The translations under genes and the position numbers were made by a program. Below the pieces are notes generated by a model that worked only from the letters and a program-made list of their open reading frames with translations, searched no databases and was not told the origin of the DNA. This document shows positions 1 through 64,000 of a stretch of DNA of 64,000 nucleotides, piece after piece. Location of the stretch: assembly GCA_030272155.1 (NCBI GenBank), contig CP126191.1:2564501-2628500 (forward strand), read 5' to 3'. Numbering within the stretch: position 1 is the first letter of the stretch; each line of letters begins with the position of its first letter. The DNA is from Tetradesmus obliquus (lineage: Eukaryota > Chlorophyta > Chlorophyceae > Sphaeropleales > Scenedesmaceae).

Positions 1-2339
1 ATTGAATACTCAACAGTACAACAGGGAGCGGCTGCGCTCTTTGCATGCTGAACTCGGTTGTTCAATTGCTGGCAAGTTCTGAGTGCTCTTGTGGACAAGT
101 TCAGTGTTGTGCCGGCACCTGGCTAGTTTACAGGCGCCGTGTTCTTTTCGCTGTGTCTGGTTACTCATTGTCAACTTCCTGCCAATCGTCGTACATATGT
201 ATGCTTCATGTGCTGGTCACGCTGCGGCTTATTTGCCGCAGCTTCACCAGACGCGCACAACTGTTGTGGCTGATCTGCCCATCCATACATTGTGCATCTT
301 CAGTTGTTGCATGCACGCTCCTCTGAAGGCTGCACCAAACACCATTGTTGCTCTGTTATCGGATACATACACATATGACGCCAGCTGTCTTCAGGGTATC
401 GTTTGCGGTGCACCAGCCTATGCACCTGCATGCCTCTGACAGGAGAGCATTTGTTGCATGCGCTTGGCAACTCCTCCTTCAACCGAGCAACAGGAGTATG
501 TCGTGCATTGGCGCCAGCCTCCAGTTGCCGCAGCTGCCAAACCATGCACAGGTGACTGCTCCTGCTCATAGTGTTGCAATGCATGAAGGCCACTTGTTGC
601 ACACGTGGGGTATTCATGGGGTATTACGCATTGCAGCACGCGGCGCAGCACAGCTGTGCCAGCCTGTTGTTGTCGGCGACAATCAAGTGTTTGTCAGAAG
701 GGCGCGTGCACCTGCCGCGGCGCAGCGCCTCTTGTCAGATTTCACACCTGCAGGCTCTACATCTGCAGGTGCTGCCAACTCAATCGGTGTGGTGTACTGG
801 GAGGGCGTGCAGTCTCTGCGCATGGAGCTGCTTCATTGTACTGTTGCAGCAGCCCTGTGGCATGGCTCACTGAGTAGCAGGTGCTGTGCTGGAGTCGCCG
901 TGGCGCTCCCGTCACGCCGTTTTGCACCGGCTGCGTGCGATGTCTCAGAGTATGCAGGCAGGGCTGCGGCCAGTCTTGCTGCATTGACGGCTGCGCAGAC
1001 AACTTGGAAACACTGTCTGCTGCTGAGTGTGGGTGTTGCATGGAGGGTCCCGACGCAACTCTTGTCATTTTCTGCTGTGCTTGGCTGTGGGTGGGGATAT
1101 GCCTGCCGCCTGCACGTTTCCATTCAGTGGGAAGAGAGGCTACTAGTACTGCGTGGATGATGTGACAGCTGATGATTTCTGGCGCGCTGTACATGCGAGT
1201 GTACACGAACGTGATACTCAGCACACCCTGTGCCTTCTTTGTTATAAGAGATGTGGAATGGTATGGAATTGCTGCTTGGGCTCCGTGTGAAATCACGCAG
1301 GTGTCCAGTGATTGCTAGCTTGCTACTTGCAGCACCTATTGAGGTGGCCTCAGCTGTGCACGTGCATTGTGCATGCAAGGAGGAAACCAATTGATATGTG
1401 TTGTCCGCTGATGGTATGTATGCTTTTCTGTGATCCTGCCCTGTAGACCTCTTTCACTGCATCCGCCTCGATGTCTCGTGTGCCACCCTGCTTGCGGCGC
1501 ACGCATCTGCAAGACTGTGCACAGCTTGAACCAGCACCTGTGCTCTTGCCGCCAGCTGTGCTGTGCTGATTTGCAGCTGTTCAGCGCGCACCACGCTAGC
1601 CAATTGTGTACTGCTGGGTGTGCCCATCTGCACGACTCGCCTAGCCCCAGGACTGCGTGCTGCACATGGCAGCGGGAGGGTGTTAAGCACGCTGCATTGA
1701 GCGTGCCTTCTTGTTGGATTATCTGTCTGCTGCTTTTGACTCGCAATGTGTGCGGCAGCCACGCACTTGCTGTGCTGGCTGCTGCCGCGTGGGATAGTCC
1801 CGCACTGTCTATTTGCTGCTTTGCGCAGCGCAGCTCGGCTGCGGTGCTGCAAGCATGCGCTGTTTTCACTGCAAGCCGCATTCCTGCTTGCGTACCAAGC
1901 CGCCGTGCACTGTGTCCTTGCTACAACCCTGCTCTAGCATGCCCTCGTGCTGCTTGCAGCCTTGGCTAGCCCTCTCTTCCATGTGGCTTGTGGTCGAGTT
2001 CATTCACAGCCAAGTCAAATGTATTACGTGCTGGACTCGCGCCCCGCAAGCTGCATGTTGGGCTGTGCTGCTCTGCTGCCTTGCAGCAAGGCAGCCTGCT
2101 GCGATTGCTGGCATGGCTGCAGTGAGGCTGCCTGACACGCCAGCAGCACCCCGTGCTGCGCTGGAGGGGGGTTGAGCATCAGTAACATCAGTGAGGTACA
2201 CAGTGCATGCACTGCCCATGCTTTGTTGGCAGTGTGAGGGTGGTGTAGTGTTGCTGCTTGTTGGCTGCTCATGAGTCGAGCGAGCTGAGGCATGGCTGTT
2301 GAGTGTAGGCCGCCTCTTGGACGACTGGTTGACGTTGTT

Positions 2340-2432
2340 TGATATACCAGGGGATGTGTACGTACACCAGTATGTACACCAGTATACCAGTACGTATGTG
2401 TACGTACACCAGTATGTACACTAGTGTACTGG
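2340..2432. repeat. Palindrome-containing direct repeat
   Basis: The 12-bp perfect palindrome GTGTACGTACAC occurs at 2356-2367 and again at 2398-2409. Each copy is followed by CAGTATGTACAC, giving a 24-bp direct repeat spaced by 42 bp. Further GTACACCAGTAT-like pieces fill the space, so the block can fold into several alternative hairpins. It lies in non-coding DNA downstream of TPS. Confidence 0.75.
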
Positions 2433-3052
2433 CAGCAGCTTGTCACTCTCAGCATGGCCTACCTGGCTGTGGCTCGAGTGACATCTGTTGTGCCATTGCT
2501 GGCATGGGTGCCATGCTTTGAATTGAAATGTACTGTACAGTACCACTTACAGCGATGTAACAAGATGATATCACGCTGCTCCCAGACTGCAAAGCACCAA
2601 GGTGAATGCATAGCTGCGCACCTTCAAGCATTGCTGGACCAGGAGAGCCCCGCACATGCCCCTGTGCCCCGTGGGCTGCCATGCAGGCAAAGCTGTTCTT
2701 CGGCACAGCATCATGCAGTGTGTAACGTCAACCTCTGCATGCTGATCACGTTGAGCCCTCACGGCCGCTCAATTGGGGGTGTTGCATTGTGCTTGTAACG
2801 TGTGACCTGCAACCACCTGTATTGTACAGCGATGCGAACAACCGCACGCTGCCAGGCACCGGTGTGGTACCACACCAGGCTTGCAAGCCAATCAATTGGC
2901 TGTCATTATTTACAACAGCTCTGTGTGCGTGGGTGGCTGCATTCGGAGGCTGACAGGCATGCCTGCCAGGCAACGGCTGCCTTGGCACCTCTGCATGCCG
3001 CGCAGTACTGCACACAAGTGTGTCGGGCACGGTGTGCTATACTCCTCAACAC

Positions 3053-3057
3053 TTACA
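3053..3057 (-). terminator. Candidate TGTAA poly(A) signal of TPS
   Basis: On the minus strand TGTAA occurs about 150 nt after the TPS stop codon. TGTAA is the usual polyadenylation signal of chlorophyte algae. A pentamer is weak evidence on its own; only its position supports it. Confidence 0.35.
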
Positions 3058-3204
3058 TGCCAGCAGGCAGGCCACCACACATCTGATGCGACAAACGCAC
3101 GGCCTGCATGATGTTCAGCCATTACTATGGCATGTTACAGTCAGAGCAACATGCAGCGACATGCACGTTGCTGGCAAGCGGCTGCCGCATAGCTATGAAC
3201 AACA

Positions 3205-4997
3205 CTACGCATGCCAGCTCAGCCCGCCAGGATCTTCGCCGCCTGCCTGCCCCTCGTCGCTCGCTGCTCGCCGCCGCCGCTGCTGCGCCTGCGCGGCTGC
3301 ATGCTGCTGCCGCAGCAGCAGTAGCTGCTGCCGCTGGCTGGCAAAGCCATCAGCACCCAGCAGCTGCCTCGGCGACGTCACACCCTGCTGCTGCTGCTGC
3401 TGCGGATGCGGATGCAGGCGCATGTCTGCCTGCGCATCCGCTGCAACTGCACTGCCGCCCGCGCTCACCGCACTATGGCCTCCTGACGACGACCGGCCGC
3501 CTAACACATTGCCTATGAGTGAATCGCCAGCAGCAAAGCCCTGCAGGCTGCCTTGACTCACAAAGCCGGGTGTGCTGCTGCCGCCAGACTGCCTCCTCCC
3601 AGGGAAGCCACCCAGCACTGGATGATGCTGCATCTGCTGCATTTGCTGCATCTGCTGCATTTGGATCTGTTGCGCGCGCTGCTGCTCGTGCAGCGCAGAC
3701 ACCGCCTCGATCGCATGCAGGATCGCGTCCGAACCCGAGCAATCGCCGCCGCCGCCGCTTGCGCCGGCTGCATTTGAGCCGCCCGCGCTGCCGCTCGCTG
3801 CGCCGCTGCTCAAGCCGCCCATACTGCTATCCCCCGTGGCGCCTCTACTCCCTAACCCCAAACCCCCATCCCCTCCCCTGCTGTGCAGCATGGACGCCTG
3901 GTCGTCACTCAATTGAGACACAGATCCGCCAAGGCTCCCAGGCCCCTCACTTCTGCCTGGCCACATCACTGACTCAAGCAGCCCGCCCACATCGTTACTT
4001 CCAGACAGGCTGTAGCGGGCCTTGCTCCTGCTGCGGCCCACTGAGCACGTGAACAGGAATTTCGGCGGGAACTGCAGCAGGCCCTTTGTAGTGAAGGAGG
4101 AGCCGTTGCCGCTGCTGCCGCCACTCCCTCGGTCAGTTACACCATTGCCGAGGCCTAACTCCCTGCTGCTGCCGCCACTGCCGCCGCCGCTGCTGTTACG
4201 TTTGTGACGCACCCGGGGCGAGCTGGCGGCGGCTGCATTGCCGCTGCCAGCAGCAGCAGCTGTGGCTGCTGCTGTGTCTATGGCTTGTTGTTGCGCGTGC
4301 TGCAGTTGGGCCTGTTGGGCTTGCACCTGCTGCTGCTGGTTGTACAGCTGCTGCAGCGGCGGCGACATCGCCCGTGACTGCTGCTGCTGCTGCTGCTGCT
4401 GCAGCTGGGCCTGCTGTGACACGAGCTCCTGCAGCTGCTGTGTTTGCTGCTGCTGCAGCTGGCTGCTGAAAGACAACTCCCCTTGCAGTATGCCTTCAGG
4501 AACAGGGCCGCTGCTATTGCGGCTGCTGCTGGCAGTACCTGCTTCTGCCTGCTGCTGCTGCTGCTGGTGTTGCTGCTGCTGCTGCCGCTGAGTTCTGCGT
4601 GTCTTAGCTGCGGCATACACCCCGGCTGTGCTGCTGTCCTGCTGCTTTGCTGCTTCTTCCAGCGGATACGTCGGCGACTTTGGTGGCAGGCCTACTGCTG
4701 TAGGTGTACTACTGCTTATGCTGCTGTTGGCGGCCACTGCGCTGCCTTCAACACTTCCGCTGTTGCCACTGCTGCTGCTGCTGCCTGCGGCATCCTGCTG
4801 CACCTTGGCAGTGCTTGCTGCCGCAGCATCTGCCCTGCTGCTGCTGCCACCCGCTGCTGCTGCAGCCTGATCCTCTGCCGCACCCTGTGCCCCGGCGGCT
4901 TCCGCAGCACCAGCAGGCAAGCTGCTGCTGCTGCTGCTGTTGGAAAACAGCCTATGGGTCCCCACCCCGATGGCTTTCCTGCCGCCGGGCACCTCAC

Positions 4998-5029
<32 letters not shown>

Positions 5030-5443
5030 GCAGCAGCGCCCAGCCACGCTGACACACTCGTGCCTGCTGCCACAGGGCTGTATGCAGCAGCTAGGCCAGC
5101 TTCATCCAGCTCACAAATTGCATGCAGCGGGTACTGCTGCTGCAGCGCGTCAGGGCCGAAACTCACACTGCTGCTGCCTGCCCCAGGGTTTGCAGCGGCA
5201 GTGCGGCTTGTGCTGCTTGCAGCACCAGCGGCAGCAGCAGCGGCGGCGGCGCTGGCAGCAGCAGCTGCGGCTGCTGCTGCTGCGCTGGTGTTGGAGGCTT
5301 GCTGCAGTGCTGCACGTAGGTCTGCTCTGCTGACACCCTCGAGTTTGTGGCCCTCAAATAGCAGGTACATGTTCTCGTCTCGGGCCAGGAGGTGGCCGAT
5401 GCACAGCACAAAGTCAAACAGCACAGCCTGGCGGTCAAACACA

Positions 5444-5474
<31 letters not shown>

Positions 5475-8303
5475 CAGGTCAGGCGACTTCCACAAAACAG
5501 GAGCAGCAAGCACCTGCCATGCATGGTTCAATCCCAGATCCAGCACCTGCTGCTTCACCTGTCCATGCCTGCTGACAGGCACATCCCTCTACTCCAGCCT
5601 ATCAGCACCACAGCAGTACTACACACTGAGCAGGGTACTGTTGCCCCATGCATGTCGCCGCCGCTACATGCTACACGCATCGAGGCAGCACGATGAGTTG
5701 TCCACGCACCTGCCGGCCCATGATGTGTGCCATGTAGCCCAGAATGCAGCAAAACACACACAGCAGTATTACACATACAGTATACGCATCACACGTGTCA
5801 GCGCTCCGAAAGGCACTGCAAAAGCAGCATCAAAAGACAAACATACTAGAAAGCGCGCGCCGCACCTGCCGGCCCATGATGTGTGCCATGTAGCCCAGGA
5901 TGCAGCAACACACACACAGCAGTACAACCTTGAACCCTACTCCCAAGCCCTTGAGCACAGCAGATAACTAGCCAGTGCACGCACCTGCCGGCCCATGATG
6001 TGTGCCATGTATCCCAGGATGCGCTGCATGGCCAGGCCCTTGGTCACGCCCACGGGGCGCACCTCCACGGAGCGGCCGCCCTGGATGATCTCCACAGGCG
6101 CGTTGCTGATGGGGCCCGTCCACAGGTGCTGCACGGGGCATGGAGAAATGGGGCAACACATACACAGGTTCAGCGGCGAAAGGTGTGATCAGCAGCACAG
6201 CAGCGTCCGTGGTGCGGCGTGGCGTTGCTGATGCGGCCCGTCCACAGGTGCTGCGCGGGGCAGGAACACAAACATTGTGTGTCGAGAAGGTTCAAAAAGA
6301 GACATCGGGCAGGCAGCAGTTGCCAAACAAAGACGAGACAGCTGCTGGGAATTGCTGATGGGGCCCGTCCACAGGTGCTGCGCAGGTAGGGGTACAGAAA
6401 CAGTCAGGGCGTGTGGAAATGAACTTGGAGCCATCAGCAAGGCAGCAGCCGCCACATACCCGCAAAAAACCCTGGGTTGCTGCCCTCCTCACCTGCAGCA
6501 GGTCCCGCGCCTGCAGCCGCCCAAACTCCACGTCGGCGTGCTTGTAGTTCCAGACCAGGCTGGTGTCGCGCACCTCCACGAAGCTGCGCGGCGTGCGCTC
6601 ACAGAAGTAGTCCAGCACCAGCTGCACGCTGTCCATCCACTCCTTGGGCAGCGTGTCAAACAGGCACTTCCACTCCTGCGGCGGCATGGCAGCGGGATCA
6701 GGGGATTGAAGGGTGTTGTTAGAAGCAGCAGCGCACAGCTGTCCATCCACTCCTTGGGCAGCATGTCAAACAGGCACTTCCACTCCTGCAGCAGTAGCCA
6801 CAACAGATTCTTGGCCTCCACTCCTTGGGCAACGTGTGTCGAACAGGGACTTCCACTCCTGCAGCGGCAGCACACAGCAGGTTCAATTCATCCATTGCTT
6901 GCGCAGCGTGCTAAGCCAGCACTTCCACTCTGCCAGCGGCGTGGCGTGCCGCAGGGCCAGACGCTTCCTTTTGCTGCAGTCCGTGCGTTCATCAGTGCAC
7001 CAATCAAAGCTGTGCGGCTGCAGCTGCTGCAGTGTACAGGAAAGTTGCTGCGTGCTAGTGACCCAATCCACACCCCACCACTGCTGTCACCGCTGTCAGT
7101 CTCAAACACACCGCTGTGCCGCACTCACACTGCACCACCAGCAGCGACGCCCCCCTCACACGCGCACACAGCCCAGCCCGTCCGCACCACATTACTGTGG
7201 CAGGCTATCAGCTTATCGCCAACAACACAACCGCAAGCCACCCAACCAGCTGTCATATGTGTATGCATGCATGCACACCTGTGGCAGGTCTGACCCGATG
7301 GGCGGCCGCACGTACACGCCGTTCTCTGCAGCCAGCCACACCGGCAGCTCGCCAAAGGTCTCCTCCAGCTTGGCCATCTCGCTGCCGCTGAAAATGAGCA
7401 CCTCATTGGCGGGGTCAGCACACAGCTCCTGCAAGAGAGCAGCCAGCAGAAACACAGCAGCAGGTAGCACAGCAAACAGCACGGTCAACAATATATTGAG
7501 CAGCAGCAGCAACAGTGGAGTAGTCAAGGGAGCGGCCAGTAGAGGAGGGGCCAGGCCTGCTGTGCGCACCACAGGCCAGCGCGCAGCTCCTGTAGGTGTC
7601 AGAGGCAGCAGCGAAGCAGCACGTCAAGCAAGCCCGACAACAGCCTGCGGTTGCAGATGGTCAGCGCCTGTGCTTCACCTCGGGACAGCGCTTGATGCAC
7701 ACACACGCACACATCCACGCTGCAACCAACACCAGCCTCAAGGTGCGGCTGCATTTCATCACATAGAAAAAAATAACCATTCATCACCCCACACACCTCG
7801 AGGCAGCGCAGGATGCGCGGGTTGACTCGTGTGAGGGCCTTGATCTGGTCAAAGTGGCGCTTGGGCTGCCGCGGCGCCTCCACTGCCGTGGTGAGCGTGG
7901 CGTTGTAGCCCAGCACGATTAGGCGGCGGCTGCTGCTGCCGTAGCCGCGCACAACCTGCAGGCAGGGGTGCGGCGATGTAAGCAGCCAATGGTTGCTGGT
8001 GAAATGCAGTAGACATGGGATACTTTATGCAGTTTTCATCGCAGCAGCGCACGGACGTGTACCAACGGAACCAGCAGTACACAAGACCTGTGGCGCACCT
8101 GCAGGCAATCGCACTGTTATCTTGCACCATGTGGCTGCCAGTCAGCAACAGAGGATTCTAGAAGCACATCAAAACTCGCAGCTGCACCAGCAGCGCCTGC
8201 TGCCCACCTCCGCCACCTCCAGCTCGGGCGGTGTGTGCCTCAGGCGCAGGTCAGCCTCGATGTGTGTGTCATTCAGCTCGCTGATGAAGGTGTCCGCCCA
8301 CGT

Positions 8304-8342
<39 letters not shown>

Positions 8343-10260
8343 GCAGCAGCAGCGGCAGCAGCAGCAGGCAATGCACAGCAGTCCAACAGCCATACAAACA
8401 AGCAAACGTGGACGTGGTGGCATGGCCTGTAATGCATAATCACACCAGGCAGCGCCGCACCAACCGGCATGCCACAAGCAGCACGTATCCACAACAGTCG
8501 CCATCAGCAGGCAGCCGCTGTGTGCGCACACATACCTGTGCGGTGTGTGTGGCCACGTGCATGAAGTTCTGCCTGTGCCGCTCTCGGCGCTCCTCCTCAC
8601 TCATGGTCAGCGCATCTTCAATGGCAGCAGCAACATCATTAATATTCCAGGGGTTAACCAGGATGGAGCCTGACGCAGCGGCAGAGAACAAGCAGTGATG
8701 GCAGCAGAACAGTTGAAGTCAGTGTTGCAGCAAGTACAGCATGCTCAAAACGAGCTTTACGGAACCAGGCATCAAGGCTGCCGCAGATATGATGTTCAGG
8801 GGTTGACCAGGATGGAGCCTGCAGGCGGGAGTGGCAACAGCAGAGATGAGAGTTGGCAGCAAGTACAGCATGCTCAAAAACAACGCTTGACCAGGCACCA
8901 GGCACCAAGGCTGCCAGGGTTCAGTGGCAGGGCGCATAACACAGCCCCGGGTCTCAAAAGCCTTGCAAGCTGACTTTTACTTGTCCTGTCTGTCGCACCT
9001 GCCCCAAGGCTCTCCGCTGCGCCCGCAAACTCTGACAGCGCCAGCACGCAGATGGCAGGGCAATCCAGCACAAGATTGAAAAACGGTTATCCTGCACACA
9101 ACAACACTTGCGCGCCGCACCTGCGCCGAGGCTCTGCGCCGCTCCCGCAAACTCGGACAGCACCAGCATGCAGATGGCAAGACAAATCACGCAGTTGACA
9201 GGACATATCCAGTACAGACTTCAACATCGCACTCATCCTGCATACAACAACACCTGCGCTCCGCACCTGCGCCCAGGCTCTGTGCCGCTCCCGCAAACTC
9301 GGACAGCACCAGCACGCCCGCATTGTCTGCCTGGCAGGCCACGTACTCGTAGCTCACAAGGTTCATGCCGTCACGCAGCGACGTGATCAGCGCCACGTCT
9401 GCGAACAGGCGGCGGTCAAAGGAGTTACAGTCAAGTTTGGCCAAGGGCGGTGGTCAAACTACTGCTACCAAAGAGCGAGACACGCAGCCGAACATGAGAG
9501 GGGAAGCAGGCATGTAGGCACCCGTGGCTACATTGTCCGACTAGGCAAAAGTGCTGGAAAGAGAGCAGCGTCGCCATTCATACAGGTTAAACGCAGCACA
9601 CAGAGCAGCGGGGCTCACCCGTGACCGCGTACAGCGCGCAGAGCTGGTTGCAACATGAGGCGTGCAAGATCAGGCTGCAAACACATGCCTTGCTGTACAT
9701 AACACATCCAATGGCCCCACCCCGGCTCACCCGTGACGGCATACAGCGCGCACAGCTGTCTGTGGCATAAGGCTTGCAAGTGCAGGCTGCCAGCGCATGC
9801 TTGCTTCAAAAACATGTATCTGAAAAACATGTATCAAAGATAATTGCCACTCTTGACTTACCCGTGACTGCATACAGCGCGCAGAGCTCGTGGAAGCTGA
9901 GCTGCCTGTCCAGGTGGTGGATGGGCACGTAGGTCAGCGTGCCAAAGGCGCCGTTGATGCGCCCCACGATCTCGTGCACCATGCTGCGCAGCTTCTGGTA
10001 CTCCGGCACGTCAGTGCGACTGGGCACCGCAATCTGCAGCCGTGTGGAGGTAGAAACATACAGGCAAGCAACTGGTGAGGAACGCATCGGCACAACAGCG
10101 CCGCTTGTCAGACTGGCATTCATGGTCGCTGCGCATGCCAGTGTCGTGCACGCGGCCAGTTGGCCTGCAAGTTGGCAAAGAGGTACCGTACCTGCTAACT
10201 GGATAGATGTCCTGCAAGCACGCACCGCCTGTTGGCTGCTTGTTGCAGTGTTGCAGTGTT

Positions 10261-10302
<42 letters not shown>

Positions 10303-13300
10303 TCGCGGGGCTCACCTGCACCAGCAGCACCTTGTCGCGCCACTCGGGGTGCTCGTGCAGGAACTTCTCAAAGGCCAGCAGCTTCTGAGGGATGCCCTTG
10401 ATCATGTCCAGCCGGTCCACGCCCAGCATCACCTGCAGGCGCGGCAGCAGCAGCAGCAGCAGCAGCAGCAAAACGAAAGTTAGGACTATGCTCTGCTTAA
10501 GGGGACAGTGCTTGGGTATGCCCCTTGATCATGTCCAGGCGATCCATGCCCAGCATCACCTGCAGAGGCGGCAGCAGCAGCATGATGAAAGCTGAGACTA
10601 TGTAGGTCGCTGTGATTGAACAATGCAGGGGGTGCCCGTGATCATGTCCACGCTGTCCACACCAAGCATCACCTGATGAGGCGGCAGCAGCAGCAGCAGC
10701 ACATTAAAACCTGAGCCCATGTCCTGTTTCAATGTAGCTGACAGGCGGAACAGAGGGCTGTTGAGATATGCATTGCTCAGTCATACTCAGCCGGTCAACG
10801 CCCACCCAGCTGCTGCTGCAGCAGCATAATAAGCAGAGCTGCAGCCCGCTCTGCGCCACCTTGCGCCCCACGCATCTATTGAGCAGCTTGGCATGTCCTG
10901 CTTGAAACGCAACTGGCAGGCCGAACCGGGGGCTGGTTGAGGCATGCATAGCTAAGTGATATCCAGCCTGTCAACACCACCCAGCTGCTGCCGCCGCAGC
11001 ATGAGAAGCAGTGCCACAGCCCGCGCCACCGCACCTTGCGCCCCGCGTATCTGTTGAGCAGCTTGGCGATGTTCATCTGCACCTCCTGCGTCTCCAGCGC
11101 CTGCGCGAAGCGCTCCGGGTCGATGCCGATGGGGAAGGCGGCCACGCGCGCCACGCTGGGAGGCGGGAAAAGCAGCGGCACCAAATTTCATACATCAAGA
11201 CGCAGGCGCAATGTTGCGGGGGCGCAGACACCCGGGCAAGCAAGCAGCTGTGCTGAGCACCACACTATGTCATGGATTCAAACGACCCCTTCAAGAGAAC
11301 CGCACCTGCCGTTGTCCTCCACGCCCTCGGGCGTGCCCTCCAGACCACTCCAGTTGTCTTGCCAGCTGGTCACCACCAGATTGTCGGCAACACAACCGGC
11401 ACGCCGCACAGAACGGCACCTGCCGTTGTCCTCCTTGTCCACACCAGGCCCATCAATGATTGCAACGTGCAAGCACTACTCCAAGTCAAACAACACCCCT
11501 GTCACAAAGTCAACATCGCACCTGCCGTTGTCCTCCACGCCCTCAGGGGTGCCCTCAAGGCCCAAAATGCGCGTGCAGCTGGATATGAAGTGGCGCGCGT
11601 AGTCGTAGGTGTGGAAGCCGATCAGGTCGGCGCGCAGCGTGGCGCGCAGCACCTCCTCGCGCACCGGCAGCGTGCGGTAGATCTCACTGCTGGGGAAGGG
11701 CGTGTGCAGGAACCAGCCCACCTGCAGAGGGGAGAGGTTTACAATATTTTGTAACTGTGTTGTGATTACAGGGTGTGCGCAGTGTCAGCCATGGCTTGGC
11801 CTGTTGCTATTGTGCGGCCGATAGATGAAGCCGCCAGGACAGCAGCAGCGGCGCTGACCGAATGCCGCTGCTGAGACATCAGCACAGCAAGCTGCCTGTT
11901 CACTTTTCACACATGCATGTTATGTTTTGACCCTATGGTAACACGACCCACCTTGATGCGCGGCACGGCGTTCTTGAGTATGCTGGGCAGCAGCATGAGG
12001 TGGTAGTCCTGCACCCACACCATGTCCCCGGGCTGGTAGCAGTGCAGCACAACCTCGCCAAAGCGGTCGTTGGCCTGCAGCGGCAGCAGCAGCAGCAGAT
12101 GAGTTCATTCAGCTGTGTGCAGTTGATGAAAGCCCAGTAAGCATACTGCGTGGGTAGGCCCGGCAGCACCACCTTGCCGCAGCGGTCGTTGGCCTGGGGC
12201 AGCAGCAGCAGCAGTGGTGACGGCAGCAGCAGCAGCAGCAGCAGCAGCAGCGGGATGTTGCAGAGGAAAAGACAGCGCCCAGCTTGGTAGCCACAGAGCA
12301 GCCTAGGCCGGTTGCTGCTGCCGCACTCAATTCCAGCCACTCGTTGTCACCAGCTCCCCACAAAGCAATAGGCCACAAGCATTGGCCCTGCCGCAATGAT
12401 GCATCAATCACGCCTTCAACCCAAGCGCGCGCGCCACTGCATCTGCAGCATTCCATTCTGCCCCGCGCCACTCCATCCCCGCCGCACCTGCTGGTACGCG
12501 CCCCACTGCATCTGCAGCACACCATGCAGCTTCAGCCCATTGCTTACATGTATGTAACTCTCTGTTAACACCACACCACACCACAGCCACCGCACCTGCT
12601 GGTATGCGCCCCACTGCATCTGCAGCGTCTGGTGCTCGCCTAGCCGCTGCCAGCCATCCAGCTGCAGCGGCACATAGTGGAACAGCTGCCACAGCACACT
12701 GTTGCAGAAGCCATTGTAGTACAAGTCCAGCAAGCCGGACTCCAGCCACACGGGCAGGTAGCCCTCGCGCTTCAGCATGGCGGCCAGAGCGTCCCTGTCG
12801 CGCCCCGGCTTTACGTAGATGCCTGCATGTGGCAGCACAGCACAAGGAGAGGTGGTTTGGTACGTGGTGAGGTGCTGCTGCAAGCCAGTGCATCCTTGTC
12901 ACGCCCCGGCTTCAGGTAGATGCCCGCACGGCAGGAGTTTGGGGGTTTAGTTTCATATAGCAGTTCAGTTGAGTTCTGTAGTACCGGTGGGCAGCGAAGC
13001 GATGTCGCGCCCTGGCTTCACGTAGATGCCTGCAGTGCAGCAGCACATTACATGAGGAGATGACTGCAGATGCCGTGACAGCGACGGGAAAAATGGCTGA
13101 CAGGCCAGTAGTATCTGTTCAGCTTGTTGGGCAGTGAGGTGGGTGTGCAGGGGTGCAAGAGGTAGCCTGCAAGGTGCGGCACGCTAGATACTGCCAGAGA
13201 GACAGCAGTTTCGCAGGCACCCTGCTGCGCTAATGCTGCTGCTCATGGGCAAGGCAGGTGTGCAGTAGACACGCGGCAACGTGCCACCTGACCATGCTAC

Positions 13301-14158
13301 TGCCTCTGCTTCAGTTGCTGCTGCTGCTGCTGCCCCCGCTGCCATTGCTGCCGCTGCCCCGCCTGGTCAGCCAATCCACAGCGTGCAGTAGTTGTCTATG
13401 TAATCAGTCTCGCTGCTGCTGCTGCTACTGCTGCTGCTGCCGCCGCCACTGTTGCCGTCACTCCCACTGCTGCCGCCCCACCTGGCCATCCGATCCACAG
13501 CGTGGAGTAGTTGTTCACGCCCATGAGCGCAGACACCAGCCCGCCAGCACTGATCTGCAGCTTCCACTTGCCGGCCGCGTCCTTGCTGCACGTCACCGGC
13601 AGCCGGTTCGCCACCACGATTAGCCGCCCGCCTGACGGCTCCACCCTGCAGGAAAAAAAACAGGTAAAGAGTAGCGGCCAGCTGCTGTTTGTGACAACGT
13701 GGTGATGCTGCTTGCAAGCTGCTGGCTGTTGCTTGATAAAAGGCAGGGGAGAAGCACCTGGAGCAGATGTCCTGGGGCAACTGCAGGCCACAGCGCAGCA
13801 CTTCTGCCTGGCAAGCAACTGCTGCACCTGCTCAACCTACTTAAACTCTTGGCTAAGCGTTACTGCAGCAGCTGCCGCTGCTGTGCCTGTATCTGCTGCC
13901 CTGCCTATCGCCCAGTTGCGCCTGCCAGGCTCCCCTGCAGCCGCAGCTGCTGTGGTGGCACTGGCCTGGACCCGCTGCACTGGCTGTGGCTATCCTGCAA
14001 GCATTCCTGCAAGCACTCCTGTTTCCTGCAAGCGGCCCGCCAGCCAGCCCACCTGTCCAGCGGCACCAGGTCCTGGCCCTCCCACATGTCCCATTCCTCC
14101 AAGTGATCCAGCGCCTGCGCGGAGCGGCTCTTGCGGATGCGCTCACGCAGCAGGCGGT
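3205..14158 (-). CDS. TPS: Trehalose-6-phosphate synthase, TPS-TPP fusion with degenerate phosphatase
   Basis: Makes trehalose-6-phosphate from UDP-glucose and glucose-6-phosphate; probably cytosolic. Sixteen in-phase exons: 14158-14053, 13645-13482, 12822-12596, 12074-11952, 11721-11522, 11155-11035, 10432-10316, 10033-9862, 9398-9267, 8669-8536, 8303-8217, 7955-7797, 7428-7279, 6675-6493, 6128-5985, 5427-3205. The GT20 synthase half is well kept: [53 protein letters not shown] (the catalytic Arg and Lys), [23 protein letters not shown] and SEFAGAA. The TPP half has lost its catalytic Asp motif (LGYNATLT for LDYDGTLT), and the late GDDRSDEDMF block is replaced by [11 protein letters not shown]; the VTKG lysine remains. 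The last exon adds about 700 residues of Gln/Ala/Ser/Gly low complexity. The first coding exon(s) above 14158 were not identified, so the N-terminus is incomplete. Active synthase with inactive phosphatase is the arrangement of plant class I TPS. Confidence 0.93.
8308..8373 (-). repeat. (CTG)n tract upstream of a TPS acceptor
   Basis: A nearly pure triplet run reads CAG on the plus strand and CTG on the TPS sense strand. It ends just upstream of the 3' splice site of the exon starting at 8303. It stands where a polypyrimidine tract is expected. Confidence 0.85.
10515..10990 (-). repeat. Four echoes of a TPS exon 5' edge
   Basis: The acceptor and start of the exon at 10432 (coding [10 protein letters not shown]) recur in the upstream intron at about 10515-10566, 10631-10677, 10783-10810 and 10961-10990. 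Several copies keep the AG-acceptor context and the adjoining triplet tract. The copies farther from the exon are more degenerate. They would be decoy 3' splice sites or pseudo-exons. Confidence 0.8.
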
Positions 14159-14209
<51 letters not shown>

Positions 14210-15187
14210 ACAGGCAGCCCGCAGGGGCCGGCAGCAACTTGTGGTTCAGCTGCTGGATTGGCTGTTGGGTGTGATGGTGCTGCTGTATGTGTGGTGGTAT
14301 TGACACGGATACTGTTGGGCCAGTGCGGCAGGGTACACAGGGTGCCAGTCCCTGCCGTGCATGGCAGCTGCAAACTAGATTGGCTACATGTCGTAGCTGA
14401 CGCATCGGCATGGTCTTTGAGACAGCAAAGCACCTGACTGCGCATGGTTCGTAAACTTGCGTGGAGTGGTGCACCACAGCAGCGGTTCAAACACAGCTGT
14501 GTTGCTGCCTGGCGTAGATGCAATGCATGCTGCTGATCGTCTGCAGCTGCATGGCCGAAAGCTCATGCACAAAATAGTCATATCTGTGCTGCTGTTGCAT
14601 GGCTGAAGATTGGTTACCCACCAACCCTTGATGCTGGCACTGTTGCAGCAGCAGCGGCCCTGGCAGTGGAGGGGGTCTGTGGCTGGCTGGGCGTGCCAGC
14701 AGCAGGCCCGTCACTGCTGGGCGAGGTCATGGCTATACGCATGGACGTCACGTCGAGATGACAATGAGGCTATTTGGTCCACATTTCCGTGCCACTGCAG
14801 GGAAGTGTACTGGCAGAAGGGCTTGATAAGGCAAGCTGTTGCAGTGATGCAAGCGCCGATATGGATGCGTAGATCAATATTGGATAGTAGGTGCAAGATG
14901 CAATCCCACTCAGCAACGGGTGTGTGTATCACCAACTCATCCAGCGGAGCAACCGCAGCACCTCAGATACACAAGGAAATGTTCGACACTGCGTTCCTGC
15001 TCGTACTGCAAACAGAATGCTTCGCCTTCCTTGCGAGCTCAGGATAACTGACAGCATGCAACATGTGACAAGGATGAATTCACAAGGGCAGGGAATCACC
15101 GAAGACGACCATTCATCGCGGCATCTCTTTCAAACCCACATGTAGTGAAGTGCACAGCATATTCTGTGGCTGCCTGTCACTAGCACC
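14159..15187. other. Divergent intergenic region with unresolved TPS 5' end
   Basis: This stretch separates the first supported TPS exon (minus) from the start of the plus-strand gene at 15188. It must hold the missing TPS 5' exon(s) and both promoters. A minus-strand segment near 14530-14605 encodes an open stretch starting MQQQHRYDYFVHEL and could be part of the TPS N-terminus, but no in-phase splice to 14158 was found. A (CAG)n tract lies at 14161-14206, which is CTG on the TPS sense strand next to the acceptor. Confidence 0.5.
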
Positions 15188-16137
15188 ATGAATTGCTTGC
15201 ACATCTCCAGGGCGCAGCTGCAACAGCAGCGGCAGCAGCAACTGCATTGCAGGTGAAATGAATGTCCTGAAGCTGTAGCTTGGACGTAGCAGCCGCCTTA
15301 CTATATACCGAAGCCCTCAGGGTTGTTTTTGTGCGCTTTTGTTACAGGGCGGTCAGCAGGCTACAACCTTGCTGCACAGTTGCAGCAGCTGGCAGCAGGC
15401 GTGTGCCACGCAGGCACAGCCTGTGCGTGGCAGCAACAGCGCTAAAAGAAAACCCCCAGAACACCCCAAACCCTCAGGTATCAAGTAGTAGCAGCCACAC
15501 CTGCAATCAGGGCAGCACAGTGTGAAAGTCCAAATGCCATGCACATGCCAGGCTCAACCTAGGCTTGCACCCGGCGGATGATTCAGAGCTAGTGCTTGAG
15601 GCTAGTTCGCAGCAGCTGCTACCCTGCTGCTGCCAGTTTTCCTTCATACACTGTAGCATTGTGTTGCGCTGAACACCGTTGATCAGCCTGCAGCGCTGCT
15701 GATCGTTGCGTGCTGGCAATAGGGCACACAAGCGGCAAGCAGCTCGGCAACAGTCACTGGGTGGTGAATGTAACAACTGGCTTCTGCTGCAGGTCGTGCC
15801 ATCATTGGACTTCACGCCGCAGCAGGCGCTGCAGGCACAGTTGGAAGCAATCAGCAGGAATGATGAGCCATGGTGTGTTGCTTTTATGTCCAGCCAGCAG
15901 GTGCTGCCTGCTGCCTGCTGCCTGTCACCAGTGCGTCTTGATACACAGCCGCTCACTGAGGTCATCCCCTGCAGATGGTGCACTGTCATGGACGCTGGCC
16001 CATTGGCCAGCAGTGTGTCGCTACATGCTCAGTCATGACGCTGCTGTACTTGTCCAGGCGACTACTAGTAGTGAGCCAGCAGCCGACCCTATTGTCACCC
16101 TTCCAGGTCAACTGCAGGTCGGGAAAGTTTTGGCCGC

Positions 16138-16169
<32 letters not shown>

Positions 16170-16659
16170 TTGCTGCTGGCTGCTTGCAGGGCAAACCACG
16201 GGGTGCAGACCATGTATGAGTTTGCGGAGGAGGCCGGCGGCATGGAGCGCAGCAGATACTTCGGCTTCTCAAAAGGTGCGCAGCAGGTGCTGTGGCTTCT
16301 CTAAGGCGCACAGCAGATGCTGTGGCTTCTAACAAGGCGCTTCAGCAGTGATTTGGCTTCTCAAACGGTCCACAGCAGGTGCTTTGGCTTCTCAAAAGGT
16401 GCGCGGCAGGTGCTTTAGCTTCTGTGAAGCACACAGCAGATGCGGTGGCTTCTCAAAATCCGCTGCGGCAGTTTGATTTTGTGGTCTCAAAAAGTCCACA
16501 GCAGTTATCTTTCAGCTGTACTTTGGCCTTTTTAAAGGTGCCGTCGCTGCTGCATGTGCAGAGTGGCCAAAGCTGGCTCTCTCGCACACCAAGTACAGCT
16601 TCTCTGGCTGTGCCCAAATTCGTTAATGTCAGCAGCTGGGATGTGGCTCCACAACTTGC

Positions 16660-16695
<36 letters not shown>

Positions 16696-16981
16696 TGCCA
16701 CTGCATATGCTGCTGCAGACCTGTACCACCTGGATCACTTCCTGATTTTCAAAACAAAATGTGCAGAGCTTGTGGACTGCCAGTCATACAGCATCCTAGC
16801 AGGGCCACCGGAGCAGCTGCAGCAGCAGCAGCAGGTGCCACCAGGCATGCAGGCGTTGTATGTGTCAGTGGTAGACAGTCAGGGCAGAGATGGTGGTGTG
16901 TTTGAGTTTGTGCTGGCGCAGAAGGAGTTTGGCTTGAGGAAGGGCTGCTGGATGACCAAGAGCTGCCTCAAGGTGCTGTGA
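15188..16981 (+). CDS. Probable plastid protein resembling DUF4864 (NTF2-like)
   Basis: Five in-phase exons, 15188-15252, 15348-15477, 15793-15872, 16190-16275 and 16719-16981, give 207 residues. The first ~65 residues are rich in Arg, Ser, Ala and Gln with no acidic stretch, as in a chloroplast transit peptide. The mature part holds the blocks SLDFTPQQALQAQLEAISRN, NHGVQTMYEFAEEAGG, RYFGFSKDLYHLDHF and a C-terminal GCWMTKSCLKV. This pattern (short helix with an ND turn, then GIQ..YEFA and a final GCW) matches my recollection of plant DUF4864-type proteins. The function of that family is unknown. Exon 1 and its ATG are the least certain part, since exon 2 could also start at 15321. The intron after 16275 contains a tandem array copying the exon's donor edge. 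Confidence 0.6.
16260..16500 (+). repeat. Tandem array of donor-edge echoes
   Basis: The end of the exon at 16275, TTCGGCTTCTCAAAAG followed by GTGCGCAGCAG, is repeated about seven times with a period near 31 bp. Recognisable copies start near 16292, 16323, 16352, 16383, 16414, 16446 and 16485. Some copies keep an AAAAGGTGCG donor (near 16395). It looks like a minisatellite born from a splice donor. Confidence 0.85.
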
Positions 16982-17930
16982 CAGCAAGCTGTCGTTTGAG
17001 ATTTGTGCACGCGTGACAAATAATTTTGACAGTATGGCGCTAACATCACATTGTAGTCATCATCAATGGTGTCTCGTCGGCACAGGCAGCAGCATGTAAC
17101 ACATACCATGGCAACCGCATTCATAGCAGGCGTGTTCATCGCATGGACTGCACTGCATGGCAGCCTGTGGCCACACAATGCCCTTTAGTCTCCCAACTGG
17201 TGTGCTGTCAACTGGCCTAACAACGTATTATCATGAGCATGCGCATTACCGCTTGAGCGTGGCCAGACTGGTGGCCTCTCAGCAGGCTGCTGAGCTGGCG
17301 CTCACCTCAAGCTGCAGCGGCCAGCCAGCCTGGCTGAGCTGTCACGGCAAGGCACAGCTGCCTTGCCAGCGGTGCACACCACGTGGCGTGCATGCATGGT
17401 GTCCGCCAGCACAACTTATTTGTAATGAGGGGGTGACTAATTTGGTGTTTATGGGTGCATGAGGCTGTACATCACGCTGTGGGCTGGGCTTGTGTACGTT
17501 GCCCAATGTGCTGCACTAGTCGTGGTGAAGGGCACTGTTGATGTCACTGGGAGGAACGTTTTGTGTTTGCAGCATGTTAGTGCAGACTGTTACTGCTGGC
17601 AGGGCTCCTCGGCCCTGGGTGCATGCTCAGCACAGAATAGGGTTCTTGCAGGACAGACAGGTGTAACAGGATGTCACATGGTGTCACTCTGCCAAGCTTG
17701 CGTACCGCAACATGTGGCTCTGGACATAGGCAATCCGAGTTTGAGCTGTGTATGGCTGTGTGGGTTACGAATCGGCCAAACGTGCTGCTGCCCTGCTCAA
17801 CTCTTGCTGCTCGCTGCTCTCAAGCGAGGTGACAATTCAACTGCGACTGTATCACAGTTTCACATAAGCATAGCACACGGTTTCCGGCGATTGATCGGGG
17901 CGTAGGTGTCTGGAGGCGCAGGCATCTGCC
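16982..17930. other. Intergenic, no gene seen
   Basis: This holds the 3' flank of the DUF4864-like gene, with a TGTAA at 17095-17099 about 115 nt past the stop, and the upstream region of SSADH. Open frames here show no conserved motif. Confidence 0.55.
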
Positions 17931-20669
17931 ATGCTGCAGTGTACTGCGCTCGGCCTAGGCCAGCCTTTAGCGTCTGCAGCTTTGGTGGCAGCGCATACAT
18001 TACGCATTTGGAGCATGGCTCAGCCAGCTGCAGCAGCTTACAGCACTGGCGCGCCGAGCGAACCCGTTGAGCTCACAGTCTCGGAAGACTTGCTGTCAAA
18101 AGTGACAGACAAGGAGCTGCTGCGAACGGGAGGCCTGATAGGCGGCAAATGGACGCAGGCCACAAATAGAGCAACGTTCCATGTGAGTGCACAGATAAAG
18201 GCACTAGATCCAGGCAATGCTGTGGTGGCGGGTGCCCCTGCTGCACCAGCAGCACAGCACTGTGGTACACTGCATTACGCGGTTGGCGTGAAAAGGGCTG
18301 CGGTAGCATGTGTGTTGTGTTGTGCTCTGTGGCGGTGTGCATGTGTTGTATTTGGTGTATGTATACTGCAGCCAAGTTGTGCTGCTGAAGCACATCCACC
18401 AGCACTTGTTACGCATGGCTCCTGTGTTTCAAGTGCCGCACTGGGCCATGCATGGGCCATGCAGGAGGATGCTTACATCAGCATCAGGCAGGAGTGCAGC
18501 AGTCGCAGGCTTCACATCACAGATGCAATCACTGATGTTGTTGACAGAGTGTTGCAATCAGATGCATGCAAGCAGGCCACTGGTACGTGTTATCTTGAGC
18601 GCGACAGTCGGAGCCAGGACAGGAAGCAGGGTGCACACACTAGGTGCCGCCAGCTGTGTACACATGTGTTGGTGGAGGCGTTTCAGCTGCACCCAACTGC
18701 GCCTGTAACACGCCTGCTGTGCACTCATCCTGTGCGGCTGCAGGTGCACAGGCCCGCCTTCACGTTTTGCTGCGCAACTGCTGTGCATGTCGACGTACTG
18801 CTGTTGCTGCTGCAGGTGCACAACCCCGCCACAGGCAAGGTGATAGCCACAATGCCCAAGATGCGCGCAGATGAGACGCTCACAGCCATTGCAGCAGCAC
18901 ACGCAGTGTTCCCCACGTGGGCCAACACCACAGCAAAGGAGCGAGGCGCCATCCTTATGCGGTGAGGCGGCCGGCGCAAAGCTTGTATAAGGGCTAGCAA
19001 ATGTATATGTTGCGAAGGGCTAGCAAATGTATATGTTGCGAAGGGCTAGCAAATGTATATGTTGCGAAGGGCTGGCAAATGTATATGTTGCGAAGGGCTA
19101 GCAGCTGCTTTTGTTTCGAGCATGTGCATGCCACAAAGCATTTCCTGCTCTGGTTGCGCGGGTGTGGTTGTGGCGGTGGTCTGGCTGGCTGTAGTACCGA
19201 CGAGCTGCAGCAGCATTCTGATGAGGCATCCTGTGTGCGTGCCATGCGGCACAGCATGTATGCCAGCTGCAATCAGCAGCCAGCCATGACGTCTTTGCAT
19301 GCTGCTTGCTGCTGCTGGTGGGGCCTGGTGTGCCCCACACCCTCTGCTGTTTGTACCAGGAAAACCTCAATCCTCAACGCCAGCGATAACATAGCTACTG
19401 CGGTAACATAGCTACTAAGTAACATAACATAGCTACTGCGGCACTGCTGCGCCTCACCCTGCTGCAGGTGGTACCAGGAGATCCTTAATGCCAGTGACGA
19501 CATAGCAGCCATCATGACAGCAGAGTGCGGCAAACCTCTGGCGGAGTCCAAGGCAGAGATTGCAGCAGGGTGAGGCGCAGCAGCAGCAGCAGCAGCTGGA
19601 TGAGTGCATCATTTCCAGTCTTGCGGCTGCATCGACGAATTAGTAGCGTCGCTCTGCATGTGCAGCATCTGGCATTGCCAGCCAGTGTGCATGGGTGCTT
19701 GAGGTTACACCATGTGTGCAGTGGCAATCGATGCGCAAAGAGAGAAATGTTGCGTGGCTGTGGCCCAGGTACAACGCCAGTCTCACTGGCAGTGCCAAAT
19801 GCCTCTGATAACGCTTACACCACAGGCGCTCCTGCTGTGCTGTGCTGTGTTAACTGCCGCAGCGCTGCGAGCGTGGAGTGGTTTGCTGCGGAGTGCCGGC
19901 GCGTGACGGGTGACGTGCTTGAGACCGTGGACCGCAGCAGGCGCATGGTGACGCTGAAGCAGCCTGTTGGGGTGGTGGCGGCCATCACCCCCTGGAACTT
20001 CCCCATGTCCATGATCACGCGCAAGGTGGGAATTGGCGCTGGCAACAAAGTGCATTGTTGCAACGTGCTTCAAGCACGATATGATGATGTATACACGCTG
20101 CCAGCTGCTGTGTTGCGCCGGCAGTACGATTGGTTGAGCGATGGCAGCAGCTTGTGCCGTGATGAAAAGTATTGCTATCTGCCGACTGGGTGGCCGGGAG
20201 GTTTGCTGTCAAGCGTGGCTGGCTTGCTGGCCAGCCGCGCTCTTACATCCATCATGCTCGCACACAACAGTCGGCCGAGCCTCGCTGTTGCATTGTCCAT
20301 CATGCTCCAATTTCATGTCCGCAATTCACTTCTGCAGGTGGCGCCGGCTATTGCTGCCGGCTGCACGGTGGTGCTCAAGCCTGCTGAGGCCACGCCGCTG
20401 ACCGCGCTGGCGCTTGCGGAGCTGGCCGACAGGGCTGGCGTGCCTGACGGCGTGCTCAATGTGGTGCTGGGCGACGCACCCAGCATAGGTGCGGAGAAAG
20501 TGGTGAAGCCAAAGCTTAATTACCAACAATGCATTAGTACAGTTGTGAGACGCTAACTTGTGTAGAAAAGCTTGCTGCAAAGTTGGTCATGGCATCAGCG
20601 TGTTGGCTATATTGGTTTGCCATGAAGGCCAGCAATGGGCCAATGGGTACACGCAAGTGCCTGCTGAAG

Positions 20670-20714
<45 letters not shown>

Positions 20715-21477
20715 GTTCAACCCGCAGGCCACGCCATGATGAGCAGTGAGACTGTGCGCAAGATTGGGTTCACCGGCAGCACAGCAGTGGGCAAGATGCT
20801 GGCGGAGCAGGCGGCAAAGGTGCGGGGATTTAGGTTCAGGTTTGAAGGTTCAGGTTTTAAAGTTCAGGGATTGGCACTGGCGGAGCAAACAACTCCGCCA
20901 GTGCCAGAGCAAACGGCGAAGTTCGAGCGCCAATGAAGGGCGGCTTTGTCACAGATTCTGTGCAGGCGGCTTTGTCACACACTCTGTGTTACACAATCTG
21001 TGCATTGGTGAAGCGTGTCTGGCTGCACACTTAGTTGCTCAGTCGCATACTCTGTTGGTACTGTTTTGTCACACACTCTGCACGCAGACAGTGAAGCGCG
21101 TGTTGCTGCATACTGTTAAAATTGTATGTTGCGAAATCCGTTACAAACACTCTGTTCCACATGTTCCACCTGCAGATGGTGAAGCGCGTGTCGCTGGAGC
21201 TAGGCAACTTCTGATTTGTGTGTCTGCTAATGTTGCGTTTACTGTTTAAACCTGCTGTCACATACTCCGCCTGCAGACGGTGAAGCGTGTGTCGCTGGAG
21301 CTGGGCGGCAACGCGCCCTTCATCGTGTTTGATGACGCTGACCTGGAGCTGGCGGCAGCAGGCGTGGTGGGCAGCGCGCTGCGCAACAGCGGGCAGACCT
21401 GCATCTGCGCCAACCGCGTGTTCGTGCAGGACCAGGTGCGTGCGCATGTTCATCATTGATGATCCATGAGGCAGGCG

Positions 21478-21512
<35 letters not shown>

Positions 21513-23515
21513 AGACAGCATAGTTTGCCCCTCGATGGGGACTGCAGGCGCTGCTCACTGGGTTGGCGTGGCAGCTTGCGTGTAGTGCTGCTTGAGGCGG
21601 ATCTGCTCCCGCGGCGTGTGGTGTGTGTGCAGCCGTCAGAGGTTGACGCTGTTGGTTGCTCTGCTGCTGCTTGTGCTTGCTGGTACACTGTAGTGCCGTA
21701 CCTGTGTGCAAACTGTTGAAATTGCCCTACCACTTTGGCTGCGTGTGGTGGTGCAGGTGTATGACAAGTTTGCTGAGCTGGTTGCAGCCAGGGTGGCAGC
21801 GCTGAGAGTTGGCGACGGCGCAGCGGCAGACACCACGCACGGGCCGCTCATATCCCCAGCAGGCGTAGAAAAGGTGAGGGCCCACAGGGCTGTTTGCAGC
21901 ATGCAGTAGCGTGAGAACACCGTGGCGTGTCCGTTGAGCTCATGATGCATTTCTCTGCGGTGATACAGCTGCAGCAGGCCTGCTTCAGTGTTGCGTGCTT
22001 TTTGTAGTGAGCTTTCTGTGCTTTCTTCAACAGAGGTGCATGCGGCAATTATTGCTGCTGCTTTGTGCCTTAATGCGCCAAATGTTGGTCTGGTCTAAAC
22101 TTGTCCACTTCCATTGCAGGTCGTTGCGCATGTCAGTGATGCGCTGGCCAAGGGTGCCAAGCTGCTGGTGGGCGGGTCAGTGCCACAGCTGCCTGAGCCG
22201 CTGTCAGGAGGCAACTTCTACAGCCCCACTGTGCTGGCTGAGGCCACCATCGACATGTGAGTGGGGTTGATAGTTGTTGTTGGCCTTAGGGTGCTGGAGT
22301 GTTTTGTGTCGCGCAGTGTGTTGTGTTTTCTGTGTGTGGCGTGGCGGTGGTGGGTGACGGCTGCTGCTTGCGCTTGCGTGCTGGGGGCCAGCTGCATGTG
22401 CAGGTTTTGGCAGTGTCGCAAGGGTTTGATGTGCATGGCACTGCTGCTTGGCTGTGGGACACGTGGCCTGCCTTTACAGCCCCACTGTGCTGGCTGAGGC
22501 CACCATGGACATGTGAGTGAGAGGTGGACTGCGGCAGGGTGCTTTGCGTGTCGTGACTGTGACTTTTATGTGGGTTGTGAATTGCGGGGTTGGGGCTGGT
22601 GGCAGCTGCTGCCTGCGCCTGAGTGCTGGTGCCTGCTTGTTTGATGCTAGCTGGTGGTTGCAGTACTCCCGTGGTTTAACCTGCTGCTCCTGCTGCTGTC
22701 CCTGCTGCTGCTGCTACTGCTGCTTGCAGGCGCTGCTTCCGTGAGGAGACCTTTGGGCCCCTCATCCCACTGTTCAGGTGGGCAGCAGCAGCAGCAGCGC
22801 AACCGCGCCTCGGTCCTGCAGCACATCAGTCAATAACGGGTAGCATGGCAGCTGTTATTGATACCAGGTGCAGCGTTGTGAGCAGTTGCAGCACCAGCAA
22901 CAACATGCCAGCTGGCGTCACACCCTCCTGCCACAAAGCTGCACAAAATGAAAATATGCGTCAAACTGTTCATACACAACCAAACCACTGTCATGTGCAT
23001 TGTTATATGACAATGTTACGGTTGCTGTGGCGCACCAGGTTCAAGGAGGACGACGAGGCTGTGCTCATGGCCAATGACACTGAGTATGGGCTGGCTGCCT
23101 ACTTCTACACGCGGGACCTGCGGCGGGCCTGGACCATTGCGGAGCAGCTGGAGTATGGCATGGTGAGCCTGCTACAGGTTCCAGCGTTTCAGTTGTTATC
23201 TGTTGTTGCTTTTTGGCTTGGCTTGCTTGGCACAGCATATCCAGGCGGGGGTGGACCATTGCGGAGCAGCTGGAGTATGGCATGGTCAGCAGTGACGCGG
23301 CAGCGCTTTGTAACATGAAGTGATGTGAATAAATTGGTGCTTGTGCTTGCGGGGGGCTGTAAGCTTGTCTAAGTGCGAGCGTGGGAGGTGCAGGGCTGGG
23401 TCATGTGATGGCTGCAGTTGCAATTGCGGCGCACCTGCTGGCGACCTGGCCGGCTGCATCCACAGCTATACGTGCTATGCTGCACTGCAAGATGGACTGC
23501 CTTCTGTAACATCAG

Positions 23516-23555
<40 letters not shown>

Positions 23556-23708
23556 ATCGGGCTCAACGAGGTGGCCATTGGCAGCGAGGTGGCTCCCTTT
23601 GGCGGCGTGAAGCAGAGCGGGCTGGGCCGGGAGCAGGGGCGGCAGGGGCTGGATGAGTTCCTGGAGGTGAAGTATCTCTGCATGGGTCTCAACTACAGCT
23701 GGCCCTGA
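17931..23708 (+). CDS. SSADH: Succinate-semialdehyde dehydrogenase, mitochondrial-type
   Basis: Oxidises succinic semialdehyde to succinate with NAD(P)+, the last step of the GABA shunt; probably mitochondrial. Twelve in-phase exons: 17931-18182, 18816-18961, 19468-19569, 19863-20025, 20338-20488, 20728-20819, 21277-21435, 21757-21873, 22120-22256, 22730-22777, 23039-23162, 23556-23708, giving 547 residues. An Ala/Ser/Arg-rich N-terminus of ~45 residues looks like a presequence. Then come [37 protein letters not shown], the nucleotide-binding GFTGST (285-290), catalytic Glu310 in LELGG and catalytic Cys344 in GQTCICANR. The 34-residue gap between them is the family's usual spacing. [11 protein letters not shown] and [14 protein letters not shown] close the fold. 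The LIGGKW and PATGKVI blocks favour the ALDH5 (SSADH) family over other aldehyde dehydrogenases. Several introns carry echoes of neighbouring exon edges. Confidence 0.95.
18989..19105. repeat. 26-bp minisatellite in SSADH intron 2
   Basis: About four and a half copies of a 26-bp unit containing GGCTAGCAAATGTATATG and TTGCGAA lie just after the donor at 18962. The copies are almost identical; one has GGCTGGC for GGCTAGC. Such uniformity suggests recent expansion or homogenisation. Confidence 0.9.
20671..20714 (+). repeat. (CTG)n tract before the SSADH exon 6 acceptor
   Basis: About fifteen GCT/CTG triplets end 13 nt before the 3' splice site at 20727/20728. The tract takes the place of a polypyrimidine tract. 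Confidence 0.9.
20872..20906. repeat. Perfect 14-bp hairpin in SSADH intron 6
   Basis: TGGCACTGGCGGAG at 20872-20885 and its exact reverse complement at 20893-20906 are separated by a 7-nt loop. The left arm shares CTGGCGGAGCA with the end of exon 6, so it is likely an exon echo later joined to an inverted copy. Confidence 0.8.
21003..21212 (+). repeat. Three echoes of the SSADH exon 7 acceptor edge
   Basis: The start of exon 7 (true acceptor at 21276) recurs near 21003, 21080 and 21172. The nearest copy reproduces CTGCAG, the AAGCG.GTGTCGCTGGAGCT stretch and then diverges. CACACTCTG-type intron sequence is repeated along with it, which shows that the duplicated unit spans intron plus exon start. 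Confidence 0.85.
22475..22518 (+). repeat. Echo of the SSADH exon 9 donor edge
   Basis: Forty-four bases repeat 22220-22263 with a single mismatch. They cover the last ~37 bases of exon 9 and the GTGAGTG donor. It sits about 220 bp inside the following intron. Confidence 0.95.
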
Positions 23709-23722
23709 TGGTTACACGCGCA

Positions 23723-23756
<34 letters not shown>

Positions 23757-25037
23757 GCAGCAGTAGCACGTTTGGGCTTTGAAGCATGTGGCTTGGGTGA
23801 GTCCCTGGGTGCCTCTGCATGGGGCTGAACTACAGCTAGCCGTGCTACATGTGCACGGCTGCTGCTGCTGCTGTTGCTGCCATACAGCATGTGTTCTATA
23901 GTGGCATGTGAGGCTCGTTGGTATCAGGCACTGTGACCAAGCAGCAGCAGCAGCAGCAGCAGCGGAATCAGCAGTCACTGGCACTGCCCGCATTGAGGAC
24001 GACAGGCAGGGCTGCAAGTTTGCAGCAGCAAGTTGGCGGCGGCTTTACACCAGTGCTCGGTGGCCGCAAGCTGTTTACCTGATACGGCAGGTGTCGTGCA
24101 CAGGTCAATACCATGCTGTCACAGCACGGTGGTGTGTGCACACAGATGCGCTGCGACCTCAGGGTCGACAGAGCTTGCAGGATGTGGGCAGCAGCACTGT
24201 TGCTGTCACATCTGCTGCCCTCCTTGCCATGCAGCGGGCTGACAGGCTGGAACGACGTTCCTTCTCAGTGTGGTGGGCATGGGTTGTTTCTTTGGACACC
24301 AGGCATGTGCCTGAGCTGTGCAGGAGCGTGAGGCAGCCACAGCACATTGCATGCGTCATGGAGGCTGTGCAGTGATTGCGTAGCTGTCCTTTGCTGCTGA
24401 GTAAGCCTTTGTGCACTTGATGCACACGCACGAATGGCGCAGCACCATGCAGCAGCACAAACTCTTTCGATCATGCAGCAGCCGTATGGGTAACCCCCAC
24501 CTGCTGCCTGGTGAAGGCGGTGAGGGGGTCTGGGTGGTCAACCCCTCACCAATAGAGAGGCAATAATAGTCGTAGTTTCCGCTCCGTACGGGGCGCGGTT
24601 GCCGATGCCGATGACAAGGTATGGCTTACAAGAAGACTATTACTATTTTTATTAACCATGCAGCAGCTTGACCTATGTGCTGATGCTGAGCAAGGCATGC
24701 TATCTGGGTGCACCGGCTCGGGTGCCGGCTGGTCATGTGGTTATATGCTCTATGCAAATTCTGCTGTTCGTGATTGGAGGTTTGATCACACCGACACGAG
24801 AAACTGCCTTCCGGTTGTGCGAGAGTGATGGCGGGTGTGAGAGGTCTCGGCAGAAACGTGTTACAGCAGGATGTCGACACGGCGAGTCGATAGACGTTTA
24901 GCATCGACTTTGATCTTGAAGTATTGATGCTTTTAGAAGAATCCAACGGGCTGCTCTTGAAGTTCTGCACTCTGTACTGTTTCTGTACAGCCTGCCGGAG
25001 ATGCGCAGCTGAGCCTGCTGCATAGCTACAAGCAGAC
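23709..25037. other. Intergenic with terminal-exon echo and retroposon
   Basis: At about 23810-23840 a degraded copy of the SSADH terminal coding sequence (CTCTGCATGGG and AACTACAGCT pieces) lies past the stop codon. CTG and CAG tracts occur at 23724-23757 and 23940-23962. The retroposon at 24483-24656 is listed separately. The remainder should contain the sulfatase promoter; no further gene was seen. Confidence 0.55.
24483..24656 (+). mobile_element. 5'-truncated LINE-like retroposon, copy 1
   Basis: This 174-bp element differs by only two bases, apart from the tail, from the 3' part of the inverted copy at 31336-31608. It ends in an ATT-rich tail. It is flanked by the direct repeat CATGCAGCAGC at 24472-24482 and 24657-24667, as expected for target-primed insertion. 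The reading frame shared by both copies ends in a TAG about 70 bp in. The element is too short to identify a family. Confidence 0.75.
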
Positions 25038-26049
25038 ATGAAGACTCTATTGTGTATCTTAGCTGCTTTTGGGCTGGCTGCGGCGGTCTCTGGTGCGCGC
25101 GGAGCCGCTGTGATCGGCGCAATTGATCAATTCAGCCAGCTGCTGTTGCGCATGTATGTTCGGTCAATCATTGTAAATTTAGGGCAGTGTGTATGTTTAG
25201 AGCCAAAGCTGGACAATGATTCGCTTGCCAGCTTTTGCTGTTGCATGTTTAGTGTCGGACCTGTTCAACAACCTTTTGAGTCCCTGAGCTCGCAGCATTT
25301 ATACGTAACGAACTTTGCTGTATGATGACCTTGAACCATATCGAACGTGTTCCTGCAGCTAAAAAACAGCCAGCTGCAAAGGCACAGGGCATCAAGCCGC
25401 TGGATGTGCCCCTGCCAGCACTGCAGCCAGGCCAGCAACCAAACTTCATTGTGGTTGTCACAGATGACCAGGTGCGGACTTAAGCCTGTTGTTACAGGCA
25501 GCAGACATCTTCTATACATCAAAAAAGCAACAAGCATTCAGCAGTCGCAGCGGTCTCAATGATGTGCTTTGACAGCTGTGTGCCAGCAGCAACTCCCAAG
25601 ACAACATGCAGCATGGCTGTAGGGCTCATCCTGCTGTGCTGTGCTGCTGCATCTCTGCTGCTGCAGGGCTGGGATGACATTGGCAGGAACAACCCAAGAT
25701 ATGTACACACACCAAACCTGGACAGGTGAGCGATGGCTGCAGTGATCCACAACAGCATGCTATCTGAACAGAATTGAATCGAGTTGACCCAATGCGGTGG
25801 CAGCCTCCCTGATGAAGATCTGCGTGTGAAATCTGCAAAACGTGTGGAGCACCTGTTGTGAGCAGCCTCGTGTTACGCTGCCGCTCCACTGCGCTACTCC
25901 ACACCCTGAAGCTGACCCAGGCAATCCATCACCTGTGCTGCAACGTGCTGCCGTACCGTCTGCCGCATCCACATCCTAGGTTCATCCAGGGCGGCACACA
26001 CTTTGACAACTACTACATGACACCAGACCAAATTAACGCCTGACGTCTC

Positions 26050-26084
<35 letters not shown>

Positions 26085-26175
26085 ACCGCCCCTTGTGCCT
26101 CCTAGGTTCATCCAAGGGGTCACGCTCTTCGACAACTACTACGTGACGCCGCACCAAGTTCTCGCCTGACTTCTC

Positions 26176-26217
<42 letters not shown>

Positions 26218-27994
26218 GCGTCTCCTAGGTTCATCCAAGGGGGCACTTTCTTCGACAACTACTATGTGACGCCGCAGTGTGCGCAGTCGCGCGCAGCCAT
26301 GCTCACGGGGCGTTACCCGGCGCGCGTTGGCACCATGCTTGTCAACGGCGCATGGGACTTCATCAACAGCTATGAAGTGACAGGCGCAAAGCTGCTGGGC
26401 TCACAGGGATACGCCACCGCACAGTTTGGCAAGTGGTGGGTGCCTGCTGCAGGAGGTGCATCTATAGGTCCGCAGCTCGACTGCAGCTTGCACAGGTGGT
26501 GCCACTGGGAGCTTCTGTCATAAAGAGTCACCAGCAGCAGCAGCAGCAGCAGTGCTGCGCAGCCGTCGCCACAGGATTCAGGCAGCAGATGTTAGTCTAG
26601 CAGAGCATGATGACACTACGTTGAGCACATCTACTGTCACCACATACACAGCATGCGTGACACAGCAGCGCTGAGCTGAGCTGCATGTGCGATGTATGGC
26701 ATGCATATGCATATATATGCTGCAGGCACAACAGTGTGGTGCAGGGATGCAGTGTGGTGCAGGGATGCAGTGTGGTGCAGGGATGCAGTGTGGTGCAGGG
26801 ATGCAGTGTGGTGCAGGGATGCAGTGTGGTGCATGCAGAGAAAATCATCAGAACCATCATCACCGATGATGAGCTGAGCTGGGGCGTGCGCTGCACGTTC
26901 GGTGCTGCAGGCACAACAGCGAGGTGCAGGGCTACGAGCCGTGGAGCCCCATGGTGGGCTTCAAGAAGGCAGACATCCCCGTCAGCAACGACGGCACCAG
27001 CAACATGCGGCTCATGCGGTGAGAGTGATGCGCAGTGTGCAGCATGTGTGCTTGCGTGCCCATGAAGATGCAGGGATGACACAATCAGGCCTCAACGGCA
27101 TATGTTTGCAGCACTGCGGCTCATGCGGTGAGCGCAGCGTGCAGTGCTTGCTGCTTGCTTAGCGCACCCGTACAGATGACGCGATCAGGTCTCACGGGCA
27201 TCTGCCTGCAGCACGTGATGAATAGCTGCTGCGTTGGACGGCGGCAGAGGTTGAGCGCAGAGTGGGAAGCCGGGTGTGCATGCGACAGCCAAGCTGCTGC
27301 TGTGAATGCAGGGTGTGTCACCAACGGCCAACAGCATTCACTGTAAGGGAGCGTGTTCTACTGCGTCGGCGCATAAAACGCCGTGACCCTAACCTCCACC
27401 AATAAAAGGACCACCTATGCCTACTCGGATGGGGCGCTTCAGTGCCTGATGCTGCTGCTGTTCTTTTCGACTTAATTTGTGCTGCTGCAGCACCAACGGC
27501 ACCTACACAGCTGCCAAGGGTGACATCGAGCGCGTGCTGCTGTCCAAGATGCTGCGCTACCTGGGCAAGCGTGATGAGGGAGCCAAGCCCTTCTACATCT
27601 ACTACGCGCCCCACTCCATCCACCTGTGAGTTTGCGAACAACAGGCTATCAATGACAGCTGAGCTGGCAGCTCATGCACAGCAGCTCAATATGCCATCCT
27701 CATATGCCTGCACACCTTACCTTACGCGCCCCACTCCATCCACCTGTGAGTTGATCTCAGTTTCCTTCAGGATCCAAAGCAGGTCGCCAGCTAATGCAGA
27801 GCAAGTGGTGTTGCTGCTGCATTGCGTGCACATTGTGTTGTTGCAAGCAGCTACACCAAGTCTACTCTGCAGCATGTCGCAGCCAAACAATATGAGCATG
27901 CACACAACACACAAATGTGACCACATCTCTACGCATGGCGCAGCTAACTCGCAGCACACATCAGCTTCTCAGCTGGACTCACCTTCACTGCCCA

Positions 27995-28030
<36 letters not shown>

Positions 28031-28419
28031 TGCCAGGTTGTATGAGAAGATTAACGGCGTGCGCCAGACCAACCAGATCCGCTTCAGCCCTGCGGAGTAC
28101 AAGGCCAAGTACCACAATGACCCGCACATCAAGAACCTGGGGCTCAGCAACTCCACCATCGACGTGAGCAGGGGAGGGCTTGGGGTATGGGGTTGATTGG
28201 GAAAGCGCACCAGCAGTAAAGCTTTCAGTGCTGCTGCTGCCGTTGATTGCAATTCACAGTAGGCGTGCGCAGCACTGGAGTACCTGGATGGTGTGCTCGG
28301 GAAAGAAAAACACACCGTGTCTTTTGCCGTTGCTGCTGCTGCCGGTCATGTTGGTCACAATGCACTCGCCAGGCGTGGGCAGCACTGAAGCACCTTGCTG
28401 GGTTTTCTCAACCAACGTC

Positions 28420-28451
<32 letters not shown>

Positions 28452-29042
28452 TGACTCCCTCACTGCAACACCGCAGGCGTGGGCAGCACTGGAGTACCTT
28501 GATGACGTGCTGGGCAGCTGACACCGTTCCTTGCTGCCCTTGCTGCTGCTTCTGCTGCTGCTGTTATTCCGCAGGCGTGGGCAGCATTGGAGTACCTTGA
28601 TGATGTGCTGGGCAGCCTGTTTGACCACCTGGAGAGCACAGGGCTGGACAAGACCACCTACGTGATGGTCATGAGCGACAACGGCGGAGCGCTCATGCGG
28701 GATGAGCGCGGCCCCTCGGCAGCGGTGAGCTACTTTTTGCGCGGCATAGACTGGCTGTAGATGTGGTTATGGTTTTCAGCAAGCTTGAAGACAGCTGCTG
28801 GGCTGATTTAGCATGACATGTCGTAGCAGCGAGCCAGTTGGTGTGATGACGGTGGCGGTTTGAGTGCGGGATGTGCACTGCAGTTGCATTTTTCATCACC
28901 AGCCATGCTGACTGTTCCACACTGACCCTTCTGCTGCTGCTGCTGCCACTTTATCATTCCGCAGAAGCGCATGCCCAGCCGCATGAAGGGCGACAAGTCC
29001 TCCATCAGACATGCTCCTCCTGCTGCGCTGACTTTGGTGTCG

Positions 29043-29081
<39 letters not shown>

Positions 29082-32000
29082 CATCCTCACCTCCTGCAGA
29101 AGCGCATGCCTAGCGGCATGAAGGGTGACAAGTCTACCATCTGGGAAGGTGGTGTGCGCAACTTCCTGGCGGTGCAGGGCCCAGGCGTGCAGGCCGGCGT
29201 GGTTGACAGTACGCTACTGCACATCATCGACATCCTTCCCACCATCACTGACCTGGCAGGCGTGAAAAAGGGCACAGCTGGCCACCTGCCATTTGACGGC
29301 CTCAGTTTCAAGAACCTGCTGCTGGCTGGCAGTGAATCTTCAAGCAGTGCTGCTAAGAAGAAACGTGCAGTGCCTGAGGCTGGTCAAGCACTCGGTGAGG
29401 GTGTTCCAGGGATGCTGGGTTCGTATTCAGCACCTGCAGCAGCAGCGGTCAGCGCGCAGGGAACAGCAGCTGGTGCCGGCAGCAAAGCACCTGTGGCAGC
29501 AGCACCAGCAGCAGCCAAGGCTCCGGCAGCTGCCAGTAACGTGCCTGTGGCAGCACCTGTGAAGAAGGCACCCGCTGCTCCTGCGGCCGGCAATGCAGCA
29601 GCAGGCAAGGCACCTGTGGCAGCAGCACCATCTGCAAAGGCACCTGCCACTGGCACACCAGCAGCACCAGCAGCAGGCAGCAAGGCCCCTGCAGCAGCAG
29701 CACCCAACGCGAAAGCCCCTGCTGCGGGTGCTCCTGCAGCAGCCAAGGCACCTGCCGCACCTGCTGCTGCTGGCACCCCTGCCGCCACACCAGCTGCTGC
29801 CATCAAGGCGCCTGCAGCACCTGCACCTGCTGCTGGTACTCCCACAGCACCATCTACTGGCAGCACCACGCCAGTTGTCACAAAGCCACCTGCTGAGCCT
29901 GTGGCCTCCGGCAACAGCAGCAGCGCGGCAGCACCTGCAATCAAGCCAGCCACACCTGCACCTGCACCGGCTGCTGCGCCAGCTGCTAAGGCGCCTGTGC
30001 CTACGCCCACCCCAGCAGCAGGCAGTAAGGCGCCAGTGGCAGCCAACAACACCGCTGCTGCACCTGCACCAGCACCAGCTGCCAAGGACCCCACACCAGT
30101 GCCAGCACCAACTGCTGGTGCAACACCCAAGACACCAGCTCCTGCGCCTGCTGCTGCACCTACACCAGCACCCGCTACAAAGGCGCCTGCGCCAGCAGCA
30201 CCAGCACCCACACCAGTCACCAAGGCACCAGTTACCCCGGCACCTACCACCAAGGCTCCTGCACCTGCTGCCCCAGCAGCCGGCACTGACAAGCCTGCCC
30301 CAGCAAAGCGCAACAGCACAAAGGCAGCTGTGCCTCCCACTACTGGCAAGGCCCCTGCTGCCCCAAGCACTGGCAAAACAGTCCCTGCTGCTCCATCAGC
30401 CGGCTCAAAAACCCCTGCAGTACCCCGCGCCAAGGCACCCATCACACCACCTGATGCAAGCAGTGACAACACCCAAGAGCCTGGCAGCGAGGATGTGACA
30501 GTTGTGGCACCGCCTCCCCGCAGGATTGTGGGCCGCGGTGGCAGCAGCAGGTCGCTTGGCGTTGCCCGGGGCAGCAGCATGGCCAGCCCTCAGCAGTTCA
30601 ACCGCATGCTGTTCTTCATGGGGCCACACTGCTGGGATGCAAACGCAGTGCCTATTCTGGGGCCCAACAGGTACAGCTGTTGGCGGTTGCAAACAAGTGC
30701 CTTGGCGCCGTGTATGGAATGCGTGGCTTCCAGCATCATGTCATGGATGCAGAGCCAGCCTCTTGAATATACGGCATTCATGCTGCAGTCCTGCATGTGG
30801 ACAGTGTATGGCCTGTGACAGAAGAAGCCAAGTTTGCCGCTGCTCGCAGCAGGGCCTCACCGCACCGCTGCGCGTTGCTGACTGCTGCTGTGCAATGTCA
30901 AATACTTGGTCCCCTGAGCTTGTGCCAAGCATGCGGCTTGCTGCCCCTGCAGGCAGGTGCTGCGCCTGCAGGGGGCTGGCTTGTACTGTGCCACATGAAC
31001 ATCTCCCCTGAATCATGTGCCGTGTTGCGACTGCTGTCGTGCCTGCAGGCAGGTGCTGCGCCCGCAGCCGCTGTTCAACTTCAAGACGGGCGGCATGCTC
31101 AACGTCATCAACGGCCGCGAGCTGCCGGCTGACAAGAAGAAGCCCAACCCAGGCTTCGAGGTCTGCATGGCCGTCAGGTGCGGGCCAGGCGCTGTTTGAG
31201 TTCGATTCAGGGGCTTCTGAAAGCTGATGGGCCGAGTGCGGATGCTGCACCCTGCTTTCATGGGTTGAGGGATGATGCGGGAGGGTACAACAGGCAGAGG
31301 AGCATGTCAATTGAATGCAGCCGCTGATGTACATTAATAATAATAATAGTCTTCTTGTAAGCCATACCTTGTCATCGGCATCGGCAACCGCGCCCCGTAG
31401 GGAGCGGAAACTACGACTATTATTGCCTCTCTATTGGTGAGGGGTAGACCACCCAGACCCCCTCACCGCCTTCACCAGGCAGCAGGTGGGGGTTACCCAT
31501 ACGGTTGGCTGCGTGCCTGGCAGGGCTGGTATGTATGTAGCCAGCAATCGACGGAATCCTGCGGAGAGCCGCGAGGACATAGCAGTATCCTTCCTTCGGT
31601 TTTCACCTGCTGATGTACATTGTGGGGCTGCACGTAAGATCCATGTGACGTTCTGGTGCAGCAACTCCATAACACTCACTTACAATATACTTGTGTACAA
31701 TTGTGTGCTGCTGCTCACCTCAGGCACCGCGAGTTCAAGTGGGTGGGCCTCACAGACAAGGTGTACTGGGTCAACGGCACACACAAGGAGGAGCGATCCA
31801 CGGAAGTTGCCGAGCCCCAAGCCACTGCGCTGCGCAACATCATGCGCTCCGCAGCCGAAAAGTGGTGGCAGTCTGTCATCATGGAGCCTCACAGCCTTGA
31901 GAAGCCGATCTTTTACCTGGGGCTGGGCGAGGGGCTTGTTACTAACATGTTGGTGTCGGGCGCGCACGAGCGGACGCCTGCTGAGAACATCCGGCTGATT

Positions 32001-33204
32001 CCAAACGGCGCGGCGGGCTTCAAGGTGCCGGGTGACCGCATCTGCTTCCAGGTCAAGGTGAGCTGGGTGCTTGCAGGTGGTCTGAACCTGTTGTTTTGAG
32101 CATATGATAGGTGCGCGCAGCCAGTCTGGAGTGCTAATGTGGGTGCTGGGTGTCTTGAAGCGCGCTGCGTCATCAAGGTGTGAACATGCGCATCAGTCTG
32201 TGGTGGTTTGTGAACTGCGCTGTGCTGTGCCGTGCTGCTGCTGCTGCTGCTGCTGCGCAGGTGATGTCCCCGGGCACGTATGATGTGGTCATGTTCTACA
32301 CCTCCACAGCAACAGCTACGCTGAAGCTATCTATTGGCACCTACGCCTCCATCCTGGCAGGCACAGCCAACTCACTCACCACCACGCTGCCTGCACAGGT
32401 AGGATAAGTATATATATAGTCGCACACTTACAGCAGGCAGTTTGGCATGTTGATGTCTAGAAACAGGTTGCAGTGCCGAGGTGGCGTGCACGCAGTTGTG
32501 ATGGTCTGGCACTTCTCAAAGCTGCGGAGGCTTGTACCGGCTACAGAATTTGCAGCTGCAGCTCAGCCAGTACTGCTTGAATCCAGGAGGGCCTGCAGGC
32601 AGGATTTTGCCTCTTGCTCTTGTGCACTCCTGCACTCTCTGACACCTAAACCCGCAATATGTGTGCCGCTGTCTTGCAGAGCCGCATCCGCGGCTTGGGC
32701 GCCGGCGCAATGGTCAACCTGACAGCCACAGGCACCAAGCCCACAGAGGCCTGCCTGCAGCTGATCAGCAGCATCACACCAGGCAAGGCCGTGTTCAACA
32801 ACCTGGCCAACATCCGCTTCACCAAGCGCCAGCCGTGGCAGGCTACACTGCCGGCTTCGCGCAAGCCCAACCAGCCTGTGTCCCACCACGGCTTCGGAGC
32901 ATCGATTGACAGCTTCACCCCAACAACCGGCAGCAGCAGCGGCGGCGGCAGCCAGGGGAGTGGTGTTGCTGCAGCGCCAATGGCAGTGCCTGTGCCTGGT
33001 CTGGACATGTCAAACCCTGCAAACAGCTGGCTGGCTGATGTGGCAGCGCCTGCTGCAGGATTTGGCAAGGTGGCGGACAAGTGGGAGGCTCTGAGGCTGC
33101 GCAATGCGTGGCCTGATGGCCAGGGCGCTGTCTTTGAGAGCATGTACTCGCCGTACAACACGGAGGACATTCTGGAGTGCAGCATGTGTACTCCTGAGGT
33201 GTGA
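25038..33204 (+). CDS. Secreted sulfatase with Ala/Pro-rich linker
   Basis: Hydrolyses sulfate esters, probably in the wall or periplasm. Thirteen in-phase exons: 25038-25092, 25427-25470, 25667-25725, 26229-26435, 26911-27018, 27491-27625, 28037-28163, 28575-28724, 29100-30670, 31049-31177, 31724-32057, 32261-32398, 32680-33204, giving 1193 residues. The signal peptide is about residues 1-19. Metal site: Asp31-Asp32, the nucleophile region Cys70-A-Q-S-Arg74, then TGR, GKWH with Lys121 and His123, APHSIH, SDNGG and the GDKSTIWEGG block near 306-313. The third position of the formylglycine motif is Gln, not the usual Pro or Ala. Residues ~406-750 form a linker of Ala, Pro, Thr and Lys (APAPA, KAPA), like algal hydroxyproline-rich wall glycoproteins. 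The ~440-residue C-terminal part (MGPHCWDANAVPILGPN and AAEKWWQSV) is probably a family-specific domain. Echoes of exon edges fill most introns and one intron carries a retroposon. Confidence 0.92.
25978..26228 (+). repeat. Two pseudo-exon echoes of sulfatase exon 4
   Basis: The acceptor CCTAGG and about 60 bases of exon 4 start occur at 25978, 26104 and 26227 (the real exon), spaced 126 and 123 bp. Each echo includes TTCATCCA, GACAACTACTA and ACGTG/CATG ACxCC, then diverges before the active-site Cys. Both echoes reach an in-frame TGA (at 26041 and 26167), and each is followed by CTCTTG(CTG)n. The repeat unit is CTG tract plus acceptor plus exon start. Confidence 0.9.
26733..26833 (+). repeat. 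18-bp minisatellite derived from an exon 5 echo
   Basis: Five to six identical copies of TGTGGTGCAGGGATGCAG follow GCTGCAGGCACAACAG, which is the acceptor and start of sulfatase exon 5 (26911). The unit resembles the next exon bases (CGAGGTGCAGGGCTACG). An echo seems to have become the seed of a minisatellite. Confidence 0.9.
27722..27752 (+). repeat. Echo of sulfatase exon 6 donor edge
   Basis: Thirty bases repeat 27603-27632 exactly. They include the last 23 exonic bases and the donor GTGAGTT. The copy is intact and could compete as a donor. Confidence 0.95.
28261..28574 (+). repeat. Three echoes of sulfatase exon 8 acceptor edge
   Basis: AGGCGTGGGCAGCACTGGAG-type copies start at 28261, 28371 and 28475, before the real exon at 28573/28575. 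Spacings are 110, 104 and 98 bp. The closest echo copies more than 40 exonic bases, through GTGCTGGGCAGC, and then hits TGA. Identity rises toward the true exon. Confidence 0.9.
31336..31608 (-). mobile_element. 5'-truncated LINE-like retroposon, copy 2
   Basis: This 273-bp insertion lies in the sulfatase intron between 31177 and 31724, in reverse orientation. The direct repeat GCTGATGTACATT flanks it at 31323-31335 and 31609-31621, a clean 13-bp target-site duplication. On the minus strand an open frame enters from the truncated 5' end (AMSSRLSAGFRRLLATYIPA onward), ends in TAG, and is followed by ~95 bp of 3' UTR and an (ATT)n tail. This fits the 3' end of a LINE ORF. It is nearly identical to 24483-24656. 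Confidence 0.82.
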
Positions 33205-34061
33205 GGTTCAAGCTAGATGAGTTAGCTTGATTGTGATGCTGTCGCTGCTCGACCAGCGGATGATATGTGGATGTGCCAGATGGTTGTGTCTGTCGGGGTG
33301 ACGGAGGTTGTTGTTTGGTGTGCGTGATGGACATAAACATTTGATGCTACCATGATGTATTAGCTGGACATGGCATGGTCAGTGGTTGCCAGGCCACACT
33401 AAGGTGGTGAGCACGCTGCGCTGAGAGAGCGACACTGCCGGAAACAGGTGCTTGAGCTGGTGCTGCTGCTGCTGGCGCGCACGCTGACAGACTGCGTGGG
33501 GCGGACAGCACTGCTGCTGCAAGAACTCAATGGTACACATAAACCGATGTGAGGCTTGGTGGAACTGTTGCTAGTTTAATGGCTCTGGCATCTATGCCCG
33601 CTGTAACACTGGACGGTGTTGGGTGCTGAGGCGTGTCAATTGAGCTTGGCAGAGGCTGTAGTGCTCTCCTGCCTACCCTGTGACTTATGCAAAGACCACG
33701 AGGTGTAGCGCTATTCACCTCAAGAACAGTCGAGTACCTCATGAGGAGGTCACCTCAGGGCCAGTGCCAGGGCCCTGTCACATGCAAGGCCCTAGGGTTT
33801 GGCGCTGGTGTAACAATGCGAATCCTGCAGGATTGCCCACATGGAAAGCTTATAAAAGGTTATAAGCAACTAGAAGAGCGTGACGCACGCGTAATCGGTA
33901 TTACTGGTTGCGTTCGTGGTCTGTACCGTTCGTTACGTGTAGGCAGCTGATACAATGTAACTTCTATCGACCTAAACTGCCAATTTGTCATACGCGAAGA
34001 GTTGTTTAAGCAGCAGCTCCACGTTCTACCCACACAATCTGCTGCTGAGCAGTGCTCAGCC
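33205..34061. other. Intergenic between sulfatase and PILS genes
   Basis: This contains the sulfatase 3' flank (a TGTAA at 33602-33606 is possible) and the PILS upstream region with a TATA-like element. No open frame here has recognisable features. Confidence 0.5.
33851..33858 (+). promoter_or_regulatory. Candidate TATA box for the PILS gene
   Basis: TATAAAAG lies about 204 bp upstream of the ATG at 34062, on the correct strand, in a locally less GC-rich stretch. A 5' UTR of ~170 nt would be ordinary. No other promoter motif is evident. Confidence 0.4.
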
Positions 34062-35735
34062 ATGGCCTCAGTGTTTTGGGAGCATGCGGTGCACAGTGCC
34101 TTACCGACGCTCAAAGTCTGCATGCTGGGTGCTGTGGGCGTGCTGCTGGCGAAAACGGTGAGCAGGATGGCAGCTGCAAGGCAGTACAGCAGCGCACTGG
34201 CGGCTTGTCCATGCGTGCACATGTGGGCCTCACCCAGCTCTTGAGCACAGCGCCCAGCATGGTGTACTGCAAATCCGTGCTTGTTTCACTGCGCCATTCA
34301 ACATTATATATCATATACTACGATGTCTTGCAGGGAGTGTTGGACCCGCATGGCAGGAAGACACTCAGCAAGCTCATCTACTTTGTGTTCACGCCATGCC
34401 TGACGTTTGCCAAGCTGGCCCCAGTACTGACAGCGCGCACCTTTGTGCTGTGGATGCCGCTAGCCATCAACATGTTTTTCAGGTAAGCTGGCAGTCATTA
34501 CTATCATGGTGCTGTTAGCAACCTCAAGGTGCACACAGCACCTCCTGTTTCTCTAGTCCCAGCAAAAGCACAGCAGCTTATTGCTATACGCGTAGCAAAT
34601 GCATGTGAATCATGTTGATGTTAGGGTAACCAGTTGCATGCTTGGTGTAATTGGTGTGTGGCTTGCTTTCCTGGTGCTGCAGTGTTGCAGTGGGCTTGCT
34701 GCTGGGGGTGCTGCTGGTGTTGCTGGTAAGGCCACCTGCTGGCTTCAGCAAGCACGTCATCGTGACAACAGGGCTAGGTGAGCATGGTGCGGTTCAGCAG
34801 CTGCCAGGACACAAATCACAGCAGCAGCTGCCAGGACACGCACCAGCGCGGCACTGTCCAAGTAGTATCATCTGCTGGCCACAACCACATGCTGGCTCAG
34901 CCAAGCTGCACGCATGTGCAGTTGTCTTGTCTACTGCCATTGTCAAACATGTCGCACTCATGGTGCTGTGCTGCTGCTGCGCGTGCATGTGCTTGCAGGA
35001 AACGCTGGCAACTTGCCACTGGTGCTGGTCGCTGCACTCATGCGCAGCTCAGGCAGCACCTTGTTTGCAGGACAGGTGCGGCGGGCAGATGCGCTGGAGT
35101 GCTGTTCAAAGTATGAACATGCAGGCCTTGTCAGGCCTGACTGTTCAACTGTTAGGCCCTGCACACGACCTACACCAGCAACAGCTTGATGGATGGGCAT
35201 CTTGTGCTTGCTGTCATATTTGCCAGTGTCCGGCATCGTATGTCTATGTACCTGCACGACAGCACACCGCCTGTTGCCTTTTGTGCTGGCGCCGCTGCTG
35301 TTGCCGCTTGCAGGATGTGTCGGTTGACCTCGCGATTGCGTACGTGGCTGTGGGCATCTTTGCCGCCACAGTCACACACTTCACAATAGGCACGCAGCTG
35401 CTGAAGGCTCCAGGCAGCAAGGCAGCTGGCCAGCACGCAGGCGGCGCTGCAGCCTCGGCAGCGGCAGGGAAGTCGCAGGAAGAGCTGCCGCTGATGATTG
35501 AGCTGCCTCCTGCCTCCTGCAGCGGCGGCCTGCAGCAGCAGAAGCAGGCATCTGCCATTAGTAGTGACTATCTGCTTGCTGCCAGGGCGCCTTCAGCAGC
35601 TGTGGTGGTGGACGTGCTTGCAGGAGAGCAGCAACAGCAGCAGCAGCAGTGGCAACCTCTGCCGCTAGAAACAGGGCATACAGCCTTGTCAGTAGATGCG
35701 CCGTCAAATGCAACAGTGACAATACAGGAAGCTGT

Positions 35736-35777
<42 letters not shown>

Positions 35778-35947
35778 TACAGGGTCAGATCGGCCATTCG
35801 GGGAGCGCGAGCTGTTACTAAACCCAGGCATCAGCAGCAGTGACAGCGCATGCTGGGTGCAGCTGGACCTGCGCGAGAAGCAGCCGCTGCCGCTGCAAGA
35901 CCTGCAGCACCCCGTGCGCAGCAGCAGCTGGTGGCCACATGGTAATC

Positions 35948-36005
<58 letters not shown>

Positions 36006-37430
36006 GTTAGGCCGTATGACGGCTGCTGGTGCTGCTGCTGGCGGCTTTGTGTGGAGCCTGACCAGCCCTCCGCTGGTGGGCTGCATGCTGGCTGTCGGTG
36101 TGGGTATGCTGCCGCTGCTGCGGCACCAGCTGTTCTCGCCTGGCGGCCACCTACTGCTGGTGCAGGTAGGCGGGGCTGTTGTTTGTGTTTGCAACATGTC
36201 CAGATTAGAGCTCATGGCCAGTGGTTCAAGAGGTTGTTGCTTCATCCATGATGCGGTTGTGGTTTGGGCCTCCACGCTTTGTGCATGCAGCAACTCAGAG
36301 CTGCAACGCGGGCCCTATTCCGTTCATCTTGTACCCGGCATGTACAGGTGCACCCTTTGCGACTGCTGCCGTGGCTGACTGCTGCTCTGCTGTCTCACTG
36401 CCGCGCTGCTGCTGGCTGCAGGATTGCATCGCCATGTTTGGCGACTGCTGCATCCCCAGCTTGATGGTAGGTGCTTGGCAGCTGTGTGTGGCCTGTGCAG
36501 CCTGCAGCTGCCATTCACAGGGGCTGCCAGCTGCAATTCCTTGCCACACGAGCCGCTCAAGTGCCAACGCATTAGTGATCTCAAACAGCATTAAATGGCG
36601 TGTCTCCTGTGTTGTTATGAACGTGCACCTGCTTTGGATGTGAATGACTATCTATGGCAACACGTCTGGCCTGCTAACCAACACCTGGCCGACTGTGTTG
36701 CTGCGTTCTGCAGCTGATGCTGGGAGCAACGCTTGCGAAGGGCCCGGGGCGCTGCTGCCCGCCGCTGCGTGTGGTGCTGGGCGTGACTGCGGCACGGCTG
36801 CTGCTGCTGCCGCTGCTGGGCACTGGCTGGCTGCTGCTCGCCAGCAAAGCAGGTGCGCGGAGGCGGGTGGAGCGTCACGACATCTTGACTGCTGCTGCTG
36901 GCATTGCACAGCTCAAGCTGCATGGCAAGGAACGCATGTACGCCTGATAGGGTTTGCTGCTGACGCCCTGCCTCTGTCCGCCGCGCACCTGGCTGCATCT
37001 CCTCCACTGCAGGCTGGCTGCTTGCGCCGGATTCCGTGTTCCTGCTGGTGATGCTGATCCAGAACAGCGTGCCCACCGCGCTGAATGTGCACACGCTAGC
37101 CACGCTCAACAGCAATCGCGAGGAGGAGGTCGGGGCGCTGCTCTTCTGGCAGTGAGTGGCGCGGCTGGGGTTTGATGCAGCTGGAGCTGTTGCAGCTGGA
37201 GCTGTTGCAGCTGGAGCTCAGCCCAGCATAGCTGCAGCATGTCACTGCTTGTATAGGTGTGTGTTATGACGTATAGATGACGTGACTGGCTTGACCCATG
37301 CTGTTCATGCTGATGTTGCTGCTGCTGCTGCCACTGCTGCAGGTACCTTGCCTCCTGTATCACCACGCCTGCCTGGCTCATGTTCTACACGTGGCTGTTG
37401 AAGAGTGGCGCATTCGCTGTGGCTGCATAG
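34062..37430 (+). CDS. PILS: PIN-LIKES (PILS) auxin carrier family membrane protein
   Basis: Integral membrane transporter of the auxin efflux carrier superfamily; plant PILS act at the ER membrane. Nine in-phase exons: 34062-34157, 34334-34482, 34683-34777, 34999-35075, 35314-36165, 36422-36466, 36714-36852, 37013-37151, 37343-37430, giving 559 residues. The N-terminal half has about five hydrophobic segments with LSKLIYFVFTPCLTFAKLAP and the family signature GNAGNLPLVLVAAL near 114-127. The C-terminal half has GDCCIPSLMLMLGATLAKGP and LIQNSVPTALNVHTLATLN, then a last membrane helix. Between them lies a ~200-residue hydrophilic loop with poly-Gln and poly-Ser runs, all within exon 5. The family usually has a shorter loop. 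Substrate specificity is not shown by the sequence. Confidence 0.92.
35735..36003 (+). repeat. Coding CAG/AGC runs in the PILS loop
   Basis: A sense-strand CAG run at about 35738-35775 encodes poly-Gln and an AGC run at about 35949-36003 encodes ~18 Ser. Both lie in the cytosolic-loop exon and are translated in frame. Their length is probably polymorphic. Confidence 0.85.
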
Positions 37431-39228
37431 AGCGCGGCTACGGCCCAGTGGCATTGCAGCTTGCTGGAGGAGGGTGTGACTGTGAGACCATACGTCTTGC
37501 TCATCTGTTGTTCAGGTTCAGAGGTTTGGTTCTATCTGTGGCTCAAACCGCTTGTTCCAGGTGATTCTGAAGAGGTGCTGTATGCAGCCAGCTCACTGGC
37601 CACTTACCATCACCATATCTCTTATGAGATGATGATGTTAGGGGCTGTAGTTTCAGCCAGCGTTGTATCGTGTGTCCCTGTTCAGTTTGTTTCATCATGT
37701 GCAGCGCCGGCCTGTTGCAATTCAACGGCTGAGAGAGAAGAGCAGTGACATCTGGATCCATCATGCCAGATGGCAATTGTGCAAGATTAGCTATGCGAGT
37801 CCAATAATAATCGCAGCAAGCATGCTGCCAAGCTTAGGGTTATTCTATGAATCCAGCGGGCAGCACGTTGCTGCAGTGAGCTGTGCCACCCTCGTGGCAC
37901 ATGCTAGTTGGGGCACAGGCTGCTTGTGGCACAAGAATGCTTGCATGGCAATTGCCTGCTTGCTGCTGACCATTGCAGGCGGTGACGTCACTCAGCCGCA
38001 CTTGTGTTGCTCAGCTGCTCATGCAGCGACCAAGCACTGTACTTGTCTGCTCTTTTGCAGCTTGGACTGGCTTGCCAGCCAGCTTGCCATGGGCCACACT
38101 TCACATTCATGGTAGCGCTTGTGCTGTAGCGGCTGTGTTGTGTCAGCTCACACACACTGCTGCCTGTGCTGGCGGCAGCTCTTGGGCTGCATGGTTGTAG
38201 CTTATTGAGTGTTCCCCTGGTCAAAAACCACACATGTGCAGCAGTCACAGTGCAAGAGGTGGCGGGCGTGCAACCTTGGAGCAGACAGCCGCCAGGCCGT
38301 GTTGACCAGAAGTGTCTGGCAGCTCTGGTTAGCTGGCCGGATGAACACTTAAGATGCATGCGGGTTGTGCAGCACGTCTTGTGTTTTGTATCTACCTCGT
38401 GATATGAAACTGGAAGTGGCACTGCGCAGTGGCCAAGCATGCTAGTTGCAGCTCGACCAAACTGAGCTGGGATGTGACGGCCTGCACTGTGGCCAGCTGG
38501 TTTAGTTGTCATTTGAAGTCCGGTGTTGTCAACCACCTGCGAGGTAGCGCAGGTGCACTGATCAGGGTGCAGGCGATGCAGTGGTGTCAACGCGCAGCAT
38601 GTGCGTGCCCTGTTGTTGGGAGTCTGAGAGAGAGTTGTCTCAGATTCTGTGTGATGCTGCCACAAGGTTGTGAGCGCTGGCCTTGCACAGGCTGGCCTGC
38701 TGCTGCATGTGCCTTACTCAGATGAAGCTGCAGCTTTTAGTCTATCACTGCAGCAGCAGGTGCTCTTCAAGTGAGGCACTGACGACCTGCCACATGTGCA
38801 GTGCAACCAGAGGGTCACGTAAGGGAAAGGTAAAGTGACAAGTATCGAATGTTTCTCGGGTTGAAGTCGTTTGTTATCCCCAAGGAACATATTGTCAAAG
38901 CGTGCTTTCTGCTACTACATGCGCATTTGCAAGCTGCTGCACCCAACCACCTGCCTGTTCCTCTCGCAAGGCAAGCAAGACGACAAGGCACGCGATCAGG
39001 CCCTTTGGCTTTCTTGAACACCTTGACCTATCGCAAAATTTACGATCCTTGCAGTTTGCGCATCTTGAGGATGCAATTCAGCGCTGACAGAATGTGCGAG
39101 TGTGCTTCTCAATTGTAGCCTTGCTCAGTTTCAATTACAATTACGTCTGGGGGGCGGCAAATAGCTGGTTTGTAACCCCTTGCAGCAGGAGTATGCCGCA
39201 GTAGCCTCGCAGTGACTACTGTCAGCGG
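37431..39228. other. Intergenic, no gene seen
   Basis: About 1.8 kb separates the PILS stop from the ABC1K start. Open frames of up to 150 codons exist but are rich in Cys, His and Trp and lack motifs or splice continuation. The part near 38800-39180 is less GC-rich and may be promoter. Confidence 0.5.
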
Positions 39229-40594
39229 ATGGCGCAGTGCCAGAGCAGTGCAGCAATGCACGAGCTGCAAAGCCTATGCAGGCATGCCGCTAGGCGTATG
39301 CAGTCACAGGCAGGCAGCGGTGAAGCCTGTACAAACAGCAGCCGAGCATGGGGCAGGAGCAGCAGAGGCACCAGGCAGCGCACTGTGGTACAGCAGCCTG
39401 CACACCCCCACCAGCAGGGTCAGGCCCAGCAGCAGCAAATCCAACAGCAGCAGCAGCAATTACACCAGCTGCAGCCCCTCTGGCAGCAGCTGCAGCCTGC
39501 AGCGACGCCAGCAGCACAACTCTGGCGGACCTCTTGCAGGAGCAGGCTAGGCCTGCTTGTACAACAGCCCCACTCAAACATCCTGCAAGCATTTAGACCA
39601 CAAAACCGCCTTTTGAGCAGAGCTGCAGCAGGCAGCCCACCCTCATTCAGCACGCTAGCTGCAGCAAGAGCAGCTGGCAGCAGTAGCAGGCTAGGCCTGA
39701 GCCAACGCCTCGGCAGCAGCAGCAGCAGCAGCTGGAGGTCCTGGGTGCAGCAGCAGCTGGGCAGCAGCAGGATGCTGCACCTGCAGCGGCAAATCAGGCC
39801 ACAGGCAGCAGCAGCAGCAGCGCATGCCACACGCGGCCTCAGCAGCTCAGCAGCCGTAGCAGCCGCAGCGTCGCGCAGCAGCGCACAGCAGCTGTCGGCT
39901 GGTTGGGCTGACACGTGGTCCCTGTGGGTTGACAAAACCTCAGGGTTCTTGCTGGCCAGCCTGCTGAATGCACTCAATCTTGTGGGCAACAAGCTCCCAG
40001 TTGCACTGGGGCTGCTGCTAGTCGACATGGCACACAACAGCCCGCTACTAGGGGGCAGCAGAGCAGACAGCTTGCAGGCCGCATACCTTCCGGCTAACCT
40101 TACAGAGGGCGGCTTCTACTCCGATGGTGGCGCAGTGTATGCCGCAACAGCAGCAGCTGCAGCAGCCGAGGCCGGCCGCAAAGACAGCAGCAGCCAGCAG
40201 CAAGGCGCCTGGGCAGGCGTTGCGGCCGCACTCTCAGCCGGCGCGCGGCTGCTGTGGCTTGGCTGCATCTGGCTGCCTGCGTTAGTAACAAGCCCTGCTG
40301 CATTATGGGGAGGTGCTGCAGCAAGGGCCTGGTGGTTGGTGCTGCTGCGGCTCAGTCTGGAGGCCTCAGGGCCTGCATTCATCAAGTGGGGCCAGTGGGC
40401 GGCTACGCGGCATGATGTGTTTGCGCAGGATGTGTGCTCCGCGCTGGAGCAGCTGCACACTGCGGCGCCTGCACACGGCTTCAGGTGGGGGTTTAGGTTT
40501 TGAAAGGGAGGGCTTGTAGGTGCATGCAGGGCGGTGTGTTCGGAGTTTTTGTGATTTGGTGTGGTTGATGCTTGGGCTTGGCAAGGTGGACCGG

Positions 40595-40647
<53 letters not shown>

Positions 40648-42358
40648 TTAAGCACAAGCGGACAACGTCTTAACCTGCATTTCAACAATCAACGGTGCTT
40701 TAAGCAAGGCAGGTGAGCTGGAGCCTGTCCAAAAGATGTTACACAAACGGTCTTACTGCTCAGGCGCACCATTGAGCTGTGATGCGGCTTCCTTGCCACA
40801 TTGCCACGATACTCAACAGTCCCTCTGTGGTTGCGGTGCTGCATTGCATTCAACACATTGCCGGCTGCTGCTGCTGCTGCCGCAGGTACACCTGCAAGGT
40901 CATGACCAGCTCCTTTGGGCTGCCCCCTTCTGACCTGTTCACCTGGATCGAGGAGGAGCCCATCGCCTGTGGCAGCATCGGCCAGGTGCACCGGGGGCGG
41001 CTGTCGGCCAAGGGCGCGGCACTCACAGGCTGCGCAGCGGGTGACCTGGTGGCCATCAAGGTGAGGGTTCAGGGTTGCTGTTGTGTTACTATGTAGTGGT
41101 GGAGAGCAGCAGCAGCAGCAGCGGAAGCAGCGGGTGACCTGGTGGCCATCAAGGTGAGCCGCAGAAGCAGCAGCAACAACAGCATAGGTGGCCATCAAGG
41201 TGAGGGTTCAGGGATGCTGTGGTGTGACTACCGATGGCAGCGGCAGCAGCAGCAGCCGCAGAACCAGCGGGATACCTGGGGGCAGTCTTTGGTGAGGCAC
41301 GGCTGTGGTGTGACTAGTGATGGTGGGAGGCAGCAGCAGCAGCAGTAACAGCAGCAGCAGCAGCAGCAGCAGAAACACCAGCAGGGATTGTGGTTGCCAG
41401 CAGCATCGTAGCAAGGCCAGTATACATTAGGCCATTATTTGTGTACGACATGTGCTGCTGTTCCTGCTGCCGCTGCTGCTGCTGCGCCAGGTGCGCCACC
41501 CTGGCGTGAGTGATGCCATTGAGCGCGACTTCCAGACCATGGTGTGGCTGGCACACCTGGCGGGGCAGCTGCTGCCGGCGGTGCGCGTGCTGCGCTTGGA
41601 CGACACACTCAAGCAGTTTGCGGCACCGCTGCATGAGCAGGTGCGGCAGCAGCAGCAGCAGCAGCAAGTGTGTGTGTGTAAACACTAGGGTGGATGTTTG
41701 GCGTCGCAGCAGCACGCAACGGCGGTTGGACGCAGGCATGTTATTTCAGACTCTGGCCATGGCAAGTGGCAGCTGCACATCTGGCAGGGTGGAAGTGGTG
41801 GCTGGGCTTCGACATGGCACACGGGAATGCTGCTGCAGCATGCATGCGGCAAGCAGCTGCTGCCAGGCATCGTAGACATGATGCCTCGTAGCTTGCAGCG
41901 CGAGTCTCCGACGTTTGTTGCTCATGCATCGTTCTGCGGTACATATCTTGCTGCTTGCCATGGGGTGGAAGGCGCTCTTGTTGCTGGACTATACCTGATC
42001 AACAGGATTGATGTCGTTGCTGCTGCTGCTGCGGCCGCAGGTGGATCTGTCTCGTGAGGCCGCCAACCTGCAGCGCTTCAACCAGAACTTCAAGCGGGCC
42101 CGCGCGGTGAGAGCAGGCAGCACGGCAGCAGCAATGCAAGCACAGCAATTGCACAGCGGAGAAGGCCATGGCGGCAGCAGCAGCAGCAGGAGTGGCAAAT
42201 GTCTGTAGCAGCAAAAGCGGCTGGCAGTAACTGCACCAGCAGCAGCAGGAGACGGATTCTGATAGTGCCAACAACTCCCGCAGCAGCTGCACACCTGGTG
42301 CCGAGCAATGCGTCAAGATAGCCTGCTTTGTGTCTGCTAATGCGCTCCTGCCCTGTGC

Positions 42359-42399
<41 letters not shown>

Positions 42400-42758
42400 G
42401 CTGCTGCTGCTGCTGCTGCTCAGGTGTCCTTCCCGCTGCCGCTGTACCCCCTGGTGTCACCCGATGTGCTGGTGGAGAGCTACGAGGTGCGGCGGCAACT
42501 AGTTACACCAGCTAGTTACGCAGCGTAACATTGGATACAGTTGACAGTTGACAGACGCCAGCATTGCAGCGACGAGCGACAGCTGCTGGAAAGCCGCATG
42601 TCTACAACTCACAGTGATGCTGCACAGTGCCGGCGTCGAGTTGAAGATGCGGCCATTGGGAGGCGTAGATTGGGTGGCTGCTGCTCTGCAGTTTCACACT
42701 CTGGCAGCACCAGCGCCACTGCCAAGCCAGCAACAGCCATATTTGTAACAATACCAAC

Positions 42759-42794
<36 letters not shown>

Positions 42795-44800
42795 AGGTTG
42801 GCCGCCACATCAGCCACTACATTGCTGCCAAGGAGGGCAGCCACCCCTACAGGGTGCGCCTGGCTGAGCTGGGCAGCGGCACCATGCTGCAGGTAGGCCC
42901 GGGTTGTGGGCGCTGGCACTGGCGGCGTATACACATTTGGCTTGCTATGTCTGCCATTTTTCAACCATCCTGTGTTCATCGGTCCGTATTGGAGTTCATT
43001 TATTTCTAAAGTTGTATTGCATGTTGCACTGCAGATGATGCTGGTGGACAACCTCATCCACAGCGACCTGCACCCGGGCAACATCCTGGTGCGCCTGGAG
43101 CCGCCGCAGGGTTTACTCGGCCTGGCCTACAAAACCCTGCGCAGCCTGGCCAACCCTGAAGGGCCTGTTATGAGGACGCTCGGCTCGGCACTGGAGTCAA
43201 TCAGCAAGCAGCAGCAAGATGCCACCAGCAGCAGCAGCAGCAGCAGCAGTAGCCAGACTGCTGGTGACAATGCAGTGCAGGCATTGACCGTGGCATCATC
43301 TGGCAGCGTCGACAGCTGCAGCAGCAGGGGTCGGTGGGATGTGCGGCGCATGTGTGCTGCAGCTGCTGCTGCCGTGCGCGACCCTGCTGCCGCGCTGCTG
43401 CAGCTGCAGTCTGCGCTGACAGGTGTTGCTGCCGGCTGGCTGCAGCCCCACATTGTGCTGCTTGATGTGGGCATGGCCACTGAGCTGTCGCTGGAGGACC
43501 AGAAGAACATGGTGGGGCTGTTCAGGTGGGTGTGAGGGTTTTGCAGAGCTAGTGAGTAGGGTTCTGCTGAGCTCAGTGAGTAGGGTTTTACTGTGGCCCT
43601 GAGCTGTCACTGGAGGACCAAAAGAACATGGTGGGGCTGTTCAGGTGGGGCATGTGTTTGTGGGTGTACCACAGGGTATAGGGTTTTAGTGTGTGAGTAG
43701 GGTTTTGCCGTGTGCTGCTTGATGTGGGCATGGGGACTGAGCTGTTCCTGGAGGACCATAAGATATGGTGGGGCTGTTCAGGTGGGCTGTAACATCGTGT
43801 TCAGGTGGGCTGTAACATTGTGTGTGTTGGTGGTTGACAGGGTTCAGTGGGCCCCGGGGGAGGGGGGAACAAGGGTTTTGTCGTGTGCTGGATGTGATTG
43901 TGGCGGAGGACCAGAAGAACATGGTGGGGCTGTTCAGGTGGGTTGTGCATGGGTGCAGAGCTCTGTGATTGGGGTTTTGCCGTGGAACCTACTAACCATC
44001 ACCCTAGCCTGAGCATGTGTGACCTCATTCCTTGGTTTGAATTGAGCGCCTGCCTTTCTTCGTGCAGTTAGCACCTCAGCATCTCAACCGACCACACCCA
44101 CTCACTACACCTGGTGTGTCCTCTCTTGGAAATGCTGCGCAGGTCATATCGCTGCGCTGGATGGCGCCAATGTGGCGGACCTCAATAACTCAAGCAACTG
44201 CATGTGCTTGATCGTTCAATAAATTCTTGACCCTGTGTCTTCCCTTGCAACCCGCTATGCAGGTCATTCGCTGCGCTGGACGGCGCCAATGTGGCTCGCT
44301 GGACGCTGCGCTTCAGCGGCGCCGAGCAGGCCTGCGAGGACCCCAAAGCTTTCGTGGAAGACATGCAGGCCACCTTCGAAACGCTCAAGAAGACAATTGC
44401 AGCCAACCAGGCCGCTGAGGCACGCTGGAAGGAGCAGCAGCACCGGCTGCAGCAGCAGCCGCCGCCGCAGCAGCAGCAATCCTCTTCCGCCGACAGCAGC
44501 AGCAGCAGCAGCAGTACATTAGTTCCAATGCCGGAGCACTTTGACAGCGGGGCAGAGGCGCTGTCCACAGTGCTAGAGCTGGTGCGTGTGCACGGTGTGT
44601 CGCTGCCTGGGCACATCTGCGCTGTGGTTGTTACCACGCTGATTTTGGAAGGCTGGAGTAACAAGCTGGCTCCAGATCACAGTGTGCTGAGCCAGGTGCA
44701 GGGCATGTTTTCGCCTTCGATGTACAGCTGGCACGACAGGATCGACTCTGTGGTGGATATGGTGATGGACAGGGGCGACACCGCACTGTGCGCTTGCTAG
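39229..44800 (+). CDS. ABC1K: ABC1/UbiB-type atypical kinase, probably organellar
   Basis: Member of the ABC1/ADCK/UbiB kinase-like family, which in plants and algae regulates quinone and lipid metabolism in plastids and mitochondria. Eight in-phase exons: 39229-40484, 40886-41060, 41491-41640, 42041-42106, 42424-42486, 42797-42892, 43035-43525, 44263-44800, giving 944 residues. Diagnostic blocks: KWGQ (386-389), the Ala-rich-loop equivalent ACGSIGQVHRG, VAIKVRHPGV with the ATP Lys, DLSREAANLQRF, SDLHPGN (612-618) and the metal-binding D746-V-G. Residues 1-~220 are Gln/Ser/Ala/Arg-rich and include a likely transit peptide. Low-complexity Ser/Gln insertions also occur before the DVG motif and near the C-terminus. 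The terminal exon past ~residue 870 is less certain, because 44785-44800 is itself echoed at 44876-44900. Confidence 0.9.
41128..41215 (+). repeat. Two echoes of ABC1K exon 2 donor edge
   Basis: An exact copy of about 32 bases ending in GGCCATCAAGGTGAG (real at ~41034-41065) lies at 41128-41158. A second, GGTGGCCATCAAGGTGAGGG, starts near 41187. Both donors are intact. Confidence 0.92.
42363..42420 (+). repeat. (CTG)n tract before ABC1K exon 5 acceptor
   Basis: Almost twenty CTG/TGC triplets, interrupted by one CCG, run to within 4 nt of the CAG acceptor at 42421-42423. The tract replaces the usual pyrimidine run. Confidence 0.9.
43597..43945 (+). repeat. Three echoes of ABC1K exon 7 donor edge
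   Basis: The exon end coding LEDQKNMVGLFR plus donor GTGGG (real end 43525) recurs at about 43597-43652, 43708-43788 and 43902-43945. The second copy also carries the upstream GTGCTGCTTGATGTGGGCAT region of the catalytic Asp motif. A matching acceptor echo of exon 8 lies at ~44138-44178 in the same intron. Confidence 0.92.
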
Positions 44801-47488
44801 CTGAGGTGAAAAAACAGGGCTTGTTATTTCTCAGTGCGACAAAGTGAGGGCTTTAGTGGATGAAGGGATTGTGTTGGTGCTTGCTAGCTGAGGTGAAGGC
44901 GTGTTTCTTGATGTCTGCTGCTGCGTGAGGGTCTGGAGGACGAGATGGTTACGCCATGGTGCTTGGCAGCACTGCTTGCAGCACAGGCTGCGTGGCTGCT
45001 CGTGCGGTGGGTAGCTGCAGCAGCACGCGAGTGTATAGCATTGGTGACCGGCTGTTGTTGCTGCTGCTGTGAGTTGACAGCAGCAGCATACCTTGCCCAA
45101 AATTGATGCGTCAGAGAGTGTGTTTGGGGTGGGTTGCGGCAGCTGGACATTGTGTTCAGCACCCATTGGTGAGCAGGATCAGTTCAGTGTGCGCATTCCT
45201 GTGTGCAGCATGCATTGTTTGACTGGCCTCCTTGTATCTTCTGCGCGGTGAAGGGGCAGCTGAGCGATGGACTGTCTGGTGTGGCAGTTGTCCGTGCACA
45301 TGTTGGCATATCATTTGAGCGTCAGGCAGCCTGCTGGTCTGCAGTATGCAGTCAATGCCCGGTCAGCTGCTGCTTGCTGCAGCCCACTAGGCATACCAGT
45401 AGCTGCTATTTACCAGTCGTAGCCACAGTGAGCTGCTGCATGCCACAGTCACTGCGCCCTTGCTGGCCGTTGGGCTCTGGGCTGTAATGTCGCAGCCGTC
45501 CACAGCAGCAGGTCTTTCATAATGTCTATCATCATTGCAGCATCTTTTGCGCTTTGCAGCAGGTGTGTAGGCACAGCACGGGGGAGTGGCCTGACCGGCA
45601 GGGTTACTGCACCAGATTTTCTTTGCTTTGGGACATTTGGTGGATTGTGGCTCCACTGACTCGACCGAATCAACCATCCTGGCTGGCAGGTTTACTGCGC
45701 AGCATGTTGCGGCATGTTGCGGCGTGCTGGCAGTCACTTGCGGAGCGCAGCAGCACCAGTGCATGTGCAGCGCAGAAGCAGTGGCTGCCATGGTATGTAT
45801 AGGCCGTAGTGCACTTGCGAGTGAGAGTCGTGCAGCAGTGAAGTGGACCTACCTGTGGATGTGCGCAGGGCACGTTATCATGCTGGTGTGAGCTGTACAG
45901 CAGTGGCCTGCGGCAGGTGTGCTGAAGCGTGCACCAGGCTGGATGCAATCCTGGCTGTATGCCTGTTTTTGGCTGCAGCAATTTTGCCCCTTTTATGGCC
46001 GAGCACTGTTGCGTGTTTGCAAACAATTGCTTTTGGAAGCCAGGGGGCATTTGGTGTCACCGCAAGGGGCTTCAGTCGTAACCAAGTTGGCTGCCATGCT
46101 GTTTGGCTACTGACCAACCAGGTGCGTCACAGGGCAGATCCTGCCCTTGACTGACCGTGTTCTCTGCGTTCGTGTGCGGACATCAAGCAGATACCTGTAA
46201 CAGTAATGTGTGCGCTCATTTGATGCCTGCAACGTTGTGCGGTGCTGTTGTTTGACGCTGCCAATGGCACAGTCCACTTGACTGGTGGTTATTACCCACC
46301 CTGCCATGCTAGCGCTGCAAGTGCTGCACGTTGCTCTGCGACTAGGCTCTTCACGGCCTCGTACAGACGTATGTAAGGCGAATGCCGTGAAAGCAAGCTA
46401 CACGCCGGGCGTCACGAGAACAACCATGCGGGCGCAACCCTGATTCATTACTGGTACAGTCAACTGGTTGAAGACTTCTCATACTCGTATCAGTGTCCTT
46501 GCGTGAAACTTTCGCGCATCTGCGGCGCTGAGCGAGGGCGTCATCATCTGGCTTCCGGGACCTGGTCCCTGACCTGGTCCCCGAACTCCACATGCCGCGC
46601 GCATAAAACCATAATAACTACTTAATGCAGAGCTAACATTGCAATTGTCACAGTTACTCTCAGAAATTTCTGATGACGAAGAGTCTAAGGTGCAGCCACG
46701 TGGGTATCCCCGGGTGAGCCCATGATAGTGCTGCTATATCCCCGGAGGTGCTGCTTTTATTAGCACACTTTCAGTGATCTCATACAACGTGTGACAAACT
46801 ATATGTGAACGCACCACACGGTGGTCATTTCGGCCAGGCTGTGCGAACAAGCCTTCTGTCATGGTCCAGTCAACCATGCTTCATGCAAGCCTCGATCAGC
46901 GTCTGCACGACTGTAGTTCGTGCATACTTTCTGCGTTCAAACTAAGCAAATAACATATTCTGGACGCGATGGTGTCTGGACTCCTCCCGTACGTGTTTGG
47001 CGATGGTGTCAATATTTGGCCACCTGGTGCTCGGGGGAGGAGGCAGTGCTGGTATGCACTGCAGGGTTTGTTGGGGCATGATCCTCCTGGCTGTAGTGAT
47101 TATTTTGCACTTTTTGTCCTGCCAAATGCCCCATCATGATTTAAACCATGTTGAAATTACTTGTGTGGGCCTGCGACGCCAAGCTTGTGAAGGTAATGCA
47201 AGGTCATGAGCTGCACTCGGAATTTCTTGGTTAGGCGTTCCGACCGTGTGGGCCTTTCATGTGCTGTAGAAAAGGACTCAAGACCTCGTAAAGCTTGATA
47301 ACAAGCTTTAATCACACACAAGTAGCATTTCTTCCAAACGTAGATAGCCACATCCCTACCTCCTGCACGTTCGTGCAGCCGGCAAGGTCGGACAATCGCG
47401 TGTTTGCACGCCTGGTGAACAGAACTCTTGAAATACTCGATTATTGAAACTAAGGGCAACAAGAGCGTAGTAGTTTGTCTCACCAACC
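44801..47488. other. Long intergenic region, no gene identified
   Basis: This holds an echo of the last ABC1K codons at 44876-44900, then 2.5 kb without a supportable gene. The stretch 46560-47430 is visibly less GC-rich. It has a perfect 9-bp inverted repeat TAAAGCTTG/CAAGCTTTA at 47289-47310, about 180 bp upstream of the next gene. A 31-codon open stretch near 46629-46722 reads as an acidic peptide (LLSEISDDEESK) but cannot be assigned. Confidence 0.5.
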
Positions 47489-48476
47489 ATGCGCGGTGTC
47501 ACTGCAGCAGCGGCTTTTCTGTTGCTGTTCCTTGCCGATGGCCGCGAGCTGCCGGCTGCCTTAAAGAGTAGCACCAGGAACTTACAGCAGACATGTCCAA
47601 TTGGGTATGTCAGCAGCAGTACAGACCAGCAGTATAGACCAGCAAGTCAGCTGGCCTGCACATCTGCGGCCAGAAATCGTGGCAGCAACATCACGCTCTG
47701 ACAGTTGATGCGAGCGCGTGTGCCTTGAACTGTTACTTATTGAACCACATACAAATGGCATAGCAGCTGCAAGCACGAAAAAGATAAATAAATAAATACG
47801 AGTCGGCCTGGTTTGGCTTGTCATCTCCGCGGGAGACCTGACTTCTCCTCTCCACCCTGCTGCTGCCTGCCGCCATGCAGGTTTTGCAGCACCTGCCTGC
47901 AGCGGCGCGGCCCCACTGCTTTATGCAAGGCCTGCCAGGCACCTCGCATCTTGAATGAGCGCAGAACAGAATGCGTGTGCCCACCGGGACAGTACCCAAC
48001 CTCCGGCGGGACCTGTGCAGGTATGCAACACCCAGCAGCGGCAGCAGCAGCAGCAGCAGCAGCATGTGACAGCTCATCGGCCTGCAGTGCTGGTGAATAT
48101 AGTGTGCAGTGTTGCCATGCATGGCGGCAGCCCAACCAGATATTTTTGCCCCTACTGCACACTACACAGCAGCACCCCTTGCTACCCGGCACACTCTCTG
48201 TAGCACAACAGCAACACCAGCAACCACCTCCATATTCCCTGACATGCGGCACACACACTGCTGCTCCTTTCCGCTTGCAGACTGCCCCCAGCATCACTGG
48301 TGTCCCCGGGCTGCCACAAACCAGCCTGCCGGCGCTGCTAGCCTGGCACAATACGCCAGACTTTGCCCTCCAAACACCATCACGAGCAGGAAAGGAGCTG
48401 CATCCATAGCAGCATGCCTAAACGCCCCCGGCTTTGTCTTCACAAAGGACTACCCACGCAGCAGCAGCAGCAGCAG

Positions 48477-48508
<32 letters not shown>

Positions 48509-51500
48509 ACAGTGTACCTGAAGCCAGCGCTGCTGCAGTCTACAGTGCCGACATGTTCAAAGTGGTGCCCTGTGGCGACAATGCATACAGCAATGGCCTG
48601 GATGGAGCTACATCCTGCCGTGCGTGCCCTACTGGATTCAAAACAGATCCCATGGATGAGATTGCCTCTCACACTTCTGTAGCGGTGTGCAAGGCACCTC
48701 CAGGGTTCTACATCGGCGGAGAAAGTGTGATGCCCTGCCCGGCGGGCTCTTTTTCTTCAAACTACACTCTGCTAAGGGACTGCACAGATTGCGAAGAGGT
48801 GTTTGGCCCGGGGGTGACAACACAGGCCGAGGGCGCCAACTCATCGGCTGCTTGCAACGTGTTAGAGCCTGGCAGGGCGTTCGTGCAGCGCAGCAAGGTT
48901 GTCACTGATGAGAATGACAGTGATGCGGCTGGCGGCATTCGCATCGTTGCCCTGGATGCTGGCATCACTACGAAGGCCTGCCCGCAGTCTTTCTTCTGGT
49001 GAGGGAGCTGGCATCTAGCAGATATTTTTCAAGTATGCAGCTGTCTTGTGATGTAGCTGGAGTGCACATCATGTTTCATGTTTTCTGTCACAGTGCATGT
49101 GCATGCAGCTGTCCTGTGATGCAGCTGGAGTGCACATCAAGTTTGTCGCGGAGTAATCACAGCCTTGAGCGCGCCGTGATACGGCCTGTGTGGTGTAGAT
49201 AGACGCATCAGCAGCAGCCACACACATGTAGCATTACGGCTAGTGTATGTGCACACACCAACACTTATCAATGCACTCCCACTGCCTTGTGCTTCTACTT
49301 GCAAGGTTATGACAATTGCCATGATGCGAATGCATTCCCACTGCTTTGTGCTTCTACTTGCAAGGTTGAGTTCTGTGTCGCGACGCAAACGCACCCACTG
49401 CTTTGTGATTCTGCTTGCGTGCAGTCCTGGAGGCACCACCCCTCCCACCCGCTGCTACCGTGGCATGATGACAGAGGGGGAGGGAGCAGTCAATGAGCAG
49501 CAGTGCGTGGCCCCGCCAGGCTGGTTCCTGCCGGCTGAAGCAAGCCAGGACGTGCAGGAGTGCCCTAGCGGCACATACAAGGAGGTGAGGGTGCTGCCGC
49601 TGCTGCTGTGCATCTGCTGCTGCGGGTAGAGGGTGTGGAGCCCAGGGGCGCCGCCCCTGGCCACACACGCCTTCCTGGCCTTGACTCACCCAGGAGCTGC
49701 AGAGCTGCCTGGGTAGTCACTCACTCACTCACTCACTGCTGCTGCTGCAGCTTTGTGTAGTTGCGTATGACTGTCAAGCAGCAACCTATGACAGGTTTCA
49801 ATTCCAGCCACATCTCAAGTGCTCACCTCTGGCTCTCACAAGTACGCCACCCTGCTGCCACTTCCATTGCCTTTTCCGCCTGTGCAGGGCTGGGACAGGG
49901 CAGCCAGCTGCACCCCATGTGGCAGTGGCCCCTGGCTATCAGAGCAATCTGAGGCCTTAGACATCCTGGATCCTGATACCAGCCTCACCATTGCAGTGAA
50001 CTACACGCGCGGCTCGACTCTGTCTTGCTACACCCAGCCGGGCATGGGTGTCATAACAGTTAATAACACGCTGACGGCTGTCATTTGCCCCGTCGACTTC
50101 TATGGGGCAGCCACGCAGCGCAACGGACTGCTGGTAAACCCCTGCCTGCAGTGCCCTACTGGCACTGTGACAGCAGGTGATGAGCGTGCGAAGCAGTACA
50201 ACAATGCAGCTGGAGACAGTGTGGCTATTGCTGAAGGGGGATACTATAGTGTTGCATCCTGCGTCACACCTCCAGGTGAGATCTGCGTGACAAATTTGCA
50301 AAAGTTACATGTTTATGTCTGTGACAGTTCAAGCGTCGGTGTTTGGCAAACAGTTAGCACTCCTCATCCTAATGCAGTCGCTGTTGCCAAGTAGCTGTAA
50401 GCACCTACAGCCGGGTAAACTCATGCAGCAGCAGCGCCATTGCCGTTGCTGTTGTGCTTTCCTCTGTTGAGATGTGCAAGTGCCGGCAGCCCACTTTACT
50501 CAGTTTCTCCAAGTACCGCTGCACACGCCACACCCTGCGCCATGCCACAGCAGATTGCAGCACTGTTTCAATGCGTGTCCCACACCGCATGTAGCGGCAC
50601 TCCTGAGCATTGAAAGAGGAGATATTTCCAATAACATCGTAGCTGTGTGGTGCAGGCTGGGGCTATGATGGGGAGGAGGCCCAGGAGTGCCCTCAGGGCT
50701 ACTACAATGAGGGCGGCAACCTGCTGCCATGCAAGCAGTGAGTTGACTGGCTCAGATGCAGCTGGAACAACTGCTGCACCTAGGTCCTTTTGCTTTACTG
50801 ATCTTGTTGGAGCGACTGCGAGCTTTAGGACTTCGCACGACTGTGATGTGTCATGCTGAAATCTGCTGTGTGTACACTTGACCACCACTGTTTGCCTGTG
50901 CAGGTGTCCTTTCGGCCACACCACTGCAAGCTCTGGCGCCAGCAGCGCAGCCGACTGCTCACACTTCTCACCAGGCTATGGCCAGGGCCCTTCAGGAGCT
51001 ACAGCCCTCTGCCCTGATGGCACATACTCAACAGGCGACAAGCCAGCTAGCCAAGAGCCCTCATGCACACCTTGCCCTGAAGGCAGCACCACATTCGATG
51101 CTGGCGCAAAGTCCTTGCAGGAGTGCAGCAAGTGTGCGGCTGGCTACGGCCGTGCCTCGGAAACAGCAGCATGCACGCGCTGCGAATCTGGAACATATAA
51201 CCCAGAGGCAGGCAGGATGCTGACAGATAGCCGCTGCTTACGCTGCCCCGTCAACCGCGTGTGGGAGTATGATTGGCCCAGTGCTGGGGCCTCCACTGTG
51301 TTTGTGCCACAGGCTGTGAGCCGGCCGGGGGCCCAGAACCTTGCGGACTGTCTGACGGACTTCTCTCAGACCTTTGATGGGGCGTTCTTCTTGGATATGA
51401 AGGCTGGGCCTGAGGTGGCAGCACTGGAGCGACCCCAGGGTGATGGATTCAACTTGCAGGTGGGAGGGCCATCTGGCAGCTGCATGCATGCATGCAGCCA

Positions 51501-52451
51501 CAACCAATTACTGCTTTGTTTGGGCCTGCATGCATGCATGCATGCAGCCACAACATTCTCGGCTTTGTTTGAGCCTGACCCAGGGTGATGGATCAAGCCT
51601 GCAGGCGGGATCAGCAGCCTGCAGCTAAGCATAGGGCCAGCCTCTGTGGAGTGTCTGGTGACGAATGGCAAGGAGATCACATGTTGTGCCCACACTGCTG
51701 TGCTTTTGACAGCTGTGCAGTTGACAGCTGGCCCAGGCCTGAAACATCAACTCCATAAGCCACATGAAAGATGGTGGTGATGCCGCCATGCTTACACAGT
51801 GAACGCTCTGCTGCCGTCACACTCTGGTGATGTGCTGTAACTTGCTGCTGCTGCTGCTGCTGCCTGGCTCTGCTGCAGACGTGTGTGCAGCGTTGCGCAG
51901 ATGACGACAGCTGTGCCGCTGCAACCTTTGACTATGATGACTTTGGCTGTGTGCTGTGGAGGCCCGGCACAGCCTCACCAGGCGCTACTTATGTAGCACA
52001 AGGCGGCATCGCCTTCAAAACTTTCACATCTACTTATGTCGTCGCCAGCATTGGCAACGGGCATCACAGCAGCTTTGTCAGCAACACGGCAGCTGCTGCC
52101 AGTGCCGGCATTGGTGACAAAGGAAGTGCGGCAGGCGCGGCAAAAGCTGCTGGATTTGGGCCTGGGGTTTTTTCTTACACACCTGGATCTGCTTCCGCAG
52201 CATCATTTAGGCAAGGCAGTCTGAAAGCATTTGGCACTGCCAGCTTGACCGAGTGCTTAACGTCATGCACATACCAGAACATGTGTTCAGGCGTGATGTT
52301 TGGGCCTTACAATGAAACAACAGATGCGCTACAGGACATTGCAGGGGCCGCGGCCGGCACCAAATGCCAGTGGATTATGGGACAGTCGCGGCCTGGGGAC
52401 AGCAGGCGGACGCTAATCAAAACTAGGGACCCTGTCAGCCTGCCAAGCTAA
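47489..52451 (+). CDS. Secreted Cys-rich protein, ephrin-receptor-like repeats and PAN-like domains
   Basis: Probable extracellular or wall/adhesion protein; function unknown. Eight in-phase exons: 47489-47604, 47881-48020, 48281-48998, 49425-49584, 49888-50275, 50656-50737, 50904-51459, 51879-52451, giving 910 residues. The N-terminus has a clear signal peptide (AAAAFLLLFLADG). The body is a chain of CPxGxxS/T...C..C modules such as CPAGSFSSN, CPSGTYKE, CPQGYYNEGG, CPDGTYSTGD and CPEGSTTFDAGAKSLQEC, resembling GCC2/GCC3 (ephrin-receptor-like) repeats. The C-terminal ~190 residues contain two PAN/Apple-like units (CVQRCADDDSCAAATFDYDD and CLTSCTYQNMCSG). A poly-Ser run lies in exon 3. No transmembrane segment or kinase domain is visible. 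Intron 3 carries acceptor-tract echoes. Confidence 0.82.
49034..49424 (+). repeat. Intron repeats including acceptor-tract echoes
   Basis: A ~35-bp unit with TGATGTAGCTGGAGTGCACA is repeated near 49034 and 49103. Further on, CCCACTGCTTTGTGCTTCTA followed by CTTGCAAGGTT occurs near 49277, 49336 and (diverged, CTTGCGTGCAG) at the true acceptor ending 49424. The pyrimidine-rich 3' splice region itself is triplicated. Confidence 0.8.
51479..51556. repeat. TGCA-palindrome direct repeat in intron
   Basis: GCATGCATGCATGCAGCCACAAC-type sequence occurs twice about 47 bp apart, each a run of self-complementary TGCA. An echo of the exon 7 donor edge (CCAGGGTGATGGAT, then CTGCAGGCGGG) follows at 51579-51612. 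Confidence 0.75.
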
Positions 52452-54767
52452 GCCAGAGTTGTTTAAAGGCGTTGGCAGGTTCTGGCGGTGGTTCAGGATC
52501 TGTGTTGAGCAATGCATGGCATGGGGGTGATGGTAGATGTTTTTACATAGGTGCTTGGGAGGGTTCAAAGACTGTTAGCTTGTGTGGAAGTGGCTTGCCA
52601 TGCAAGCAGCTAGCTGTCATTCATGATGACACGCATGCACGGCAGCTTCTTGCTGGCTGTCTGCATGCAGGGTGCTGTGCTGTTGTTGGAGTCTCCGTTG
52701 TCTTCCATTGTACGAGGAGCAAATAAAGTTCATCGTCGTCTGCATGGCTTGATATCGTGTCTAACAATTGCCTGCATGTCAGGTTGCAGGTGCTTGGCGC
52801 AGTTTGCGTGCATGTGCATTGACAGGCAGCAGTGATGTATGTTGCTTTTGGGGTTCGACAGTGCAATGCCTACACACTCTTAGGGTGCAGCTGCACCAGC
52901 AATGCATGTGCTTTTACAGTTCCAGTACGGTTCGTGGCTTGGAAGGCTGGGAACACAGAACACGTGGCTGACGGGCGCACAGCAGCAGTGCATTGGATGG
53001 CAGTACTGCCATCAGTAGTGGTGTAGAGCATTGCGTTTGCTTCCGGAATGTTGAGGGATATTCGTTCCATGTTTTGATGCTGCAATGCAGTACTGCATGT
53101 TTGTTTTGCACCAGTTTGCGGACTGTTTGCTTTAGTGGGTATCTGGACCCAAGGACCGTTTGTGGTGTGCGACATCACATTGTGTGCATGTCGCTTGGGC
53201 ATACTGACCATTTGCAGTTGAGCACTGTTGGGTCGATCACCGGAGGATCTGCAGGACTGTTGATGCTCTGAAAGCTGCACCCGGCATGGCATGATACACA
53301 TGCGGGTGCCAGCAGCTGCCAGTGACTTAGTTGTTTGTTAAGAGGAGGAGCAGCAGCAGTTTGTTTCAAAATCACGGGCAGCCTTGACTTGCTGCTGTCC
53401 AGTGCCCATACTTTGGCTGCAAGGAAGCACCCAAATGTGATTACGCATGGAGTGTGCGAGACTTGTTACATAGCCGTGTGGCTTGTCTTCAGTCACGCAG
53501 CTTAGCGTGCTGTGCCGCTGGCTCAGCCTGGTTCCTGCCTTGACTGCGTGGTGTACTGGATTTACAGGGCGAGTCTTTGTCATATCTTGCCGCATTTCCA
53601 GCAGCATGTCTTTGGGCATAACTTGGGGCATATCTTGGGGCATACTTTGGGGCAGATCTCTTGGCATACCTTAGGCAACCGCAGCTGCTAGCCTTGCATC
53701 AGCAGATGGCTTGTATTAGGTCGGCGCAGACAGACACCTGCACATTGCCGCGGCTGTGCAGCAGGCATGTTACCCTGAGGTTGCAGCAGCAGTTCTTGTC
53801 TTAGCGTTTGCTTTCTCTGCTACCTTTTAGGTGTTTTGTGTCCCAAGGGACCCAGTGGTCCTGAGCAGATGCATATCAGCACTAAGCCCAACGGCAAACG
53901 CATGCATGCGCACCCTGGACTATCATTTGTTTTTGTGTGGCCTGGGCCAACCAGGTGATGAAGCGGCAGTGCTGTTGTATTGCTGTTGTGGACAGCGTAC
54001 ATTGGCAAGAAAGGCTCAGATGCTTGCTTGGACCCTCCCACGTCTTGTGGAACGCTGCACCTGTTGTTCAGGGCTGCAACTACGCAGCTGCAACGCAGAT
54101 GCAGCGTGTTTGGGCTGTGCAGGGGTGGACTCAGTCGCTTGTGTCGCTGCTGCTAGCTAGTGTTGTCCTCACTCTTGTTCGTTTTTGCGGCATTTGCTGA
54201 ACTTGGCAATAAACAGTTAGTGTTGCATTCCTTCACCAAAATGCAACAAGGGACAAATGACCACTGCTGGGAATTTATATTTTCAGGTCTTAGTAGGATG
54301 CTCATGGGAGCAAAGGTTGTTGGACAGTGCAGTTGAGCAAACTTGGAGCATGCAGTGCAGCACTGTTTCTTTGCTTGTGAGCCGCTTGCGCTGGCAGCCA
54401 GTGCTGCAGAATGCGATGCTGGCAGAGTCAGGGTGATTGCCGCTCAACGATTTTGACGCCGTATGTCATGATGCTCTTAGTGAATTGGCAGCACGCTTTT
54501 GTGAATACTGCCTTTGCGCATATGCACGATGCATGGTGCCACTGCAGTTTGCAGCACCGTATCGAAACCAGCAGGCTGTTTTTCTTTTGAGCAGCACCAC
54601 CACAGTGTTATCGTCTGTGCAGTTGCCCATATAATCGTCCCAAAAGGGCGCAGTTCAATTGTCAGCAGTTCTGTTACTTGGGTGCAACCACTACAATAAC
54701 TATGATACGGTAATAGGCACATGAGTGGTACGCCTTTTGCTTCATGCGCGAATCTCTCCCAGGCTTT
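52452..54767. other. Intergenic, no gene seen
   Basis: 3' flank of the Cys-rich gene (an AATAAA occurs at 52723-52728) and 2 kb of sequence without a supportable coding region. A degenerate 12-bp tandem repeat around CTTGGGGCATA lies at about 53609-53671. On the minus strand it reads as MPQD-type peptide repeats, which I do not consider a gene. Confidence 0.5.
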
Positions 54768-54906
54768 TCAGGCGTCTGACTCGCTGGTGCTGTCACAGCT
54801 GCCCCAGAGGCTAGGCAGCACAGCAGCCCTGTCAGCCGCACTGCACAGCTGCACCCGCAGCCGCTGCACGGCTGCCTGCGCCGCCTGCTGCTCCTGCTGC
54901 AGGCAC
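54768..54906 (-). pseudogene. Partial copy of the NEK-like kinase 3' coding end
   Basis: These 139 bases match 58921-59059 without gaps and with about five differences. The frame is kept from an EQQ-AQAAVQRLRVQLC block through STSESDA and the TGA. The match stops exactly at the stop codon side and, at the other side, at CTGCAGGCAC. There is no kinase domain nearby, so this is a duplicated fragment or possibly an orphan alternative last exon. Confidence 0.8.
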
Positions 54907-55941
54907 CACGGCTGTGTACAGAGCCCACAAACACAAGCAGAGGCTGCATGGTTCGGTCCTGCAGTTGGCCTCCTGTAACTTCCAAAGCAGGCAACACAAT
55001 CTGCAGGTAACACAATGCAACATGATGCGTATTGGTTGAAGGCCCTAGGAACCCCGCCACCGTGGCTGCTTGAACCTCAGATGTTCAGATGTGCAGCAAT
55101 CGCAGGGCGCACAGCTCCTGCCCGCATTAACAACCGTTCATGATTCATGCTGTACTACCCGCAGTTGTGACGCTGCAGTGTTGATGCTGGGCTGGCGCTG
55201 CGTCATGTGCAGCAGCTTGTTGTAAACAACAACCAATAAACTAGTAGTAAGCAGCAGCCATGTTCAGCTGCCGCAATGGTGCTGCTGCAGGCCGCTCAAG
55301 GCCTTCAGCACTGCTGCGTATGTCCATGCTGGGCAGCATCAAGTGCAGCTTTGTCAAATGCAATGCAAGGCTGTGCATTATTGAAAAGGGGCTTGGTGTA
55401 AACAAAACAATCGCCGTTAGGAGCAGTGCCCCTTTCGCCACTGTAATCACAGTGCGGCGCAGGGCCAATGGCATGCATTGGCCGCTCCTGTTCTTCTAGT
55501 GAATCTGGAGTCACAGCATGAGCATATGGCTAGCCTGCAGCAGCTGGTAAGCTTCGCCGCTATGGGCAGCATGCCAGCACTGCCACAACAGCATGCCTGC
55601 ACTGCTGTTTGGTTTCAGCGTGCTGTGAGTGGTCTGTGATGCTTGCCCACACAATAGCGCAGACGAATCTGCAGGTTGGCTTGCCAGACTGACAAGACAT
55701 GCATCCCATCCCTTCCACAAGCACAGACAACACATCGTGGCGGCACAGCATACTTTTGAATTGCAGCCTTTTCAAGATGCATGCAACATATGCGGGCTGC
55801 AACGGCTTCTTCCAGTGCTTGTGTGGTGGGATCCGATGTCACACAAAAGTAACCACTCTAATGACATAAGAGCCTCACATAATCTCATCATACTTCGGTG
55901 TGTCCCAGCTATACCTCTTGCTGCCTCCCTATGTGTGCGCC
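54907..55941. other. Intergenic, 3' flank of the beta-propeller gene
   Basis: No conserved open frame. The stretch should include the 3' UTR of the minus-strand gene ending at 55942, whose stop codon overlaps a TGTAA (55942-55946 read on the minus strand). Confidence 0.5.
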
Positions 55942-58217
55942 TTACAACGCGGCGATTGTTATGTTGCCGCCAGCAGCAGCATCCAGATACGCCAAATACA
56001 GCTTGCCGTTACCCGCCACTTGGACCTCGAAGGAAGATTCAACACCTGGAGGATCAATCACAGCAGCACCCACTGCAGTAGGCATGCCCCCCACTCCAAC
56101 CCAGGGCTGATTAGCTCTGGCTGGCAGGGAGAGGCTATACACATTCAGCTCATCATACTGATTGCATACCAGATACAGCGCCTTGCGCGTGGCAACCAGC
56201 CGTGTGCGCACCCACAGGTTTCCGTTAGACCCTGGCCTTTGCTTGGCGATGCCGCAGCTGGGCATGTTGCTGCTTGCTACTGGCGCCCATGCGCCTCCTC
56301 GCGGCGCTGCCACAACGGTCTTGCCGCGAGCGTCGCCGTACGCTGAATCCCCGCTGTATGCGACGTAGGGCTCGGCGGCTGAGCCAGCCATGGCGATGTT
56401 TGTGTACATGTTTGGGCTGAATGTCACACTCTCGGAAGCATTTGCAATGCTGGTCCATGCAGAGCCTTGCTGGCGCAGCACGGGGCCCTGCTGTCCCGGG
56501 GGTAGCTTCAGTGCGTCACCCTCCCACTTGTACATTACGAAGGGCGCATATGGTGCTGCGCAGCACGGCAGACAGCAGCAGTTGCGCGTCGTTGTGTTGG
56601 AATTGAACGAGCTGATGCAGGACGGACATGCTAGCATGCCAGCAAGTCATCTGCAGCTGCTGCAGGGCTGCTGCAGCCCTCACCTACTGCCGCAGCGCAT
56701 GCTGGCATTGCATGGCCAAGCGCATTCCACCTCATGGCCATGTCCAACACCATGGTTTGCATGTTGTGTGGACAGAATGCAGCCATGCAGCCATGCTGGC
56801 ATCTGCAATCGCCGCCTGTGTTAGAGAGGCGTTGCATACTGTGCATGGTAAGCTGAGGACACCCACCACATGCACCACACAGCCACACCATGGCGCTGCA
56901 TGCAAGTCTGGCTCTACACACAATGACCCTGGAAACAACGAATGCGTAGCTATTCTATAGCGCAGGGCCTGCAGCCGCTTTGCTCACCGGAGGGGCCCAG
57001 AGCCAGCTCAAGGCTGAACTTGACACTAGCCGGCCCTTGAAACTGGCGCACAGTCGCCCACTTGCCGCCCCCTAGCCGCTTGACGTAGGCAGTGGTTTTG
57101 TCGGACGACCTGTAGTCGTCGTTCATGACGTAGTTTGTGTACGCCACGTACGGCTGGCCTGCACCGCTCACAGCAAACTTTGGAGCGGCAGTGCAGCCTA
57201 GGCCGCAGTCTGATTTGCCGGATGTGATGGACTCGGAGCTGACAGCTGCCCATGTGCCTGCGATGTTGCCTGCCCTCCTTGCACGAGGGGAGCTGGCCTT
57301 CAAGGAATACCTGAACACTTTGATGTCACCAGAAGTACTGTTCAGCCAGGCAAGCCAGGGTGTGTCCTGTGTGGCACACGTGGCAGAGCATGAGCAGGCG
57401 TCAGCTCAAAGTCAGCAACAGCTGTCAGAAGCCCCAAGGCTGGTGGCAGTCGCTCGCTGCTGCAGTAATTGCTGCTGGTTGCTGGCACATGCTTTCGTGG
57501 GCTTGGCATTGTGATGCAAACACCAGCGTTGCTGTTGTGCAGTCACTGCAGCTGCACTGCAGGTACGGTACCTGTGCTTCCATGCAAGGCCATATGGCAC
57601 ACATTAAACCGCACACAACGTCATCACGGTGATCGACGCAGCATCGCGAAGCGTGCATTGGTTAGTGGCCAGTGCTTGCAGCGTTGCCAGCCTGGCAGGT
57701 GCTGTACATGTACTGCCATGGTGCAGTAACACTGCTGTCTGTGGCACATAAAGCACACGCTGCCATTGCCATCGTGTCGTGCAAACTAGGCCTGCGACTG
57801 ACCTTTTGATCGATCACCAAATTGGGGTTCGTGAAGGCGTTGTCGCTCGGCAGCCCATTGGACACTTTGCCAGGCACTGCCACCCCTGCTGGCCACCCCA
57901 CCTGCGGACTTGCAGGGTCATTGTCGATTCGCCAGCAGCCAACCCTGCGAATGCTACCCATGGCTTGTTGGTTTTATCTACTGCCAGGAGAATGCTTGGC
58001 CTTTCAATCCGTAGGGTCCATCAATGCATCCGGAGCGAATCACCCCTGCAGGTCCAAGCCGGTCCCACTTAGGGTTGGCACTGCCAGACGCAGCGGTAGA
58101 AGCCTCCATCGTTCCTGTGAGATCAACTTCTCCGCTGGATGCTGCTGGTGTGCTGCTGCTGGCTGATGGTGGCAGCCATTGCAGGAGCAGCAGACCCAAA
58201 AGCAGCACAAGCTGCAC
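55942..58217 (-). CDS. Secreted beta-propeller-like protein, frame-disrupted
   Basis: Probably extracellular and of unknown role. Exon 58217-57803 begins with a strong signal peptide (MQLVLLLGLLLLQWLPPSAS). Exons 57366-56988 and 56555-55942 follow in phase, with standard donors and acceptors. The mature part is built from repeated blade-like units with a Pro-(Trp/Tyr)-(Val/Leu)-Ala-(Tyr/Phe/Trp) core: KPWVAFAG, TPWLAWLNS, QPYVAYTNY, EPYVAYSGD, QPWVGVGG and LYLAYLD. The two downstream exons are intact. In the first exon the signal-peptide frame, the LAVDKTNKPWVAF frame and the FTNPNLVIDQK frame are three different frames within 58030-57803. Either there are small indels (real or assembly errors) or unusual splicing. 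I cannot tell an expressed gene from a young pseudogene. Confidence 0.6.
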
Positions 58218-58920
58218 AGGGTACTTGTTCTTTCTGGGTGATTAGTATTGGTAGTTAAGTATAATCAATTTTCAACTCGACTAAATCGGAATTGCCCACG
58301 CTTCACTGAAGTTGCAGTCGTGGGTACCCAGCACAGAACTTCACCCTGCAGCGAATCACAACGACAGCAGAGAATGAAATCGAGCTTAAGATAGGTAGCA
58401 TGCTAGGGGTCTGGTGACATAGTAGCATTTGTTGCCCCTTGTTGTGCGGCGGGGACAAGTTGTCCCGGAAATGACAGTACAGCAACAGGACAACAATATA
58501 AATCTGTCTGATCAAGCCAAGCGCAGCTGTGGAGGCTGCTGTCACAAGTATCTCAGATACTGCGGCTGCAGCTGTTGGTAGCTAGCTGGCTCTGCGGAAG
58601 TGCTTGCTGCCAGAGCTCTGTGTATGTGCTTGCGCTGTGACATGAACAGCAGCGTTTCTGGCCAAGCACGGTATATCATGCAGGTTGCCAAGTGCCACTT
58701 CATGAATCAGCAACACAAGGTACAAATCAATCCGCTCTGCCGCAGAGTGGCCCAACCCAATTCTGCCGCAGAATGTGTTGAACACAGTAATATGGCAGGA
58801 CAGTATGCGATGCGCCCGTCAATTCATGATAAACATCCTTTTGTCCAAATCACGATGCCTCAGAAGTGCGCCGGTTGCATGCAGCATGCCCTGGCTAGGG
58901 TTATAGAGTCGCATCATTTG
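58218..58920. other. Intergenic, no gene seen
   Basis: Upstream region of the beta-propeller gene and 3' flank of the NEK-like kinase. It is relatively AT-rich near 58230-58300. No conserved open frame. Confidence 0.5.
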
Positions 58921-59262
58921 TCAGGCGTCTGACTCGCTGGTGCTGTCACAGCTGCCCCAGGGGCTAGGCAGCACAGCAGCCCTGTCAGCCGCACTGCACA
59001 GCTGCACCCGAAGCCGCTGCACAGCTGCCTGCGTTGCCTGCTGCTCCTGCTGCAGGCACGGCTGCTGTGTGGCATCATCTTTTTCTGCTGCTGCTGCTGC
59101 TGATGCAGCTTCAGCTATGGCCACTGGGTAGTCAGGTGATGTCACGCTTGCAGGGCACTCGCTGTTGGCAGCAACACCTTCAACACAGCCTGTTTGGACA
59201 CCTGCGTCTGCTGCTGGCATCATGGGTTGAGGTGCTGCTGCTGGCTGCAGATCATCAGGCAA

Positions 59263-59295
<33 letters not shown>

Positions 59296-59480
59296 TGCTG
59301 CCAGTGCAGCCGCTGGCAGGCATTCAACTGCTGCAGGCGGCGGCTGAGTCACCAGGCTGCTGCCAGCTGGCCCGCTGCTGCATGTTCCACCATGCACTGC
59401 ATGATGGCTGCTGACAAGGCAGCTTGGCGAGCTACCGCTATGAGGCAGCTGTGTACATGCAGCTGCTTGGTGTCCAGCCA

Positions 59481-59529
<49 letters not shown>

Positions 59530-60993
59530 GCGGTGCTGCTGGTGGTGATGATTGGGAGAGTATGCGTAGCTGCTGAAAGCACACGCGCTGCTCGCCAGGC
59601 TGCTGCTGCTGTCAGGTGCGCCAGCAACTTCACAGTGGAGTTCACAGCTGGGCCTGCCAGACATCACTGTGAACTCGTGTGCGAAGTTTGATGTAAAAGA
59701 CAGACCACGCGGAGTGGTGCGTGTCTCGCTGCGCTCTGTGATGGTGCTGAGACTGGATGGCTCCGCATGCAGCTGCTGCTGCGCTGTGTAGCGCTCTGCC
59801 AGCATGTGCATGTGCTGCAGCTGCTGCGCCGCAAGCTGCTGCTGCTGCTGCTGCTGCTGCTGCACAGAGGTGAGGGTTTGTGGTGCTATGCTGGAACTGG
59901 CTTCAGCAGCACTGCTGCTGCTGTGCAGTGCAGCTGGCTTGCACTGTACTGGGGTTGGGACTTCAATGCTGCCGACGCCGCCACCGCTGCTGCTGCTGCT
60001 GCTGCCGCCGCTGCTGCTGCTGCCGGCCGTAGTGAGCCCTGCTGCCTGCAACATCAGAGACCAGCGCGTGACTCCCTGCTGCCTGCTGCTGCTGCTGCCA
60101 CTACCACTGCTGCCGCTGCCGTCGCCGCTACCGCTGCATGTTCGAGCAGCAGCTGCAGCTGCTGGTGCCACACTACGCTCTGCAACAGTTGTGCTGAGCA
60201 CTGCATTGCTGCTGCTGTTGCTCTGCCTGCTGCCGCCTCCGCTGCTCTCATACACGGCTTGCATTGCCGCACTGCTGCTGTCTAAACTGCTCATTGAAGC
60301 GCTCACATTGCTCACTGCCGTGCTCAAGTTGCTGCTGAGAACAGTGCTCAGGGTGTGCCGCAGCGGCGGCAGCAGCCGAAGCTCACTGAGGGTTGGGAAG
60401 TCGCGCGTGCTGCGCTGGAGCGGCTGCTGCTGTTCTTGCTGCTGCTGCTGCTGCTGCTGCTGCGGTGGCGGCGGCGGCGCCTGGTGCAGCAGTCGTGCCA
60501 TTGTGGGGTTTGCATCTGCTGGTAGTGTTGCTGCTGCTGGAGCTGCTGTTGCTGCTGCTGCTGCAGATGCAGCTGGCTGGTGTAGCAGGCCTTTGGTGCT
60601 GACCTTCTTCTGCTTGGCATGTTGCGGCTCATGCTGCATCACCAGCTTCTGCATGCGCTTGCGCAGCCACTTGATCACTCCGCCCTTCTTGTCCTTCGTC
60701 TGTGCTGCATGCTGCACGCGCTTTATAAACTGCTGCTGCTGCTGCTGCTGCTGCTGTTCTGTGCTGATCTGTTGGACAGACAGCTCCCTAGTGAATTCCC
60801 GAGCAGCACGGTAGCTGGCACGCCTGCTTGCCTGCAAGCTGCTGCCTGCGTCACTCAGCAGCAGCCCAGCAGAGCAGCTGCTGCCTGCAACGCTGCTGTT
60901 GCTGCCACCCCTGCTTCCAGGGCCACCACAGCCTCCGCCTCCACTGCCAGCTGAGCTCAACAAATGCTCCGCTTGCTGCCCTGTACCTGCTAG

Positions 60994-61038
<45 letters not shown>

Positions 61039-63868
61039 AGACTGGAGGTGAGTTGTCTGGCCTGCATTGTGAGTTGTGCCTGCAGCGCTGCTGTGCATGC
61101 TGGCGTGGTGTGCGCTGCTGCTGGTGGCTCCGCTGCCGCTGCTGCTGAAGATGTCGGGCAGCAGCGGAGGCAGCTGCAGCCCTAGCTGCTGCAGCTGCTG
61201 CTCATAAGCCTCCAGGTGCGGCCTACAGCACACAACATAAACATAACATAAGATGACAAACTTGGAAGCAGCGCAGCTATAGGGAATAGGGAAAGTCAAA
61301 TAGGGAAAGTCGAATAGGGAAAGTCAGTGCGAAATAGCGACGGAACATTATTCCTGTTTGCTGTCGCTAACCAGTCCCTAAGTGATCCCTATACAGCGTT
61401 TAGGGACGGCTTAGGGACTCATTTAGGGACAGGTTAGGGACTCATTTAGGGACAGGTTAGGGAAGCCAGTCTTAGTGCAGTGCTACGTAAGCACTATTGC
61501 GAGGCTTGCAGAAACCAAGAGCATGTGCACAGTAAACGCATTGCCAGTACTGTCACATTACTGCTGTTGTTGAAAGTCAGCGCCGGCTGCTGCCAGCACC
61601 AGCACAACGCGCCCGGCAGAACACCTGGACGAAGCGCACTCGTATCAACGCAAAAGACCACCCGGCTACCTGCAGCGGCTGCCAATACGGCCACGACTCC
61701 ATGTGTCACACCCACCTGCCCCTTCCTTCTGCAACCCCGCACAACACACAAGCAAAGCACATGCCACACATCACGCACAACATTGGACTCTATCCTACAA
61801 GACTAGTATTCTCAGATTCCCACCCACCTGAGCAGTGGATCCTGCAGCAGAATGTCACACTCATGCAAAACATTGGACTGTATCCTCACTCTGCAGATTG
61901 GCAACCCACCTGAGCAGTGGATCCTGCAGCAGCTCCAAGCTGCTAGGCCTGCAGCAAGGGTCTTTTTGCATCAGCCTCTGATGCAAACCTCTTAGCCCAG
62001 CACTATACATGCCCGGCAGCTGCGGCGCCCTCGCCCGCCGGATCAATCGATAAATCACCGCGATGCGATCGGCGCTGAAAGCAGGTCGCAGCGCTGCCAT
62101 TTGATACAACACGCAGCCGAGCGCCCAAATGTCGGCTTTTTGATTGTAGCCGGTTCCGCCGAGCTGCTCCGGGGCGAGGATGTTTGGTGTACCCACAAAG
62201 GATTGGGCCACGGCACTGCTGCGCTGGTGCTGCGCAGCGATGAAGGAGCCTGCGCCGCCGCTGCTGCTGCCGAAGAGTGAGGCGCCTGTGGCGCTGCCCG
62301 TCATGCTGTGTCCTGCATCCAGCACCTGTACAGGTGGGGCAGAGGTGATGGGAGCGGATGTTGAAATCAGCGCGCCAGTGTCAGTGTTGTGCTGCATATG
62401 CCGCTGAGTTTTACGACCGTTAGGACGCTAGCTGTGCAGCACTTTGCGCTCAGGCTGAGCTGGGCAGCAACGGCTGCTACATGTTCTTGTCATAGCTCCT
62501 GCTGCAGTGAATACAACAGACCTCACCGGCACATACTGCATGCTGTTACTGTGGTGCTGGCTGCTGTCTTGTGCTGGCTGGTGCTGCATGACACCAGCTG
62601 CTGCACACACATGTTGCACGAGCGCTTCAAAAGGAGTGATGCTTCAAAAGTTGCTGCAGCAAGCCTGCACCAACTGCAGCGCACCTTGACCAGGCCAAAG
62701 TCCCCCAGCTTCAGCAATCCCTGGCTCGTCATGAAGATGTTATTTGCTTTCAAATCCCGGTGCATCAGGCCCCGCGAGTGGATGTACGCCAGCGCCGCAA
62801 CCAGCTGCACAAAGTAGCGCAGCAGCAGCGGCTCCGGCAGATGCCTGCCTGCCTGGCCGGCCTGCTGCAGCCTGCTGTGCAGGTCACCGCTGTCTGCAAA
62901 CTCCATCACAATGTTGAGTCTCGCGCCATCAGCAAAGCAGTCGTGATATCTGCATGAGAGGCATAGGAAAGATGGTGTTATGCAGCACACTGAGAGGCTG
63001 GTTGGTTGTACAGTGGGAGCTGCCTATGCCGCGAAGGGAGATGCAGCTGCTGCTGCGCCAGCCATGCAATGCGGCAGACGCCGGCGGCTGCAGGAGCTGC
63101 CAGCAGCATCCTCCAGCATACTGAGCCGGTAGCGGTTCCACCAGGCAGCTGTGATTACAGGTGGGCACTGCTGCAGCTCAACCACAGCCGATCATACAAT
63201 GCATTTCAACCAACCAATACAGCCGATTGTAATCGCAGCGCCTCACCGAATGATGTTGGGGTGCTGCAGGCTGGCCAGCACTGCCACCTCTCGCTTCTGC
63301 TGCTCCAGGATGGACCCCGCCTGCCCCACAGCAGCAGCAGCAGCAGCAGGCGCCTCCAGCGCCTTGATGCACACCAGCTGGCCGGTGGGCAGGTGCTGCG
63401 CCTTGTGCACGCAGCCGAATGCGCCGCGCCCCAACTCCTCAAGCATGCGATACTCGCCCTGCACAGTGCACAGGACGTAGCACAGCATGAAGGTTGCTGC
63501 CCCAAGTTTTGCAACTGCGCAGAACTTGCAGCAGCAGCAGTGACAGCTGTACTACCTCCAGCATGCTGTACTTGCCCGTGGAGTCAAGCTCGCAGTTTTC
63601 AGCCAGACTGCTTGGGACTATAAGTGTGACTGCTGCTCATGCATGGCGATGCAGCTGGCTGGGCTGGTGATGCACGTGCAAATTGAAAGCAGCGCTGCTG
63701 GCAACAAACAGCAGAACGCACAGGCTGCAACTTGCATTGAATGCTGGCCGCAGCCGCACCTGCAGCGTCACTGCCGGCTTGACTGCTGGTGTCTGCATGG
63801 GGAACAGCCGCCGCAGCGACTGCAGCTGCTTGCGTGAGAAGTCGGGAGTGGCCTGCGCCCGGCTGCTG

Positions 63869-63906
<38 letters not shown>

Positions 63907-64000
63907 CGCTGCAGCTGCTGTGGCTGCCTGCACTCCTGGCAGCTGCTTGTGGGCAGCCTCCTGGCAGCAGCATTACACCACCAGGGTTGCCCAGTCAGTT
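58921..64000 (-). CDS. NEK-like Ser/Thr protein kinase, 5' end outside window
   Basis: In-phase catalytic exons: 63458-63247, 62949-62685, 62325-61910, 61222-58921. Motifs in order: GRGAFG glycine loop, CIK lysine, HRDLKANNIF catalytic loop, LGDFGLV, VGTPNILAPEQL activation segment, DIWALGCVLYQM, and a CRPSS substrate-lobe Arg. HRDLK.NNIF and the simple ALGC block resemble NIMA-related kinases, often linked to cilia and the cell cycle in algae. The last exon adds a ~765-residue tail rich in Gln, Ser and Ala, typical of algal NEKs. Upstream exons are less sure: one ending at 63760 (PDFSRKQLQSLRR) and one ending about 63559 (TGKYSMLE). The latter duplicates the next exon's start (GEYRMLE), so the splice there is ambiguous. 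The gene runs off the right edge. Confidence 0.85.
59481..59524 (-). repeat. Coding CAG run in the NEK tail
   Basis: A long plus-strand CTG run is CAG on the coding strand and encodes about 15 Gln. Similar shorter runs occur at ~59840-59862, ~60433-60462 and ~60733-60758, and a poly-Ala run at ~60993-61036. Confidence 0.85.
61274..61464. repeat. Two short tandem repeats in a NEK intron
   Basis: AATAGGGAAAGTC occurs three times at about 61284-61325. Then TTTAGGGAC/GGTTAGGGAC units alternate at 61399-61464, with ACTCATTTAGGGACAGG present twice. TTTAGGG is the plant-type telomere heptamer, but here it is embedded in longer units. Confidence 0.8.
61800..61850 (-). repeat. Echo of a NEK exon donor edge
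   Basis: CACCTGAGCAGTGGATCCTG (real exon end at 61910) is repeated about 82 bp further into the intron. Intron sequence ACATTGGACT.TATCCT is repeated with it. The donor is preserved. Confidence 0.88.

What the first reader, a model, noticed from the sequence alone, without database searches (positions are those of the whole stretch)
5700..62000. Splice-site echoes: introns built from tandem copies of neighbouring exon edges
Seen directly in seven of the nine genes (TPS, DUF4864-like, SSADH, sulfatase, ABC1K, Cys-rich, NEK). An exon end with its donor is copied downstream, or an acceptor with the exon start is copied upstream, one to seven times, always inside the adjacent intron. Examples with 30 or more bases: 22475-22518 (43 of 44 identical to 22220-22263), 27722-27752 (30 exact), 41128-41158 (about 32 exact). 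Many copies keep GTGAG or CAG. Copies near the exon are the freshest. This implies continuing intron growth by tandem duplication across exon-intron borders, and a large supply of decoy splice sites. Tandem duplication is a known route of intron gain, but I know of no description of this density or of such a regular edge-only pattern.
Basis: partly seen in the sequence, partly recalled or inferred. Interest (0 to 1): 0.9.

Follow-up and report, generated by a model that had tools for sequence, protein, structure and literature searches.

The report
Exon edges echoed inside algal introns
In a green alga, short stretches spanning the end of an exon and its splice site have repeatedly been duplicated into the neighbouring intron, so that introns grow and hold decoy splice sites; the same anatomy was recently described in chickens, and it offers a natural experiment on how cells choose between nearly identical splice sites.

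Summary
The window lies in the genome of the green alga Tetradesmus obliquus. In the window plus two 100-kb blocks, 39 of 608 exon edges matched the adjacent intron at score 36 or more, against about 0.05 expected with swapped introns; exon-interior segments gave 0 of 208. In refined models 46 of 582 edges carry 67 echoes (window 27 of 164; blocks 4 of 238 and 15 of 180). Best reading: tandem duplications (copy spacing median 119 bp) straddling splice junctions. Only the outermost site keeps the frame, so the inner copy becomes intron; selection freezes the exon copy, so similarity lasts in exon plus splice consensus and fades beyond. In 14 of 42 edges (9 to 18, depending on the indel rate assumed) the intron part is more diverged than plain decay allows, suggesting short-tract homogenisation. 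Micro-exons and mobile elements found little support. Nonsynonymous differences are fewer than a neutral echo predicts, unresolved. Caveats: home-made gene models, no RNA, no second assembly, 264 kb examined.

The parts
5700..6022 (-). TPS/TPP exon end (donor border 5985) with echoes at 5861-5903 and 5700-5747
6100..6386 (-). TPS/TPP exon start (acceptor border 6128) with echoes at 6222-6262 and 6352-6381
6614..6945 (-). TPS/TPP exon start (acceptor border 6675) with echoes at 6724-6792, 6817-6869, 6889-6945
8648..8915 (-). TPS/TPP acceptor border 8669; whole tandem unit repeated at 8797-8915
8994..9317 (-). TPS/TPP donor border 9267; echoes about 9116-9171 and 8994-9049, intron part homologous
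9612..9891 (-). TPS/TPP donor border 9862; echoes 9726-9757 and 9614-9648
10389..10701 (-). TPS/TPP acceptor border 10432; echoes 10522-10565 and 10629-10701
10718..11072 (-). TPS/TPP donor border 11035; tandem unit repeated at 10718-10892 (read directly, not in the echo count)
11296..11562 (-). TPS/TPP donor border 11522; echoes 11410-11434 and 11301-11346
12044..12214 (-). TPS/TPP acceptor border 12074; echo 12163-12196
12428..12626 (-). TPS/TPP donor border 12596; echo 12479-12518 and a further partial copy 12428-12456
12783..13060 (-). TPS/TPP acceptor border 12822; echoes 12884-12928 and 13003-13060
13348..13514 (-). TPS/TPP donor border 13482; echo 13348-13395
16247..16504 (+).
18737..18830 (+). 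SSADH acceptor border 18816; short echo starting about 18744
21084..21306 (+). SSADH acceptor border 21277; echoes 21158-21205 and about 21084-21108
22219..22519 (+). SSADH donor border 22256; echo 22475-22519
23122..23290 (+). SSADH donor border 23162; echo 23244-23290
25974..26276 (+). Sulfatase acceptor border 26229; echoes 26099-26153 and 25974-26024 (unit 126 bp)
26718..26931 (+). Sulfatase acceptor border 26911; echo 26718-26746
27000..27132 (+). Sulfatase donor border 27018; echo about 27109-27132
27603..27752 (+). Sulfatase donor border 27625; echo 27723-27752
28255..28616 (+). Sulfatase acceptor border 28575; echoes 28471-28518, 28370-28400, 28255-28300
28928..29141 (+). Sulfatase acceptor border 29100 (my reading of the sequence); echo from 28965; the gene model took the echo as exon start, so not in my counts
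30946..31067 (+). Sulfatase-gene acceptor border 31049; echo 30946-30971
41034..41283 (+). ABC1K donor border 41060 (my reading; the model put it elsewhere); echoes 41127-41158 and about 41187-41207
43454..43946 (+). ABC1K donor border 43525; echoes 43594-43649, 43711-43786, 43905-43946
44115..44295 (+). ABC1K acceptor border 44263; echo 44115-44176
51435..51609 (+). Cys-rich gene donor border 51459; echo about 51579-51609 with GT changed to GC
61761..61945 (-). NEK-type kinase donor border 61910; echo border 61828, intron part homologous; not in my counts

Best explanation
The echoes are relics of local tandem duplications, copies about 119 bp apart, that straddle an exon-intron border on the donor or the acceptor side. 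After such a duplication only the outermost copy of the splice site restores the reading frame, so the inner exon piece with its splice site is carried as intron; the intron gains one unit and the newest echo lies nearest the exon. The exon copy and its splice consensus are held by purifying selection while both intron copies drift with substitutions and indels, so recognisable similarity shrinks to the exon piece plus the splice consensus. In about a third of edges the exon piece also looks too young for its intron flanks, which I attribute to homology-limited short-tract homogenisation (gene conversion or unequal exchange) between exon edge and echo. Shown by calls: the echoes, their excess over controls, homologous intron flanks in part of the cases, longer introns, decay of echo splice sites. 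Inferred: the survivorship filter, homogenisation, continuing activity. Unknown: what makes the breaks and why the spacing is so regular.
For: Excess over swapped introns and over exon interiors. 34 donor and 33 acceptor echoes; 61 of 67 alignments reach within one base of the border. Intron stretch between copies homologous at z 4 or more in 19 of 44 edges (15 of 44 at z 3 or more with another scoring) and as a group. Spacing median 119, quartiles 107 and 130, n 61. Nearest echo more identical in 11 of 14. Introns with echoes longer. Repeats local: 30 within-intron matches, 10 between introns of different genes; one inter-echo stretch had a single match in the genome. Intron part less similar than 5% of neutral simulations in 14 of 42 edges at indel:substitution 0.6, 18 at 0.3, 9 at 1.0 (15 in the first run). 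Echo splice dinucleotides changed in 10 of 122 bases, codon positions 1+2 in 95 of 1661. SSADH without echoes is identical to the deposited protein.
Against: 17 of 44 edges show no homology of the intron part (z below 1), so for these a tandem unit is not shown. Among pairs at least 90% identical, 30 touch exons, 9 are intronic and 0 intergenic, which could also mean targeting of edges. Differences are more synonymous (80 to 58) than a neutral echo predicts (0.361 +- 0.039), which plain decay or conversion does not explain. The acceptor side fades more gradually than the donor side (-7 0.73, -9 0.70 against backgrounds of 0.29 and 0.36). Introns with three echoes (n 3) are not longer than those with two (411 vs 457). 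Neither survivorship nor conversion was observed directly.
Confidence: 0.6

Rival explanations
1. Plain tandem duplication with neutral one-sided decay and no homogenisation: everything follows from the exon copy being frozen while both intron copies drift.
For: 28 of 42 edges are compatible with it at indel:substitution 0.6 and 33 of 42 at 1.0; in the 19 edges with homologous intron parts, intron mismatch (225 of 1356) and third-position difference (36 of 236) agree with one common age.
Against: 14 of 42 edges below the 5% level, about 2 expected; positions 1+2 differ less than expected (19 of 468).
Confidence: 0.3
2. Echoes are kept by selection because they are used: as alternative exon ends, poison exons or decoys that regulate splicing.
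For: Synonymous excess fits an echo in which about half of nonsynonymous changes are rejected; echo splice sites score nearly as well as true ones when intact (6.2 vs 7.4 donor, 6.4 vs 6.5 acceptor medians).
Against: Far ends carry no splice sites clearly above background (score 4 or more: 0.21 vs 0.15 donor echoes, 0.12 vs 0.09 acceptor echoes; at 6 or more 0.09 vs 0.03 and 0.06 vs 0.03, tiny counts); GT/AG lost in 9 of 61; 15 of 16 gaps in exon parts shift frame; SSADH proteins of relatives have no insertion at its echo sites (7 aligned).
Confidence: 0.1
3. A break-and-copy process aimed at splice junctions (transcription- or splicing-coupled damage, templated repair) makes short copies of exon edge plus splice consensus.
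For: Sharp end of similarity just past the donor consensus (+4 0.84, +6 0.55, +8 0.32; backgrounds 0.33, 0.29, 0.31); no intron homology at 17 of 44 edges; fresh pairs concentrate on exons (30 of 39 pairs at 90% or more).
Against: Whole units with homologous intron at 19 of 44 edges; comparable numbers of purely intronic repeats when only non-exonic matches are counted; donor and acceptor edges equally affected.
Confidence: 0.15
4. Unequal recombination between diverged alleles or paralogues: the echo came from another haplotype whose introns differ.
For: Would give synonymous-rich differences and unrelated intron flanks (17 of 44).
Against: At the 14 decoupled edges third positions differ no more (21 of 163) than at the other 28 (54 of 327), although intron parts are much more diverged; introduces an unobserved second haplotype.
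Confidence: 0.06
5. Insertion of a mobile element or introner beside the splice site with a long target-site duplication.
For: Exon piece duplicated around an unrelated stretch in 17 of 44 edges.
Against: Only 10 matches between introns of different genes in 89 kb of intron, 2 of them between two apparently duplicated genes; the single inter-echo stretch searched is found once in the genome. Only one stretch was searched genome-wide.
Confidence: 0.03

Closest known systems
Exon stuttering / sequence stuttering on chicken dot chromosomes (PMC12954441, Genome Biol Evol 2026; seen: passages, section 7 whole, discussion whole)
   Same: Lateral part of an exon with its donor or acceptor copied into the neighbouring intron; source at most 1 base from the border in over 90% there, 61 of 67 here; exon parts median 36 bp there, 35 here; strictly local; purely intronic repeats occur too; both donor and acceptor sides.
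   Different: There 190 of 5,572 dot-chromosome introns (3.4%), median 4 copies, long arrays, GC-rich microchromosomes, intron length polymorphic between birds. Here a green alga, 44 of 291 introns, 1 to 3 copies, three places on contigs C1, C2 and C5 with GC 0.55-0.58, spacing tight near 119 bp, exon and intron parts of differing age. The text held has no word beginning with alga.
Boundary-crossing tandem duplication in a potato RdRp gene (PMC4974935; seen: abstract and results section)
   Same: Tandem duplication crossing an intron-exon boundary, splice signals inherited from the parent border.
   Different: One event, which made a new intron and inserted exon sequence; here the copies stay as inert intron and the mRNA is unchanged as far as SSADH shows.
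Tandem genomic duplication model of intron gain (review PMC3443670; seen: passages)
   Same: Tandem duplication that doubles splice-site-like sequence.
   Different: Model duplicates an exonic AGGT to create an intron; here existing introns are enlarged.

Membership tests
Exon stuttering (PMC12954441) | Partial copies of an adjacent exon edge, including the splice site, in the neighbouring intron | tested here: met
   67 echoes on 46 of 582 edges; GT/AG kept in 52 of 61
Exon stuttering (PMC12954441) | Source within 1 base of the exon border in over 90% of cases | tested here: met
   61 of 67; search queries were edge-anchored, which favours this, but exon-interior segments gave 0 of 208
Exon stuttering (PMC12954441) | Local (proximal), not dispersed | tested here: met
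   Swapped-intron control
Exon stuttering (PMC12954441) | Multi-copy clusters, median 4 copies, introns covered by tandem repeats | tested here: not met
   29 edges with 1 echo, 13 with 2, 4 with 3; one 31-bp array of 6.9 copies outside the counts
Exon stuttering (PMC12954441) | Intron length varies between individuals | not testable with these tools
   No second assembly or reads held
Exon stuttering (PMC12954441) | Confined to GC-rich dot chromosomes | tested here: not met
   Present in W, A and B, three contigs, GC 0.576, 0.584, 0.553
Tandem duplication intron gain (Rogers model) | A new intron arises from a duplicated exonic AGGT | tested here: inconclusive
   Echoes lie inside longer introns; whether any intron here was born that way needs relatives, not tested
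Introner or mobile element | Inserted sequence has relatives elsewhere in the genome | tested here: not met
   One inter-echo stretch unique; few matches between genes' introns
Alternative or mutually exclusive exons | Splice sites at both ends of the copy | tested here: not met
   Far ends near background; 34 donor and 33 acceptor echoes

The most novel reading that the evidence does not exclude
Exon edges act as standing donors that keep rewriting their intronic echoes by very short, homology-limited conversion tracts that end at the splice consensus; because a damaged echo can be written back into the exon, echoes come under weak coding-like selection. Introns of this alga would then be dynamic tandem arrays anchored on exons, by a process shared with birds.
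Probability: 0.2. Interest if true: 0.85.

Novelty: new variant of a known kind. Interest (0 to 1): 0.6.

Why it matters
It carries a phenomenon described in 2026 for chicken microchromosomes to a green alga, at a higher rate in the 264 kb sampled (44 of 291 introns) and without special chromosomes, which points to a general route of intron growth. It may help explain why T. obliquus introns average 462 bp against 230 to 302 bp in four other green algae (Table 1 of PMC5966456, passage seen; my own models average about 307 bp, 89,219 bp over 291 introns, so they probably miss long introns). It is also a natural experiment on splice-site choice: near-identical sites compete and the outermost appears to be used, as exon definition (recalled concept) would predict, a question that RNA reads from this species could answer at many sites at once.

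Tried and rejected
Recursive (ratchet) splicing at echoes: set aside, because many exon ends before the donor are not AG (list). Micro-exons: far ends near background. Mobile element or introner. Selection on the splice sites as such: GT/AG in echoes change at least as often (10 of 122) as codon positions 1+2 (95 of 1661). Diverged haplotypes: see rivals. The first gene-finder run collapsed into three giant genes and one of two settings over-predicted introns (689 introns in 7 genes); both were discarded and the second setting kept. First z-scores for the intron parts (15 of 44 at z 3 or more, 20 below 1) were replaced by a stricter scoring (19 of 44 at z 4 or more, 17 below 1). Two of 46 edges dropped out because the intron stretch was too short, and four of 46 out (too short, or echo not reaching the border). 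A hand count made during the work had suggested a neutral codon pattern at the decoupled edges; the scripted count (6, 6 and 21 differences of 163 per codon position; 18 synonymous, 11 not) does not show that, and I do not claim it. Echo-echo and three-way comparisons (echo-unique 28 synonymous and 25 not, exon-unique 7 and 0) could not be polarised safely. The TPS protein search listed no T. obliquus protein among its 120 rows, so it gave no check of that gene. No swapped-intron control was run for the refined set of 46 edges (threshold 34); the control belongs.


Full report
What the window is. It is C1:2564501-2628500 of a genome of 104,662,953 bases in 17 contigs. My SSADH model, echoes left out, is 100% identical over 519 aa to a protein named Tetradesmus obliquus OEZ86_010970, so I take the species to be the green alga T. 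obliquus. Pfam finds aldehyde dehydrogenase, trehalose-phosphate synthase and phosphatase domains (split over two of my models), a membrane transport protein, a sulfatase, an ABC1 domain and a protein kinase.

Method. No annotation and no RNA are held. I wrote a gene finder, trained on the window (W) and on two fetched 100-kb blocks (A on contig C2, B on C5), which gave 40 genes and 304 introns with donor consensus CAG|GTGAG and acceptor TGCAG|G. It read some echoes as small exons; 13 whose length was a multiple of three were removed and 2 kept for the frame, leaving 291 introns. Errors remain, for instance at the ABC1K 41060 and sulfatase 29100 borders, in NEK and in the unmodelled DUF4864-like gene. 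Simple repeats of period 1 to 6 were masked in the alignment searches.

Is it more than chance? Before that removal, 23 donor and 16 acceptor edges of 304 each had a match of score 36 or more in the adjacent intron; length-matched introns of other genes predict 0.05 and 0.0. Segments 131 to 200 nt inside exons gave 0 of 101 and 0 of 107, where the edges of the same exons gave 10 and 6. After it, 46 of 582 edges carry 67 echoes at score 34 or more: 27 of 164 edges in W, 4 of 238 in A, 15 of 180 in B. They lie in 15 of 40 genes, more clustered than random (p 0.003).

Anatomy. There are 34 donor and 33 acceptor echoes, and 61 of 67 alignments reach within one base of the border. The exon piece has a median length of 35 nt. 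On the donor side identity stays high through exon and splice consensus and then falls: +4 0.84, +6 0.55, +7 0.52, +8 0.32, with backgrounds of 0.33, 0.29, 0.29 and 0.31 (+5 is 0.94 but so is its background). On the acceptor side it fades more gradually: -7 0.73, -9 0.70, -12 0.43, -13 0.37, backgrounds 0.29, 0.36, 0.29, 0.25. Successive copies are 119 bp apart in the median, quartiles 107 and 130, n 61, with no preference modulo 3. The nearest echo is the more identical at 11 of 14 multi-echo edges. Introns with echoes are longer: 407.5 against 256 bp; one echo 378 (n 27), two 457 (n 13), three 411 (n 3).

Origin. At 19 of 44 edges the intron stretch between the copies is itself homologous (z 4 or more), so a whole tandem unit is visible; at 8 the signal is weak and at 17 absent. 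Anchored alignment of 42 edges against unrelated edges shows a general shift (KS p 2.6e-9), weaker but present in the 17 edges with exon parts at least 95% identical (4 of 17 below 0.05, combined p 0.0004). Matches are local: 30 within introns, 13 between introns, of which 10 between different genes; one inter-echo stretch searched against the whole genome was found once. This fits local tandem duplication and gives no support to a mobile element.

Why edges? Among repeat pairs 40 to 300 bp apart, 69 touch exons, 18 are intronic and 5 intergenic; at 90% identity or more the numbers are 30, 9 and 0. Counting only pairs with at least 40 nt of matched non-exonic sequence they are 9, 13 and 5; by my sorting 7 of the 13 lie within echo arrays and 6 elsewhere, and the 5 intergenic pairs fall at two places, one of them the unmodelled DUF4864-like gene. 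I conclude that duplications also arise away from edges and that edges stand out mainly because selection holds the exon copy; a bias towards edges, or towards genes, is not excluded. The inner copy is tolerated because the outermost site still restores the frame. That is inference; for SSADH it agrees with the deposited protein and with six relatives, four of them bearing names that look like transcriptome records (recalled), none with an insertion at its two donor echo sites.

Exon part and intron part differ in age. In neutral simulations matched to the exon-part divergence of each edge, 14 of 42 edges have intron parts less similar than 5% of simulations (5 below 1%) at an indel:substitution ratio of 0.6; the numbers are 18 and 12 at 0.3, and 9 and 3 at 1.0 (a first run gave 15 and 6). 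Exon-part differences at these 14 edges are 33 of 527. Something seems to refresh the exon piece: homology-limited conversion or unequal exchange is my preferred reading, a short templated copy the alternative.

Selection on echoes. With one echo per edge, exon-echo codon differences are 80 synonymous and 58 not (580 codons, 46 edges), 0.58 synonymous, against 0.361 +- 0.039 simulated for a neutral echo beside a constrained exon with the spectrum of homologous intron parts (none of 500 simulations as high). An echo that rejects half of nonsynonymous changes would fit, and so would a fourfold higher synonymous rate in exons. Against present function: 15 of 16 gaps in exon parts shift the frame, GT/AG is lost in 9 of 61 echoes, and the far ends carry no splice sites clearly above background. 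I leave this open.

Literature. Nine searches were answered. The closest match is PMC12954441 (2026), which calls the same anatomy on chicken dot chromosomes exon stuttering; the text held has no word beginning with alga and the search 'sequence stuttering' with 'intron' returns that paper alone. The potato case (PMC4974935, abstract and results read) and the tandem duplication model (PMC3443670, passages) are related but concern new introns. In these searches I found no description of exon echoes in algae; only listings were seen for most papers, and papers outside the library were not searched. Verdict: real, a new variant of a known kind, interesting for its rate, its distance from birds and the test of splice-site choice that it offers.

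Noticed in passing
about 24520-24637 and 31349-31466: A 118-bp stretch at the start of the first modelled intron of the sulfatase gene has a 98% identical inverted copy in a later intron of the same model: perhaps a small dispersed element (window coordinates computed from the models).
   Followed up: no
18989-19103; 26732-26833; 61399-61463: Minisatellites: 26-bp unit x4.4 (97%), 18-bp unit x5.7 (100%), and a 23-bp unit holding TTTAGGGAC, which resembles the plant-type telomere repeat (likeness recalled).
   Followed up: no
whole window: CTG/CAG triplet runs are everywhere, in introns near acceptors and in exons as runs of Q, S, A or L; whether they seed the duplications was not tested.
   Followed up: no
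block A (L009-L018), models A1 and A2: Two models share introns of 400 and 399 bp at 100% identity: an apparently recent gene duplication.
   Followed up: no
all echo edges: Copy spacing is tight around 119 bp (donor side 127, acceptor side 109.5) while the exon share varies from 12 to about 76 nt; no cause found.
   Followed up: partly
10583-14730 and 5985-10432: The echo-rich trehalose-phosphate synthase gene had no T. obliquus protein among the 120 listed matches, although SSADH did; echoes may disturb gene annotation.
   Followed up: no
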